Source: Aurantiochytrium sp. KH105 (taxonomy: Eukaryota > Sar > Bigyra > Thraustochytrida > Thraustochytriidae). From it: a stretch of 64,000 bases of DNA. Made by a program: the position numbers and the translations under genes. Under the pieces are notes generated by a model. The model was not told where the DNA came from. It worked only from the letters and a program-made list of their open reading frames with translations, and did not search any database. This document shows positions 1-64,000 of the stretch, piece after piece (position 1 is the first letter of the stretch; each line of letters starts with the position of its first letter). Location: positions 328,601 to 392,600 of the forward strand of contig BGKB01000014.1 of assembly GCA_003116975.1 (NCBI GenBank), read 5' to 3'.

Positions 1-1443
1 TTCGTAACCTATGAGAGAAAATTTTCCCCGAGGGCGAAAGCGAACACGGAAATTCTCCTGGCTGCCTTGGACACCATGGTGGACTACTTTGCGCGCCATC
101 ACCAAGACCTTGTCCTTGCTGCTCACATCAAGCAGCAGTCTGCGACCCTTTTCGATCCATCTAGCGATCAATACTTTCGTCGTTTCTACGATGCCGGGGC
201 GCTCCTGTCCGCAGCGGGGCGCCACGCTGAAGCGCTGGCGTTGCATTCCCAAACGGTTGTTGCTGAACATGCAGCGCGCTTTCAAGCGAGACCAGAGCTT
301 CTTGCTCCGCGCGGTCGACCGCGTATTACATTTTACTGCAACGAGTACGGCCAGACTTGGTGGCCGCGCTGGGGTCCAACTTCGCCTTCGACAAATGGGG
401 TCGGTGGGTCTGAGGAAGCCGTCATTTTTCTCGCACGTGAACTGGCTGATCTGGGTTACCTTGTGGAAATCTACGCAGATCCTCCGGACGAGGACGTGGG
501 CCGCGAGGAGGCGCACGAGGTATACTGGTTTCCGCACACCGCGTACGATGCACAGGATCCTGCGGATGTTTTTGTGGCATGGCGATATCACATTTCGCTC
601 GCAATAGGGCAATCGTCCAAGGTGCGACTGCTCTGGCTTCATGATGTTGTGAGTTCACTCGGGCCTCAAATTGCACTTCAACATAAACAAGGTGCTCTCC
701 ACGCAGTTCTTGCCATCAGTCGCTTTCACGTATCGAGCATGCCCGAAGACGTGCAGCGTAGCACCGTCGTGATCGGGAATGGTCTTCAGTCCACATACTT
801 TACCCAGGGGGGAAATGCCAACAACGAGTTCATCTACGCATCTGCTCCAAATCGAGGGCTCGAGCAGCTACTCCGCGTATGGCCACGCATACGAGCTTCT
901 ATCAGAGACGCCCGCTTGCGCATCTATTACGGATTTTCACCTTCGTTCATGCGCTGGGGCGCAACAAGCATCCATGAATTTGCGACGTGGGTGCACCAAC
1001 TCAACACGACGATCCAAACCTTGGCTGCCGAAGGTGTCGAGTATGTCGGCATGGTGTCACATCAGGACCTTGCCAAGGCCTACGCGCGCGCAGGCTTCTC
1101 GCTGTATCCAACATCTTTTCCAGAGACCGGATGCGTATCTATGATGAAGGCGATGGCAATGGGATCGATTCCAATCACGAGTCGATACGAGAATTCTGCA
1201 CTTCCAGACCTGACGGGAAAGTGGGACCTCGGTCCGCCCGCACGGCCGCCAGGGGCGCCGAGCATTGACAAGGACCCTGCTTTTCTACAAGAATTTGGCC
1301 TTGCCGTTATTGCCGCTGCCAATTTGCCCAAGGCCTCACTGACCGCGCAACGTCAGGAAATGAAGGCTTGGGCGCGAAGCGAGCTGCTTTGGTCAGCGGT
1401 GGCGAAGCGTTTTCAGACAGCGCTGCGCCAGATGGAGCTCTGA
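1..1443 (+). CDS. GT-B (GT4-like) glycosyltransferase, 5'-truncated by the window edge
   Basis: The frame is open from base 1 without a stop, so the first in-frame Met (base 67) is probably internal and the N-terminus lies outside the window. The N-terminal ~90 visible residues are helical and TPR-like (YDAGALLSAAGRHAEAL). Next come a GT-B type first domain (NGVGGSEEAVIFLARELADL) and a donor-binding second domain with APNRGLEQLLRVWPRI and FPETGCVSMMKAMAMG. Family knowledge: in GT4 enzymes this last segment is an E-x7-E motif contacting the nucleotide sugar. Here the first Glu is present but the second position is Lys, so the family is GT4-like rather than classical. Substrate is unknown. No signal peptide or membrane segment is visible in the available part. 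It is tail-to-tail with CCT4, 381 bp apart. Confidence 0.75.
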   Translation, partial: FVTYERKFSPRAKANTEILLAALDTMVDYFARHHQDLVLAAHIKQQSATLFDPSSDQYFRRFYDAGALLSAAGRHAEALALHSQTVVAEHAARFQARPELLAPRGRPRITFYCNEYGQTWWPRWGPTSPSTNGVGGSEEAVIFLARELADLGYLVEIYADPPDEDVGREEAHEVYWFPHTAYDAQDPADVFVAWRYHISLAIGQSSKVRLLWLHDVVSSLGPQIALQHKQGALHAVLAISRFHVSSMPEDVQRSTVVIGNGLQSTYFTQGGNANNEFIYASAPNRGLEQLLRVWPRIRASIRDARLRIYYGFSPSFMRWGATSIHEFATWVHQLNTTIQTLAAEGVEYVGMVSHQDLAKAYARAGFSLYPTSFPETGCVSMMKAMAMGSIPITSRYENSALPDLTGKWDLGPPARPPGAPSIDKDPAFLQEFGLAVIAAANLPKASLTAQRQEMKAWARSELLWSAVAKRFQTALRQMEL

Positions 1444-1824
1444 CAACGCGAGCACTTACAATTTACATCATGGAAGTAACGCGAAAATTGATCGCTTCGA
1501 CGTCACTTTCGTGACGAGATAGAATGCACAACTTCGTTTTTCGTTTTTTGGAAAGATTCAACGGATCCAGGTCGCGAATGCAAGCGCTTTGGACGTGAAA
1601 AGACCAAAATCAGATCAGTCAAGCTATTTGTTTCTTTTTAGCTGCTGCAAAGAGACAACGTCAAAACCATACACGCTAGCTCGTTCCTTTTTCTTTTTGT
1701 GCTTCTTTTTTTCCTTTTCCTCCTTTAATTTGGTCTGGTCTGGTCTGGTCTGGTTTGATGTGATAATTGTTGTGCGAATCCCGTTCTAGAGGCATACATC
1801 AACACCTCGCCGTCTGCTGTCTCT
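1444..1824. other. Intergenic region between two converging genes
   Basis: This region lies between the glycosyltransferase stop and the CCT4 stop and presumably holds both 3' UTRs. It is T-rich on the plus strand and contains a short (TGGTC)n run around 1731-1756. I see no gene in it. Confidence 0.6.
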
Positions 1825-3408
1825 CTACTGCACGCCAACAAGATCGTCCGTCTTGAGAAGCATCCGGGTGACCTCGGACGCAAGAGAAATGGCCGAAATG
1901 GTGACGAGAAGGGGCTGGTAGACATTCTCTTCGGCCAGATCGGAAATCTTACCCTGTCGCACGTTGATGCCACTGGTGGTAATGCCCTCGGCGTGCTGAC
2001 GACGCAGCTCAGTGATGATCTCGATTGGGTTAAGGCCAGCGTTCTCGGCCAAGGTGTACGGGATCACCTCGAGGGCGTCAGCATAGGCCTTGACGCAGAA
2101 CTGCTTCTGGCCGGGAAGCGTCTTGGCAAACTTGCCGAGTTGGAGGGCGAGCTCGGCCTCGGGCGCGGCGCCACCGACAATAAGGAACTTCTTCTTCACG
2201 AGGCAGCGGATAACGCAAAAGGCATCGTGAAGCGAGCGCTCAGCCTCACCGAGTACGAGCTTATTGGAGCCACGGACGAGAACCGTGACAGTGCTGGCCT
2301 TGGCCTCGCAGCCGGTGACCTTGACAACGCGTCCAGAGCCGAGGCTGACCTCCTCGACAAGGGAGGCAGAACCAAGCTTGTCCGCAGTAAAGCTATCGAC
2401 GTGCGCGACGGGCGTGCAGCCAGCGGTGCGCGAGATGAACTCGATGTCGTTGCGCTCCACGTCAGTGATGACCATGATCTTCATCTTGGCGAGGAAGTGC
2501 AGCGAGAGATCGTTGACAGCGTCGCGCAGAATGGACTTTTGGATAAGAAGCACGTTGCAACCAGAGTCCTTGATCTTCTTGCACAGCTTGAGAATATACT
2601 TGCGCTCCTCGCGCAGAATGCGGTCCATTGCGGCGTACTCGGAAACAACGACATTGTTCTCAATGTCAGTCTTCGGCGCCGAGAGGCAGAACTGGATCAG
2701 ACCAATCTTGGCATTCTCCACGCGCGTCGGGGCACCAGAGACGGCTGCGCCCTTTTTGCGGAAGACGAGGCCGTTCACAAGCTCCGTGTCCTCAATGGTA
2801 CCGCCGACCTGCTGCACCACGCGAATGTTTTCGTCAATGTCCACGTTAGAGTCCGCAGAGGGGTCGATCACGCGGAGGGTGGCGTCGACGGCGATAGGGG
2901 CAAGAACTTGGCTGTCACCAGAGACGACCTTGGAGCTGAGCGAGGTGGTCGCGGCCTGAATGAGCGCCTCGCGATCGTCGAGGCGGACAGGACGAGAAAC
3001 GGACTCCAAAATGCGCTCCGCCTCCTGCGAGGCTTCGAGAAAGGCCTCTGCAATCGTCGTCGGGTGGATACCCTTGCTGAGCAGCTGCTGCGTCGACCGA
3101 AGCAGGGCGCCAGCAAGGACCACGACCGAGGTCGTGCCGTCACCAGCCTCAATATCCTGCGACTTGGACAGGGACTGCATCATCTTGGCGGCCGGGTGCA
3201 TGCACTTCATCTTGGACAGAATCGTGGCACCGTCGTTGGTAATGATCACCTCGCCGTCATCGGCCTGGATCATCTTGTCCATGCCGCGCGGGCCCAAGCT
3301 CGTTCGCACGGCATCCGCGACTGCCTTGGCGGCCAGAATGTTCGACTCGCGCACATCCTTCTCCTTCTCGCGCTTGCGGAGCGTCTCCGTCGAGCCGCCG
3401 GCCGCCAT
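1825..3408 (-). CDS. CCT4: T-complex protein 1 subunit delta (CCT4), cytosolic chaperonin
   Basis: This 527-aa protein is a subunit of the eight-membered TRiC/CCT ring that folds actin, tubulin and other cytosolic clients using ATP. Group II chaperonin signatures are intact: [11 protein letters not shown] (36-46), NDGATI (58-63) and the ATP-hydrolysis motif GDGTTS (89-94). The segment [10 protein letters not shown] before [10 protein letters not shown] and the C-terminal region around GINVRQGKI are typical of the delta subunit. The frame is open a further 92 codons upstream. I chose the Met at 3408 because it gives family length, begins MAAGG and has a good context (AAG before ATG, GCG after); the upstream sequence is Arg-rich UTR. 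It is head-to-head with the ion-channel gene. Single exon, no breaks. Confidence 0.97.
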
Positions 3409-4780
3409 CTTGCTTGCTTTGATTTGCTTTGCCTTGCTCAACTCTTTCGCCTGTCGCGAAAGCGAGCTCCCTTTTTCGTGCCTTCTCCTTTCTGCGTGGA
3501 AACACAAGAGCGAGCGAATCAACGTCAAAGTCAGTCTTCCGCGCCCTTTACCCAATCGTCGCAACCAAGTCTGCGTCGCGCCCGCCTTCCGTTGCGCCTC
3601 TCTCCTCCTCCTCCTCCCTCTACTCGCTCGCTGGCTGGCTCGCGTCGCGCACAAGCAGGCCCGACGAGGAGGGCGTCTTCGCAACGGTCGTTGGTCGTGT
3701 CCTCCTTCTCGAGCGAGCGGCCCTCGACGCCGGCTCGAGCGCCGCGCTCGCGGGCGGCACAGGCTGGCGGAGGAGGGAGACGGGGGCGGGCGGGCGTCCG
3801 CGGCCGAGCGCTGCGTCCGCGCCCGCCGCGGCTGAGCGCGCGCAGGCGCCGTCGCGGTCGGAGCCTTGCTTCATGATTCGCCATGCCTGGCCATGTCTCA
3901 TCCGATCCCGCCTCCGCGCGAGCGGCAGCAGCGGCAGCGGCGGGCGGCAGCGGCGGGGCGGGGCGACAGGGCGGGCGGCAGCGGCGGGCGTGCGCGCGTG
4001 CGCAGCCGGGGGGGTCTCGCTTACCTTGCGTGCGCGGGCGGCCGGGGCGCGCGTGTCTTCTGCTCGGGCTCGAGGTTTGTTTCTTTGGGCTTTGCGTGTC
4101 TCGAAGATTGACGGTTGCCGGCGGATCCTGTTCCGCCGGCAGGGGGGCCTCTCGCGCGCGCCGGTTTCCCCGGCGCCCGGTCGCGCACGGTTGTTGTGGG
4201 GCCGCCGGAGAAATACGCGCGCACCGTGACCCCCTCGAGAAGCGAGGATATTACGGTAAACGGCTCGAGATTGGGCTCGCTCGCGCGCGAGACGGCGGTA
4301 CCCAACGGCCACATGTGACGAGCGAGCGAGCGAGTGAGAGTGTAGCGTGGAAGCGGGCGGGCAGCGGAGCCATGGGTGAGCGAGCATATATATGGTGAGC
4401 ATGGTTCGTTTCAGGTTTGATGTCTCGCGTGCTGCAGCTGCCTGAGTGAGAAAACCCAGAAAGTAAAAATGGGATAAACGGAAGAGGAGCAAGCCAAGTC
4501 CGACTTCCGGAGCAGCATGATATTGGAGTTGGTTGATGGATGGATGCTTTGTTGGTTACGGAGATAGCGTGAACATAGTGGGGCTGGTCGCACGTTTCTC
4601 TGTTGGTGAGGTGATGGATTGACAGTGAAAGTAGAATACAAAGCCTCTGGCGCTCTTTTATTTTTAACGGGTTACGAACGTAAAGGACAAAACAAGACAA
4701 GGAAAAGAAGAACGCAAGACTCGACGCAGACAAAAAGCAAAGCAAAGCAAAGCGCGAGCTCGAGCTCGAGCTCGGGCGTC
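3409..4780. promoter_or_regulatory. Divergent spacer between CCT4 and the channel gene
   Basis: About 1.4 kb separates two outward-facing start codons, so both promoters and 5' UTRs must lie here. The CCT4 side is very GC-rich with CGC/GCC runs. The channel side becomes AT-richer and has a TATA-like alternation at 4386-4393, about 390 bp before the channel ATG. An AG-rich stretch ending in a (GAGCTC)n-like run directly precedes that ATG. Several long frames here are compositional artefacts with no domain-like sequence. Confidence 0.45.
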
Positions 4781-7537
4781 ATGGCCGATGACGAGAACCT
4801 CACCCCGTCGGGCTCAAATGACAGCAACGAGGCGGAGGCGAAGTCTGCAGCCGATGTGCAGACGGAGTCTTCAGCAGAGGCCGATGCACAGGCGGAATCA
4901 AAGAGCGAGACCGAGACCGATGTTGGGGACAACGAGGTGCAGGCAGCCTCTCATATCAACGCGAGCGACTCTAGGGCCAGTGAGAGCATTCGTGAAGAAA
5001 TGAGCATTGACAAGGACAAACTTAGTAGCGTCAGCACAAACGATAGCAAACTAATCGATGCGCAAAGTCTTCACGAAAGAGCCAAAAAAGGCTCGAACGA
5101 TGAAGACCAAGAGCGTTACTCGTTGGATGGTGGAGACAAAGAACTTGAAGAAGAAGCGCCTGGTTCGCCCGAAGCAAGCACAGAACCGAAGAGTACCGCT
5201 GCACCGCCCGATGTGGACAACATACGCAACGCGCTCGAGGGTTTTCGCCAAGAACGGAGGCGGAGCAGCATGAGTGTCATCAGCGATACGCCTTTGGTCG
5301 AAGCCTCTGCCCCAAGACACACGAGCTTCCGCGTAAGAGACCGTTCCCTACACTTTCGAGACCGCGATGGTAGAAGTGCCTCAAAAAATGGAGCTGATCA
5401 TCGGGGTCTCCTTGGCAAGCTGCCGTCCATGTCTTCTGCGGCCTCCTTTGTCATGCCAATGAACATGCAGACCTCATTCAAGATGCAACACTCATTCAAT
5501 ATGCAGCACTCATTCATCGGATCCAAGTCGAGAAAAAGAGCACGAGAGAGAGGGTCTTTGGAGCTTCTCGCAACTGAGCTCACCGACGGCGACGCTCCAA
5601 CGGTAGACGCCTCCATGAAACGAAAAGCTAGCTCCATTATGATGACCGTGGCGTCTTCGTCTGTGAAGCTAGGCCCAGGCGTAGGCGCCGTTGCTCCAAG
5701 TGAATCCGATCGCGCGGGGGCATCGCAAGTCGCCGCAGCAGCTGCCATAGCAGTGGGCGCAAACGTAAGCATTGGTCAAAGTCCAGCCGCGAAGGCTGGC
5801 ATGGGATCTACTTTAGGACCTGTTGCTTCCAGTGTATCCATGGCCGGTGGGGATAATAACCTGTTGGGGACCTCGTCCCGTCGCTCTCAAAACTCGGAAG
5901 CTGCGGGCCAACGAACGAGCATCTTGCAAGGCCCCAGAGCCTCATTTATGATTCGTGAAGATGCTTCAAACGCAAAGTACGAGGAGCTTCTACGAAAGCG
6001 CTCTGAAGCGATTCAAGACAAAAAAGCCAGCATTAAAGAGGCCTCGAAGAAAGAGCGCGCGATCTTCTTCGAGCCGCCTACAACGTCGCAAGATAATCAG
6101 CACATATTTCGCAGGCGGAGCGAAAATGCAGACACTCATAAGCTCATGCATGGACTGGGCACAGCTGATGAGGCGGAGCGCAAGGCCGAAATGAACCGCT
6201 TCACGGCACTGCAGCGTCGCGCCGCGCGTACAAACACATCGACAACGCCAGTTAGTTTCTATGACGTTGTTGAGACCGAGGCGGAGCCGCAGGCGAGCAA
6301 CACGGACTTTTCGGAGCGCCTCGCTGGCAGAATCACAGAGTCGTCTTGGTTCCAAAACTTTATTCTCTCTTGCATCATCTTCAACACAATTCTTAGTATC
6401 CTCTACACGGAGCCGGATATCGAGAAGAATTTCGGAAGTCTTATTGACCAGGCAGACAGCGTCTTTCTGACAATTTATCTCATGGAGATTTGGCTCAAGA
6501 TGATTTACCAAAAGGGAAGCTTTTGGCTCGACAACTGGAACATCTTTGACTTTTCGCTCATCTTTGTGTCGGTGCTCAGTACCTTTGTGCGCGATATTGG
6601 GACAGGGTCTTCGATCGACGGTCGTGTGCTTCGATTTCTTCGCGTGCTGCGTGCGTTCCGTACCTTGCGCATTTTGGGCGCCCTTCGCAAGTTGCAGGTC
6701 GTGGTGAACACTTTCCTAAAGAGTCTCATGGAGCTCACCAACATTGTGGTCATGATTCTGCTGCTCATTTTCATGTTTGCCATCATGGGTCTGCAGCTGT
6801 TTCAGCAGTATTCGCCCGAATACTTTGGCACGCTGACGCAGTCGGCCATGACGCTCTTTATTTGTATCACACAAGAGGGATGGGTCGAAATTACGGACGA
6901 GGTTTTCGAGTCAGTGGCCAACAGTGACGACGGCGTGGACCACTTTATGAGCGCTGCCATGCATGCATTCTTCATTATCTACATTACCATTGGCGCCTGG
7001 ACCATGATCAACCTCATTAGTGGTATCACCGTGACCAACTGGCAACTGTATGTGGACGAAATGAAGGCAATGGAGCGGGCCCGCTATCATGAAATTGAAA
7101 TGCCTTCCTTGCGCGATGATCAGGTGGCCAAAGACACCCGTCCCGTTTCGGCAAAGACCATCAAGCCAGAGGTTTGGGGCAAGCAGATCCCTCTTGCTTC
7201 GGCGTCAAGCATTGGCCGCATTTCTGTGCAAAAGCTGGAAAACTACATGCTTGTCCTCGACGCCCTCGAAAAGAACATGCAAGAGTACATGAATCTCAAG
7301 AAGAAGTTGCGCGAGCATCTTGACGTCATCAAATCTACAAATTCGATTCTCGACGTCTCCTTGTTGGACCGCGAGTCCTCCGACACTCGATTCGATGGCG
7401 ATGTGCTGTCGATTCAAATGATGCAGTCCAAGACGCCCCAAGATGACGATGTGGACATGCAGCGAACGCGGAACGCAGGGCGCCGCTCTAGCGCGCGCAG
7501 GTCCAGCGCCATCCTTCCTCGCCCCTTTATGAATTGA
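4781..7537 (+). CDS. Single-domain voltage-gated cation channel, CatSper/EukCat-like
   Basis: This 918-aa protein has one six-helix ion-transport domain (about 515-760), so four subunits should form the pore. The S4 voltage sensor starts at R615 (RVLRFLRVLRAFRTLRILG) with Arg every third residue. The pore loop carries T697-Q-E-G-W701, which fits the [T/S]-x-[D/E]-x-W pattern of CatSper subunits and related calcium/sodium channels. After S6 there is a coiled coil (~820-860), also common in CatSpers. The first ~510 residues are disordered, Ser/acidic-rich and contain Met/Phe repeats near 230-245 (MQTSFKMQHSFNMQHSFIG). I chose ATG 4781 (MADDENLTPSG); an in-frame ATG at 4619 would add only Lys/Ser-rich UTR-like sequence. 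Likely in the plasma or flagellar membrane. Alternative: a diatom-type EukCat channel. Confidence 0.85.
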   Translation: MADDENLTPSGSNDSNEAEAKSAADVQTESSAEADAQAESKSETETDVGDNEVQAASHINASDSRASESIREEMSIDKDKLSSVSTNDSKLIDAQSLHERAKKGSNDEDQERYSLDGGDKELEEEAPGSPEASTEPKSTAAPPDVDNIRNALEGFRQERRRSSMSVISDTPLVEASAPRHTSFRVRDRSLHFRDRDGRSASKNGADHRGLLGKLPSMSSAASFVMPMNMQTSFKMQHSFNMQHSFIGSKSRKRARERGSLELLATELTDGDAPTVDASMKRKASSIMMTVASSSVKLGPGVGAVAPSESDRAGASQVAAAAAIAVGANVSIGQSPAAKAGMGSTLGPVASSVSMAGGDNNLLGTSSRRSQNSEAAGQRTSILQGPRASFMIREDASNAKYEELLRKRSEAIQDKKASIKEASKKERAIFFEPPTTSQDNQHIFRRRSENADTHKLMHGLGTADEAERKAEMNRFTALQRRAARTNTSTTPVSFYDVVETEAEPQASNTDFSERLAGRITESSWFQNFILSCIIFNTILSILYTEPDIEKNFGSLIDQADSVFLTIYLMEIWLKMIYQKGSFWLDNWNIFDFSLIFVSVLSTFVRDIGTGSSIDGRVLRFLRVLRAFRTLRILGALRKLQVVVNTFLKSLMELTNIVVMILLLIFMFAIMGLQLFQQYSPEYFGTLTQSAMTLFICITQEGWVEITDEVFESVANSDDGVDHFMSAAMHAFFIIYITIGAWTMINLISGITVTNWQLYVDEMKAMERARYHEIEMPSLRDDQVAKDTRPVSAKTIKPEVWGKQIPLASASSIGRISVQKLENYMLVLDALEKNMQEYMNLKKKLREHLDVIKSTNSILDVSLLDRESSDTRFDGDVLSIQMMQSKTPQDDDVDMQRTRNAGRRSSARRSSAILPRPFMN

Positions 7538-7939
7538 TTAGAATAGAATCAGAAGCTGGTTTTCACTTGTTTCAGCTTGGCGTTCATTTTTTGGCTGTGC
7601 ACAAGAATCCGAGCTCGATGATTTACAGGTCTTGAAAGCCCATAATGCGGATTTTTGGAGATTCTTCAGTCTCTGCTTCACACGAAAGTAGGACGTGCAG
7701 TTTGCGATAGGAATCGAAAGGATAAAAGACGTCAAATGTCTTACTAATTTGCCTGCGCAGCACACACACAACACGTGCTAGAGTAAATTGAGCCCGCACC
7801 TTGAAGAATTAAGTATATGCTAGAAGATGCCCTGGCCCAACGAAAGGGTTAAAACGGCTGGGCGAGGTCTGATGATCGATCGCTCGCTCGCTCACGTGAA
7901 AGCCGCGCTGTGAATGAATGATCTGATCTCTCTTGCGTT
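7538..7939. other. Intergenic region, convergent 3' ends
   Basis: This holds the 3' ends of the channel gene and of the small mitochondrial-type gene. Composition is mixed and AT-richer than the flanking coding DNA. I see no gene and no clear repeat. Confidence 0.5.
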
Positions 7940-8266
7940 CTAACGCTCGAGCTCGTTGAGTCGCTTGCGCAGCGACTTTTGGCTGTCGAGCGTGTCGCGG
8001 CGAAGCTCCGCGAGAGACTGCTCGACGCTCTTGGTGCAGGCGTCAATGTCCTGGCTCAGCTGGTAGTAGCCGAGGCCGAGGCTGCCTGCGACGCCAAAGA
8101 GAAACCACGTGAACCTCGTGCTCATGCTCGGCCCCCTGCGCACGACGGGCGGCGTGTGAACGGGCTGCGCGGTCTTCACCTCCGTCGTGGACAGCGCCCT
8201 TCGGCCTGCAACGCGCGCCGCCGCGGCCGCCTGCCGCGCCGTCGACCTGGCCGCCATGCGCATCAT
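7940..8266 (-). CDS. Small single-pass protein with mitochondrial-type presequence, unknown function
   Basis: The predicted protein has 108 residues. Residues 1-26 are rich in Arg and Ala without acids (MMRMAARSTARQAAAAARVA), followed by RRALSTTE, which looks like a matrix presequence and cleavage region. One hydrophobic segment follows (residues ~52-70, FTWFLFGVAGSLGLGYYQL), then a C-terminal charged coiled coil with an abcdefg-like pattern (SVEQSLAELRRDTLDSQKSL). This suggests an inner-membrane protein exposing a short coiled coil. I do not recognise the family. The start was set at 8266, where the presequence begins; the frame continues upstream through GC-rich, Pro/Ala-rich sequence that looks non-coding. 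It is head-to-head with the synergin-like gene, 470 bp apart. Confidence 0.55.
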   Translation of the reverse strand: MMRMAARSTARQAAAAARVAGRRALSTTEVKTAQPVHTPPVVRRGPSMSTRFTWFLFGVAGSLGLGYYQLSQDIDACTKSVEQSLAELRRDTLDSQKSLRKRLNELER

Positions 8267-8736
8267 CCTCGCCGTATCTTGCTCTCCCGCCCCGGAAAAA
8301 AGGCCGTCCCAGCCGCGCGGCGTCCCGGCTCTGTCTCCGCCCGCCCCGCTCGCCCGCTCCGCCCGCGCTCCCGCTCGCTCGCTCGCGCGCGCGGCCGCAA
8401 ACCTCCCTGGACTCGGCTCTGCAGCCGCCGCGCAGCGTCGCGGCGCCGCAGCGGCAGCGCGGCAGGGAGAAGATCGCGAATCGGGGGCCCCGGGGACACC
8501 ACTTCCGGCCGCGGTCGAGGGCCCCGGGGGCCCCAATCGCGGCTCTTCGCGGCAGAGCTTCTTCTGCTTCTCGGTCTCGGTCGCGGACGCGGACTCCGTC
8601 CCGGTCTCCGTCCGCTGCGCGATCGCGGGAGGGGAGGGAGGGAGGGAGGGAAGGCGCAGAGCCGCAACCGTCGCGAGAGGGCGAGGCGAGGCGAGGCGAG
8701 GCGGAAAAGCTGGCGAGGGCGGCGGCGGAGTCGAAG
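8267..8736. promoter_or_regulatory. Divergent GC-rich spacer, probable bidirectional promoter
   Basis: It lies between the start of the small mitochondrial-type gene and the start of the synergin-like gene. It is strongly GC-rich and contains GGAGGGA runs at about 8629-8652 and GGCGA runs at about 8680-8703, just before the cluster of four ATG codons at 8737. No TATA box was recognised. Confidence 0.4.
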
Positions 8737-11700
8737 ATGATGATGATGCTGGGCGGCGCCAACGCGGAGACCGGCGGCGAGCGCGAGGCGCTCGACACGC
8801 TCTGGCGGCAGGCGACGCGGAACGGCAGCAGCGAGAAGCTCAGCGGACGCGCGGCGTTCGAGTTTTTTATGACGTGCGGAGTCCCGCGAGAGACGTTGCG
8901 AGACATCTGGGAAATGGCAGATACGAACAAGAGGCACTTTTTGGAGAGGCCTCAGTTTGACGTGGCAGTGCGACTCATTTGCGTCGCTGCGGCAGGTATG
9001 GACGTCAAGGCCGTGGGCACCTGCCCTGGAAAACCCTTGCCTCTGCCAGAGTCGTGGCAGTGGGCTGTACCCCCGCCTGCGGCACCAGCAGCAGCGCGCT
9101 CGCAAGAGCCGGCGCACTTGCAAACGCCCACCCAGGCTGTGAATCCGCGCTTTAAGAAGAACGATCGCGTCGCCCACACCCGGACCTCTGATGGTCTCGT
9201 GCGACGTGGAGTAGTTGTTGGTGTCCACACAGATGATGCCGTTAACGGCATCTACTATACTGTTCGTCTTGACGAAGGCAACCACGAGCTTCAGGCCGCA
9301 GAGCACAAGTTGCGTCACGAGGCTGAAGTTGACGCGGGGTCGACGCAGGCTCAACCCCAAGGCGCGCATCCCGCTCAGCAGGCGCCTGTCGCTCACGTAC
9401 AACAGACCGCAACGTCGGACTGGTCTCTTGACGCAGACACCATGCAGCGGTACCGCGTGGTGTACCAAAATGCAATTGCAAAGCAACCCAGCGGTCGTAT
9501 GGATTTGTACAATGCACAAAGCTTCTTTCAGCAGTCTGGACTCGACTCTGCATCCATCTCTAGGATTTTGCAGATGTGTGACCTGGACCGCGACCACGTC
9601 CTCAGCGAGCTCGAGTTCTGTCTCGCCTTTCATCTTGCAGTTGGTGCGAGCAAGCGAGGCAAGCCGCTGCCCAATCAGCTTCCGCCAGAGCTCTATCAGC
9701 TCTACATGCAATTTATGCAGACGCCACAACATGTTCAAGGTGAGTTGACCAGCATGATGATTTGACCACGACAATAGTCTCCACTAACCGCTGCAAAGAG
9801 CCACAGCCCCTCGAGCTTCCAGAGAATGGTAGCCATCTTGTCCCTCCTCCACCGATTGAAAACGCTACGGACTCGCTCGCACGCACAGCCTTCGAAGACG
9901 CTTCGAACGACAATGAGAGAAAGGACACTTCTATTGCTGAAGCGTTCGCCTTCAATGGCGATGCTGGCGTGGCCTCGACCGAGCCTGCTGCTGTCGACAT
10001 CGATCATTTTGACGGAATGGACAAAGCCGAAGAGGAGAGTGACAAAGACGAGTCTTTTCAAGAGAACGTGGTGGGAGCACAGTCGCAGACTAATAAAGGT
10101 GGCGAGATGGAGGCATCGCTGCGAAAACCCGACGGTGAGGGTGACGGAAACGTTTCTGCAGATGCTGATGATGTCTGGGGCGATTTTGATGCAAACACTG
10201 CGCCAACCGGGGCAGCTAAAACGGGTGGGATCGCGGAGAACGACAAAGAAGCTGCCTCCTCTGTTGCTCACGAGGCAAAAACAGATGAGGAAGATATTTG
10301 GGCCGGACTTGGTCCTGCCAATGTGGACACTGGAACAGCTGAAAGGATTGAGCTCGGACAGAGTGACCAAGATGTTCCTTCTGCTGCTCCCGCTAATAGA
10401 AATGCCAAAGCCGATGAGGAAGAAGACGTGGAAGAAGAAGGAGAAGACTGGGGCGATTTCGATGCAAATACCGCGCCAAATGCGGCAGCTGAGACGGATA
10501 TGATCGCGGAGAACGACAAAGACGCTGCCTCCACTGTTGCTTGCGAGGCGAAAACAGATGAAGAAGATGTTTGGGCCGGACTTGACCCTGCCAATGTGGG
10601 CACTGAAGCACCTGCAACAACGGAGCTCGGACAGAGTGACCAAGATACTCTTCCTGCTGCTCCCGCTGATAGTCATGGCAAAGGTGATGAGAAGGAAGAA
10701 GAAGAAGATTGGGGCGACTTTGATGGAAGCACTGCACCGACCGTGCCAGCTGAAATGGGCGAGGGCGAGATCGAGGGCGGCGAGATCGGGGAAAACGATC
10801 AAGACGCTGTCTCTTCCGCTGCTCATGAGGTCAGTAGCAAGGAGAATGACGTCTGGTCCGGAGTTGGGCCTGCGCATGCGGACACCGAAGCACCTACAAC
10901 AACCGAGCTTGAACAGAGTGCCCAAGATTCTCTTTCTGCTGCTCCCTCCGACGGAGTTGCCAAAGAAAGCGATGATGTCGATGCCTGGGGCGACTTTGAT
11001 GATGCAATCCAGGGGAGCACTGAAGATCAGATGGAGGAGCGCGAATCCTCGAATTCACAGATAATGTCGGGTCGGGGCGAATTTGACAACAATGGAGAAG
11101 TAGAAGCAGGAGAACAAGAAAATGATGACGAGCGGAGCAGCGCCATCCCAATCGATGATCAGACATCTCAACCTTTGGAAAATGGTGTCTCCGAGTCTGC
11201 TCGCCAATGGCAAGATTTGTTGGAGCAGGAAGATTTCGCAACCCTATGTATGCGATTGAGGCAGGAACTTGAGGCCGAATCATTACAGGAGCCAAGCCAG
11301 ATCAGTCCTGCAGTCACGTTCAAGACTCTCTGCGAGGGTACACCTGGGCTTGCGAAAGCGTACCCCAATGGCCTTGGAGCAGAAAAGGACCAGATTGCAA
11401 ACGCGCTACAGACGGCGACGTACCCCGAAGCCCTACAAGCCGCTGAACTTGCACGTGAGGCACAACAGCAGATTCAGGCCCGTGCGCGTCTTGCAAATCA
11501 CGTCTCTCGTGGCGGCGCGATCGTGATCCATCAGTGGTCGGACATTCTTGCTGCCGTGGCTGACGAAACGCGCCGAGCTTGCGCGTTGTTGCAAGGCTTG
11601 CACTCATTTGAGGGGCCTAACACGAGTGCTGTAGAGAATGCCCTTGCCTCCGATAGCATGCGTGCGTACCTCGAGGATGTTGAAAGAATGAATGCCGTGG

Positions 11701-12044
11701 CCTCACGCATCACTGCCGCAGCGCGCGCCAGTCTTGTAGAAGAGCGCCTCGAGCAGGAGATTGCGGAGTGGGTCGACCTTTGCACCGCTCTGCAAGCTCA
11801 GAGGGGTCCCGGAGCTGGATATGTTGACAATGTGGAGACCTTGATTGTGGATCTTTTGGGAAGCCTTGCCTTTGAGCCGGAAAAGGAGTATACACGCTGC
11901 GGACTGACGCTCATGCAACTGCAGCCCGCAGAGGTGTGCCACTTTAGTGGATCAAGTTTCCATAGAGAAGCGCTCAATCTCTGGCTCAACAGAGTCGATT
12001 TGGCGGCCCCTTCAGTCCCCAAACATTACAGTAACTCTATTTAG
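8737..12044 (+). CDS. Synergin-gamma/aftiphilin-like clathrin adaptor accessory protein with EH domains
   Basis: Two exons, 8737-9739 and 9799-12044, give 1082 aa. EH domain 1 is at ~14-85 and EH domain 2 at ~228-312 (LQMCDLDRDHVLSELEFCLA). Between them is a short basic/beta module (RFKKNDRVAH...). An acidic region repeats a WGDFD motif at W461, W552, W639 and W731, alternating with W(A/S)G(L/V) motifs. WxDF-type motifs are the known ligands of AP-1 gamma-ear and GGA ear domains. The C-terminus, from C1035 (RCGLTLMQLQPAE...FHREALNLWLNRVD), matches the conserved tail I know from synergin-gamma and aftiphilin. Role: trans-Golgi/endosomal clathrin traffic with AP-1. The start is the first of four consecutive ATGs. 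Without splicing, the first exon would stop at 9765 right after EH2. Confidence 0.87.
9740..9798 (+). other. Intron of the synergin-like gene
   Basis: A 59-nt phase-1 intron: donor AAG|GTGAGT, branch-like CTAAC at 9783-9787, acceptor GCAAAG|AG. Splicing joins codon G+AG (Glu335) and puts the two long frames in register. The other nearby AG, at 9800, would break the frame. Confidence 0.9.
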
Positions 12045-12061
12045 TCAGATTAGATACGGTA

Positions 12062-13516
12062 CTATGGTGGTGGCTGCTGCGGCAGCGGTGGTGCGTCGTG
12101 CGATGGCGCAACATCGTTTTGTTGACGCGATTGCGCAAGTTGATGGAGATGAAGAATATCAATCTGGAGCTGATGGACAGTGGAAAAGTAAAGCGAGCGC
12201 ATTGCGTTTGCGTGAGAAACGATATCACCAGTTTTCATTTCATTGACCTTGTCGCTTGGTTCGCGAATGGTGTGGAGAAGACCTTGATAGCTTGTCTGCA
12301 TGGCGCGATTATTGGACAAGGTGAGATCCAGGGTCTCTTTCAGCCTGGCTGTTGTGCGCGCTTCTAGCTCAGAAGCACTCAAGGTGGCAAGTTCTCTGCG
12401 CAAGACTTGCATTCGCGTGCCAAACTCGCCACTCGGGTTGGTGTCGGTGGCAAGAGATGCATTCGTCTGCTCAAGTGCAGAATGCGAGTCGATCAGAGGA
12501 TCCACGCCATGATTTTCCAAAAGGCGAGGAATTTTGCTGGGTGGGGGTTTCCCCATGCGCGACAGTGCCTGGTCGTCGAGATCGACAACGGTGTGGTCGG
12601 GCGCACCGCGACGAAGTTCGGGATTATCGAGCGTCCTCTCTTCAAATTTAACGCATGGGACTGGGATCGCATATCCTGCGTGCTTACCTTCCTTGATAAG
12701 GTCTTCTGGTTGGTGGAGATGCGTCTCGAAAACGGCGAATCGCAAGCGACGACGTCTTGGTTTTCCATCCGCATTGGGCGTTTCGTTTGTCATTGCCTTG
12801 CGTTGTCGCTCGTCTGATTTAAAGAACGCTTCGGGGAAGTGGGTCCAGCAGACCTCAGGTTTGGTGATTCGCTTTGACGCAAGTTGAGCCTCTGTCATAC
12901 CGAGGTGCGCAAGCCAGCGCTCTCGCAGCTTGACTCCACAGCGTTCGGCGTTTGGTGGAGGCATTTGGAACATGGACCCGTGCAGCCAGTGATGAAGTCC
13001 CGCGCGGTCTTCTACGGCGCGACATTTGCCGCTCGCGAGCGTAGAGCTCTCCACACGTTCGCACACGCAAAGATTCCGGCGACGCTTTCTCGAGACGCTC
13101 GTCTCGTTGAGTCCTGGAATCCCGCCTTCGCGAGCCGCTGCGGCGGCCGCCAATGCCGCTGCAGCGGCAAGATGGTCTTGCAAGTGTTGTTTTTGCCGAA
13201 CCTTTCCATCCTCTTTCTCTTTATGCACAGAGGCTTCTGTGCTTGCCGCCGCTGCCGTGTTTGCTGTCTGTGGAAGCGAAGACTTGGCCGCCGTTGGCGG
13301 GCTCGGGGCCGCCGCCGGCGCGTTCGACGCCGGCACGTTCGACGCGAGCATGTACGAGCCGATAAACTCACCCGACGCAGGCCCTCCTTCGCTCTGCCCC
13401 TGCAAGCTCGCCTCGCCGCCGCGGGCCGTGGCCGTCGCTTCTTCTCCTCCGTCGCCGGCTGCGCCTCCTCCTCCAGCGCCCGCGGCGGCGCCATGCGGGC
13501 CCTCCCGGCTCGCCAT
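12062..13516 (-). CDS. Unknown protein with Cys/His cluster, possibly THAP-like zinc finger
   Basis: This 484-aa protein begins MASREGPHG. Residues 1-140 are low-complexity Ala/Gly/Ser. A basic patch RKRRR (143-147) may be an NLS. A Cys-containing module follows: C150, C152, C165, C193 and C223-W-T-H226 followed by FPEAFF. The ending C-x2-H-F and the FQMPPP...W core resemble THAP C2CH fingers, but the first Cys pair spacing (C-x-C) is unusual, so this is tentative. The C-terminal ~200 residues are helical and polar, ending in Gln/Pro. The start was chosen at 13516 because upstream lies a simple-repeat tract (13663-13775) that would encode Lys/Ala repeats. Its stop lies only 17 bp from the stop of the synergin-like gene. 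Likely nuclear or DNA-binding, by inference only. Confidence 0.68.
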   Translation of the reverse strand: MASREGPHGAAAGAGGGGAAGDGGEEATATARGGEASLQGQSEGGPASGEFIGSYMLASNVPASNAPAAAPSPPTAAKSSLPQTANTAAAASTEASVHKEKEDGKVRQKQHLQDHLAAAAALAAAAAAREGGIPGLNETSVSRKRRRNLCVCERVESSTLASGKCRAVEDRAGLHHWLHGSMFQMPPPNAERCGVKLRERWLAHLGMTEAQLASKRITKPEVCWTHFPEAFFKSDERQRKAMTNETPNADGKPRRRRLRFAVFETHLHQPEDLIKEGKHAGYAIPVPCVKFEERTLDNPELRRGAPDHTVVDLDDQALSRMGKPPPSKIPRLLENHGVDPLIDSHSALEQTNASLATDTNPSGEFGTRMQVLRRELATLSASELEARTTARLKETLDLTLSNNRAMQTSYQGLLHTIREPSDKVNEMKTGDIVSHANAMRSLYFSTVHQLQIDILHLHQLAQSRQQNDVAPSHDAPPLPQQPPP

Positions 13517-14369
13517 CGTCTCCGCAGCCAGCGAAACTTCGCGGAGACCTCCGCCCGGCCGCAGCGGGGCGACGCGGCGCCCGCCCAAGCCCGGCGCGCG
13601 ACGCGGCGCCGCCAAAGCCCGCGCTCTGCGCAGCGCTCTGCGCCGCGCTCTGCGCCGCGTTCTGCTTTGCTTTCTTTGCTTTCTTGCTTTCTTTGCTTTC
13701 TTTGCTTTCTTTGCTTTCTTTGCTTTCTTTGCTTTCTTGCTTTCTTGCTTTCTTTGCTTTCTCTGCTTTGCTCTGCGACGCGACGCGACGCGACGCGGCC
13801 TGTCGGCGAAACCCCGGGGGCCTACGCTGCGTCTCTGGATCCCCCGACGCCCGCGGCTGCGCCCGAGGCGCGGGGGAGCGCGAGCGGCGGCGGCGGGGAA
13901 ACTCGCGCGGTGCCCCCTGGGAAAAAGCTGGCGGCCGCCAGTTCCGCCGCGGCGGACCCGAGCGTACGCAAGAATGGGAACGGCGAAGACAAAGCGGGTT
14001 TGCAGGCCGTGGAGAAGCAGCTGCACTGGCTGCAGATGTGCGTCGAGCGCGAGCTGCAGACGCGCGGCGGCAGGGCGTCGTCGCGGGTTCTGCAAGGGAG
14101 GACGATTCTCTTTGGGGAAGGTATACCTGCCACGCGTCGCGATCTCGTCGCGACCTTTCGGAGCTGGCGAGGGGATTGGGAAGTACGGCAGTGTGTAGTA
14201 CGAGATGCACGATGAAGACCTCGGGGGAATGGTGAGGCTCGCTTGCAGAGGGCAGCATGCGCGATGCAAGATAATGGAGCAAGGTGCCTCGCGGAGAGGG
14301 CCCAGGGAGGTGGAAAAAGGATGATGATGGTCATCGCGCAGATTATAAGATATCGTGGAATTTGGGAGA
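13517..14369. other. Spacer between HYDIN-like 3' end and the next gene's start, with simple repeats
   Basis: Both flanking genes read on the minus strand, so this holds the 3' UTR of the giant gene and the promoter/5' UTR of the Cys/His gene. It is GC-rich except for a pyrimidine repeat tract at 13663-13775 and a (GACGC)n run at about 13775-13798. No further gene is supported, although several frames are open. Confidence 0.5.
13663..13775. repeat. CTTTCTTTG-type minisatellite
   Basis: About a dozen tandem copies of a 9-bp pyrimidine unit (CTTTCTTTG, some units shortened to CTTTCTTG). It lies about 150-260 bp upstream of the predicted ATG at 13516, probably in its 5' UTR or promoter. It follows a 10-bp (CTCTGCGCCG)-type repeat at about 13624-13662. 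Confidence 0.85.
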
Positions 14370-17300
14370 CTACTTGCGTCGCGCATGATTCGCGTGGATC
14401 CCGCCGTTCTCGTCGTGAGGACCAGATCCGCCTCGGCTGCCGCTGTTGTCGTGGTCAAGGTCGCCGTCGCCATCGTCGTTGCCGCCCCCCGCGAAAAGAG
14501 CCTTCCAGCGCGCGTTGGAAAAGGTGTAAGAGGTTGACAAGGCCTGCGCGGCGGACTCGCGCGAGGAACGCTCGAGCTTGAGCGGCGCTCGATTCTCATG
14601 CCACTTTGGACGTGTAGCATGCTGCGGAACCTCGGAAACAAGCGGCGCAGGCCGAGCGAGCGCATTCTGGAACTGAACGGAGGCAGCATCGAGCGATGGT
14701 TCAACGGGGCGCAGCAGGTGCGCGAAGGAAGCTTGCGGGAGTTGGACCACGGGGCGCAGGACGTGTCGCAAATGCTCGTCTTCCACGTCATCGGAGCGGA
14801 AAGCAAGCTTGGGGAGACGCTCCTCCGCGAGGATCCGCTGCATTTCCTCAGAGAGATCGATCTTGTCGCCAAAGGCTGCCACACGCAGACTCCACGAGTA
14901 CGGATTCGATGCCGTCACGCCAAAATCCTGGGCGTCTGCCACAACGGGTAAAATGTCAATCCAAAAGGATTGCTCCTGGTCCAGTTGCAGCGTGAGCAGC
15001 ACGTTGACGTCTACGCTCTGCCCGGGAAGCAGCGCCAGCTCGGAAGGGACGAATTTGACGACAGCAACGCCGTCGACATCACGCGCAACAAGACGCACGT
15101 CCATGGCAACGTCTCCCTTGTTGGCGAGTTCCAAGTACGCGGCTTGGCGAATATGCGTAGAGATCCGACCAAAATTTAGTTCCTTCGGAAATGCAAGACT
15201 CACGCGGCCGCCGACGCCAGCGACGCGGACAGTCTCTTCTACAAGCTGACGTCGCCGCAACGCGCCCGAGCCCATCTTCATGGATGAGTCCTTTTCTTCA
15301 ATATCGCTCTCTGCTTCAAATGCACGAACCACAAGCGCCCCATCGTAGGATGCTTCCTTTGTTGGCAAAAACTCCAATTGTACCATTTGCGAGGAGCGCG
15401 CCTTGAGCGTGAAATGTCGCGGACGGGCGTCTAACCATGCTTCGCCGATGCCAGCGCAATCGACCTCGACAAGCAAGGGAAGCGCACTCGTATTACGGAC
15501 AGCAAGCGTTTCATCGCCGCGAAGCATCGCGCCAACAAAACCGAAATCAACGCAATTTGTGGGCTTGAGCTTAAGGCCCGCTCGACTGCCAATGCCCGAA
15601 ATACCCACGGAAAATACCATCTTGTCTACCTGGATGTCAATTGAAGAATCATACGCAGCATCCTCGCTCGGTAGGAAATGAACGGCGATTTCCATTGGTT
15701 CTTCCTGTGCTGGAATCTTGACGGGATTCACTAAGCCACCACCGAGAGAGAAGGCCGCGTCGCCAAAGGTAATATTCGCCTCGACGGGATCACCCGTCAC
15801 GTTTGCAAGACGTAAGATACCTTTTTCAGCTCGACCGACGAATACAGGCTCCACGAATTTTACGGGAGCGAGATGCACCGCGCTAAAGACGTGGTCCATT
15901 GTTCGCACGTCAATGGGAATGATCATCTCGGGAAGCGCTCCATGCAGAAATTGAATGCGCACCAGGGCCGGATTGTGAGTCGCGTCAAAGGGAATACTGA
16001 AATTGCAACGCAGTTTGATGGCCATCGGCTCCTCGGCCTCCAGGACGCCCTCTTTACGAGAAAGTGAAAAGAAGGCATTGTAGTTTTCGGTCGAGTTTGC
16101 GTGCTTTTGAACTTCAATTTGTGCTTTGAAGGGAATACGCAGAGGACTATCGCTTGAAATCACAAAAGATTTGGCCACAGCTTGCCGCGTGAGCACGGAA
16201 CCAAAGCGGATTACGGCGCCAACGTGCGAGCGATCTTTCTCAGAGAGTCCTGCGAGGACACTCTCTCCGGGTCGGCCGATCTCGCCCAAATCGCGGATAA
16301 GAATGCGGTCCTTTTCACCGTCGGATGGAACGGGTTCCGAGAGCTCGACTGCAATGCGAGGAAACTTGAAAGAGAACATAACGTCGATCTGGTATGGCGG
16401 GAGACTCCCAGGTCGCAATAAAAACAGCGAAACGGTAGAGTTTGCAGGCGGCGCAGGTTGGGCGTTGATAAGCGTGCGGAGAGCCTCAATGCTCTCACGC
16501 TTCGGAACTAGCTTATTGTCGAGCCATGCAGACGGAACAGAAAGCTCAAGCTCCACCTCGTCTACGTTTTCCTCCGTTGACTCCGATCCAGAAACATCAA
16601 CCTCTGCGCTTGAAAGTCGAACATGTCCCAACTCGTGCTGTAGGGGTTCCGGTTTTGCTTTGCCTGTCGTACCTTCACCCACGGTGAGAATACCGCCACA
16701 GCCAAATGGCGGAGGCCATGCCCTCTCGTAGCGAACTTTGTCAAAGAGAAGTTTGACAGGCACGTTTTCGTCGCCCCGGCGACGAAGAGGAACTTTTATC
16801 GTGTGAGATTGGCCGAGCATCCATGTCCCAAAGTGGATTCGATTTGTGAGCAGATCCATGTGCAAATCAAAGGAATGCCCAGCTCCAGTCAGCGAGACCT
16901 CGCTTGCGCCTCCACCCCGACCTCGCTCTGCGTTCGTTTCAATGACGAGCTTTGCAGCGACTTCGCCTCTGAAACGAGGCGAAAACGTGATCATCATGCG
17001 CAGCTCGGCTCCAGGCTCGAGGACGCCAAACCCCGTAAAAATCGGTTGGTCGATTCCCTCACCAGTACCGTCACCCGTGTGACTCAATAGATCGCCGAGG
17101 CTCTTGGCGTACGTTAGATGTTCAGGTGAACGTCCGACAGCCATATCAAGCTGCGCTGGAAGTGATCGATCGCGATGGGTACTGTTGAGGCGCTCCCAAC
17201 CTATGAAAAGCACTTGCTCGTGGTCTTCCTTCGACTCGTACTCGATACGAGGCTGCACATGCAGCATTCCGGTACCAACATTGCGAAAAACGATCGGAAC

Positions 17301-20300
17301 AGACACGGCCGAGTTGAGCTGGCATGCGCCAAAATCGACCCGGTTCTGTCCGTCGAGATTGGTCTGGAGCGCGGGAAAGCCTGCAGCGCCATAGCCGCGA
17401 ATACAGACGTCGCGTGCCCCAGTCGTTTCGTTGAGGACCTCGATTTCAACTTCGTGCCAGTCATCCACGTCAATTGCGTTATCTCTTTTTCCGCCACTGC
17501 TTTCGCCTTCTCGGGGTGTCGTAAAGGTGATGTGGAGCTCCACCTGGGTCCCAGGTCCGAGCGTTCCGATTTCTGGTGAAACAGACCAAGCCGCGTCTTG
17601 TCGCGAAAAACGTACGGAGAAGTCGATTTCCATGTCCGTCCCGTTTGCAAGCAACCGAATATCCGTGCACGTTTGACCACAGGCCAGTCTGCCCATCGCA
17701 ACGTTACTTGTGCGCAAGAGACGCAGTCGATTGTTCACAGCGTCAATGCTGAATGGTATGACCAAACCAAAGGGACCCACAATATTTTGACGGCGCGTTC
17801 CCGCGGTCTCCTTGGCCCTCACGCGACTCGAAGTTGCAAGAAGATCTTCGGCATCACCAAGACCTTCGTGTAATGGACGGATGAGCAGGGCTCCGGACAA
17901 CTGGCCGACATGCGTTGGAAAGAACCCAACTAAAAGCCTGACTGTCGATTCTCCGTGAAGTAAAAATTGTAAATGATGAATACCGGCTTCGTGCGCCTTT
18001 TGGTGCATCATTTCCGTCTCGTACATGGGTCGTGTGCGAGTATGCGCATCATCTGCATGGACAAGGACTTCCTCGATGGTAAACGTCATCTGCTGACCGA
18101 CCTCAGGCGGGTCTACCGTAACCTCAACTTGAGAGTGAAGTTTGCCCGTGTTGCGAAGCGTAAGCGTATCGAGCGTGGTGAATCCGACCCCGACCGAATC
18201 AATCTGCATCGCTTGCTCGGCCGAAATTCGAAATTCACCACCAGAACCTTCAACAAGAATATGCTGCTCGCACCCAGAAACCCCGGCAATTCCAATTTCG
18301 AGCTCGCCGTGATGCGTACGCTCCACAATTGGCGCAAAGCCAACATGAAGGACTGTGACATCTCCGGGCGTCAGATGAAACTTGCGCGTAAAGGTACTCT
18401 TGGAGTCAGTCGACGATAACCTCGAAAGGTCTTCCATGTCCCGGTCTGCGACGGGCTCGTTTTCAAAGATTTTCGAGTTTTGGTCGCCAAGACTTCGAGC
18501 TGCAGAGTTCATTTTGAGTGCTTGCTGAGTCATGAGTCGACTGACTTGAAGTGCGCCTCCAGAGAGCGTCTGCTGCAGCTCTGCTTGAGCAAATCGACGT
18601 TCAATTTGCATTTCCATGTCGCGCTGACGACGCTCATCCTCGCGAGCGCAGATTGCAAAGACGGAATTATCGAGATCGGCGCGCACAACAACGTCCAAGC
18701 CGAGCTGGCCCTCATTTTGAAGATGCACGGAGCGCCAAGCAGGATGACAGCCAGCGTGAACAGGCTGTGTTCCAAACTGAATGCCTTCTTCTGGGGTTTC
18801 ACCCTCTACAGACCACTTCAAGCGACCTCTTGCGCCCTCACCGCAAAGCTCGATCTCATAAGGTGTCTGCCCGGCCCATTCGACAAGAAGAAGTCCAGTA
18901 CATGCGAGCAGATCTTCGTCCTCGGGCATGCATGCCCCTCGCGGGGAGAATTTGACAGGCACGAGCACGTCATCCTGCGGACTAATGATTCCCTCGAAGC
19001 ACTCGAGCAAGAAGTGCTCTGCTCCCTTGACGACCTTGGCCGACCAGCTGACCGGACAGTTGCCTGCGGACTGAAGTTGAAATGTCTGGACTATGGGCTT
19101 GCCATCAATCTGGCATCGGCCGTACTTGAGCTCGCCGACAAGGCACACGAGACGAGGGACACCAGAAGTTGCGCAAAAAACAACTTGCTCCAGGCGCTCG
19201 CCCCCCGAGCTTGCAGCGCTTCCCGTGGGTCTGAATCGCACATCGGTCACAAGTCGATAAAAACCTTCTGTCTGAGCGAGAAAGACAACGTCAATGCTGA
19301 TTCGCTCTCCTGGAGCAAGCTGGCCTGCGCGCGGCTGTATTTCGAAAACAGGCTCTTGCGAGTCGTCGCCATCGCTCATGTCCCGCGGCTCCGGCTGAAT
19401 TAAAAACTCAATATTCACCGTGCCGTTGTTGACGAGTTCGCACGCCGCGCGTCGAAGAAATTCGCAATTGACCATGCATACTCCAAAGTAGCTGTATAAC
19501 GCCCCGTCCTGCGCTGATATTTCCCGGGGACGTGAGCCCTCCAGTAGGGCAGGGACCTCGACATTGGCATCAAGCTTTCCGATTCTTGCCCTCAAGCGGC
19601 CTTTCCATTCTACGTCGACAAGCTGCTGAGCTGTGATGACCCACGACCCAATCACGTTGACCGCCTCCGACTGAACGTCTGGTAAAGATGGATCGCCGAA
19701 AGCTTCCAAGACGGTCGTAACGCTCTCCCCAGGCTCAAGATGTGCCTCCACTGGTCCCAGAGCGAAGCAGGCGCCACGAACAAAGTCAACCTGGTCTGGA
19801 TCCGGCAGTGCTTCTTCGCGATCAGCCGAGGTTTCGTGCCGAAGCTCGGTTATTCGTCCACGTATCGCGGACTGGACCACCTTCGTGGGCGTTTCCCCTT
19901 CTTGCGAGCTTCCCCACATGGATACGATCCGGCTCGCTTTTGCCTTGCGACTCCCCTCCAGCGTATGATTGTGAATGAAGAGCTGGGCGCGAACGTCGAC
20001 GGCGATGCGGCCGACATTTTCGACTTTGAAGCCCTTTTGCATTCTTTTCTCCAGCAAAATCACGCCAAAATCCATGTCCAGGTCCTCCGGGACAATAAGC
20101 TGTGGAGCAACCACTGTACCGCAAATACGCAACGTCAAATTGCCACCGTCAGACTCAATTGGAATGACAAGCTCCAGGAGATCGCAGGTTCTCGGCTCAA
20201 ACTGAATCGTTAGTACAGTGTCCTGGCCAGCACCGATTTCGCCACTGGAAGCGCTCAGCTCCACATTCAGGCAATCCCCTGATGCAGCGTTGATCATATC

Positions 20301-23300
20301 ATGAAGAGCAGTCCATTCGCAAGGTGCTGTGCCGAGGTTTCGCAAGCGAAAGGATGCTTGCGAAGCGCAGTTGAGTGTCACGAGCCCAAGGTCGCACTCG
20401 ACCGCGTCAGCTTCGAGGATCACTGTCCCGATTTCTGCGCTGACAGGAATCAGCCACGTCGTCCAGTTTCCGCTAGGCACAAGCTGCCACCGGACCTCGA
20501 GGCTTGCTTCCACAGCGAAAGTATCCCGCAGAGAGTGACGTGCACTCGCCGGAAGCGTGCAGGTCACAATGGTTGGCTCTGTGCCCCCGGATGCTCCGAG
20601 GATAAAACTTTCTTGACCAAGAGTAAAGTACTCCGAGTTGCATGAGATATGAATCTGAGACTTGAACAAACCCGCGTTTCTCAGTATGAATTTGGCGGTC
20701 GCGCTCTTGCCAATCTTTATGGCAGGAAAGCGGACGACATCAGTCACGGCTTCCACTTTGGCTGCTGCGCCTCTTCCGCTAAGGCGGATATTTCTGCGTC
20801 CGAACATGTCTTCGAGTGCAAGGTTGGCGTGATAGTCTGTATTTGCGTGAATCGGTCGAAAGCGAATGGGCACCGTAACCGAAGACCCAGGTTGCACGAC
20901 AATCATCTTGTCCGGGATTTCAAAGCTCAGGTTGTTACAACGTGCACAGTTGAAAGTAAGCGTATGTGGGGAGGCGTTCGTAGCAACAATGTGCAAAAGG
21001 TTGCCCTCTGGTAAGACGTCGGGAGGAAAATGTTCGCGAGCAGGCGTTGGTTTGAAGGCGAGAACGTCGGGCTTGAGATCGAGCCTTCGAACAGCATTTC
21101 CTTCGAAACGGAGAACCTGCGAGCAATCCTTGACGTTGGTGATTTCTGCGTCACCGAGGCCTAGATCCATGCGCATGTCGGACACCTGCCAAGGGCCAAA
21201 GTGCAGCTTGACGGGCACGCTGAGCGGGACGCAAAGCTTTCCCTCGAAATCGATGCGAAAGAGGTAGCTATCACCTGGTTTGAGCGGTGGTAGCTCTGGA
21301 AGTGTGGATGCTTTTGCACGTCCTGCCAGCGTGTCTTCAGGATCCACAGCATCGCTGCCTACGCTTTTGGCGATGGCTGCCGAGGGTCGAAAGACACGTA
21401 ACGAGGGAATCTCCGGCACAATGGGAATAAGTGTATTTCCATTCTTACAGAAGCGCTCGAGCTCCGCGTCCGCATGCGCGTTCATAAGTGCCGCGGCCTT
21501 GTCAGGATGAAGAAGATGTGACGATTGACCCAGCAAGTAGCCGGAAGAACCTTGCTGCGAGACGATTTGCGGCGAGGCTCTCTTCATGGACATTTGCCCG
21601 GGTCGACCTTCGTGGGAGCGCATGGACGACGCTGGAAGGATCTTTGAGCCTTGGAGTCTGGCTAACTTGTGATTGAGCGAGGGTTGCTGCAGAGGCTGAA
21701 GACGCTTTGATGATTGCAACTTTGAGGCCTGCGATGGCGGGAAGCCAGAGTCCAGACCGGCGCGGCCCGAGACTTTGTAGACTAGTGTCGAATTCTTGAA
21801 TGAAGAACGACTGTGGACGCCCTTGCGAGACATGCTCATGCGGATCTTTTGAGAAGTGAGTGAGCTCATTCCAGCTTCGACAGACTTATTGCGAGTGATG
21901 CGCAGTGCATGTGCAAGTCGCCGCCGGAGGATTGCCCATGCATGTTTGCGCTCTATAATGTGCACTTTCTGGCCGGTTTCCGTGTACGAAGGCAATATCC
22001 CGGCAAAGAGAATCTGAAACTTGCGCAGTTGCCACGCCAGATCGGGGCTGCCAATATAAAGTACCCGCGAAAGCTCCAGCGGCAAGCTGCCTTTGTTGGT
22101 TATCGTGACAAAGGCCGAACTTATGGTGTCAGTCTTGCGCGTACCATATGAGATGAGACCTGAGGGCCCTGCAGATGTGCTTGCTTTGAGCTCGCCAACA
22201 ATGCCGCGCAATGGAAAAACCATCGGTTTTCCGTTGGCCATGCACGTGAGCTCTTGCAGATACGAACCGACCGTCGTGGCGTGGAAGGAGATCGTCACTT
22301 GCGCTGATTCTTCGGGCTCCAGCGTCACCAAAGCCGGCGAAACAGTAAAAGGGCTAGCCACATTAAAGGTGAGCTTTTGCACCGTGGTGCCCTTGTTGCG
22401 AGGCTCCCATATGCGCGTGGTCATGGAGTCAACTGGAACAGCGCCGAAATCGAAGAGCTCGTCTGCTTCTGGCAGACCATGAATTGCCTCAACCAGTGCG
22501 TTTCCAACGAGAGCGATCTCAGTGGCCCACACGTGCTTTTCAGCCCATTCTTGCGCATGCTCACGCTTTGCGTCACGGCCTTGGACGTGGCCATACGTTT
22601 CATCACTGAAAGCTTGAACGCACGCCATCTCGCGCAATTGACCTTCTGATTCTGGCTTGAATGTTAGCGGCAGGAAACAGGCGGCAAAGGGCGCAAGGTG
22701 TCCTTCTTGATCTTGCCCTGCGACTTGCACAGGCGCGTATCCAAATCTGTCCTCCATGTCACCCAAGTCGAGCACATAGCGCACAGGTTTGGAACTCCAA
22801 TTTCGAATTGTGACCCATCGACGCGAGGATGCCCCTGCGAGACAATTTCCAAAGTTGACAACGGGTGTACGTCCCTCTCGTGGCAAAATGTTGAAGCTGA
22901 TCGGGCCCTCTTGGCACACTAGAATGCCCGAAACATGCGAGGGGAAGTTGTCGACGGTCAGATGGTGCTTGACACCTACAAGTCCAAAGCGAAGAGGGTA
23001 GTCGCTCACAGAGTTTTCGGGCTTGATCAAAGCACGAGAGGGCCCAAGACTCTCCGCAACAAGACCCCGAGACGCGAAAACGCTGAGTTTAGAGTCATCT
23101 TCTGCAATCACAGAGGCCTCGACCACGACTTTGGAGGATGTGCCCTTGTAGTCTCCTAAATGTGTGCGTACGAATGGAAGATTCTCGGACGAACGGCCCA
23201 CAACGTGCCATGTAAAAGGCTCCCCTTCCTCGGCGCAAAGCGACAGACGATTCTCCCCCGATAGATCTTGATCACAAAGCCTACAGAGCTCACTCGTGTG

Positions 23301-26300
23301 TTGCGACACACTCCCACTCGCGCGTGCGAAATCGAGACTGCCCCCCGCAGGTCCAACAAAGCTCGATGGGCTCGTCTCTTGTAACCATGCCTCAAGCGCT
23401 GCGATCCTGTTGAGGTCAAAGCCACCAGGAATTTGTGGGCCTGATGGTGCAGCAACTACTCCCACGAGCTCGAGAAGACCACAAGGTCCAGCGGCGGCAT
23501 ATGTGATAGATACTGGGTGCAAGACCCGCACTCCCAGCACAGATCGGTAGATGCCGCGAAAGGAGCCTGGCGAGAAGGACACTTCGATCCAAGCGCAGCC
23601 AAGCGCCGGAATCTTCGTCTTTGTCGAAGGGTCTGAGCTAATAGCAGCCGTGAAATGAGTTCCCAGAGGCAAAAGAAGAAAGTGCAGCTCGTACGGAGAG
23701 TGATTGACGACCGGAAGGCTGAGTGTGACCGGTTTTCCGCTGGGCGCAGAGATACCGAAAAACGTACGGGGCGCAAGCGGAAATTCAAGTGCTCGACCAA
23801 CAAATCCAATGAGTCGTACCTGCAAAGGAGCTCGTAGGATCATGGAGGTGATCTCAATGACAAAATCAAAGGCCCCAGTCCAGTCACCAGGTCCTGAGAG
23901 CTCAAGGTCAACAATCGCTTGATTGCGCGCTGGGACCTCGAGCAAATTGGGCAACTTTATCCAGGGGCACCCTCGGAGAGTTAGGGAGACCAATGACGAT
24001 TCGGACGACATATTTTCGATGATAAACTTGCGCTTGATCACTTGGAATGGATCCACGAGACCAAAGTCCACGTCGAGCTTGGCATGGGCATCAAAGTTGA
24101 CCCACTCAGGCCCGCTATCCACGCTACTTTCATCGTCACTGTCTCCGTCGCTATTATCGTCATGCTCTTGCAAACGATAACGCAAGGTCAGCTTGGGGTC
24201 CGCTGCCTGCAGTGACTTCCCGACCACACTATAGTTGACTGCTGTACGTGCCAATTCCTCAAGAAAGGGCACGTTTTCTTGAGGACGGTCCTGTGGACGG
24301 TCGTATGGTACTCTTCGCTGCACACGAAAGCCTCCAAGTCCTCCCATGAGTTTGCGAACTTGCGCCCAGGGCTTCTTCACGAAGGCGTTCATGTTACGTC
24401 TTCCTGGCCCTGTCGTATTGGAGGCTTTCGTCGTTGCGCCTCCACCAGCAGTCCCAGAGGGTGATCGTTCGAGTGCATCGACAAGTGTGCTGAGCGTGGG
24501 CGGTGCTTCGAGATCCATGGCGCGCAAGGTGCTCCTTCGTTTCCTTGTTAGGGTCACAGGCGCTTTGGTCTTGTCGGTTGGGTCGGCGGCGTATATCGCC
24601 TGTTCCTGCCGTGTCAGCCCTCGCACGACTATGGGGGCCCCACAGTGTCCAATCAAAGGCAGGTACTGTGTCTCCCCAGTGTTGCTCGTCACACAGAGTG
24701 ATGCCTCGTGAAGGCCCGTGAAGTGCCCTGGGACGAAGTGCATGGGAACAAATGCCTCCTGAAACTTAAAAATGCTGAGACTGTCGACGTCAGCTGCAAA
24801 CGCAAGGTTCTCGTCGGTCTCATACGTGTCATCCTCAACATCGTCAGTATTGGCAATGATTTTTATGGCCACGTCGAGTTGTTTTGGTGTCACATTTGAC
24901 ACAGCGACGATAAAGGTTGTCTGTTGCCCAGGGCCGATCCAAAGAGGCCTGCGCATCATGCTCTTTATCTCGAAGGCTGGGCCACAGAACCCACGGAGCT
25001 CCGCTGTGCCGAGGACTTGACCGGAGAACTCTTGCACGCGTATCTCTCCTTGAACACTTGATGACTTTTCTGTGTGTCGCTGCGGACGAAAGATAATGTC
25101 GAGAGAAATTGACGTAACTGCAGGTGAGAACCGAAGCACAGCTGGGACAACTTCAAAGACCTCGGGCGGATCGAGCATTACGAAAACATCGAGATCCCGT
25201 TTGGGTGCGAATTTCGTCTGCACCTTGACCTTGCACGTCTCTTCGGTTGTTGTGTGAGTAAACTCAATGACTGCGCGGTCAAACAGGAGCGGCACTGTCT
25301 TACGTCCATTAGCAGGGTCATCGGAAGGATCTGCAGAATACAAGGCCGCCATCAGAGATGTAGAGGATGTGCCCCGCTCCGAGGATTCGCTACTAAGCTG
25401 ACTGAAACTCTCTGTGTCTCCGCCAACAAAGGTACCCAGAATCAAGTCATCGTCGTCGTCTTCTTCATCTTCGTCTTCCTCGCCCTCCTCGCTCTCATCT
25501 TCGTTGTTGGGCCCATCTGCGACTTTCGTATCTTTCTTCTCGTCGGACACCAGCCCAAGCCCTTCCTGGGCAGTTCCACCCTTGGTTTCTGCACGATGGG
25601 TGGAGATTCCCTCGCTGTGCGCTTTGGTCTCTTCGTCTTGCTCATCATCATCGGCGACAGAAGCGCGCGCAAGGCTCGCTTTCGAGCCTCTTTGCATGAA
25701 TGCTGCAGCAACTTGGAGTTTTCTGATCAGCTTTGAAGTCCTCTTTTGTAACTTGCGTTGGCTCGCGCGTAATGCTTGTCTTGCCATAATTTTTCTTGTT
25801 GCAACGCTAGAAAAGAAAGGATGTAATATCACTGACGCCATGGTGTAGAAAGGGACGCCTGTCGAGGTATAACCAGCAGGCAGGGGTAGCATGCCGCCTT
25901 CCAGTCTGTAGAATGGATGACCAGAGTTGCTGTACACAAGTGGGCGCTCAAATTGCGTGACACGATCGTCACCGGCGAAAGCAAAAATTCCATCGCTTGT
26001 GCATGCAACCGGGCGTTTGCGCAAAGGCAGCGCGGCTCCATAGAGTGGAAGCCCCGAGTCTTTCTTGTAAACGATCGGTATTGGCGGAAAGTTACACGGT
26101 GGCGCAAAAAGAACCTTGCCGTCACCACAGAGTGCGGCCGGGACAGGATTGGAGCGAGCTATTTCCGCTCCAGATTCATCTCGATCGGAACCCCACATCT
26201 CGAGATCTTGATCGTCTTCTAAGGCCTCTGCGATCATCACCGTCGCCGCGAAGATGTCTCCGTTGCTTGTCCGAAAACGAATTTCAACCCGATCGTCCTC

Positions 26301-28886
26301 AGCCCAGATTGGCGCGGATTCTGGCTCCCCAGAGTCGCTGCTTCCAAGCGCAGAAGTTAATGCGGCACTATCTTCTGAGCTGTCATCCGATTCTGCAGAT
26401 TCCCCATCATAGCGGGGTTTCCCTCCAGCTGCGTTTTGGGAGCTGTGCTGAAAGGGCTGCATGGACGTGACAGGTTCCACCTGTGCAATGACGCCAAGGA
26501 ACCTACGTATTGGGTCTTGTAAGGTCTCTGTAATCCAAATTTCAATCTCGCCACGCGGAAGAATAGGATGCGAAGGCAAAAGGTCTCTTGGGCTTTCCGT
26601 TTTTGTGAGATGATGATACGCAGAAACGATCGGAACCGGGGTTGACGTGAGTCCTGCGCGTTCACTTTGTGTTGGGTGTTGTTCTTGCTGCTTTGCAACG
26701 GTTGCGGTTGTATCAGAAAATGAGTTCATAGTCGACGCCGAATCGGCTCTCGATAGATCATCGTCCTGATATTGAGAGCGAGAGTCGTGGTCTTCACTGT
26801 CCGCATCCAAGAAGGGAATCGAGGGTGGCTCCCACCCATTTGCGTGCGAGGAGGGTTCCGCTGCAGCAAGTCGTGCGCCATGTGCGCCGTTTTTGTACTG
26901 CGCGGCAAGAAAGCCCGCGGGCATTCTCGTTCCTCGAAGATAGCCATATGTTTGGGCGCTTGTTTCATCGGGGTCGGCCGTGTCGGCAGGATTTGCTTGC
27001 ACAGCATCATCTTGCTCGATATCTACTAGCTCCCGCACTGGAAGAGATGTGTGACGGCTGGAGATCGTCTTGCTAGGTCTAGTGGCCTTTTTCCCTGAGC
27101 TGAGAGCCGATGGCTTCAAAGTACCTTGAAAAGGAGGTGGATACGGAGAGTAGCCAAGCTCGGCCATATCCTGGAGATCTGGGATCGCTTTGAGCATTGA
27201 GGGAGTGCATACTGGTATAAGTTCCGTGCCTGGACGAAAAAGCATTGGTGGGACGGTCGTGCAGTTTTCTGGAACTTCCGGCAGTTCTGGAATTCGTAAG
27301 GCAACGCGCACAAGCGCTCGCTCCGAGGTCGGCACGGGCATTGCCATCGATTCAATCCCACAAATTCGATCAGCGAGACCATGCGTTCGCGAGGCAAAGA
27401 CTGGCGCGTGTGCCTCGTGTGACGCTGTGCTCGATGCAGTGGCTGCCTCGTCGCTCTTCTGCGCAAAGAGCTGCACCACAGTTCCAGGTCGTTGGAGCAC
27501 GGAGCGAACCGCTTCGACGCGACGTCTTACTTCAACTTTCAGTTTGGCATACTCTTGGTCCGCGGCGGCAAGAGCTTTCGCAAAGCCCTCGTACCGTGAC
27601 GCATGAGGACCGAGAAGGGCACCAAAGCCAGTGACACACTCTTTTCGAAGCTCAGCGGCACGAAAGCGAACTTCGAGAGCGTCCATGCGCGAGAAGACAC
27701 TGGCCCATATTCCTAGAAAGGTTAGGATTGCCTTTTCAACACGACGATCCTCTTTATAGTCGTGCAGAAGGTCTTGCATGAGAGGCACAAAGAGAGCGCA
27801 AAATTGCAAAAGCCCGAGATCAACATCGAGCGTGTCACTGCATGCAAAGTCTCCCTCGAAGAAGGCATCGGCGTTTTCAGCATCAACAAAGTCAAAGTCG
27901 CTCGCATTGTCGGCTTCGGCATTTTGCGAGACCAAGAGATCGGATTCGGCCTCGAGCATCTTCAAGAGGTTGGCTACAACCAACGGCGACAATTGTTCTC
28001 GGGACGCAAGTAGCTCATAGGCAACAAAGAGAATGCCGGCGCGACAGCGAAGACGGGCCTCTGGTTGCTCGAATTGAATGACTGGTCCGAGTAAGCTAGT
28101 CACAACAGCCACAAGCTGCTGTGTAGGTCGAGTACCGGACCGGAAACACCAATATCGAGTCTCATCAGCTAGAGGAAATGCTGAAGCATTGAATGCTCGG
28201 GCGATAAACTCCACGACGAAGATGCGAATCCTCTTGCGCTGGCTCTGGTCATCTGAAATAGCCGAGCTCCCAGGAAGTCGAGCCTTGCTAACACGACGAA
28301 ACATGCCTACTGCCGCTGCCGCAGCTGCATAGTTGCTGATTGTTAGTGTAGACCCAAGAACCTTGGCAGCGTGCAGTCTAATGTCGATGATTTCATCTCC
28401 AACGACTGTATCAAGCAGTGCCGTCACAAAGCCCTGAGCATCTCGTGGCGAAAGGACATCCCACATGGGAAACTTGCGGAAGAGGCCTCCGATGTTGATA
28501 ATAGCGGCCTTGCGCAAGGTTGGCTCGGGATGGGAAATGAGGTCCACAAATTGTCTCCATGCCCGTTGTGCCCCGCTAAAATCCTGTGAGGCAAGCAAAG
28601 ATGCCAGAATAAGCTCGGCGCGATAGGCTCTAGAAATTTCTTTCTCCAGCGAAGCGCTCTCGAAAAGTCTTCGTGTGCGCTTTTTGAGTTCTAGAGTCCC
28701 CACGTCAGTTGATGTAAACGTTGTCGATTGCAACTGCAAGTCATCATCATCTTCGCTCGATCTATGAGAAAGGCGGACGCTCGTCTCTGAGAAAGATAGT
28801 ACTTCTTCGTTTTCTTGCTGGCTATCTCTGCTCGCCGTGTCCCTGCTCGCGACGGCCTCCGTCGCCTCCTCGGGCTGGTCCTCCAT
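14370..28886 (-). CDS. Giant HYDIN-like multi-ASH (MSP-fold) axonemal protein, 4838 aa
   Basis: A single uninterrupted 14.5-kb frame. Residues ~45-500 are HEAT/armadillo-like helices. Residues ~1130-1150 form an acidic tract (EEGEEDEDEEDDDDDLILG). From ~1200 to ~4700 there are many tandem Ig-like ASH/MSP repeats with the usual pattern of hydrophobic strands, 'PxxxxxxxG' turns and 'F.P' endings, for example TLEPEESAQVTISFHATTVG. Such arrays are typical of HYDIN, CFAP47, CFAP65, DLEC1 and related central-pair or ciliary proteins. Size and repeat number favour HYDIN, but I saw neither the adenylate-kinase-like insert of animal HYDIN nor a calponin-homology domain, so the exact orthologue is open. 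Likely role: structural projection in the flagellar axoneme. The C-terminus ends in Gly/Asp/His-rich sequence. Start MEDQPEEATEAV at 28886; no better upstream Met. Confidence 0.86.
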   Translation of the reverse strand: MEDQPEEATEAVASRDTASRDSQQENEEVLSFSETSVRLSHRSSEDDDDLQLQSTTFTSTDVGTLELKKRTRRLFESASLEKEISRAYRAELILASLLASQDFSGAQRAWRQFVDLISHPEPTLRKAAIINIGGLFRKFPMWDVLSPRDAQGFVTALLDTVVGDEIIDIRLHAAKVLGSTLTISNYAAAAAAVGMFRRVSKARLPGSSAISDDQSQRKRIRIFVVEFIARAFNASAFPLADETRYWCFRSGTRPTQQLVAVVTSLLGPVIQFEQPEARLRCRAGILFVAYELLASREQLSPLVVANLLKMLEAESDLLVSQNAEADNASDFDFVDAENADAFFEGDFACSDTLDVDLGLLQFCALFVPLMQDLLHDYKEDRRVEKAILTFLGIWASVFSRMDALEVRFRAAELRKECVTGFGALLGPHASRYEGFAKALAAADQEYAKLKVEVRRRVEAVRSVLQRPGTVVQLFAQKSDEAATASSTASHEAHAPVFASRTHGLADRICGIESMAMPVPTSERALVRVALRIPELPEVPENCTTVPPMLFRPGTELIPVCTPSMLKAIPDLQDMAELGYSPYPPPFQGTLKPSALSSGKKATRPSKTISSRHTSLPVRELVDIEQDDAVQANPADTADPDETSAQTYGYLRGTRMPAGFLAAQYKNGAHGARLAAAEPSSHANGWEPPSIPFLDADSEDHDSRSQYQDDDLSRADSASTMNSFSDTTATVAKQQEQHPTQSERAGLTSTPVPIVSAYHHLTKTESPRDLLPSHPILPRGEIEIWITETLQDPIRRFLGVIAQVEPVTSMQPFQHSSQNAAGGKPRYDGESAESDDSSEDSAALTSALGSSDSGEPESAPIWAEDDRVEIRFRTSNGDIFAATVMIAEALEDDQDLEMWGSDRDESGAEIARSNPVPAALCGDGKVLFAPPCNFPPIPIVYKKDSGLPLYGAALPLRKRPVACTSDGIFAFAGDDRVTQFERPLVYSNSGHPFYRLEGGMLPLPAGYTSTGVPFYTMASVILHPFFSSVATRKIMARQALRASQRKLQKRTSKLIRKLQVAAAFMQRGSKASLARASVADDDEQDEETKAHSEGISTHRAETKGGTAQEGLGLVSDEKKDTKVADGPNNEDESEEGEEDEDEEDDDDDLILGTFVGGDTESFSQLSSESSERGTSSTSLMAALYSADPSDDPANGRKTVPLLFDRAVIEFTHTTTEETCKVKVQTKFAPKRDLDVFVMLDPPEVFEVVPAVLRFSPAVTSISLDIIFRPQRHTEKSSSVQGEIRVQEFSGQVLGTAELRGFCGPAFEIKSMMRRPLWIGPGQQTTFIVAVSNVTPKQLDVAIKIIANTDDVEDDTYETDENLAFAADVDSLSIFKFQEAFVPMHFVPGHFTGLHEASLCVTSNTGETQYLPLIGHCGAPIVVRGLTRQEQAIYAADPTDKTKAPVTLTRKRRSTLRAMDLEAPPTLSTLVDALERSPSGTAGGGATTKASNTTGPGRRNMNAFVKKPWAQVRKLMGGLGGFRVQRRVPYDRPQDRPQENVPFLEELARTAVNYSVVGKSLQAADPKLTLRYRLQEHDDNSDGDSDDESSVDSGPEWVNFDAHAKLDVDFGLVDPFQVIKRKFIIENMSSESSLVSLTLRGCPWIKLPNLLEVPARNQAIVDLELSGPGDWTGAFDFVIEITSMILRAPLQVRLIGFVGRALEFPLAPRTFFGISAPSGKPVTLSLPVVNHSPYELHFLLLPLGTHFTAAISSDPSTKTKIPALGCAWIEVSFSPGSFRGIYRSVLGVRVLHPVSITYAAAGPCGLLELVGVVAAPSGPQIPGGFDLNRIAALEAWLQETSPSSFVGPAGGSLDFARASGSVSQHTSELCRLCDQDLSGENRLSLCAEEGEPFTWHVVGRSSENLPFVRTHLGDYKGTSSKVVVEASVIAEDDSKLSVFASRGLVAESLGPSRALIKPENSVSDYPLRFGLVGVKHHLTVDNFPSHVSGILVCQEGPISFNILPREGRTPVVNFGNCLAGASSRRWVTIRNWSSKPVRYVLDLGDMEDRFGYAPVQVAGQDQEGHLAPFAACFLPLTFKPESEGQLREMACVQAFSDETYGHVQGRDAKREHAQEWAEKHVWATEIALVGNALVEAIHGLPEADELFDFGAVPVDSMTTRIWEPRNKGTTVQKLTFNVASPFTVSPALVTLEPEESAQVTISFHATTVGSYLQELTCMANGKPMVFPLRGIVGELKASTSAGPSGLISYGTRKTDTISSAFVTITNKGSLPLELSRVLYIGSPDLAWQLRKFQILFAGILPSYTETGQKVHIIERKHAWAILRRRLAHALRITRNKSVEAGMSSLTSQKIRMSMSRKGVHSRSSFKNSTLVYKVSGRAGLDSGFPPSQASKLQSSKRLQPLQQPSLNHKLARLQGSKILPASSMRSHEGRPGQMSMKRASPQIVSQQGSSGYLLGQSSHLLHPDKAAALMNAHADAELERFCKNGNTLIPIVPEIPSLRVFRPSAAIAKSVGSDAVDPEDTLAGRAKASTLPELPPLKPGDSYLFRIDFEGKLCVPLSVPVKLHFGPWQVSDMRMDLGLGDAEITNVKDCSQVLRFEGNAVRRLDLKPDVLAFKPTPAREHFPPDVLPEGNLLHIVATNASPHTLTFNCARCNNLSFEIPDKMIVVQPGSSVTVPIRFRPIHANTDYHANLALEDMFGRRNIRLSGRGAAAKVEAVTDVVRFPAIKIGKSATAKFILRNAGLFKSQIHISCNSEYFTLGQESFILGASGGTEPTIVTCTLPASARHSLRDTFAVEASLEVRWQLVPSGNWTTWLIPVSAEIGTVILEADAVECDLGLVTLNCASQASFRLRNLGTAPCEWTALHDMINAASGDCLNVELSASSGEIGAGQDTVLTIQFEPRTCDLLELVIPIESDGGNLTLRICGTVVAPQLIVPEDLDMDFGVILLEKRMQKGFKVENVGRIAVDVRAQLFIHNHTLEGSRKAKASRIVSMWGSSQEGETPTKVVQSAIRGRITELRHETSADREEALPDPDQVDFVRGACFALGPVEAHLEPGESVTTVLEAFGDPSLPDVQSEAVNVIGSWVITAQQLVDVEWKGRLRARIGKLDANVEVPALLEGSRPREISAQDGALYSYFGVCMVNCEFLRRAACELVNNGTVNIEFLIQPEPRDMSDGDDSQEPVFEIQPRAGQLAPGERISIDVVFLAQTEGFYRLVTDVRFRPTGSAASSGGERLEQVVFCATSGVPRLVCLVGELKYGRCQIDGKPIVQTFQLQSAGNCPVSWSAKVVKGAEHFLLECFEGIISPQDDVLVPVKFSPRGACMPEDEDLLACTGLLLVEWAGQTPYEIELCGEGARGRLKWSVEGETPEEGIQFGTQPVHAGCHPAWRSVHLQNEGQLGLDVVVRADLDNSVFAICAREDERRQRDMEMQIERRFAQAELQQTLSGGALQVSRLMTQQALKMNSAARSLGDQNSKIFENEPVADRDMEDLSRLSSTDSKSTFTRKFHLTPGDVTVLHVGFAPIVERTHHGELEIGIAGVSGCEQHILVEGSGGEFRISAEQAMQIDSVGVGFTTLDTLTLRNTGKLHSQVEVTVDPPEVGQQMTFTIEEVLVHADDAHTRTRPMYETEMMHQKAHEAGIHHLQFLLHGESTVRLLVGFFPTHVGQLSGALLIRPLHEGLGDAEDLLATSSRVRAKETAGTRRQNIVGPFGLVIPFSIDAVNNRLRLLRTSNVAMGRLACGQTCTDIRLLANGTDMEIDFSVRFSRQDAAWSVSPEIGTLGPGTQVELHITFTTPREGESSGGKRDNAIDVDDWHEVEIEVLNETTGARDVCIRGYGAAGFPALQTNLDGQNRVDFGACQLNSAVSVPIVFRNVGTGMLHVQPRIEYESKEDHEQVLFIGWERLNSTHRDRSLPAQLDMAVGRSPEHLTYAKSLGDLLSHTGDGTGEGIDQPIFTGFGVLEPGAELRMMITFSPRFRGEVAAKLVIETNAERGRGGGASEVSLTGAGHSFDLHMDLLTNRIHFGTWMLGQSHTIKVPLRRRGDENVPVKLLFDKVRYERAWPPPFGCGGILTVGEGTTGKAKPEPLQHELGHVRLSSAEVDVSGSESTEENVDEVELELSVPSAWLDNKLVPKRESIEALRTLINAQPAPPANSTVSLFLLRPGSLPPYQIDVMFSFKFPRIAVELSEPVPSDGEKDRILIRDLGEIGRPGESVLAGLSEKDRSHVGAVIRFGSVLTRQAVAKSFVISSDSPLRIPFKAQIEVQKHANSTENYNAFFSLSRKEGVLEAEEPMAIKLRCNFSIPFDATHNPALVRIQFLHGALPEMIIPIDVRTMDHVFSAVHLAPVKFVEPVFVGRAEKGILRLANVTGDPVEANITFGDAAFSLGGGLVNPVKIPAQEEPMEIAVHFLPSEDAAYDSSIDIQVDKMVFSVGISGIGSRAGLKLKPTNCVDFGFVGAMLRGDETLAVRNTSALPLLVEVDCAGIGEAWLDARPRHFTLKARSSQMVQLEFLPTKEASYDGALVVRAFEAESDIEEKDSSMKMGSGALRRRQLVEETVRVAGVGGRVSLAFPKELNFGRISTHIRQAAYLELANKGDVAMDVRLVARDVDGVAVVKFVPSELALLPGQSVDVNVLLTLQLDQEQSFWIDILPVVADAQDFGVTASNPYSWSLRVAAFGDKIDLSEEMQRILAEERLPKLAFRSDDVEDEHLRHVLRPVVQLPQASFAHLLRPVEPSLDAASVQFQNALARPAPLVSEVPQHATRPKWHENRAPLKLERSSRESAAQALSTSYTFSNARWKALFAGGGNDDGDGDLDHDNSGSRGGSGPHDENGGIHANHARRK

Positions 28887-29361
28887 TGCAGGACCAGGTC
28901 GCTCAAGTTGGCGGCTGCGATTGAGCTTTTCGATCTACGCGTCAAACGGCACCAACGCGCTGAGGCAAGTGAGTCCGAAAGGCCGCGGCGCTCACGTGAG
29001 ACACGATGTCTGAGGTGCACCAGGCGCAACGCGGGTCCCTTGCGCCGCACGCCGCAACGCTTGCGCCGCAAGGCTCAGCGGCTAGGTCTCGCCGCGACCA
29101 ACGTATAAGTCGGGTATGCAAGCCCAGGTTTTATGGGACGCGTGACCCAATGTGCGCAACCCAAATTCATATCTTGTAGAGCGACGTTGCTGACGCAAAG
29201 TCAGGTCGTAAAAGTGATTCCCTTGATGTGTGAAAACAAGGCTTGCAGCGGTCGGTGTATTGGTTCTCTACCCAAAGTGGCAGACTGTCTGAGCCTAACG
29301 AGAAGAACATGTACAGCAGTTTCGTACAATTCATTACTCCATTATTTGAACATTTTTTTTT
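28887..29361. promoter_or_regulatory. Upstream region of the HYDIN-like gene and 3' UTR of the IQ/WW gene
   Basis: This 475-bp spacer separates two minus-strand genes. The part near the HYDIN-like ATG is GC-rich and has two copies of CTTGCGCCGCA, at 29039-29049 and 29060-29070 (21 bp apart), 150-185 bp upstream of the start. The part near 29340 is T-rich, as expected for a 3' UTR. I looked for an RFX X-box pair and found only a poor match. Confidence 0.4.
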
Positions 29362-32300
29362 CTACCATGGTTTTTTCCAAGTCGTTTCACCAGTCTGTTT
29401 TTGCACGTAATAGGATGCTTGGTCCGCAGCGGAATAGTATTCGTCCCAAAGATCATGGGCTGACTTGAGCGCGTCAGGCTTATCCCAGACAATTTCTTCC
29501 GTGGTTTTGGTGAATGCGTTCCAGCAGTAATAATATGGACGACCTGATTCCTCGTCAAAAGCCTCAAACCATTGGCGATTCGCTTCGTTGTCAAGAGCTT
29601 GCTGCCGCTCGTCTTCTGATAGCTCTAAGGACTTCCCTTGAACGGCGTCAGGAACCAGTTCATCAGGACGCTCGTAGGTCCACTCGCCCGTGACGGAGCT
29701 CACCCAATAAGGTTGATTCGACTCAAAGTCCCAGCACTCGGTGTATTCAAAGCCAAGTTCTTCGACGGGTCGCTCCCACGTTGCTTCCTGGGTATCTCGA
29801 TGAACGTAAAAGGGTCGATTCAGCGCCGGATGCAGATACATTTTCCACAGCGGCTCGTCGGGGTCAGGACCAAGCACTTCAGGCCGGTCCCACGTTGAGA
29901 TGCCCAGATGTACATTTTCGTAGTACTTCGCGCCAGATTCGGAGTCAACATGCACTGACCAGTCGTTCTCGAGTCGACGCTGCTTTTCTTGCTCACGCTC
30001 ATAAAGCATGAACTTGCGTTCATGCATTTCCTCGCGAAGCATGCACCTTCGAGCTTCTCGCTCGGATTCTGCTTCGGCATAAGCACTCGGTTTTTGGAAA
30101 GTTGTCTCGAACGACTCTTTGTGAAAGTAGAAATGCACTTCGTTCCAAGAATCCCAGTGCCTGCTCCAAATGCACTCAAGGCCGTCATCGTCGTCATCGT
30201 CTTCGTTATTGTCGACATATCGGCGATCGCTATCGTCAATTTGCCCGAGGTCCTGGTTGGCCGCGGCCGCCGTTCGGCCAATTCGAACAAGATACGCTGC
30301 GTACGCGCCCTGATTCCTTCGCCAGGCACTCTGAATCTTCAAGGCCGCACGCTCTCGCGCAACGTGAAGGCGATAAGCAGTTTGGATCTTAACTGCGCAG
30401 CGGTAGCGGCCACGACGCTCCGCAATGTTTACTGCAGCGATAAAACCCTTCTTTTCATGAACCGCGACTCGAACTCGATGGCCTCGCTCCGCAGTCTGCA
30501 CGCGTACAGCTGCGGCTCGTTTTTGCTGATACGCTCGTCTCAAAATGAAGCATCGCACGAGCGCTTGGATGCGCGTGGCTGCAGCGTGTTTTTGCCTCAG
30601 GCTAGAGCGGACAAAGTGACCCCGGGCTGAAGCTTGAATGCGTATCGCGGCTCGTCTTTTTGTCAGAAAAGAAGCTTGCATGCGCCAGCGGCGCGCTGCG
30701 GTTTGTATGGAGATAGCTGCTCCTCGCTGCTCGAGAAACCAGCCTCGCTCATCCCATGCGCGAAGGACGCTCTGAATCTTGACAATTGCTTCACGCTGAC
30801 ACCTGTATTGCCTGCGCGCGAGGCGTCCTCGTTGGTGCGCTTGCAGGCGCGTGCACGCATCTCGGTAGCGCAAAAAGGACAGGCGGCACAAGAACCCGCG
30901 CGCAGCTGTCTGAATCTGTATCGCTGCACGTCGGCGATGCGCTGCAAGCTTGCGAGCACGATGGCCTCGAAAGAGAGCTTGGATGACTCTGGCTTTGCGG
31001 CTTCGCTTCACTCGAAGTCTCCAGCGCATGCCTGCCATCATGAGAGCATTCTGGCGACGCGATATTTTGTATTTTTCAGCAAGATCAATGATGCGCACGA
31101 TACGCCGCCGCCACGCGCGTTGTACTCGTACGGCTGCTGCGATGTGATCTCGAGTCCAGTCGACAGCAAAGATGACTCCCACAGAGCTTTGCAGATGGGC
31201 CTTTTCATGATCTCGCAGTACAGAGTGAATCATGCGCATGCAGGCTTTGCAGAATTTGCCCTGGCACGCACGACAGTAGAACCCGCACACTTCATCATTG
31301 CATTCGTCGCACAATGGCATTCCTTGCAGTCGCTCGCGGCGCTCGCGCAAAGCGCTCAGCATGCAATGAGCTGCGTGCACGCGAACAGCGCGCTGTATTA
31401 CCATGGCAGCACACCGTTTCTCTGCATATGATACTCGCGTCTGCACACATCGCACAAAGGTCTGGACGCGAATGGCTCCACCTTTGCGCGCCGTGTACCA
31501 TTTGTGAAACCTCCAAGCACGTTGGATTGAGCGGGCAGCGTTGAAAATGCGTCGCAGCTTAGCGCGGTAGGCTCGTTGGATCCTCCGAGCTGCGAGATCG
31601 CGTTGGCGATTTCGAAGAGCAATTTGAATGGCAAACGCCTTGTAGAAGCGTTGAATCACTCGTGCACAGCGTGTGCGCTCTCTTTGAATAAGAAAGTATG
31701 CAAGCTGCGCGTGTCGAGCACGCCAGCGAGCCTGGATTCGTATGGCACAACGCTCGCGTTTCGCGCGTCGAAGACGATTGGCTGCGTGTCGCGCCTGTCG
31801 TCCTCGCACCATGCCTTGAATTGTGATTGCTGCATCATGGCGTTCTTCTTGCTGGACACGCCGGAAATGGGCGAGGACTTGGCCCCGAAAACCTCGCCAT
31901 CGAGTTTGTACGCGCAGGGCTGCGCGCTCAAGGCGCAAATGAGCTAATCGAGACTTGGCCGCCACAATCCTCATGAACCCGGCAATGCGTCTGGCCGCTC
32001 GATCCTGGCGTCGAGCTAGAGCGGCCTGACGAGCAATCCCAAAGGCAAGGTGATTCTTCCACGCATGTTGGATCATGAAGGCTGAATCCTCAATGTGCCT
32101 TTGCTGTTGCGCAATTTGAAGCCGGTGTCGCGCTTGCCGTTTCCGCACGGCACACTGAATTGTCGTCGCAGCCATCTCACGTTGCCTTTCGTAGTGACAG
32201 TGTGTGACTCTTTGCTTGGCTCTGACTTTTCTTATGAGACAAGCTATGACAGTCTGTGCGCGTGCATCGCGGAGTCTTCTCATGGTCTGACGTACATGAT

Positions 32301-33099
32301 GGCCCCGATATGCGCGTTGAATCTGAATTGCCGCGGCTGTACGTCCTCGCGAGACGAGATCGCATTTGTGTTCGTATATGTTACGGAAGGCGGGCCCGAG
32401 CCGCTGCATTCGCCACGCGCGGAGAATAACACGCACCCGGGCGGTCATGAATTTGCGCTCGTAAATTTCGAGGCGGTTTTGTAGTCTTTTCTCCACGCGA
32501 TCTACTTCGTTGTTACTTTGCAACGCAGTCGGGTCTGCAGCGTAGAAACCAGGGTCGTGGCTTGACTCTTTAAAGAGACCAAGCCTTTCGACAATTGTTA
32601 CTCGTATTTTGCGTTCACCGCGGTCGTAAGCAGCTTGCATACCACGATGGGAGCATCGCGACGTGGCGAAGAGAGTCCAAACCTCTTGGTTGACGTCGTT
32701 GACGCTCCATGTCGAGCCATGATAGACCAATCCTCTGGTCGGCATCTCGACACGGTAGATGCCGGCGCAGAGCGCTGTGGCGGATGACTCAATAATTCGC
32801 GCTTGCTCAATAAGTTCCTGCATTGACAATTGATGTCTTCGCGATGCTATTCGAGGTTCCTTTACGATTGCTCGTTTCGCGAGCGAGGTTCGGGCCATCG
32901 CAAGCTTGTAGTCCGCAGCAAGCGCCTGCGATGAGCGAAAGCGTTTGGCTTCTTGCTTCGAGGGTGAAGCGACTGATGACGGAGCAGCACCGCGCTGATC
33001 ATCGTATCTGGCAGTAAACGACTGGGGCCGGGGTCGTTTCCCTCGTCGCGCACGTTTACTCTTCCCGCTCGGGTTGCCTGCCGCTGCGCGAGGGCCCAT
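29362..33099 (-). CDS. IQ-motif-rich protein with B-box-like zinc finger and C-terminal WW domains
   Basis: The protein has 1245 aa in one exon. A basic N-terminus (SKRARRGKRPRP) and a unique region (1-230) are followed by a long run of IQ motifs (AAIQIQRAYRGH, AALRVQTRWRGFRGQ and others), the usual calmodulin or light-chain sites. The run is interrupted at ~593-635 by a Cys/His cluster (CDECNDEVCGFYCRACQGKFC plus H residues) that reads as a B-box-type zinc finger. IQs resume to ~950. From ~975 there are about six WW-like units with W...Y...W-x-x-P (for example ISTWDRPEVL, ATWERPVEEL, TTWKKPW), which bind Pro-rich partners. Likely a calmodulin-binding cytoskeletal, centriolar or flagellar scaffold; the function is inferred. 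It is head-to-head with the EFCAB9-like gene. No myosin or kinesin motor is present. Confidence 0.86.
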   Translation of the reverse strand: MGPRAAAGNPSGKSKRARRGKRPRPQSFTARYDDQRGAAPSSVASPSKQEAKRFRSSQALAADYKLAMARTSLAKRAIVKEPRIASRRHQLSMQELIEQARIIESSATALCAGIYRVEMPTRGLVYHGSTWSVNDVNQEVWTLFATSRCSHRGMQAAYDRGERKIRVTIVERLGLFKESSHDPGFYAADPTALQSNNEVDRVEKRLQNRLEIYERKFMTARVRVILRAWRMQRLGPAFRNIYEHKCDLVSRGRTAAAIQIQRAYRGHHVRQTMRRLRDARAQTVIACLIRKVRAKQRVTHCHYERQREMAATTIQCAVRKRQARHRLQIAQQQRHIEDSAFMIQHAWKNHLAFGIARQAALARRQDRAARRIAGFMRIVAAKSRLAHLRLERAALRVQTRWRGFRGQVLAHFRRVQQEERHDAAITIQGMVRGRQARHAANRLRRAKRERCAIRIQARWRARHAQLAYFLIQRERTRCARVIQRFYKAFAIQIALRNRQRDLAARRIQRAYRAKLRRIFNAARSIQRAWRFHKWYTARKGGAIRVQTFVRCVQTRVSYAEKRCAAMVIQRAVRVHAAHCMLSALRERRERLQGMPLCDECNDEVCGFYCRACQGKFCKACMRMIHSVLRDHEKAHLQSSVGVIFAVDWTRDHIAAAVRVQRAWRRRIVRIIDLAEKYKISRRQNALMMAGMRWRLRVKRSRKARVIQALFRGHRARKLAAHRRRAAIQIQTAARGFLCRLSFLRYRDACTRLQAHQRGRLARRQYRCQREAIVKIQSVLRAWDERGWFLEQRGAAISIQTAARRWRMQASFLTKRRAAIRIQASARGHFVRSSLRQKHAAATRIQALVRCFILRRAYQQKRAAAVRVQTAERGHRVRVAVHEKKGFIAAVNIAERRGRYRCAVKIQTAYRLHVARERAALKIQSAWRRNQGAYAAYLVRIGRTAAAANQDLGQIDDSDRRYVDNNEDDDDDDGLECIWSRHWDSWNEVHFYFHKESFETTFQKPSAYAEAESEREARRCMLREEMHERKFMLYEREQEKQRRLENDWSVHVDSESGAKYYENVHLGISTWDRPEVLGPDPDEPLWKMYLHPALNRPFYVHRDTQEATWERPVEELGFEYTECWDFESNQPYWVSSVTGEWTYERPDELVPDAVQGKSLELSEDERQQALDNEANRQWFEAFDEESGRPYYYCWNAFTKTTEEIVWDKPDALKSAHDLWDEYYSAADQASYYVQKQTGETTWKKPW

Positions 33100-33711
33100 C
33101 TCGCCCCAAGCAAGCTATGCCGAGTCTGCCGTCGTCGTCGGTAGCGATCCGTAGAGCGGTAAGATCATCCATCGATGGTCATCAGAGCTTACTTAGCACT
33201 GCATATTGAGAAAGACCGTTCTTGACAAGCAGACCATCATTCGACGTGAAAAGAACACGTGACTTGCCTATTCTCAGCTCACTTGAAAGTCATTGACGAA
33301 GTACTTTTTTTTTTCTTCACGAAAGCAGCGCCTCGTGAGACCGCCACTACATAAGTATCTGTAAGTTTGAATTTTCTGCTCCTTGTTTCTTGACTGACTC
33401 GGACTGTGAAGCAAGGCCAGAAGAGCGCTCTCAGGCGCGCAACCCATTTTACATTTTCAACGGACAAGTGAGACGACCTTCCTGGTGACCTCTTTTCTCC
33501 GCTTGATCCTAGCAACAACGGTGACCTCGATGAGAGCAAAGGGACGACGAGGCCGCCGTAAATAGTAACTCTTGGGCCACACGGGCGGGCGCGTCTAGTA
33601 CCTTTGATTTCGTCGTCGCCGTCGCGCAGAGTGTCGCGCGCGGAGTGCGTGAAGAGGGCCAGGCGTCAGCTACGACATTTTTCGAAGAGGAAGGGGAAGA
33701 GGAGGAGTATC
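33100..33711. promoter_or_regulatory. Divergent spacer between the IQ/WW gene and the EFCAB9-like gene
   Basis: About 610 bp between two outward-facing starts. Composition is mixed with a T10-type run near 33306-33315. If the two genes share a flagellar role, this could be a shared promoter, but no specific element was recognised. Confidence 0.4.
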
Positions 33712-34478
33712 ATGTTGGTTCGCAGCGAGCTACTAAAGACGTTGCATTTAGACCCGCGGCAGCTGCTGCTTACCGCGAGGAGTTGTCAGGTCATTGGCGA
33801 GTTCTTTCGAATTCTGGACGTTGCTAGCCAGGTGCGTGCGCGCGAAGCGTTGCAAGAAGAAAAGAAGAGGAGAAGTATGAACTGCGCGAGAGTACAATTT
33901 GCGAAGGGCTAACCTCTTTCTCTTTCTTTCTCTTCTTTTTGTTGGGTACATTTATTCATTTGCACGCCAATTCCAGGGCGAATTGGATGACCTTGCCTTT
34001 ACAACTTTTCTTCAGGAAATATCTGATCTTAGCGAAAAAGAGGCTTACAAGGTGTTTGACATTTTCGATGTCGATGGCAGTGGAACCATTGGGTTTGACG
34101 AGTTCTACCTGATCGTTTGCATCTTAATTGCCATCAAAGTAAGTGTCCGGGCGAGAATCTCGTCATCAACGTCTGGATGCGTGCAGAAACTAACGATCTC
34201 ATTTTACGCAGGACAACCAGCAAAAGCAATTTCTTTGGAATCACTCCCGCACATGCTTTGAACTTATCGACACGGATGGGAGCAACAGCGTCTCAAGAAC
34301 TGAGTTCGAGACTTTTGCATTCATGTTCAATATCAGCAAACGCGCATCAAAGGATATCTTTTCTGACTTTGACAAAGATCGAAGCGAGGAACTTGACTAC
34401 GAGGAGTTTCGAATGTTTACAATGGCCTGTCTCGACAAACAATTCGAAATTGACCAGCGAAATTTTAACAAACACTAA
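33712..34478 (+). CDS. EFCAB9: EFCAB9-like EF-hand protein (CatSper-associated calcium sensor family)
   Basis: Three exons (33712-33831, 33977-34138, 34212-34478), both introns phase 0, encode 182 aa. Three canonical EF-hand loops are visible: D71-E82 (DVDGSGTIGFDE), D114-E125 (DTDGSNSVSRTE) and D148-E159 (DKDRSEELDYEE, with Glu in place of the usual Gly at position 6). Length, loop spacing and the flanking stretches EFFRILDV, EFYLIVCILIA, NHSRTCFELID and FAFMFNI follow vertebrate EFCAB9 as I remember it. EFCAB9 gates the sperm channel CatSper in response to calcium and pH. Neither splicing nor orthology has been tested here. An upstream in-frame Met (33604) would add 36 basic residues and seems less likely. 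Its stop is 77 bp from the convergent neighbour's stop. Confidence 0.85.
33832..33976 (+). other. Intron 1 of the EFCAB9-like gene
   Basis: A 145-nt phase-0 intron with donor CAG|GTGCGT and acceptor TTCCAG|GG preceded by a T/C-rich stretch. Removing it joins the helix ending ILDVASQ to GELDDLAF in one frame. Confidence 0.85.
34139..34211 (+). other. Intron 2 of the EFCAB9-like gene
   Basis: A 73-nt phase-0 intron with donor AAA|GTAAGT and acceptor TTTTACGCAG|GA. Splicing joins the first EF-hand region to the second without breaking the frame. Confidence 0.9.
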
Positions 34479-34555
34479 TCACAGCGCCGTTAACTTCAAC
34501 TTCCCGTTTTACTTTTTTTTTTTTTTTACGCCTACCCGGTATTTGTCAACATTTG

Positions 34556-37500
34556 TCACGCAGTATCCGAAAAGTCAATGTGCCGGTGCGTTTTTTTGGC
34601 TTGTTGCATTTGAGCCTTGAGCTTTGCACATGCTTCCTTGAACTCTCGCTCAACACGCTGCGCCTCAATCCAAGCTGCCCGCAACTGCTGGAATTGCATA
34701 CCAATATCATTCTCGTACTTTGCCGTCTTTTGCTTTTCGGGATTCGCAAGCTTGCCTGATGACCGCGCAAGGCGCGACTGGATTCGGCGTAGGTTGAGAT
34801 TCACGGCCATAGATCTGTTCAATAACGTTGAAATTCGTGAAATCAGCTCCTCTGTCTCGCCAATACGAAACGATCGGCTTCTTTCTACGAATGCACCATT
34901 TTCACGTGCAGTCGAGCTCCCCGCCACAGCCGCTCCCGAAGATGTCGGTGTGCGCGGTGTGCAGTACATTCCATTGTCGGCCTCGCTTTCGTGCTTTCGC
35001 GCAACATGCTCACTCTCGTTAGCGGGCTTGCCTTGGCCTTGTGACTCATCATTCGTCGGGGCCCCCAATCCGGACTGTTGCATGTCTTGTTCCTCGCTAT
35101 TGATTATTTCTTCCTCTTCTGAGCTTTGCGTGGCAAAGGTTCCCATGCGAAGCTGGGAGGCATCGAGATTGTTGTACCCAGCAACCGTCACACTGTGATT
35201 TCGCTGTTCTTTTTGATGTTCTGTGAGATGCTCAATACGCCTTCGTTTCTTTGTATGCTGCTGAAGCATTGGCGTTACAACGAAACCCTCGGCATCTATA
35301 TGCGTTTCCTCTACTTTGACAGATTGAGGTTGCTGCACCGGGTCACTTGCAAAGCAGGACGTCCAGATGGCGTCCTTTTCGTTCTTGTTTGCAAGCTTCA
35401 AAAGAGGTTTTAGACGTCGCGCCAAGGAGTCTGTGAAAATGAGAGCAACTTCAGCGTCATCGACAAAGCTTTTCAGTTCTGCAAGACTTGCGAGAAGCGC
35501 GCTCGCAAGCTGAGGCGGCGCCTGCTCGGGGCCGCGCTCCGAAAGCACCAGGCTTGCGACACACGCAATCGCTACAAAGTGTCGCAGACCTGCACTCGCG
35601 TTTTCACTTTCTTTCCATTGTTGCACGATCATTTCAATGAGGGCTACCACGTTTTCCGAGGGAGGCAGTCCGTTTGTCATTTGGAAGTAGCTCTTAAGGA
35701 GCTGCTCCACTGGAGAGTACGGGATAAACTCATCGACGTTGACTGCGTCATTACGACATGCGGTCTTGGCGGTCTTGGCCGGTAGCAGCGTCATCTTGCC
35801 CTTCTCGAAAGACTTCAGTATTTTGTATAATGTGATCCACAGTTCGCGAGCATGTTTGGCGTCCTGGCGGGGCAATGCATCCAAAAGGCGAGCAACAGCG
35901 TCTTCGGGAGATGCACTACTTTGTAAAATAATATACTGAAAGACGGACGCACGCTCAGATTTGGGTACACTTGACCAAAGCAAAAGAAGGTCCGTATCCA
36001 GGACACAATCGATAACCTTGGACGCGGCCGCCTGCATGAGCTTACTTTCCTGACTTCCATGCGAACATTGCGACGCACAGCGAAAGACAATATGTATCGG
36101 AAACGAATTGCTGATAAAGTCGACGAGCTGCTTGCAATACCAGCTGTGAAGATAATTCTCTCGCGGGAGCAAAAGAAGGCCCACGGCTGCGAAATTGTCT
36201 TTCTGCAGTACTTTGTTGTTGTTCGAAGATGGAGTCTCCGGCGGCGGCGGAAAGCTTCGCATAAGCAAACGCTGAAAGGCAGGAAAGCCAAGCCAAGTGC
36301 AGAGACGCTCCTCGAGAGACTTGTCGGCATTGCGTTGTTTGCGAGTTTGTGACGCAAAGCTTCCACTTTGGAAAGAAATGGCGGCGATGGCTTCCACGCT
36401 GCTCTGCGTTTGCTCACGGAGTGATTGGCTGTTGCAATAAGTTTCGAGCACAGACAACAGATCGTCAGGTTTTGCAGCGAGAACATCGTCAATGCACCCA
36501 TGGCATATGACTGCATTGGGCCACGCAGTGGTGAGAGGAGACGCAGAGGCAACTGACGATGCCAGTTTAAGACCTGTCACACGAACTAACGCTTGAAGCG
36601 TTGCAGTGGCATGCTCACTCGTGCTCTTGGAATTTACCTCGGCCCACAAAGAAGACAAAAATCTCGTCAGGAGCAGTTCGTGGACTTCCTTGCCTCCTTG
36701 CTCTCCGATAGAGTATATCCCGTCCATTCGCTCGACAAATGCAATCAGGCCTTTCGCATGGTCCAGATTTGCTCGCACTTTGATCGTTTCCAGGGATAAA
36801 GGTTCAATGTCTTGTTTTTTCTGAAAAAGTCGAGCTTTTCGCGCTTCACTACAGGCACGTTGGTTCTCGGGAGCAGGCGACAAAAGCATCTTGACAAAAT
36901 TTGTCAGCCAAAGGTGAAAACGTGCGTAGTTTTTTTCGGTCAAAGTCAACAATCCAGGCTGTATGACAATGTCCCAACCTGTTTCATAAAAGCTCTTTTC
37001 CTTGGTCTTGATGTGGACTGGCCCCATGTGCTCGATGTCAAGACAAGCGACGATGTACGCCCATACATGGAAGCTGTCGTCTGACGAGCGTGAGGCGATG
37101 AACAGCCGTTGTACCTGTTCGTGGCGCAAGAGCCTGAGCAGATATGCAGGTTCGGTGCGGAGGCGAGAATACGAAAAACATATCCCCTCTGCGAAGAAGC
37201 CAAGCTCGTGCCAGGACCCAAGACGATTATCGTCAGCAAGGTGTTGAAACGTTCGCACAAGTACGCGTACACCTTTGCTTACAGTCGCGCCATCGGATCC
37301 CCATGGTGAAAATGTCGGCAGATAGAGACCGAGCACGGCGCATGCTCTTGCAACGAGGTTCCAATTGGTTGTTGCGTTTCTAGAATGAGTCGCCTCTCGG
37401 TGTTGACCTCCAAGGCCTACAAGCCAGGCTTCGAGTCGAGACTCTGAGCCTTCGACCCATTTTAGGGAGTCTGCAACCCAAATCTCATCGTCGTCTCGCC

Positions 37501-38221
37501 ACTGCAGGCAGCGCTCGGCAACGTTTTCCAGGAACTCGATCGCTGCGTGACGTATTCGATGTACCGCTTGGCACGAAGTATCCGATTGTGTGCTTGATTC
37601 TTCATGAGGGACACATCGTAAGAGAATTTGCGAGAAGAGTGGACGTTGATTCAACTTGTGTGAAGCCCCGCTCGTGGCTTGCTGCTGCACAAGATTACAC
37701 GTGAGTTCCAGAATACACTCGACGAGGTCAGCATCGACATCGGCCATGGTCAAAATGCTCTCGCAGGTATTGAGCAGGTACGCGGCAATGCGATCCTCCT
37801 CACCAAGCTCTTCCAGAGCGCGATCCTTGCGCAGTGCGTCCAGAACCGCTCGATTTGCACGGATTGCAAAGTCCCGCTGTCGTGGAACACCGAGGCGTTG
37901 CAAGACGGGAAGCTCTACGATGGTTAAAAAGCACTCGCGTCGTTCCTCGTTCGAGCCAGCATCAGCGTCCAGCGTGAGCGCGAGCAGGGCCTCGAGAGCC
38001 TCGACGGCAAGACCTGGGTCGCCTTCGCGTGCGACTTTCCCGAGGCTTTCCCGCCAATCCGCAAAGCGACCGGATCGGCGTTCGGCTGGCGCGGTCCGCA
38101 TCTCCTCGCGGACGTCCGCCAGCGTCTGCGCCGGCCCCAGGTGGGCCTCGGCGGCGTCGAGCACGTCCCATTGGCTCTCCGCAGACGCTGCAGACGCCTC
38201 GCGCGCCATCTCGCGCGCCAT
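34556..38221 (-). CDS. Large helical protein of unknown function with C-terminal coiled coil
   Basis: I do not recognise this family. The start MAREMAREASAASAESQ at 38221 gives 1221 aa; a second in-frame Met lies 12 bp inside. The first ~950 residues are mostly amphipathic helices with few Gly/Pro, consistent with HEAT/armadillo-like repeats. Then come a basic patch (KKRRRIEHL, a candidate NLS), an acidic Glu/Gln region, a Ser/Thr-Pro stretch (TPRTPTSSG), and a final coiled coil (about the last 100 residues, rich in Glu, Lys and Gln). This layout suggests a nuclear scaffold, but there is no catalytic motif. It is head-to-head with the Ulp1-type protease across only 379 bp, so the two may be co-expressed. 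The frame runs on upstream to 38962 through an unresolved base (N), opposite the protease start, and I consider that part non-coding. Confidence 0.72.
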   Translation of the reverse strand: MAREMAREASAASAESQWDVLDAAEAHLGPAQTLADVREEMRTAPAERRSGRFADWRESLGKVAREGDPGLAVEALEALLALTLDADAGSNEERRECFLTIVELPVLQRLGVPRQRDFAIRANRAVLDALRKDRALEELGEEDRIAAYLLNTCESILTMADVDADLVECILELTCNLVQQQATSGASHKLNQRPLFSQILLRCVPHEESSTQSDTSCQAVHRIRHAAIEFLENVAERCLQWRDDDEIWVADSLKWVEGSESRLEAWLVGLGGQHREATHSRNATTNWNLVARACAVLGLYLPTFSPWGSDGATVSKGVRVLVRTFQHLADDNRLGSWHELGFFAEGICFSYSRLRTEPAYLLRLLRHEQVQRLFIASRSSDDSFHVWAYIVACLDIEHMGPVHIKTKEKSFYETGWDIVIQPGLLTLTEKNYARFHLWLTNFVKMLLSPAPENQRACSEARKARLFQKKQDIEPLSLETIKVRANLDHAKGLIAFVERMDGIYSIGEQGGKEVHELLLTRFLSSLWAEVNSKSTSEHATATLQALVRVTGLKLASSVASASPLTTAWPNAVICHGCIDDVLAAKPDDLLSVLETYCNSQSLREQTQSSVEAIAAISFQSGSFASQTRKQRNADKSLEERLCTWLGFPAFQRLLMRSFPPPPETPSSNNNKVLQKDNFAAVGLLLLPRENYLHSWYCKQLVDFISNSFPIHIVFRCASQCSHGSQESKLMQAAASKVIDCVLDTDLLLLWSSVPKSERASVFQYIILQSSASPEDAVARLLDALPRQDAKHARELWITLYKILKSFEKGKMTLLPAKTAKTACRNDAVNVDEFIPYSPVEQLLKSYFQMTNGLPPSENVVALIEMIVQQWKESENASAGLRHFVAIACVASLVLSERGPEQAPPQLASALLASLAELKSFVDDAEVALIFTDSLARRLKPLLKLANKNEKDAIWTSCFASDPVQQPQSVKVEETHIDAEGFVVTPMLQQHTKKRRRIEHLTEHQKEQRNHSVTVAGYNNLDASQLRMGTFATQSSEEEEIINSEEQDMQQSGLGAPTNDESQGQGKPANESEHVARKHESEADNGMYCTPRTPTSSGAAVAGSSTARENGAFVERSRSFRIGETEELISRISTLLNRSMAVNLNLRRIQSRLARSSGKLANPEKQKTAKYENDIGMQFQQLRAAWIEAQRVEREFKEACAKLKAQMQQAKKTHRHIDFSDTA

Positions 38222-38600
38222 CTCGCATCCCCGCCGCGGCCGCCCGGGCGCGGCGGTGACGGGCCCCACCAGCCCGCGCGGCGNCGAGCGCGCGCGGCGG
38301 GCGCGGCGCGCGCGACCGAGGCCAGCCGCGCAGCCGCTTTCGCGCGCGGGCCCGGCGGCGGCGCGGCGCGGTCGGTGGTTACTTCGTTCGCCGGAACGGG
38401 ATCTGCGCCACGGATCTGCGGCCAAGTTCAAAAGTTCTGATGTTCTGCGCGCGAGGCGCGGTCTCGTCGCGCAGCAGAGCCCGAACCGCGGCGGCCGCGG
38501 ACCCCGAGACGCGCCTCGAAGCCGCGCCCCGGGGCGCGCGCGCGGGCGCGCGGGCGGGCGCGCGGGCGGGCGCGCGGGCGGGCGGGCGCGCGGCGGGCGC
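38222..38600. promoter_or_regulatory. Short bidirectional promoter region with unresolved base and GC repeat
   Basis: This 379-bp spacer lies between outward-facing starts and is extremely GC-rich. Position 38284 is N. A (GCGCGCGGGCGG)n-type tract at about 38527-38600 runs right up to the protease ATG. Such composition is hard to sequence, so the exact base count here may be wrong. Confidence 0.5.
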
Positions 38601-41600
38601 ATGCAGTTGAACGCGTGGAGCAGCGGGTCCAGCCCGTCGCGCAAGGGGGATGCCGCCGCAGCGGATGACGATGGCAGGAAGGGCGGCCTCGGCGACGTGC
38701 GCGTCGCGCTGCGCAAGCTGCAGCGCCTCGAGGAGGCGAGTCGCGGCGGCGGCGGCGGCCAGGAGGGGGTCTCGGATGCGCAGGTCCGCAAAGATGCGCG
38801 AGATCGCCTCGAGGTGGCGAGCATGGAGCTGTGGACTTCGCAGAGGGTCGAGGTCCTCCAGGCGGCCAGATCGGTCTCTGCGGCGCTCAATGTGCTCCGC
38901 ATCGCCATTGACTGCGGCGCGTTGCGGTCTGAGAGCGCAAACGAGGTCTTGAGGCTGCGCAAGAAACTCTTGGAAATTTACATGTTGCATCGCAAAAGCT
39001 TGGATGTCGAAAACACAAGCGCCAAGGCTCTGGTTCGTCACAAGACCATGTGCGACCTGGCCACGCTCTGTGTAACCCGCATGGTGGAGGCCATGTCTCC
39101 AGAGAGCGTCGACGTTGATCTCCTACGGGATCTCGAGCTTCTTGCTCGCGAAAATGTGGCTGTCGGCTCCCAGTCATACCGTCTAGCAGTCCGCGCCATT
39201 CACCTCACAGACTTTATCATTGGAGAGCTCGGAAACATGTATGCAAACGCCGGAGAGGTCCCGGAGGAAGACAAGCAAAGCCTGACTCCCTGTCTTCGTT
39301 ATGCACTAAAGATCCTCTTTCGACCACGGAAGAAGGAAATCCTTCGCTGCAGTGAGATCAGTCTTCTCAAAGGTCAGTGGCTCACGATACCGTGGAGCGA
39401 AGAAGGAAAACTACTTTACGACAAGTCCTTCAGGTCAGAAATCGAAGGTCGCCTTACTGACATGCCTCAAAGAATTCAAGTCGCACTAAACGGCAAGAAT
39501 GTCAGTCTTGAGAGCCCTGTTCCCGAGGCCTCTGTTATCGAGACAGAGCTTCAACAGCTTGGCTGGGAACCTGTTCCAAACGAGCACGACGTATGGCGTA
39601 AGCAAGCTGCGACAAGCGATCGTATCGGCTTGGATGTCGTTCGTGGCCGTGCAGCTCTTCACGCCCTCTGGCTGCGATGTTCCGCGCACGCGATGAGCTC
39701 CGTGAACGTAAAGTCAGAGCCGTCGCTCGAATCAAATGACACTGCCAAGGCTCTTGCTGGAAACCCCAAAGGCAACGGCAAGATGGCGACTGTCGCGGAT
39801 TCAGGTCATAATACGCCTCCTCCTCCGTTTCCTCCTCTTCATCGCCAGGGATCGACAAACTCAATCGCGCTCACACAAGCTTCTCAAATTTCACGTTGGG
39901 GATCATCCGTGGACGCGGTGACGTGCCGCCCGGAATCTGTGCTGGTACTTGGCGCCGCCTGCATGGCTTACGTGGGCTATCCTGATCACGACACAAGTGC
40001 CGAGGCACGTGAGCAATGCATAAACTTCAACAACGCTGTTCCAGGTCTTGTCAAGGCATGTAAGGAGCCGGAAGCGGCTTTGCCTGCAGTGCGAGCGCTT
40101 CTCGTAAGTTTCTTGGAGCAGCATCTGAGTGCAGGGGCCCTCGACTGTCGGCCAGGTCTCTGCAAGAAGGTAGTGCACAATGTCGCATACCTGATGAGTC
40201 TTTTCACAGCCATTTGTGGAGCCTCCGACCAAGGAGATTTCAAGGTGAAATGCTTTGGACTCTGGACGCAACTTGTGGCAGGCCTTAAACCCGGACTTTT
40301 AGACGATCTCGACGTGTGGGATCTCGTTACCGCCCCTATATTCCGCGCGAGCAACGCCATTGCCTTCTTCAAAGATCGTGCCACGAACCAAGTGTGGATG
40401 GCCACCTTCTTGTTCCGTGCTTGCGATCTTGCAGAGAGTGTTGAGCAGCCGCGAGTGCGTAGATCTGCACGACGAGATCGGATCATCGCCCTCAAAGACA
40501 TGGACATCGGAAACCCGGTGGACGTCACCGAAGTGCACCGTTCGAGCTCAATGGTGCAGCGAGTTTGGGAGACACGCCTGGAGCTCTGCGTGCACACCTT
40601 TGTCTGGGCCAAGGGTCTCGATCTGGGCACGTCCAAATACATTATTTGCGAAGAAATGGTCAAGACGTATCCTCGCGAGGGCTTTGCCGCTATCAAACGC
40701 GACAAGCAGCTCATCAAGGTTCTTGGCGGTCTCACCGAGGTTCTGCACGTCTTGCGGTCTCTTGAGCCCGATTGCGACGCTTCGTGGCTTTGGAAGGTAG
40801 TCCGGACCTGGTATCCTGGCGCATCGGTACTCGCGCGGAGTTTGCAAGATTCTTTGGAGCTCCTTGCGCTCTGCTTGCCGCCGAGCAAGCATGCGCGCTC
40901 ATTTAACATGCTTGTCCGCGCCGCCGACAAAGACAACGCTCTCGTGAAGCAGATTGTGCAATCGCACGAGCTCCTTTTGTCCGTCTTATCTCACCATGGA
41001 TTCGAGCATCCAGACTTTTCACCGAAACACGTCATCGCAATTTTGCGAGAGCTGGCATTGCCGATTCGGTCCAAGCGTGCAGAAATTCAGACGCTCGCCA
41101 TGCAGCAGCGTAATTTCTATGCTGGATTGGCGTTACTAATTGACGAACCTTCCTTTGCAAGCGCGTTTTTTAGAAACTTGTTTGCAAAAGGAGTTCCTGC
41201 GGGTGTACGGAGTTTGCTTTTTGCGACGCATGGAGAAACGCTGCATGAAGTCATCCTTCTTACCCAGCGCACTTCTCGCGCATCGGCAATCTTGGCAGCT
41301 CAGCGAAATGGAGCCGACGACGAGTCGCCGTACATTGATTTGGCCGCGTGCGCGTCGCAGGATTCGCTCGTGAGCGAGCCGGGTTCAACGCGCGGCAAGG
41401 CGCTTTTCTCTTACCCCGACGCTTGCCAGCGAGTCACCATTGGCGAAGACGAGCTCGTGCGCGTGAGCAAGCCGGAGGAGCACTTTACAGATGCCATTGT
41501 TCAATTCTACTTTCAGTGGTGCATGCTTGAAAAGTACCCATCGCATCGAGCGGCAATTGAGCGTGGAATTTTCTGCTTTGACGCTCTCTTCTTTTCCAAA

Positions 41601-43448
41601 ATGCTCGACTCCTATGCCTCCACAGGCCTCGATTCTGTGTACAAGGTTGTCGGAAACTGGTATGCCTCTCTTGGTGCGACAATTTTTGAAAAGGACATTT
41701 GGGCGATTCCCGTCGTGCACGAAGAACATTGGTCGCTTTTTCTTGTAAGCGATGTTTGTACCAAGTCACCCTGCATGATGCATTTCGATTCGTTTGGATG
41801 TCACAATCAAGAGACATTGCAAGTCATTTTTCGAAGATTCTGGGAAAAACGGTGGAGAATGACTCATCCCGGCGGGCCCAAGCCCCCCTTTCTTCGCGCG
41901 CGGACCGTGCGGCCTCCACGGCAAGAGAATGAGCACGACTGTGGGCCCTTTATTTGCAAGTACTTCGACATGCTGGTTCACGATATTTATGTTGCAGAGT
42001 GGTCGTCTTTGGGCGCGCAACAGAAGAAGAGCATTGGCTCGATGCTCGAAAAGCGTACAGGTCCAAGGTGGTTCAAGACTGTAAATGCCCAAGGTCAAAC
42101 TGTCGGCAAAGCCATTCGAGAAACTTTGCGCAAGTTGATGCAAGAAAAAAGTGAAAGGGCGGAGGAGAAGAGAGCAGCTTTGAGACAAGGGCGCCACGGT
42201 GCTTCTCCTTCCTCACCGCGTCCAAGCGCGCGAGCGCACACAAAAACCCTCGAGCTATTGGTCGAATCCGCACGTGGAGTTCATGGCGCTGCGACAAGAG
42301 AACAAATATGGAAAGCAGTTCATGAGGTTGAAGTTTCTTCACACGCCAGGGTGGATGGATTTGCTGAAGGACTCGTGCGTTGTTTTCACAAACTTTTGAC
42401 AAACGAAATGCCAACAAGCTCCTTGATCTCTGACCTGCCCGAGCTCTTTGAACGAATAGGCCCGTCTGCGCTCAATGATGTACTCATCCGCGCCATTGCG
42501 CCATTGCTCGAACGATGGGAAAACGAGAGCGAATTGCGCACAGTCTGCGAGGCATTTCTAAAGAGAATGATTCGTCTGTCCTACCCCGGTAGCACGTACG
42601 AGATTCTCGACGCGGATTGGACGCTGTTAGGCAGTCTGCTAGTGCGCGCCCGAGGCCTCGTCGATGGGTCCGTGTGGCGTACATTTGTGGAAAAATGCAG
42701 GCCACCCCGTACGCTCAACGGAACAGAGGCCCAAATGCGAATGCAGAGCAAAGAGGCAGTCGACTTGTTTCTTGACGAGTCTGATGACGACGACGACGAC
42801 GACGACGACGCTGGTATGCACGAAAAAGACAAGGCGGCTACTCTCGTTAACGAGGAGGACGAGAACAACGATGAGCATGGAACCTTGAATGTTCTTGATG
42901 ACATTTCAGAGGAAAGCGACCATCAGATGGACGCAAAGAAGGACACAGTAAAAGAGACGGAAGAGAAGCTACCTGCGATCCCAACTTTGATGGCTGGCGT
43001 GAACGAAGCTGAGGTCAACAAGGCTGAAGTTGCCTCGAAAGCAAGGAAGCGCGGTTTGATGCACGAAGATCCTCGCGATGCGCAAGAACCCGAAGGAAAC
43101 GCGGCACTTAGGCCCCGGTCGCCACCATGGGCTCGTTCTCCTCGCGCAAAGCGAGGCCGGTTTGATGCGCTCAAGCAAACTCGAGCGCAGCTGGACTCTG
43201 TGGGCCTCGACCCTAGCGAAGACCCAGAGAGAGAGCATATTTCACCCCAGGATACCCGAGGCGTGAAAGCAATGCTCGACCTGATTGCTGGAGACAAAGT
43301 CAAGCTCACTAATTACGCCGAACGCTTTTTGGTCGCGGCGGAAGCAAAGTGGCAAGATCTCGACAATGTGCGACGCGGACTCCTCCTCTTTGCAGGACAG
43401 GCGTCTGCGGAGCGAGAAGGAACTCATCACGAGCACATTCAACTCTGA
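38601..43448 (+). CDS. Ulp1/SENP-type (C48) SUMO/ubiquitin-like protease with very long N-terminal region
   Basis: The protein has 1615 aa in one exon. The C48 protease fold is at ~960-1160 with all catalytic positions intact: H1043 (VVHEEHWSLFLV), D1063 (MHFDSFG), oxyanion Q1108 and nucleophile C1114 in RQENEHDCGPFICKYF (Q-x5-C spacing). Family role: removal or processing of SUMO or related modifiers. Residues 1-950 are mostly helical with a disordered, Pro/Ser-rich insert (~385-430) and no domain I can name. The C-terminal ~450 residues contain a second helical region, an acidic run of Asp codons (42787-42810) and basic NLS-like pieces (SPRAKRGRFD). A nuclear location is likely. Start ATG 38601 follows a GC-repeat tract; the frame is open upstream through an N but overlaps the divergent gene. 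The stop overlaps the neighbouring prenyltransferase gene. Confidence 0.9.
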   Translation: MQLNAWSSGSSPSRKGDAAAADDDGRKGGLGDVRVALRKLQRLEEASRGGGGGQEGVSDAQVRKDARDRLEVASMELWTSQRVEVLQAARSVSAALNVLRIAIDCGALRSESANEVLRLRKKLLEIYMLHRKSLDVENTSAKALVRHKTMCDLATLCVTRMVEAMSPESVDVDLLRDLELLARENVAVGSQSYRLAVRAIHLTDFIIGELGNMYANAGEVPEEDKQSLTPCLRYALKILFRPRKKEILRCSEISLLKGQWLTIPWSEEGKLLYDKSFRSEIEGRLTDMPQRIQVALNGKNVSLESPVPEASVIETELQQLGWEPVPNEHDVWRKQAATSDRIGLDVVRGRAALHALWLRCSAHAMSSVNVKSEPSLESNDTAKALAGNPKGNGKMATVADSGHNTPPPPFPPLHRQGSTNSIALTQASQISRWGSSVDAVTCRPESVLVLGAACMAYVGYPDHDTSAEAREQCINFNNAVPGLVKACKEPEAALPAVRALLVSFLEQHLSAGALDCRPGLCKKVVHNVAYLMSLFTAICGASDQGDFKVKCFGLWTQLVAGLKPGLLDDLDVWDLVTAPIFRASNAIAFFKDRATNQVWMATFLFRACDLAESVEQPRVRRSARRDRIIALKDMDIGNPVDVTEVHRSSSMVQRVWETRLELCVHTFVWAKGLDLGTSKYIICEEMVKTYPREGFAAIKRDKQLIKVLGGLTEVLHVLRSLEPDCDASWLWKVVRTWYPGASVLARSLQDSLELLALCLPPSKHARSFNMLVRAADKDNALVKQIVQSHELLLSVLSHHGFEHPDFSPKHVIAILRELALPIRSKRAEIQTLAMQQRNFYAGLALLIDEPSFASAFFRNLFAKGVPAGVRSLLFATHGETLHEVILLTQRTSRASAILAAQRNGADDESPYIDLAACASQDSLVSEPGSTRGKALFSYPDACQRVTIGEDELVRVSKPEEHFTDAIVQFYFQWCMLEKYPSHRAAIERGIFCFDALFFSKMLDSYASTGLDSVYKVVGNWYASLGATIFEKDIWAIPVVHEEHWSLFLVSDVCTKSPCMMHFDSFGCHNQETLQVIFRRFWEKRWRMTHPGGPKPPFLRARTVRPPRQENEHDCGPFICKYFDMLVHDIYVAEWSSLGAQQKKSIGSMLEKRTGPRWFKTVNAQGQTVGKAIRETLRKLMQEKSERAEEKRAALRQGRHGASPSSPRPSARAHTKTLELLVESARGVHGAATREQIWKAVHEVEVSSHARVDGFAEGLVRCFHKLLTNEMPTSSLISDLPELFERIGPSALNDVLIRAIAPLLERWENESELRTVCEAFLKRMIRLSYPGSTYEILDADWTLLGSLLVRARGLVDGSVWRTFVEKCRPPRTLNGTEAQMRMQSKEAVDLFLDESDDDDDDDDDAGMHEKDKAATLVNEEDENNDEHGTLNVLDDISEESDHQMDAKKDTVKETEEKLPAIPTLMAGVNEAEVNKAEVASKARKRGLMHEDPRDAQEPEGNAALRPRSPPWARSPRAKRGRFDALKQTRAQLDSVGLDPSEDPEREHISPQDTRGVKAMLDLIAGDKVKLTNYAERFLVAAEAKWQDLDNVRRGLLLFAGQASAEREGTHHEHIQL

Positions 43449-44230
43449 GAGAGCGATCTACGGGCTCGGTTACCATATACATGATAGTCCCAAAATGCCC
43501 AGAGTATATGCCAGACGTTGAGTTCTGGCCATGTGACGTTGATAAAGTGAAGGTGCGCGTAGGCTGCTTGCCAGACGAGAAAGTCGCTAAGGCGGGTTTC
43601 GCCCGAAGTCCTAATGACGAGCTGTGGGTTGCTTCCCCGCGTGTACATCCGCGACGAGATGAGATCCCGGGAGATGCTTTCCTTGTCAAGCTTGCCTGCT
43701 CTGGCATCTCGAACGATTTCTCGCACTGTGCGCGCGATCTCCTCGCTCGACGTGTAAGCAAAGCAAATATTAAAGATGAGCCTTTTGTGTTGCCGTGTGC
43801 GTTTCATGACGTGTTCCGCAGCTTCGCGAAGGTCACTTGGGAGAAGACTTAGATCCCCGAGCACGTTGACGCGAATCTCATTTTGCATAACGAGCTCCGT
43901 GTGCTTGAGAAACTCGGCAAATTTTTCTTTGGCCAGGTTCATGAGGGTCGCCACCTCTTCCTCGGAGCGCTTAAAGTTGTCGATGCTAAAGGCATATACG
44001 GTCACTTCGGTCACACCAAGTTTCATGCACCATTCCAGTACGCGAAGAAGCGTGGTGTATCCAAAGATATGGCCTTGCGAGCCGCGCTGGCCTCGCTGCT
44101 TCGCGAACCGTCTGTTCCCATCCATGATAAAGGCCACATGCCGAGGTACCGTCATGCACTGAGCAGCCACGGCGAGCGCCAGCCGCTCTAGTGCCGGCAG
44201 CTCCGGTCTCCCGCCTCGCGCTGCGGACAT
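43439..44230 (-). CDS. DHDDS: cis-Prenyltransferase (dehydrodolichyl diphosphate synthase, catalytic subunit)
   Basis: This 263-aa enzyme adds isopentenyl units in cis to farnesyl diphosphate to make polyprenyl diphosphate, the dolichol precursor for N-glycosylation at the ER. Conserved regions are intact: HVAFIMDGNRRFAK with catalytic D37, the YAFSIDNFKR segment, and RTSGETRLSDFLVWQ followed by LHFINVTWPEL. These make it a catalytic chain rather than a Nus1/NgBR-type partner. It ends YGNRARRSLSQS. The start MSAARGG at 44230 fits family length; the frame extends 203 codons upstream with no family-like sequence, though it is Arg/Ala-rich, so an N-terminal extension cannot be wholly excluded. 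The 3' end overlaps the protease gene by 10 bp. Confidence 0.95.
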   Translation of the reverse strand: MSAARGGRPELPALERLALAVAAQCMTVPRHVAFIMDGNRRFAKQRGQRGSQGHIFGYTTLLRVLEWCMKLGVTEVTVYAFSIDNFKRSEEEVATLMNLAKEKFAEFLKHTELVMQNEIRVNVLGDLSLLPSDLREAAEHVMKRTRQHKRLIFNICFAYTSSEEIARTVREIVRDARAGKLDKESISRDLISSRMYTRGSNPQLVIRTSGETRLSDFLVWQAAYAHLHFINVTWPELNVWHILWAFWDYHVYGNRARRSLSQS

Positions 44231-45216
44231 GGCGCTCGCTCGCCCGCTTGCGGGTACGATTGCAGCCAAAATTCGCTCCGATGCACGAAGGCACCACCAG
44301 CCAGCCGGCCGGCCCGCGACGTGCAGGCAGCCCGGAGACACGGAGTGAGCGCGCAAGGCCGCCTCGCAGAGGTGCTCTGCGAGGCCAGGCCCAGCCGCCG
44401 CCTCGCAGGACCGACCCGCTTGGCTTGGTTCGCGGTTTGCGTCCGCGCGACTTGGCACTCCAGTACCAGCTTGCGGCAGTACAAGCACAGGCCAAGGCGA
44501 GGCCGAGGAGCCCGACACCTTGACTGCTCTGATGACCAGGGGCACCCCGATGGCCTTCCAAGAGAAGCCACGACGTCGTTGGTCGGTGAGGATTACGGGG
44601 GAAAGTGAGCAGCGCAGGGCAGCGCGTGATCTTGCAAGAAGGGAGAGAATGAGATGAGCGACGCCGTTAGTGTGGCCATGAGACTGCCTCTTCGCCAGAT
44701 TGCGCGACGCCCGATGTGGATCAAGAGAGAGTGGTATACATTTGTCCCACAAAACCTGCACGAACTTGGCAAGGTCGACAAAGTCAAAAAATGATGGAGA
44801 TGATGAGAAACTTCTAAGGAAAAAGGTCTCTTCACTCAACGCGAGGATCCTGCAGTTCCATGATGATTGTAATGTAATGGCCTTGGACTTATTTGCTTTG
44901 ATTTTGGCTTGAGGATGAAGATGAAGAGGGGATTATAAGGGAAAAGCTCCCTATACTCGTCGCGAGGATCCTGTAGTTCCATGATGATTGTGACGTAAAG
45001 GCCTTAAACTTATTTGCTATGATTTTGGCTCAATGATGTGGATAGTGCGGGGATTCCAAGGAAGTCGACCTCGTCACTCGACGCAAAGGCTTTGAAATTG
45101 TTTGCTTTGTTTTTGGCTTTTAATAGCTTACTAGCTAGTTGACTGGATGATTGACTGATTTGAGCGTATGATGTTCATTCATTTCAATTCTTCGATAGAA
45201 ATCTTGCAGAGTAGGC
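44231..45216. other. Spacer between prenyltransferase start and CSD-protein 3' end
   Basis: About 1 kb. The first ~400 bp upstream of the prenyltransferase start are GC-rich and presumably its promoter. From about 44815 the composition turns AT-rich and contains an imperfect ~121-bp tandem repeat (listed separately). The last ~90 bp before the stop of the cold-shock-domain gene are AT-rich 3' UTR. No gene is seen. Confidence 0.5.
44815..45123. repeat. Imperfect tandem repeat, ~121-bp period, 2.5 copies
   Basis: Unit 1 (about 44819-44940) and unit 2 (about 44941-45061) share GCGAGGATCCTG, AGTTCCATGATGATTGT and TTATTTGCT...GATTTTGGCT at the same offsets (core at 44842 and 44963, 121 bp apart). 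A third, shortened unit (about 45062-45123) keeps the two ends (CTCGTCACTCGACGC and TTGTTTGCTT...TTTTTGGCTT) but lacks the middle. The copies have diverged. Confidence 0.85.
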
Positions 45217-48200
45217 CTATGCAGAGCTGGTGTCCGCCGTCTCGGGGTCACTAGCGCCTGAAGACTTGCTTGGCTTGAACTCCTGTGCAGTCACGCGCAG
45301 TTTCGAAGGAAGGTTGCGACCCCGACCAGCTGCAAAGCCCCGAGTGCCGTCGGGACCCTTGGCCTGCGTGAAACGTTGTACGGCCACTGCGCTGGTAGCG
45401 GTGCCGAGCTTTCGCAGGGCGTCCCTGTTAACGGAACGCGGCTGGTTGCTGGCAGAAATTTCGGGTTCGGGCGCCTTCTTGATGAGACGCACGCGCGTCG
45501 CACGCGCTTCCTTCGTCTTGGAGTTGATCACGAGCGTGTACTCAACCTCGTCGCCGTCATTAAGATCGGTACTGTCACGAATCTCAGATCGATCGAAACG
45601 GATCGTACCGTCGCGACCGCCCAGGCCGGGCTTGTACGACTCGTCGACGTTGTCTGCACCATCGCTGCTCTCGCCAGCAACAAGAGGGCGAACAAAGCCA
45701 AAGCGGCCTGAAACGGTGCCTTCAATGATGCCGCGCGAAGTCTTTGTTCCAGCCGAAACGAGACGAATCTTCGTTGCACGAAGCTTGCCCGATGCGCGGT
45801 TCTTGCACAGAACGAACTCCACCTCGTCGCCCATTGCAGGCATCCAATCCACTGCGACACGCGTGCTTTGGCGCTTTTGCTGCTTTTGCTTGGACTTGGT
45901 TTCCGAAGAATCTTGTTCGTCTCCTTGTTGGTCTTCTTCATGATCGTCGCCGTCATTCTCGTTCTTCTCGTCGCCTACATTCTCCTGGGCAGCATCCTCC
46001 TGGACAACGTCGCTGAGGGTGAAGACGTACTTGCTCGTGGATTGCGCTTCGTCATCTTCCCCGGACTTCTTTGCGCTTGCCTTGGCACTGGCTGCGACTG
46101 CAGGCGCATCCTCGATATCCCCTGCTTCCTCGTCTGCATCCGCAGAGTTGGAGTCTTGCGCGTCATCATCCTTATCAGTCGACGCCTTCTCGGTCTCCTT
46201 GGCCTCGGCAGCATCCTCTTTTTCTTTTTGCTTCTTCTCGTCACCCTCCTCATCTTCCTTTGAGGTCTCGCCGCCCACTTCACCACGCAGGGTTTCGAGT
46301 TCGTCCTTGGATTTGGCAATGAGAAGCTTGTCACCAGCCCAGGCCGTCACAAAGCGTTCCTTGTGTGCGAGGGTCTCGAGTTCTTCGAGTTCAGGTTTCG
46401 ACATATCGTCATCAACAGCCCACGTGCGGCGATCCTGATCGTCAGCAAAGGCCTTGTGCTGCTTGCTGAGCTCGTTGGTGCGTCGCCAGTCGAGCGTGTC
46501 GGCAGCCCCATCGACCAACGCCTTGGGGTCGGTCACGGACGAGGCGTCGAGAACACGGCCCATCATTGCGAAAGGTACATGAATCATGGCAATGCGCAAA
46601 GCTCGAGGGTGGTCAGAGGGACGTGTGTTGACGGCAGCGTTACCGCCGGCAGCATTGCCGCCGGGCCCGCCACGCTGACCAAAGCGAGGATCTGCCTTGC
46701 TCTTTGGCTCTTGGATAATCACGCCCTTGTATACACGTTGCTTGCCTGTTTCCGGGTCGAGGACAGGCTCATCAATGACAATCGACCCGGCGGGCAGCGG
46801 CCGGATCTTGGTAGCCTTGCCCCCACGCGAAGCGTTTTGGAAAATGTATTCGACTTCATCACCAGCCTCGATGCGTGAGCGAAACTCATCATCCTCGCAT
46901 TCACCGATGTGGAAAAAGAGTCGCTCCGGACGATCAACGCTTTGCACAAAGCCGTAACCCTGGCCATGCACATGGGCAACGATACCCGTCTCGGAGTTTG
47001 GCCGGCGCGGCTTGTGGACAATCTCGCGCTTCACCCTCTCGATCACTCGTACGTCTTGTGCCACATGTCGCGAGTACCGCTTGTCGAGACACAAACGGAA
47101 GCGGACTTTGTCGCCCGCCTTGGGAGGGCGCTTGTCAGCGATAGCAGCCATGGGAAAGCTCACATTCATAAGGACCTCGGCTGTTTCGGACGCCTCCTTT
47201 GACTCTTCACTTGTGGTGGTCTCAGAGGCGGCCGCCTTGAGGGCCTTGTCCTCGCCAGCAGCGGCGCTCTCTTTCTCCTTGTCATCTGCAGAGGAGGGAG
47301 TCTCAGCAGCGGCACTTTTGCCCTTGGCCTTGTTCTTGGCAGAACCGGCCTGCTTGGAAGCCTTTTTACGCACAATTGTTATGCGCGGCTCATTGCCGGT
47401 CTTGTCGAGCTGCGCCGACTTGAAGTCGCAAAAGAGGCCAAGCCAGTGGCAATACTCGCGAAGAAAGCGCTCTTCGTTCTGGGAAACCTGCAAGGAGAAC
47501 GTTGTTGAGGTCGCCGCCGCGTCCGCGGCCGCTGAAGTCGATGATTTCGACTGCGAATTGTTGCTCTTATTGCTCGCCCTGCGCGATCCGGCACCGCCCT
47601 TGCCTCGCTTGGACTTGGACGCAAGCGGGTTCTCCGCAATCACCTCCACGGCAGTTGCTCGGGACCGGTTGCTGCCCTCGCCAATGTAGAGATCTTCCCG
47701 GGCAAGCTTGGCAAGCGTATCAAAGAGCCTCGACGCCACAAGAGCCGTGGGGACGCACTGGATCGAGCCAAACTCTTCCCGGCCGCCGCTCCCACCATGC
47801 TGTCCACCTCGACCACGCGAGCCGTATCCGCCGCGGCTCGCGGTTGGTCGGTGGGGCACCTTGACAACGACACCTTCAACCTCGTCCTGCAAGACAATCT
47901 CCCGCTCGAGCTTGGCGAGCTTAAAGACGCGAATAGCCACAGAACGGTGCCCACCGCCGTTGGGGGCCAACTCGACCACGTACTCGAATGACACGGGCTG
48001 ACCTTCCCGGATAACATCGTTGCGAGGGGGGCGCCGACCCGCGAATGGGGAATTCGCAGGCGCTCCACCAGGGCCACCGCCAGTTACGACGTCATCGTCG
48101 TCGTTGGAACGATCCGAGATGACTTCCTTGATCGGGAAGAAGACCTGCCCGGGGCGATCAAAACAGTCGATAAAGCCAAAGCCTGACTGCGCGCGCAGAC

Positions 48201-51012
48201 TGGCCACGACGCCAGACTCGCGTTTCAATTTGCCTTCAAAGGCGGCAGTTGCCCCCGCCTTGGCGCGTTCCGCCTCCTCGGAGGGTTCGACGAGCTGGAT
48301 GTTCCGGCACCGAATCGTTCCGGAGCGCTTGACGCGCCAGACATCGACCGAAAGCTTGTCTCCAGGGATCATGCGCGGCCCATGTGTGATCATGTTCTCC
48401 GTGGTGAAAGTGACTTCTTTCTGGTCGTCGCCGAGGCCATCAAGGGAATCGAGGAAACGAAGCTTGCCTACGAGGGCACGAGCTTCGTGCGATCCGCCGC
48501 CGCTACGGCGGTGGCTGCTCCCTGCGCTGTGTTGACTAGCCGTGTCGCTCATGTCAACCTTTTTACGCTGCAAACTAAGCAACTCGGCGCTAGCCTTTTC
48601 TTGAATGAGATCCTCGAGCTTGATGCTTCCAGCGGGAAGAGCTTCCATTTTGACAGCAATCTTTCGGTTCGCATCGAATGGGTCCGTAATGACGGTAAAT
48701 TCGAGCTCTGTTCCAACCCGAAGCGTCGAATCACGGGCGGCAGCCTCGGCCTCTGCGTCCTGGCGCCAGTCCGAAGCGCCAAAACGCTTTTCTTTCTCCT
48801 TGGCCGCGGCCTTGTCCGCTTTGTCGGCGTTCGAGGATCGGGCACCCTTGAGATGAAACTTTTCTGGCAGGTCCCGGTACGTAAAGGTGATGGGTTCGTC
48901 GTCGTCCTCGGCTTCGATGGTGCCCTGCGCGTGTGGGGTCCATTTGGGCACAGCCGCGAGGCCGCTCACACGACCGCGCTGGCGCTTGAGATCCGGAGCG
49001 GCCAAAGCGGCCTCGATCAGACCTTGGGCGCGCTGGCGAGCGGATTTAACAATGGTGATATTAATGGCGTGCATGCGGTCGGAGCCCATCTCCTGGCCCA
49101 CGTCAAACTTGACGATATCCCCGCGCAGGGGCAGCTGCACGTGCCGACGGGGCTGGCGAAACTTGCTCGAGGCGCGACTACTCGTCGTACTACTTGCGTC
49201 ATCGCCTGCCTTGCTGGCAGTGTCGGCGCCGGCCTTGTCCTTGTCGCCTGCTGCTGGCTTCTTTAACATGCCGCGCGCGGCAAATTGATACACCTTGTCA
49301 TTGTCAGGCACGGCCGCAGAGACATTGTCGGGAACGATTTCACGCAAGTTGGCCACCTCGTCCTCACTTAGTACCATGATGCGGCCACAATAGTACTTGG
49401 GGTTACCCTGGGCCTCGAGAAATTCATTGTCCGCGCCGGCGCCGCCATTGAAGCCGTTCGGTCCGCCGCGATTGTAAAAGGAACCTTGACGGCGAGGCTG
49501 CGCATGCGGCCGCATGGTCTCGGTGACAACGACGCCAACGAGGCCAGATTTGCCGTCAACGACCTTGTCATATGGAATCATGCCCTTTTCCAGGATTTTG
49601 ACTCGCGTTGCGTTGAGTTTGCCCGAGCGGCCCGGCATGAGCTCAAATTCGACCTCGTCGCCGACGGAAGCTTTACTGGGGTCGAATCCGAACTTGGCTG
49701 CCTCGTCAAAGTGGAAGAACACGTCAGAATCTTGTTGCGCAGAGAGCATTTTGATAAAGCCAAACCTTTCCTTGAGCGCGGCAATAATTCCGTACGAAGG
49801 CGAAGCTTTTGCAGACCGCTGGCCATTAGAGCCGTCCCCGGCCATACCCTGACGACGAAATCCACCTTGCGCCGCAGGAGGTGGCGCCCCCCGAGGGCCC
49901 CGCGCATTTTGTGGCCCAGAGGAAGAAGAAGGAGGAGGAGGTCGAGACGACGGAGCAGAAGTAGGGGCCTGTGATTCACGCGCTGCAGGTTTGCTAGGAC
50001 CCTTGCCCGAAGCAGCAGCCGGAGGCACACGCGGTCCCTGCGGAGCTTTAGGATCCGGATTTGCATTTACGGCAGGTGCACTCTGTGCCGGAGGGGCCCG
50101 CGCAGGTGCAACAGAAGGTGCAGGCGCAGGTGCCGCATTAGCTAATGGCTTGGGAGGGTTCGCATTCGTTTTCGCGTCCGCATTGGTGGAAACCGGTGCC
50201 GGTGTTGGTGCCGGTGCCGATGAGGGCTGCTTTGGCGGCACAGGCGCACTCTTGGCTGCTGGTGCGGACGGCGGTCCCTGACCTTGCCCTGGGCCAGTAG
50301 GCGGCCCTTGACCCGGTGCACGACGGTCCCACGTTCCATCCGAGGGTGCGGAGGCTACAGGAGGTCCACGCCCCGTCGGGGCAGGTGGGGCTGGTGGTCT
50401 CGCGGGAGGTGCAGAGCGCCAGCTTCCGCTTGGCGTGGGATCCACCACTGCAGGCGGAGGCCGAGGAGGCCCTCCGGCTGGCATAGGCGGACCGCGTGGG
50501 CCCGGACCCATTCCGGCAAGGCCACCCTGCATGGGGGCGGGAGGCGGTTCGGGAGCAGGTGCTCCACGCCAATCCGGGCCACCCGGGGTATCTGCCGTGG
50601 CGCGTGCCACAAGCTTGGCCTCGAGTTCGACACGATCACGTTCGCGCTTTTTTGCCATGGCCTCATCATGATTCTTCATGTGGTTCTTCCAGCGAGATGA
50701 AGCAGCTCCGCCTCCGGCGGCTGCGCTCGGGCCGATTCCACCGGCTCCAGCGCCGCCAAGACCACCTCCGCCACCACCAAGACCACCACCTCCAGGCATC
50801 GGAGGTCGCGGTCCCCAGGGGTTCTGCTTCGGTGGATTTTTGATTTGTTGAGGCGGCGGGGCGGATGGCTTTGGTTGAGGGGGCGGAGCAGGGGCAGCAG
50901 CCTCCTTTTTGCGACGTTCCTCCTCTAGCTCGGCGGCGACCTTGAGAGCCTCGGCATCCTCATCGTTGGGCACAAAGGTCCCGTCCTCTTCGACTTCGTC
51001 AGCCCAGTCCAT
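45217..51012 (-). CDS. Unr/CSDE1-like multi-cold-shock-domain RNA-binding protein
   Basis: The protein has 1931 aa in one exon. It starts MDWADEVEEDGTFVP, followed by a disordered Pro/Gly/Ala-rich region to ~390. At least four canonical cold-shock domains carry the RNP1-like core: ~408 (GIIAALKERFGFIKM), ~933 (SGFGFIDCFDRPGQVFF), ~1341 (GYGFVQSVDRPERLFFH) and ~1759 (SGRFGFVRPL). Between them are further CSD-like units that lack the aromatic core (for example near 497, 697, 1050 and 1428). Alternation of canonical and degenerate CSDs is the layout of Unr/CSDE1, which regulates mRNA translation and stability in the cytoplasm. Each unit is followed by 'R..ATKIR' or 'AIRV' type strand endings. 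Acidic/Lys-rich linkers lie at ~1190-1290 and ~1560-1690. It is about twice the length of animal CSDE1 because of the linkers. It is divergent from the acidic-protein gene. Confidence 0.9.
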   Translation of the reverse strand: MDWADEVEEDGTFVPNDEDAEALKVAAELEEERRKKEAAAPAPPPQPKPSAPPPQQIKNPPKQNPWGPRPPMPGGGGLGGGGGGLGGAGAGGIGPSAAAGGGAASSRWKNHMKNHDEAMAKKRERDRVELEAKLVARATADTPGGPDWRGAPAPEPPPAPMQGGLAGMGPGPRGPPMPAGGPPRPPPAVVDPTPSGSWRSAPPARPPAPPAPTGRGPPVASAPSDGTWDRRAPGQGPPTGPGQGQGPPSAPAAKSAPVPPKQPSSAPAPTPAPVSTNADAKTNANPPKPLANAAPAPAPSVAPARAPPAQSAPAVNANPDPKAPQGPRVPPAAASGKGPSKPAARESQAPTSAPSSRPPPPSSSSGPQNARGPRGAPPPAAQGGFRRQGMAGDGSNGQRSAKASPSYGIIAALKERFGFIKMLSAQQDSDVFFHFDEAAKFGFDPSKASVGDEVEFELMPGRSGKLNATRVKILEKGMIPYDKVVDGKSGLVGVVVTETMRPHAQPRRQGSFYNRGGPNGFNGGAGADNEFLEAQGNPKYYCGRIMVLSEDEVANLREIVPDNVSAAVPDNDKVYQFAARGMLKKPAAGDKDKAGADTASKAGDDASSTTSSRASSKFRQPRRHVQLPLRGDIVKFDVGQEMGSDRMHAINITIVKSARQRAQGLIEAALAAPDLKRQRGRVSGLAAVPKWTPHAQGTIEAEDDDEPITFTYRDLPEKFHLKGARSSNADKADKAAAKEKEKRFGASDWRQDAEAEAAARDSTLRVGTELEFTVITDPFDANRKIAVKMEALPAGSIKLEDLIQEKASAELLSLQRKKVDMSDTASQHSAGSSHRRSGGGSHEARALVGKLRFLDSLDGLGDDQKEVTFTTENMITHGPRMIPGDKLSVDVWRVKRSGTIRCRNIQLVEPSEEAERAKAGATAAFEGKLKRESGVVASLRAQSGFGFIDCFDRPGQVFFPIKEVISDRSNDDDDVVTGGGPGGAPANSPFAGRRPPRNDVIREGQPVSFEYVVELAPNGGGHRSVAIRVFKLAKLEREIVLQDEVEGVVVKVPHRPTASRGGYGSRGRGGQHGGSGGREEFGSIQCVPTALVASRLFDTLAKLAREDLYIGEGSNRSRATAVEVIAENPLASKSKRGKGGAGSRRASNKSNNSQSKSSTSAAADAAATSTTFSLQVSQNEERFLREYCHWLGLFCDFKSAQLDKTGNEPRITIVRKKASKQAGSAKNKAKGKSAAAETPSSADDKEKESAAAGEDKALKAAASETTTSEESKEASETAEVLMNVSFPMAAIADKRPPKAGDKVRFRLCLDKRYSRHVAQDVRVIERVKREIVHKPRRPNSETGIVAHVHGQGYGFVQSVDRPERLFFHIGECEDDEFRSRIEAGDEVEYIFQNASRGGKATKIRPLPAGSIVIDEPVLDPETGKQRVYKGVIIQEPKSKADPRFGQRGGPGGNAAGGNAAVNTRPSDHPRALRIAMIHVPFAMMGRVLDASSVTDPKALVDGAADTLDWRRTNELSKQHKAFADDQDRRTWAVDDDMSKPELEELETLAHKERFVTAWAGDKLLIAKSKDELETLRGEVGGETSKEDEEGDEKKQKEKEDAAEAKETEKASTDKDDDAQDSNSADADEEAGDIEDAPAVAASAKASAKKSGEDDEAQSTSKYVFTLSDVVQEDAAQENVGDEKNENDGDDHEEDQQGDEQDSSETKSKQKQQKRQSTRVAVDWMPAMGDEVEFVLCKNRASGKLRATKIRLVSAGTKTSRGIIEGTVSGRFGFVRPLVAGESSDGADNVDESYKPGLGGRDGTIRFDRSEIRDSTDLNDGDEVEYTLVINSKTKEARATRVRLIKKAPEPEISASNQPRSVNRDALRKLGTATSAVAVQRFTQAKGPDGTRGFAAGRGRNLPSKLRVTAQEFKPSKSSGASDPETADTSSA

Positions 51013-52981
51013 CTTGAATGACCGTCAAACGATCGAGAAGCAATGAACTTTTTTCCTTGCCTTACCGTTCGTCGCGTTGTAGAGCTTGGATTGCGAAAAG
51101 GAGTATGGCAATGCTACGTGCGACGCTGGCAAAGGATCGAACAACCGCGTTCAGATCACGAGAGCAAGAACCTTGACGGCGCGCGGGACCTGCATCCACG
51201 CTTAGGAGACCAGAATCAGCTCAGATGGGCTTTGCTCGCGCAGTGCACGCTCGGAGAGTCGTCGTCGTTGCGTGACACCCGCGTCGGGGGCTGTTGTATC
51301 TTTTTTTCCTATCTGCTTCTTCTTTTCTCCACCGCTCCGAGCACTCTTTGGCCGGGGCAGCCCGAGCGACTGCGTGCTCGAGCCTTGCTGAGCCCGCGTC
51401 TTGTGCCAAAGAAGCGCGCGAGGGGCAAGCGAGGAGCGAGAGAGCGACGAGTGAGCGAAGCTCTTGGGCTCCCTCCAGCTCAGCTCTGGTCGAGATCGAG
51501 CCCGATCCGAGCGAGCTTTGCAAGGCCCTGCTGAGCGAGCTCGCTCCGGCCGCGCGGGGCGGAGCCGCTCGATCCACGAGGTTCCGTGCGTGCCTTTTTG
51601 GCGTGCGCGCGCGCTCCGTGCGGGGCGGTCTTCGCGTGCGTCGGGACGCGGCCCTTCCTTTCGGCCGGCAGTTGGTTTTGGAGAGAAAGAAAGAAAGCGC
51701 GCCCCGACAAACAAAGAAAGAAACAAAAGAAAAGAAACAGACAAAGGAACAAGAGAAGCCAATTTGATTGAACTTCAACCAACACAAACAAGGAAACAAT
51801 CGCAGGAAACCTAGAAGAGGAATCAGCACGAGAAAGCAAACATCGAGGCGAAAGGATGAAGAATCGGAAGAAGTTGAAGAAGATAAAGAAGATGAAGAAA
51901 GAAGAAGAAGATGAAAATGATCATGAACATGAATGACGAACTTCAAGAAGAAGAAGCCTTGAGAAAAGAAGAAAATTAGAAAAGAAGAAAAAAAAGAGTT
52001 CAAGTTGCTTTTTCCATTCTTTTTCTTTTGGATTTTGCTGCGGAGTTTAACTTGGCGGCCGGCCCGTGCAGTCGGCCTTGCGGTCCTTGCAAGTCAATCG
52101 TTTCTACTTTCCACTTGCGCCACACGTGACCCGGGTAGCCTCTTTAGGTCTCTTCTTCGGCGCCCATAAAACGGCCTAACAACACCGCCGCGACGTGGAC
52201 ACTGTCTAGGAAACTAGGGCAAGCGTCAGTTCGGCGCTCCAAGGCGCCGGAAAAGAGAGGTCCTTCTTTCGGGGTGTATTCGGCGCCGATCCGCGCCGAA
52301 GTTCCGCCACCGGATAGTTTTCCATCCGAAGGGGCCTTGGGAGGGGACGAAAACGGTGTGCGCTATGGAGACATGCGCGCTCCCGCATGGATGCATGCTG
52401 CATGCATGCGTTGAGTGGAGCTCTTTGCTCGAAGGCCGCGGTCGGCCGGGCAGGCAAACAGGAAGTCAGGCTTGGAGATCCGGGCGCGAACTCGCTTCAG
52501 CAGAGCGTGGCGGCGGGCGCTTGGTCAAGAGAGTCGGTAATCGTGGAGACCTAGGCCGGCGATCTCGTCGCCGCTGATTCTGGCACAAGGAAGGGACTCC
52601 ATTCTTTTTCCTCGAAAATTGCGACCAAGCATAAATCTATCTCGCGCGAGGGCACGGGCAGAGGCAAGGTGCGATCTGAGGACTGACCTTGCACGCTGGA
52701 GAGGAACGAGCAAGAGCAGCGAGCAAGCAAGTCAGCAGCCACGCGCAAAGTGGACCGAGCATACCAGCGAGGGAATTCTGTGCGCGTGCATACGTGCGTG
52801 CGTGAGTGTGTGTGTGCGTACACGACAAGCCGAGCGCAGGGTGACCCGTTGACAGTCGAGTGAAGACGAATAAAAAGACACTTGTGTGCGTGCGCGTGTT
52901 TTCCAATATCGATCGATTAATCTGACGTATTTCCGCGTGTGCAAGTGAGCCAGCGAGTCAGCGAGCAAGATCAACAATACA
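51013..52981. promoter_or_regulatory. Long divergent spacer with purine-rich tract
   Basis: Nearly 2 kb separates the starts of the CSD-protein gene (minus) and the acidic-protein gene (plus). Part 51690-52000 is strikingly purine-rich on the plus strand (GAA/AAG runs), hence pyrimidine-rich on the transcribed minus side. At 52385-52409 there is a cluster of GCATGC/ATGCAT palindromes. A GC-rich part with ggcgccg inverted pieces lies at about 52228-52310. GTGTGTGTGCG runs precede the plus-strand start near 52800-52830. No convincing gene or structural RNA was identified. Confidence 0.45.
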
Positions 52982-54283
52982 ATGAGCGAATCGTCTTCGA
53001 GCGAAATGCGTCTCATCAGTACGGTGAACGCCGCCTTTCGCAAAGGCGGCAACGGGGAGAGCGCGGGAAATCATGGCATCTTTAGTGGCGTAGGTCCTTC
53101 AAGTGCCAAAGACTGCAAGACCATCGTCGCGACAGGTGACTGGAAGAGCAAGTGCGAGAGTGTATTGGTGCCCACGAGTGAATGTAGACCGCCGCGCAGC
53201 GCGGCATTGACGGGCCGTCTCAGTAAATCGTTTCCGCTCCGACTTGGCAATGGATCCTCCTCGCAAAAGCGAACCAAACCAGACGGCAGCGAACGCCGAC
53301 TTCAGTGGGCCCAGGCCGTGGACGAAGCTTACAATGCGCGCAAACATGCCCAGCAGCAAGCTGGATCTATTCAGGCGTCGACGCAATCGTTTTCCCCTTA
53401 TGTAAATCGTCGTTTGCGTAGGACGGGCGGTCCTTCGGGCCCGCCCCGGCGCCTCACGCTACACGAGAAGGTTGACCTGTATACAGACCGTCCCGATCTC
53501 GATCTTGCAGGCATCATGCCCAGGCTGGAGGCGATCCGGCGCATGGAGCGCATGAGCGCAATTCCAACGCCGCCTGCGTCGAAACCAAGCGTATTTGATG
53601 ATGAAGATAGCAACAGCGACGACGATGATCAGGACGATGCAGAGGACAAGACCATTGCAGAGGCTAAGATGGACGAGGAAAAGGCCGATGATGCAGAGGA
53701 GAAAAAGGTCGAGGACTGTGAGGAGAAACGCGAAGACCAAGACGTGGAGATGAGAGACGGCGAGGAAGTCGCTGCGTCGTCCTCGATTCCTTCATCAGGG
53801 TCTTTCTCGGCCAGCAACGCCGCCAGCAGTTCATCTGTAAGCGAGGAAAAGATCTGCGACCTTGCTCCCATGGCGGATTCTGACGACGAGGAATCGAGAC
53901 CCAAGGTTGGCATTGACTCGGAGTCCGATTCAGACTCTGATTCGGACTCGGACTCGGACTCGGACCCGGAGCCCGAGCAAGACGATGATGGGGCACGGAA
54001 TGGAGAAGCATCTACTTCGAGTGGACAGCAGTTTGGTCAAGACCGCTACGAGGAGCAACGCAGGACTACAGCAGCGTCAGTAGCAGGCTTGAGCAGACGT
54101 GCGTCAACTTCGGCGCTGGCGTCGAGTGCAGGAGGTGCAAACAAGTCATCGTCGCTTGCTCTCAAAAAGCAGCGTTTGCAGAGGCCCGCGCGGAGTGAGC
54201 TTGCTCGGGCGCCCTCTCGATATCGCTATCAGACCGGTCCTCTGGGCAGTCCAGGTGGCGCTCATTCTGGAGGTATGCGCTGA
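52982..54283 (+). CDS. Acidic low-complexity protein of unknown function, probably nuclear
   Basis: The protein has 433 aa with start context ACAATGAGC. No domain is recognised. The N-terminal 200 residues are basic to neutral and partly conserved-looking (RRLQWAQAVDEAYNARKHAQ; SPYVNRRLRRTGGPSG; LTLHEKVDLYTDRPDLDLAGIMPRLEAIRRMERM), and may form a short helical domain. Residues ~205-340 are highly acidic, ending in Ser-Asp repeats (~313-330) that are typical casein kinase 2 substrates. The last ~60 residues are basic (KKQRLQRPARSELARAPSRYRY). The acid/base segregation and SD repeats resemble nucleolar or chromatin-associated proteins, but this is inference only. Confidence 0.72.
   Translation: MSESSSSEMRLISTVNAAFRKGGNGESAGNHGIFSGVGPSSAKDCKTIVATGDWKSKCESVLVPTSECRPPRSAALTGRLSKSFPLRLGNGSSSQKRTKPDGSERRLQWAQAVDEAYNARKHAQQQAGSIQASTQSFSPYVNRRLRRTGGPSGPPRRLTLHEKVDLYTDRPDLDLAGIMPRLEAIRRMERMSAIPTPPASKPSVFDDEDSNSDDDDQDDAEDKTIAEAKMDEEKADDAEEKKVEDCEEKREDQDVEMRDGEEVAASSSIPSSGSFSASNAASSSSVSEEKICDLAPMADSDDEESRPKVGIDSESDSDSDSDSDSDSDPEPEQDDDGARNGEASTSSGQQFGQDRYEEQRRTTAASVAGLSRRASTSALASSAGGANKSSSLALKKQRLQRPARSELARAPSRYRYQTGPLGSPGGAHSGGMR
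53920..53975. repeat. Ser-Asp codon repeat (TC/GA-rich) inside the acidic gene
   Basis: A run of alternating Ser and Asp codons (TCxGAy) encodes the DSDSDSD tract of the acidic protein. It is likely length-variable by slippage. Confidence 0.75.
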
Positions 54284-54339
54284 GCGTCGTCACAAACACA
54301 CAACCACACACACACACGCGCAAGGAGCCTGACGCTCGC

Positions 54340-54396
<57 letters not shown>

Positions 54397-54413
54397 TACG
54401 TACGTGCGTGCGT
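54340..54413. repeat. (TGCG)n microsatellite
   Basis: About 18 copies of TGCG with two TACG variants near 54397-54404, directly downstream of the acidic-protein stop and an (AC)n run. Confidence 0.9.
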
Positions 54414-54457
54414 TTGTCTATTGAATTCTTGAAAAACGTTTTCACGTATACTTTGCA

Positions 54458-54633
54458 GATGATGACATTTGATTGATTGTGATTGTTATTCAATTTGCGA
54501 TAGAAAGATCCGTCGCCTGATTTGTATCACGTGCGATGGCAATGAAGATGATGACATTTGATTGATTGTGATTGTTATTCAATTTGCGATAGAAAGATCC
54601 GTCGCCTGATTTGTATCACGTGCGATGGCAATG
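54458..54633. repeat. Perfect tandem duplication, 89-bp period
   Basis: The segment beginning GATGATGACATTTGATTG at 54458 recurs at 54547 without a visible mismatch for 87 bases, up to GCGATGGCAATG. The copies are joined by AA. Complete identity suggests a recent duplication or an assembly artefact. Confidence 0.92.
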
Positions 54634-54768
54634 TAAGTTGGACGATAACACAGAGAGAGAATAGATGAATGGAAATCTCAAGCCCTTGGTATGCTACTCA
54701 GGCAGACCTGACTGAAGAGTCAAAGACACATCGCATGCATCGGTTGAGAAAACCTAATCAAACTGCGC

Positions 54769-55325
54769 TCAGCGCTCCATCTCAGCGACCTCGGGGGAAC
54801 CCTTGTTGGCCACCTGTGTGTTGTACTCGGCCTCGGCAAAGGCGAGGTTGCCCTTGTACTCGCCGCAGCAGAGGGCGCACGGGTCGCAGATGCAGTTACC
54901 GCTGCAGCACTTGCACATGCACCACTTGTAGCGGCAGTTGTCAAAGTTGCAGCACTGCGGCTTGGAGCAGCACCCACAGCCTATAAGTGAAACATCAACA
55001 ATGGGCTCGTCAGATCTCACTCGCTCTTCGTCATCAAAGGCTTGGTCAGAATAATTAGTGTGCACTTACAGCACTTGTTCGGGTCGTTCCACTGGAAGTT
55101 CGAGGACTCGCCGGTCTTGCCTGTAATTCGAATTCGTGCATCCAACAATAATCATGCATGTTTCGTGAGTCATGTGAGAACGAGCGAGCTGTCCGCATGG
55201 ACAGGACCTTAATTTCGAATAGAAAACAGTGAAAACGTACAGCAGCAGACATCGAAGCACTTGCCGCAGCAGCCACGATCGCAGCAATCCGGAATGCAGT
55301 CAATGTAGCAGCATCCTCCGCAGCA
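54769..55325 (-). CDS. Cysteine-rich small protein, multi-exon, 5' exon unresolved
   Basis: Three coding exons are clear on the minus strand: 55325-55241, 55120-55070 and 54980-54769. Donors are GTACGT and GTAAGT, acceptors TTACAG and CTTATAG, and the two introns between these exons are phase 1. Spliced, they encode about 116 residues full of paired Cys (CCGGCCYIDCIPDCCDRGCC; KPQCCNFDNCRYKWCMCKCC; CICDPCALCCGEYKGN), ending EVAEMER. GC-ending codons in this frame support coding. There is no ATG in the first listed exon, and an in-frame TGA lies just upstream of its acceptor (CGACAG|TGC), so a further 5' exon is needed. A candidate is 55572-55546 (MEERQAGTK, donor AAG|GTGAAG, phase 0), at low confidence. 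No family recognised; a metal-binding or disulfide-rich function is possible. Confidence 0.66.
54981..55069 (-). other. Intron of the Cys-rich gene
   Basis: An 89-nt phase-1 intron read on the minus strand, donor AAGTGCT|GTAAGT, acceptor CACTTATAG|GCTGTG. It rejoins a split Cys codon (T|GC). Confidence 0.85.
55121..55240 (-). other. Intron of the Cys-rich gene
   Basis: A 120-nt phase-1 intron read on the minus strand, donor TGCTGCT|GTACGT, acceptor CGAATTACAG|GCAAGA. It also rejoins a split Cys codon. Confidence 0.82.
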
Positions 55326-56269
55326 CTGTCGATATCATTCAACATCGTTGGTAAATCAACGAGAATCGGTCAGTTCACTGCTGCAAAAAAGAACAGAGAA
55401 AAAAAAGCAAGCGTAACTTTGGCCAGGCTTTTCGTTTTTGTTGTTTTCCGTGCTCGACGGCATGCCAGCGCTTCCGGGCACCTCAGCAAACAACGCCAGC
55501 TTCTCTTTCTCCATCCCCCGCCCCCCAAACTCCCCTTCACTTCACCTTCGTACCGGCCTGTCGCTCTTCCATGCGCAGACCCACGACACGAGCTCTTTCA
55601 CGACCGCGACGAGGTGGTTGTGTGTAAGCAGGCAGGCAGGCAAGCAAGCAAGCAAGCAAGCAGAAGCACGTCCTTGCAGGCCATCGTCATCTGCCCTCCT
55701 CCTTTTCTTCCCTCTCTCCTTTCAAAGTCTCCGCGGGCGTTCACGTACGACAGGCATCTTGGGTTCGCGGGTAGGCCCTCGGGCGCGCTCTCGCTCCTTC
55801 GCTGCGTCGGCGTGCGAGCGTGCGTGCGTACAGGCGTGCGTGCGTTGGTGCGAGGGAGGGCGATCGAGGTTTGCACGCGCAGATTTACTGCTGAAGGAGG
55901 TGGGCTGGCGCGTGCGGGAACTCTCGCTACATGCCCCCTACATTTCCAGCGCAGCGTCCATAGCTGAAGTAGAAATCATGGTACACACCGGGTGGCCGAG
56001 AGTGTGGGGGAATAGACTGCGAGTCTGGAGGTGGGAGGGTGCAGCGCGTGGAGGTATGGCGAAATTCCGGGACAAAAGCCCCGGAATTCCGATGAACAAC
56101 GGCTACATTTTTAGCCCTCGATCTCGGCCTGGACCTGGCGCCAGCCCCCTTCGCGGCGAGGCTTGCGAACGAAGAAAACGCGGTGCGAGGAAGGGAGAGG
56201 GAGGCGTCGTTGAGCGACTCCAAGCGCCCGCGTACGCGGGTCAAGGCCCGGAGTCAAGCGAGGGGCAAG
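55326..56269. promoter_or_regulatory. Divergent spacer between the Cys-rich gene and the tetraspanin
   Basis: It contains the unresolved 5' part of the Cys-rich gene, including a strong acceptor-like pyrimidine tract (minus strand, near 55385-55410). It also has a (GCAG/GCAA)n microsatellite at about 55627-55662, short TGCG runs near 55810-55845, and presumably the tetraspanin promoter. No independent gene is supported. Confidence 0.45.
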
Positions 56270-57268
56270 ATGCCCACTTCGGCAGGAGACGTCCCGGGAT
56301 GTTTGGAGAAGAAGTTTTTGACAAATGTGCTGCGCGTGATGTTGACGATGCAATTTCTCGAGTCCTTCGTGCTTTTGATACTGGGGATTGTCTTGACGAC
56401 GGACCGCTACGTCGCCAAAGGACTTGGGGCGATGCCATCGACGACCGGAGGTCTCGTGATCTTTGTTAGCCTCGGCCAGATGTTCTCGTGCACGTGCGGA
56501 CGCTTTGGTGCACGAACGCATAACAAATTCTGTTTGCTCACGTATATGGGCGCGCAGCTTGGGACGATGGCCTTTATTGCTATTCTGGTTAATGCTACGG
56601 CCCGCTGGGCAACCGATGACTACGATGCGTCTTTTCAGGAAGCTTGCGCTGCGCGCGGACGCAATGAAACTTGCGCAGACTTTCTCATTGACGAGAAACG
56701 CACACGCTTGCGTCTCTTGTGGCGAGACTTGTTCGCCGAGACGGAACTGCAGCTCGAAGACGCGCGGTCCGCCAAGTCCGCCTTGGAGGACATTCAGACG
56801 GCTGGACGATGTTGCGGCTTTGACCCGCCATATGCTTGCGAGTATGGGTCAGGCACACAATCGTGGGTAAACACCTCGTTTTTGCAAGGCGAGTCGGATG
56901 CCCCAGACCAGTGCGGACTGCAGCCATATTGGTACTTTGCTTCGGAGGAGTGCAACAATCAGGTGGCATGGCCCAATGGCACCATGTACGAGGCTGGCTG
57001 TCCGTTTTTTCTTCCTGGAGGCTCGTGCGTTCACTTCGACTTTACACATGGCTGCGTGTATCAAATGAGGGTCTATTTGCTGGATCGATGTTTGCCTTTG
57101 CTCGATGCCATCAATTCATTGTCGATCTTTCAGGTGCTGACATCGCTTGTCAGCTTTATCTTGTTCATGAAGAGAAAGGAGCACGATGTTCTTCCGACCA
57201 CGTACACCAAGTCTCACCGGCCATCAAAGTTTGTGGTGGGCAAACCGCAAAAGGTGCAACCGCGTTGA
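56270..57268 (+). CDS. Tetraspanin-family membrane protein
   Basis: The protein has 332 aa. It has four hydrophobic segments at about 23-43, 58-78, 88-108 and 283-300, with short cytosolic ends. The large extracellular loop (109-280) contains the tetraspanin hallmark C181-C182-G183, 11 further Cys for disulfides, and N-glycosylation sequons (NAT, NET, NTS, NGT). The loop is longer than in most animal tetraspanins. Family role: organising membrane microdomains and partner proteins at the cell surface or endosomes. Start ATG 56270 (MPTSAGDVPGCLEKKFL) gives a normal N-terminus; an upstream in-frame Met at 56183 would add 29 basic residues. Its 3' end faces the hydrolase gene, 72 bp away. Confidence 0.86.
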   Translation: MPTSAGDVPGCLEKKFLTNVLRVMLTMQFLESFVLLILGIVLTTDRYVAKGLGAMPSTTGGLVIFVSLGQMFSCTCGRFGARTHNKFCLLTYMGAQLGTMAFIAILVNATARWATDDYDASFQEACAARGRNETCADFLIDEKRTRLRLLWRDLFAETELQLEDARSAKSALEDIQTAGRCCGFDPPYACEYGSGTQSWVNTSFLQGESDAPDQCGLQPYWYFASEECNNQVAWPNGTMYEAGCPFFLPGGSCVHFDFTHGCVYQMRVYLLDRCLPLLDAINSLSIFQVLTSLVSFILFMKRKEHDVLPTTYTKSHRPSKFVVGKPQKVQPR

Positions 57269-57340
57269 GTCTTGAGAAAGAAATGGGGAAATGGAAGTGC
57301 ATCAGAAAACTCAGATTGTGTTCAAGTAGAGAGATTTATG

Positions 57341-58891
57341 CTAGTCGTGGAAGAAGAGATTGGCAGCCTGGAGAACCTGCCCGCGCTCCGACGCCACCAC
57401 AAAGAAATCGTACATGTGCGGATCGGAAATGGAGGACGTGAGAATGACCTTGTCACAAGGGTCGTTGGACTTGAGCAGAGAAACATGGGTGGGAATCATG
57501 CCATCGCGCGGATGAGCGAGAAGAAGCTTGCGATCCTGCGGCAATGCATTCCAGGCCTGCGTGACATCCATATCCCAGCCCAAGAAGCGGACAAGACGCA
57601 GCGAAATGGCGTTGAGCCACCCGCGTCGGGCCAGAAGAACGCCAAAAACTGCGAGGTAGACAGTGTATTCCCAGGCGGGGCCAAAAAAGCTGCTGAACAT
57701 GAGCAACGCTGTCGAGCAAACAAAGGTACGCGCGCCAAGGACACCGTACTTGACGGCCTTTGCGTACTTTGTCGAGGCCGTGCGCAAACAGCGGTCAAAG
57801 GGCCACGTGGGAGACACCGAGTCCTGCAGAGTACGGACCGCGAACAGCGACATGCCCAGCGCCGTGAGCGCAGCGAGGCCTGGAATACTGGGCGGGGACC
57901 AGCCTAGGCTGACGCGGGCCACCGAGAAGACCACTGCAGCAAGATCGATCAACATGATTCCGCCAATGGGAGCCAAGTCGAACTCCCTGTTGGTCAATTT
58001 ATCAGAAACAACATTTCCCAGCGTCGAGAACGTCCGGTCGGCAATGACAAAGGGTAGCTGCGGCGGGGCCGAAGCGGAGGCCGAGGCCCCTCCCGCGGTT
58101 GAGTCAGTGGACGCAGTCGACGATGCGCTCGAGCCCTGATTTCGCACTCGCGCTTTCTTTCTGTCTTGCTGTGCGACGGCGGCGCTTGCAATGACAGCGA
58201 CGGCGCCTCCGATCGAATGACCGTGAACCAAAACGTCCGAGAAGGAAGCCCCCTTTGACTGTCGCAGCCACTCGAGAACGGCACGGCCATCGTTGACAAG
58301 GTCGAGGCCGCACGTTGTACGACCTTCGCTAGCGCCTACACCTCTATAATTCACGAACAAAAGGTGACAAGGAGCCTTGAAGGTCTGCTGCACGTCGCAG
58401 GCAATTGATAGTTTTTCCTCGTAGCATACACCATTTGCATTGAACTGAACAAAGTATTTCCTGCAAGAGGGAGACGGATGGCGCAAGAGAATTCCGTCTA
58501 GCTTGATACCCGTGTTCTCATCGCCGACGGGAATGCTCACGCGCGAGGCGCGCTTAACTTCTTTGAGAAACGCTGTGCGCGCTTCCTCAAGTTCTTTTTG
58601 CCGCGCCATGTAGACCACTTGGGACGGGAGAAAGATAAATCCCAGGACAAACCTCCACGCGTAGTAGTTTCCCAAGCCGGCAATCGCGAGGGCGGATGCG
58701 GCCGACGCCGCGTAGGACCCCAGTGCTCCGACCGAGGCCACTGACGGGGTCGTCGCACCCATGTCCATGTCGAAGAGACCTTTGGCCGCCGACGCGGGGT
58801 CTTGGTTTCCAGCGCCGGCGTCTTGGCTTGCCTGCGCCGCCGCAGCCGCCGCCTGCTGAGCCGCTGCCGCCGCGCGCTCCTCCGCGACCAT
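57341..58891 (-). CDS. Membrane-associated alpha/beta hydrolase
   Basis: The protein has 516 aa. An Ala/Gln-rich N-terminus (1-55) is followed by a hydrophobic segment (about 65-95) and then an alpha/beta-hydrolase fold. The nucleophile elbow is G-H-S226-I-G-G, preceded by the oxyanion-side LLFVNYRGVGASEG. The likely acid is Asp in HPRDGMIPT and the likely base His in SDPHMYDFF near the C-terminus, so the triad looks complete. An insertion between strand 6 and the acid (~290-440) contains further hydrophobic stretches (IGGIMLIDLAAVVFSVA; STALLMFSSFFGPAWEYTVYLAVFGVLL) and may form a membrane-embedded lid. The exact substrate is unknown; a lipid or ester hydrolase is plausible. The start MVAEERAAAAA at 58891 was chosen because the upstream extension is not protein-like. 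It is head-to-head with the SpoU gene, 250 bp apart. Confidence 0.85.
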   Translation of the reverse strand: MVAEERAAAAAQQAAAAAAQASQDAGAGNQDPASAAKGLFDMDMGATTPSVASVGALGSYAASAASALAIAGLGNYYAWRFVLGFIFLPSQVVYMARQKELEEARTAFLKEVKRASRVSIPVGDENTGIKLDGILLRHPSPSCRKYFVQFNANGVCYEEKLSIACDVQQTFKAPCHLLFVNYRGVGASEGRTTCGLDLVNDGRAVLEWLRQSKGASFSDVLVHGHSIGGAVAVIASAAVAQQDRKKARVRNQGSSASSTASTDSTAGGASASASAPPQLPFVIADRTFSTLGNVVSDKLTNREFDLAPIGGIMLIDLAAVVFSVARVSLGWSPPSIPGLAALTALGMSLFAVRTLQDSVSPTWPFDRCLRTASTKYAKAVKYGVLGARTFVCSTALLMFSSFFGPAWEYTVYLAVFGVLLARRGWLNAISLRLVRFLGWDMDVTQAWNALPQDRKLLLAHPRDGMIPTHVSLLKSNDPCDKVILTSSISDPHMYDFFVVASERGQVLQAANLFFHD

Positions 58892-59141
58892 CGCGCTCGC
58901 CGACCGCGTGCGTGCTTGTTTGCTTTTTCTGAGTGATCGATCGTTTGTTTGTTTCCGAAATGATGATGAGCCAAAAAGCGATCTCCGCAACGCATTTTGG
59001 GCGCAACGCAATTTCGGTTGGTTCGTGGTGCGTCTGGTCGCTGCTCGCCGAGGGAGGGTCCGCAGAGCGCCAACTTGAAGAAGAACGGGGCCCAAGCGAT
59101 CGATTACCTCATCGCCCAATCAACCCGAGCGAAAGGCGTGG
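58892..59141. promoter_or_regulatory. Short bidirectional promoter region
   Basis: A 250-bp spacer between the outward-facing starts of the alpha/beta hydrolase and the SpoU methyltransferase. No clear element is seen. Confidence 0.4.
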
Positions 59142-60185
59142 ATGCGCTGCGCACGGCTGGTGGGCGTGCTGGACCCGTGGCGGCGAGGCTTCGTAGCGGC
59201 GACAGCGGCGGCGGCAACTGCGGCGTCTGGAGGCTCTTGTGCGACGTTTGCTACGCTTCCTACGTCGGGTCTGCGCGCGAGACAAAGCTTGGGGCCAGGC
59301 TTGAGGCCACGAACAAAGCTGCTGCTACCGTCCACGGCACATACGCATTTGGCTGTGAGGTCGTTGACCACGTCAGACACGACTACCAGAATGGCGGACG
59401 CAGCGGCAAAAGAGGAAATCTCAAATGATGGCGGAGACGTCAAGACGGCTGCGGACGACACGACGGAGCCTACAAATGCGCAAGTGCGGGCAGCTGCAGA
59501 GTCCCTCTTGCGAAAACTTGGTGTTGAAGATGAGGCGGAGTCCACGGCTGAGTCAGGTGCAAGCGGAGCGCTCGACGCGGCGGGCGTTCCACGCTTTTAC
59601 GTGATTGTGCATAACGTCGCAAAGAAATCAAACATTGGTATGCTAATGCGGTCTGCTGGTGCCTTTGGTGTCAAGGAAATTCTTATTGTGGGCCAGCGGA
59701 ATAACATGCAATACTTTGGGGCGCAGGGCGCGCTGCATCGCGTATCGCTACGCTACTTGAGCAGCCTGGAGGAAGCCGTCTCTTTTGTCCGCGAGCGCAA
59801 CTGCCACATTTACGGCATTGAGATCAAGGACGAGGCCAAGTCTGTTGCGGAAGATCCTTTTGCAGCAGGGAAAAACGCCGCATTCTTCCTTGGAAACGAA
59901 GGCATGGGTCTCTCTCCGTCGCAGTGTAGGGTCTGCGACAGTTTTGTCTATATTCCCCATTACGGCGATGCCACGGAATCTCTAAACGTGACCATGGCCG
60001 GCACGGTAGTCTTTCATCGGTTTGCGGCCTGGGCCAAGTATCCGGAGCACGGTCGGACAGGGGAAAAGTTCCATGTCAAGGAAACTGTGAGAAAAAGAGG
60101 CATCAATACCCTCGAGGAGGCCGAAAAGCATGTGCGTAGGAATTGGAAAAAATTCAAGAGTTCTGACGAAGTGCAGCAGTCATGA
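59142..60185 (+). CDS. SpoU/TrmH-family RNA 2'-O-methyltransferase, probably organellar
   Basis: The protein has 347 aa. The SPOUT fold carries the three SpoU motifs: motif 1 HNVAKKSNIGMLMRSAGAFG, motif 2 FFLGNEGMGLS (N252, E253) and motif 3 IPHYGDATESLNVTMAG. This family methylates ribose 2'-O in tRNA or rRNA using S-adenosylmethionine bound in a trefoil knot. The first ~85 residues are rich in Arg, Ala and Ser with almost no acids (MRCARLVGVLDPWRRGFVAA), typical of a mitochondrial presequence, so ATG 59142 is preferred; a downstream Met (MADAAAKEE, about 59391) could give a cytosolic form. A short acidic linker precedes the catalytic domain. The C-terminus is Lys/Arg-rich. Confidence 0.9.
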   Translation: MRCARLVGVLDPWRRGFVAATAAAATAASGGSCATFATLPTSGLRARQSLGPGLRPRTKLLLPSTAHTHLAVRSLTTSDTTTRMADAAAKEEISNDGGDVKTAADDTTEPTNAQVRAAAESLLRKLGVEDEAESTAESGASGALDAAGVPRFYVIVHNVAKKSNIGMLMRSAGAFGVKEILIVGQRNNMQYFGAQGALHRVSLRYLSSLEEAVSFVRERNCHIYGIEIKDEAKSVAEDPFAAGKNAAFFLGNEGMGLSPSQCRVCDSFVYIPHYGDATESLNVTMAGTVVFHRFAAWAKYPEHGRTGEKFHVKETVRKRGINTLEEAEKHVRRNWKKFKSSDEVQQS

Positions 60186-60762
60186 AATAACATAAAAAGC
60201 AACTGGAATATCGTTTATACCAAAAGGAAAGGCCAGGGCCAGGCACAATGTGAGCAAGGACAAGAGCGCTCACAGCTTCCCCCTGCCTTCCATGAAAGAT
60301 GAAAGAAGGTGACAACAAAGAAGTGATATAATTTTCATCTCAAGTCGTCTGCGCTGTGAATATCTTAGCGCGGCCTGCGAAGATGGTGCCTATTTGCGAA
60401 AGTGGTGCCATAGATGCGAAAAAAGTGGTGCCATGGATTTGAAGAAAGTGGTGACATAGATGCGGTGTCATAAATGCGTAAAAGTGGTGACATAGACGCG
60501 AAAAAGTGGTGCTATATTTACGAATCTTGTCGTGCAATTCTGCGAAACTGCTGCCATTTTGCGAAAACGTCGGCATCTAACACGTTGTAATTCCTAGAAT
60601 ACTTCAGCTCTTGCTTTGTTAGAGTGGGAAAGTTGATGAAATTAAGAACTGTAAGATTAGAAAAGAAAAAAAAAAGCAGCAAGTCGAAAAGCATGACACG
60701 TAAATGAAAGAGAGACAACTACAATAGAAAGCAGGCAGGCACACGAAGGGCCTTTTCCTCAC
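60186..60762. other. Convergent intergenic region with short tandem repeats
   Basis: This lies between the SpoU stop and the kinase stop. It is AT-rich with a run of degenerate 20-23-bp repeats at 60376-60524 (listed separately) and an A-rich stretch near 60658-60676. A 78-codon minus-strand frame over the repeat (60340-60576) encodes repeated MAPLSQ/HHF pieces and is probably not a gene. Confidence 0.55.
60376..60524. repeat. Degenerate 20-23-bp tandem repeat, about six copies
   Basis: Units begin AGTGGTGCCATAGATGCGAA or close variants at about 60381, 60401, 60424, 60447, 60483 and 60505, with one extra partial unit (GGTGTCATAAATGCG) near 60464. Spacing is 20-23 bp, apart from the partial insertion. 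Confidence 0.85.
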
Positions 60763-62607
60763 TCAATGCTGGCCAACAGGAGTCTCAAGCTCCATCATGG
60801 TAGAGGGCGTATGCCGCGAGTCTCCATTCATGAGCGTGTTGAGCGTGAGCTTGGGCAAGTCATCCTGGCCATGGTCGTGCATGGCGTGATCTGGAGACAT
60901 CATTGAATCAGGCGCGTAGCCAGCAGAGTGCGAGCCATTATGCGCTCCGCCTTGGGCAGAGTTGACTTCGGTGCCGTTGGAAATGGTGGGTTCGACAAAG
61001 TGCACGTGCGGTCTATCCATCTCGGGAGGTTGCATCGCAAATTGTTCTGCTGCGGCGGCCGCGATGCTCGCTTCGTATAGCTGCTGCTCGTAATCGAGCT
61101 GTTGTTGATGCTGAGATGACACGTGCGGGTTGTGGTGGTAGTGCATATCGGCTTGTTGCTGGTGGTAATGTTGCTGGTGATGGTGGATGTCACCATCACT
61201 GCCGCCATGATGCATGCCAGATGCAGCTTGGGCTTGTGCGTGCATCATCTGCTGTTGATGTTGCTGCTGTTGCATCATTTGTTGTTGGTGCGAGTCCATT
61301 GGGGGCAGGTATAGGTGATCATTCTGCTGGTGTTGCTGGTGCATCTGTTGTTGTTGTTGTTGCTGCTGCTGCTGCTGATGGTGGTGTTGCTGTTGTTGCT
61401 GGTGGTGATGCATCTGCTGCTGCTGCTGGTGCTGCTGATGATGCATTTGAGGCGTCGTGCTCCCGCCGCCGCTATTGGCGAGCGGATTCATGCGCTTGAC
61501 AGCCGCGACGATGCCCTTCTTGCTCTTGCGCTTACCATTGTAGTCAGTGAGAGAACGGTCAATGTTTGGGGTAATGGGGGTGGCCGGGACCGATGCCATT
61601 TGCTTGACCCACGGATGGTTGAGCAACTGGTCCGTGTCGTAGCGCTTTGATGGGTCCACAACGATGAGGCGTTTGATGAGGTCCTTGGCCTGCATCGAAA
61701 TGTGATCCCAGGCCGGATCGTCAAAATCGAATTCGCCCTTGCAAATGTTGCTCCAGAGCTGCGCATCGGAAGCATCACCATCCGGGTCAAAGGGGTGGTA
61801 GGCACCCAGCACGACAAAGAGGATGACACCCACGCTCCAAAGATCGACCTTGGCCGTATAGCAAGCGGGCCCACCCTCCTCTTGCATGGTGGTCTTGACC
61901 TCGGGCGCGCAGTAAGCCCATGTTCCGCAGACGGTGCGCATGGTGGCGTTCTCGACGTTATCGACGACGTTGGCAAGTCCAAAGTCTGCGATTTTAAGCT
62001 CGCTGTCGTTGCCCTTGTGCGCAAGTAAAAGATTCTCGGGCTTGAGATCGCGGTGGACGATGCCTGCCCGGTGAAGAAATTTTAGAGCCTGGCCGATTTT
62101 GCGAATATGGTGGCTCGCTTCCTGCTCTGAGTAAGGTCCCTTTTCGACCATGCGGTCAAAGAGTTCACCACCCGTCAGCAGCTCGAGTACGAGGATGAGC
62201 TCCGTATCCGTGATGAAAATGTCATAGAGCGTGACAATGTTCGGGTGTCTGCCGACCTTGCGCAAGACCTCGACCTCGCGTTTAAGCGCCTCGACGCGGG
62301 ACTTGCTGATTTGGATCCGCTTGACGGCCACTTGCATGCCGGATTCCTTGTGTGTGCCAAGATTCACCGTGGCGTAGTGTCCTCGCCCGAGAACCACGTT
62401 GTAATCGACATTGTATTTGGCCGAGATGGGCCCCTTCTTCAACAGGAGCTCCACGGTCTCATTCGCGTCGCCGTCGCTCGCAAGGCTCTGCGCTGGCGCG
62501 GGGCGTCCGCTCTTGCCGCTCCCGGTGTTCGCGTTCGCGCCCTTTTTGCCCGACGCCGAGGCGCCGGCGCCCTTGCCCGTGCGGAACTTTTTCTGTGTGT
62601 TGCCCAT
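60763..62607 (-). CDS. CAMK-family Ser/Thr protein kinase with Gln/His-rich tail
   Basis: The protein has 614 aa. A Gly/Lys/Ala-rich N-terminus (MGNTQKKF...) is followed by a complete kinase domain (~65-334): Gly loop GRGHYATV (74-81), VAVK96, HRDLKPEN with D187, DFG 208-210, APE 234-236, and the CAMK-like GTWAYCAPEV and WSVGVILFVVLGAYHPF segments. The best family match is CaMK/DCLK/CDPK-like, but no autoinhibitory or EF-hand region is obvious. Instead the C-terminal 240 residues are a disordered Gln/His/Met-rich tract (encoded around 61080-61450). Gly2 leaves N-myristoylation possible, although Lys at position 6 is unfavourable. Start ATG 62607 is the first Met with protein-like sequence. 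It converges with the SpoU gene. Confidence 0.94.
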   Translation of the reverse strand: MGNTQKKFRTGKGAGASASGKKGANANTGSGKSGRPAPAQSLASDGDANETVELLLKKGPISAKYNVDYNVVLGRGHYATVNLGTHKESGMQVAVKRIQISKSRVEALKREVEVLRKVGRHPNIVTLYDIFITDTELILVLELLTGGELFDRMVEKGPYSEQEASHHIRKIGQALKFLHRAGIVHRDLKPENLLLAHKGNDSELKIADFGLANVVDNVENATMRTVCGTWAYCAPEVKTTMQEEGGPACYTAKVDLWSVGVILFVVLGAYHPFDPDGDASDAQLWSNICKGEFDFDDPAWDHISMQAKDLIKRLIVVDPSKRYDTDQLLNHPWVKQMASVPATPITPNIDRSLTDYNGKRKSKKGIVAAVKRMNPLANSGGGSTTPQMHHQQHQQQQQMHHHQQQQQHHHQQQQQQQQQQQMHQQHQQNDHLYLPPMDSHQQQMMQQQQHQQQMMHAQAQAASGMHHGGSDGDIHHHQQHYHQQQADMHYHHNPHVSSQHQQQLDYEQQLYEASIAAAAAEQFAMQPPEMDRPHVHFVEPTISNGTEVNSAQGGAHNGSHSAGYAPDSMMSPDHAMHDHGQDDLPKLTLNTLMNGDSRHTPSTMMELETPVGQH

Positions 62608-63100
62608 TCTCGCCTTGCGCTCCTGCGCGCGACCTCGCGATCGCGTCGACGAGCGCGCTCTGCGGGGCTACCTGGCCGGCCGACGAAGCCTCGCTCTGGT
62701 CTGCGGCGCAGCGTCGGGGCCGACGACAAGCAGCAGCTCGCGCTCCGCGGCGTGCAGGGTTCCCAGCGCTCTTCCGCAAGATCACGGGGCGCCGAGACCG
62801 ACTCCGCCTCCGCCTCCGACGCGGCGCGGCGCGGCGCGGGTCTGCTCGCGGCCGAGCGAGGTCTCCTCCGCGGCCCGCCGCGGCTCCTGCTGCCGGCGCG
62901 GCGCGGCGCGGCGTCGACGTCGCGCTCGTACAGCGCGACGGGCGCCGGCGCCGTGTCGCCTCCGTCGAGACGCGGGTCCTCGAGCCGCCGCTGCCGGCCG
63001 GCTTGGCTACCTGCCGCGGGGGGCTGCGCGCGCGGGCGGCGGCGGATCGCGCGGCGTGCGCGGGGATCGCGCGCGCGGCGGCGGCTCGCGCGGCGCTCGT

Positions 63101-63153
63101 GCGTCGCGGGCGTCGCGGGCGTCGCGGGCGTCGCGGGCGTCGCGGGCGTCGCT
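63101..63153. repeat. (GCGTCGCGG)n 9-bp repeat
   Basis: Five full tandem copies of GCGTCGCGG and a partial sixth, about 500 bp upstream of the kinase start. Confidence 0.88.
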
Positions 63154-63230
63154 CGATCGACCGCGCGGAATCCGGATTGTCTTGGCTTACTTCGCGAGTC
63201 TGGAGGCGGCCTCCCTCCCGCCGCCATTCT

Positions 63231-63290
63231 GCACTTGCGGCCGCGCATAGCGCACTTGCGGCCGCGCATAGCGCACTTGCGGGGCGCCTG
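63231..63290. repeat. 21-bp direct repeat containing a NotI-type core, 2.6 copies
   Basis: GCACTTGCGGCCGCGCATAG plus C occurs exactly at 63231-63251 and 63252-63272, followed by a partial copy from 63273 (GCACTTGCGG). It lies about 620-680 bp upstream of the kinase ATG and could be a cluster of factor-binding sites. Confidence 0.85.
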
Positions 63291-64000
63291 TTCCCCACTT
63301 GCGCGAACGAACGCTCCCTTCCCACTGTTCGCGCCGCGTTCGCGAGAGGAGCCGCTCGCGGCCCCGATTCCGGGGCCCCGGCGAATCCTCCCAAGCGCCC
63401 CGCCGCCGCCTTCGCGCGCCCTACCCCCCCACGCGGACACGCCGGATATGCGCGGGGGGTGTTCAGAGCTGCCGCCGCGTGGGGGGGCAGCGCGCAGGGG
63501 GCGTCACGCGCCGGCGAAACTGGCAGGGGGGCACGCGGAGACAGGACGCGCGCTCTGGCTCCTCTTCGGTCGGGTCGGTGCGTCTTCTACTTCTGCTATA
63601 CAAAGAGTTCGAGTCAAGTCGATTTTTCCTTCTCCAAAATCTTCTTCTTCTCCTCGTCCACCATCACCACCACCATGATCATCATCACCAGCGACGGCGA
63701 GTGTTTCTCGACGGCGACGACGACCCGAGGGAGCCAGAGATCGCGGCGCGGACCGGCTCGAAGCCCGCCGCGGCGCGAGGCGAACTCGGGCGGAGATTCG
63801 GCACCTGGCTGGCGGCACTGAGGCCTCGGCCAGATGGCCGGTCGGTCCCGGATCGGGAGAAGGAGGGAGTCCTTGACCACCTCGTCGAATGCACACTGCG
63901 CTGCGCTGCACTGCACTGCACTGCACTGCACGCCTTGTTGGCGAGAAGATCGTTTCCATGGCGTCTTGATCATGACTGAGAATGATGGATGAACGGATGC

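Follow-up and report, generated by a model that had tools for sequence, protein, structure and literature searches.

The window analysed here, a stretch of 64,000 nucleotides from Aurantiochytrium sp. KH105, carries a one-domain channel gene and a gene for an EF-hand protein within 30 kb (Table 1). The locus raises two questions: whether these genes belong to a flagellar calcium module of the CatSper type conserved outside animals, and whether their closeness is a sign of it. EFCAB9 was described as a CatSper subunit in 2019.

Table 1. Features of the locus in window coordinates
Feature	Position	Strand	Details
CatSper4-like one-domain voltage-gated channel	4781..7537	+	918 aa; ORF, solved-structure search, domain search and haplotype comparison
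HYDIN-like giant ORF	14370..28934	-	4854 aa; HYDIN/CFAP65/ASH Ig-like domains, axonemal-type repeats
IQ/WW/B-box-like ORF	29362..33114	-	1250 aa stop to stop; first in-frame ATG 33099, candidate start
EFCAB9 exon 1	33712..33831	+	ATG 33712; haplotype comparison
EFCAB9 exon 2	33977..34138	+	first EF loop DVDGSGTIGFDE
EFCAB9 exon 3	34212..34478	+	EF loops DTDGSNSVSRTE and DKDRSEELDYEE; stop 34476-34478

The EF-hand gene (33712-34478, + strand) consists of three exons with GT-AG introns and encodes a product of 182 aa. Mouse EFCAB9 matched this protein at 136.3 bits over 168 residues without a gap (61/168 identical), while the next family reached only 37.9 bits, and assignment to centrin, calmodulin or calcineurin B was rejected on this difference; the resemblance to EFCAB9 proposed in the initial annotation thus held. 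Each haplotype carries one such gene, the next match within its own genome being at 40.7 bits. Between haplotypes the coding sequence differs by 18 synonymous changes and one non-synonymous change, and the introns by 20/218 bases. Judged by its sequence, the protein is EFCAB9. Like the mammalian protein it has three EF-hands: the domain search found EF-hand_6 in three stretches, and two of the three loops match a stricter PROSITE-type pattern. At five scored positions all three loops are suitable and look canonical, whereas the mouse loops, under the same scoring, fail at 3, 2 and 1 of the five and so look degenerate; this contrast between the two proteins is a new detail.

The channel ORF spans 4610-7537 (+ strand), with its ATG at 4781. 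Between haplotypes, changes upstream of this ATG are mainly non-synonymous or gapped (5 synonymous, 36 non-synonymous, 12 gapped codons), while those after it are mainly synonymous (62 synonymous and 28 non-synonymous in the N-terminal extension, 14 and 0 in S1-S6, 8 and 3 in the C-terminus), which supports 4781 as the start. The domain search found a single Ion_trans domain (135.7 bits), with S1-S6 at ~6320-7054 behind the long N-terminal extension and a TQEGW pore within FICITQEGW. The channel combines a single six-helix domain with a T-x-[D/E]-x-W filter, as had been noticed at the outset. A coiled coil in its C-terminus was assessed by eye only.

In the search of solved structures, the best one-domain match of the window channel was mouse CatSper4 (112.1 bits, in one stretch covering S1-S6 and the tail), while other one-domain chains reached at most 88.8 bits among the best 60 of 151 matches, and a single Cav domain at best 75.7 bits among the domain-table matches listed. 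The C-terminal tail aligns with that of mouse CatSper4 to ~7330. When the query was reduced to pore and tail, CatSper4 ranked first of 40 (53.0 bits), with Cav1.1 close behind (49.0 bits summed over domains). The filter of mouse CatSper4 has an aspartate (TQDGW) where the window channel has a glutamate. On these matches the window channel is best read as CatSper4.

In the genome searched (76 Mb, two haplotypes, one species), the channels analysed were the window channel and its three nearest one-domain channels, C44, C146 and C13; the genome also has other one-domain-looking ORFs, such as C3/C176 and C186/C95. PfaD-type enzymes encoded in this genome fit the PUFA synthases of thraustochytrids and made such an origin more likely than the oomycete one first considered, although 3 of 14 control genomes gave a signal as well, one of them above the cut-off. 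Solved-structure searches matched these three channels one to one with CatSper1, 2 and 3: i) C44 matched CatSper1 at 128.9, a modest lead over 5hvx, a one-domain chain named 'Ion transport protein' (113.8); ii) C146 matched CatSper2 at 223.4, the match extending to regions ahead of S1 and to part of the C-terminus; iii) C13 matched CatSper3 at 149.8. C44 differs from mouse CatSper1 in its short region before S1 (~100 residues), which has no histidine-rich stretch; an upstream exon is possible. In a tree of 14 rows, which held mouse CatSper2 as its one animal CatSper and no CatSper4 row, C146 joined mouse CatSper2 (support 100/99), and the window channel fell into a group with C13, CatSper2 and two-domain TPC-like repeats (83/85). 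When the four channels were compared by blastp with ten reference domains, the window channel, C44 and C13 each came out nearest to a two-domain repeat of their own genome (for the window channel, 86.7 vs 83.6 to mouse CatSper2). Of the two approaches suggested for placing the channel, the structure search thus favoured CatSper4, while the small tree gave no firm placement. Four distinct pore subunits appear to be present by best match, only CatSper2 also by tree, with CatSper1 the weakest assignment.

A survey of the same genome for other CatSper subunits, likewise suggested earlier, yielded six further genes (CatSper1-3, beta, gamma and epsilon-like). Among the auxiliary subunits, domain matches were found for CATSPERB_C (146.3; mouse beta 92.7), CATSPERD-E_C (120.3) and CATSPERG_C (36.8 and 47.1; mouse gamma 55), and the one delta/epsilon-type gene found was nearer epsilon (102) than delta (82). 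The beta-propeller models PF15020 (CATSPERD) and PF15064 (CATSPERG) had no match in the genome and were silent on the controls too. To our knowledge, beta, gamma and epsilon-like subunits have no role outside the CatSper complex. A search for the sperm-type Na+/H+ exchanger gave 20 matches, including one 1218-aa ORF with a cyclic-nucleotide domain under the cut-off; because of this and because SOS1-type exchangers resemble the sperm-type exchanger, nothing was concluded from them. The mouse CatSper complex (PDB 7eeb, 9ubw) further includes zeta, theta, tau, eta, SLCO6C1 and ARMH2; of the subunits compared, all four pore subunits as well as beta, gamma, epsilon and EFCAB9 were matched. The genome therefore holds at least eight CatSper-complex genes: pore subunits 1-4, CATSPERB, CATSPERG, one CATSPERE-like gene and EFCAB9.

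It is likely, in our view, that the two window genes are orthologs of CatSper4 and EFCAB9, that with the rest of this set they serve a flagellar Ca2+ channel, and that they lie close together by chance. Besides the genes and their best matches, the direct observations comprise frames open in both haplotypes and an excess of synonymous changes in these two window genes. In the mechanism that we propose, i) CatSper1-4 would assemble into a single heterotetramer that conducts Ca2+ (filters TLDDW, TLDQW, TLDSW and TQEGW); ii) this channel would lie in the flagellar membrane of the zoospore; iii) beta, gamma and epsilon would cap it on the outside; iv) EFCAB9, under the pore, would sense Ca2+, gate the channel and thereby steer the flagellar beat. 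Since CATSPER zeta is present only in mammals according to the available text of PMC5362262, EFCAB9 probably binds without zeta here, either to the channel tails directly or via another partner.

The gene set agrees with published evidence that CatSper predates animals. Cai et al. (2014) reportedly found CatSper in Aurantiochytrium limacinum and other unicellular eukaryotes; that species is probably the same kind of organism, with much the same gene set. The available text of PMC5362262 describes CatSper1-4, beta, gamma and epsilon as ancient and lists A. limacinum among the species screened, and excerpts of PMC12638846 describe Efcab9 as clustering with CatSper genes across 1952 eukaryotes. 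Channels of oomycetes, which are stramenopiles, are likened to CatSper in PMC4820453, the available part of which describes no auxiliary subunits or EFCAB9 alongside; in Phytophthora zoospore membranes, none of the annotated calcium channels resembled CatSper2 (PMC12223298), which counts against the proposed reading. So far as these sources go, together with PMC10120453, the idea of CatSper and EFCAB9 outside animals is not new. Of the conserved flagellar calcium module that the initial annotation had suggested, the gene set including EFCAB9 is present; linkage as its sign was not supported.

A single-celled organism may use such a channel otherwise, and the orthologs could act elsewhere in the cell, such as in settling or osmotic Ca2+ signalling of vegetative cells. 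We consider this unlikely, by analogy only: CatSper sits in sperm flagella (PMC9205950), and CatSper genes and Efcab9 were gained and lost together (PMC12638846, available text).

As to closeness, 26.2 kb separate the channel stop from the EFCAB9 ATG, and the HYDIN-like and IQ-motif ORFs lie between, as originally described. The HYDIN-like gene (233 synonymous and 110 non-synonymous changes between haplotypes in the 10-kb piece compared) is a neighbour and not a channel component. The IQ/WW ORF, which runs divergently from EFCAB9, head to head (first in-frame ATGs 33099 and 33712), has IQ and WW domains plus a B-box match under the cut-off, and its four matches to solved structures were three to myosin-5A and one to Pre-mRNA-processing factor 40 homolog A (WW region); it has no proven link to the channel. 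Gene order is identical on contig C76 (~2.1 kb of C76 between the compared pieces left out), which is not independent evidence for linkage because C76 is the other haplotype. A selected cluster of flagellar genes would account for the presence, inside 30 kb, of three or four genes with a possible flagellar or Ca2+-related role, and the binomial chance of at least three is 0.01-0.08 (illustrative, assuming 16-20 genes and 3-5% flagellar genes). It is nevertheless quite unlikely: among the eight complex genes only CatSper4 and EFCAB9 share a contig, the other six being on other contigs; some pair would lie this close by chance with a probability of 0.023 (15 pairs) to 0.042 (28 pairs) if genes were spread uniformly over 38 Mb (an assumed size), without yet allowing for the freedom to choose; and where the remaining neighbours have recognised domains, these are unrelated. 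Linkage was thus rejected as proof of a module, and the closeness is probably accidental, as the initial annotation had itself allowed.

It is very unlikely that the window channel is a EukCat or another one-domain protist channel merely resembling CatSper, with EFCAB9 there for another reason. We know of no auxiliary subunits of EukCat channels, and this genome has beta, gamma and epsilon-like genes; moreover the four channels match CatSper1-4 one to one, and the CatSper4 tail alignment reaches past the superfamily domain. In favour of this alternative, EukCats, compared here by description only, are likewise one-domain protist channels and occur in stramenopiles (PMC10120453, available text), and the placement of the window channel in the tree is weak. 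The same text sets EukCats apart: at one filter position it gives an aspartate (as in TLDDW) for CatSper1 among CatSpers and a glycine for CatSper2/3/4, links a small non-glycine residue with sodium permeability, and names such beacon residues in EukCatB1, EukCatC and OsEukCatA1, EukCatA elsewhere being said to have no residue there. C44 carries the CatSper1 aspartate, and the window channel carries the CatSper4 glycine, unlike the EukCat beacon residues. Against CatSper, the filters of C146 and C13 are without the glycine, which slightly lowered our confidence in the main reading; but the glycine is also missing from the mouse CatSper2 chain (TLDHW).

The mammalian EFCAB9-zeta unit binds through an IQ-like motif (PMC8147001), and EFCAB9 here might be a true three-site Ca2+ sensor without zeta, docked on an IQ-bearing protein, possibly the divergent IQ/WW neighbour, the pair being the ancestral counterpart of that unit, which we regard as highly improbable.

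A large CatSper gene set including EFCAB9 is thus found in a thraustochytrid. Thraustochytrids grow in culture and produce flagellated zoospores. As CatSper channels had no functional expression in heterologous systems according to the available text of PMC5362262 (2017), a protist system could test the role of each subunit. If true, canonical EF loops here and a mammal-only zeta would point to Ca2+ sensing as the older trait of EFCAB9 and to the mammalian arrangement as the derived one.

Comparison of the spliced EFCAB9 product with the chains of solved structures returned two mouse EFCAB9 sequences at 136.3 and 135.1 bits, and the runner-up among the 220 matched sequences, a calmodulin-calcineurin fusion, reached 37.9 bits. 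The alignment to mouse EFCAB9, the calcium sensor of CatSper, ran without a gap and held 61 identical residues of 168. Moreover, six of the 18 matches of EFCAB9 in its own genome were its three exons on both haplotypes, while the remaining 12 scored at most 40.7 bits. All three EF loops passed a residue table made for this analysis (loop positions 1, 3, 5, 9 and 12), whereas the mouse loops failed at three, two and one positions; a PROSITE-type pattern matched two of the three loops here but none in the mouse stretch.

Features of the window around the channel and EFCAB9
Feature	Coordinates	Strand	Description
Channel ORF	4610-7537 (ATG 4781)	+	one Ion_trans domain
EH-domain ORF	8113-9765	+	EH 52 bits, weak EF-hand matches; between channel and HYDIN-like gene
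HYDIN-like ORF	14370-28934	-	
IQ/WW/B-box-like ORF	29362-33114	-	1250 aa; divergent from EFCAB9
EFCAB9	33712-34478	+	three exons, 182 residues
ORF	34556-38977	-	1473 aa stop to stop, no Pfam match; convergent with EFCAB9, ends 77 bases past its stop

Cav and Nav headed the list of solved chains matching the channel because each has four domains whose scores are summed. Among the best 60 of 151 matches, the best one-domain chain was CatSper4 (112.1 bits, one stretch, 580-907) and other one-domain chains reached at most 88.8 bits; the top single Cav domain scored 75.7 bits among the domain tables listed. With the pore and tail as query, CatSper4 again ranked first of 40 (53.0 bits), with Cav1.1 a close second (49.0 bits, domains summed). 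The initial annotation had picked two CatSper-complex genes out of raw sequence. The following results weigh against the CatSper4 match. In blastp against ten domains, a two-domain repeat of the same genome was the nearest for three out of four one-domain channels; the window channel scored 86.7 with such a repeat, compared with 83.6 for mouse CatSper2. A 14-row tree, with mouse CatSper2 as its one animal CatSper and four of 11 inner branches firm, grouped the channel weakly (83/85) with the CatSper3-like C13, CatSper2 and two-domain TPC-like repeats, and set this group apart from Cav-type domains at 92/88, below firm.

Searching the genome with the channel region found three other one-domain types nearest, each on two contigs. 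Their best one-domain solved matches (one haplotype compared for each) were: i) CatSper1 for C44/C141, at 128.9 bits, the next one-domain chain scoring 113.8; ii) CatSper2 for C146/C42, at 223.4 bits, C146 and mouse CatSper2 also pairing in the tree at 100/99; iii) CatSper3 for C13/C188, at 149.8 bits. The selectivity filters TLDDW (C44) and TQEGW (window channel) agree with those of CatSper1 and CatSper4 in PMC10120453, whereas TLDQW (C146) and TLDSW (C13) are without the glycine given there, as is mouse CatSper2 (TLDHW). The genome is rich in voltage-gated channels: counting both haplotypes, 151 Ion_trans matches were obtained, of which many fall in single open frames 1700-3300 aa long and others in two-domain ORFs (928 and 981 aa). 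Several ORFs beyond the four channels compared with CatSper (C3/C176, C186/C95 and others) have one listed Ion_trans match.

Auxiliary subunits were detected as well. The CATSPERB_C profile matched C6 (146.3 bits) and C15 (144.4 bits), and the partial protein had mouse beta as its sole match among solved chains (92.7 bits). CATSPERD-E_C matched C31 (120.3 bits) and C93 (120.0 bits), the gene product scoring 102 against epsilon and 82 against delta. CATSPERG_C matched C147 and C96 (36.8 bits each), and mouse gamma was the protein's sole solved match, at 55. None of the three profiles matched in 14 control genomes; since the named ones are bacteria and archaea, their silence informs on specificity and little more. 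PF15020 and PF15064 gave no match in this genome or the controls, which does not imply absence. The auxiliary-subunit searches covered CATSPERB, CATSPERD-E and CATSPERG. The search for further CatSper subunits in the same genome, proposed with the initial annotation, recovered CatSper1-3-like, beta, gamma and epsilon-like genes.

The assembly is 76 Mb and the examined genes are present twice, the counterpart of the window's contig C14 being C76 (three long aligned pieces at 94.0, 95.7 and 96.6% identity, two further short alignments at 78.2 and 84.3%). By plain counts of changes between haplotypes, without formal test, EFCAB9 coding sequence carried 18 synonymous and one non-synonymous, with 20 of 218 intron bases changed; the channel domain carried 14 and none, its N-terminal extension 62 and 28, and its C-terminus 8 and 3. 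Both look like real genes. The stretch upstream of the channel ATG (5 synonymous, 36 non-synonymous, 12 gapped codons) looks non-coding.

The closeness of the two genes adds little: at the level of contigs, the six remaining complex genes all lie elsewhere than on C14/C76, and for a 29 kb span in an assumed haploid genome of 38 Mb the chance of such closeness is 0.0015 for one given pair, 0.023 for some pair of six genes and 0.042 of eight. The interval between the two holds the HYDIN-like, IQ/WW and EH-domain genes, and domains found in the surroundings include glycosyltransferase, Ulp1 protease, cold-shock, prenyltransferase, tetraspanin, kinase and SpoU. We take the linkage as accidental. 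From its domains, the EH-domain ORF may encode another Ca2+-related protein. For the IQ/WW ORF the haplotype counts were 75 synonymous against 46 non-synonymous, plus 26 gapped codons; the translation of the ORF convergent with EFCAB9 holds one X, apparently reflecting an ambiguous base.

Elsewhere in the genome, PfaD-type enzymes (710.6 and 682.3 bits) form part of long ORFs of 2081/2152 and 1845/1857 aa, the arrangement of thraustochytrid PUFA synthase subunits; this is in keeping with a thraustochytrid without amounting to proof. A Na+/H+ exchanger ORF (C58:53700-57600, 1218 aa, cyclic-nucleotide domain under cut-off) may be of sperm type (NHE) or SOS1 type.

The proposal of a conserved calcium module outside animals holds in its content and has already been outlined in the literature; its flagellar use in this organism is what we infer. 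An earlier view placed CatSper origin in early metazoans (PMC2572835). According to other papers, stramenopiles and other single-cell eukaryotes keep CatSper (PMC10120453), two oomycetes have multiple homologs (PMC4820453), and not every flagellated fungus keeps it (PMC13358043); none of the calcium channels annotated for zoospore membranes of Phytophthora was found to be CatSper2-like (PMC12223298). PMC5362262 gives CatSpere the same ancient origin as CatSpers1-4, b and g, with delta later and zeta in mammals only; the 17 eukaryotes that it screened for auxiliary subunits included Aurantiochytrium limacinum. Our literature search, with most subscription journals outside its coverage, found no paper joining CatSper to thraustochytrids under that name; CatSper and Aurantiochytrium do occur together, likewise EFCAB9, CatSper and protist. 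EFCAB9 is described as conserved broadly across animals, binding zeta via an IQ-like motif (PMC8147001), and EFCAB9-zeta loss has been shown to disrupt the channel rows (PMC9205950). EFCAB9 is the point worth pursuing, with three intact-looking Ca2+ loops in an organism outside zeta's reported range.
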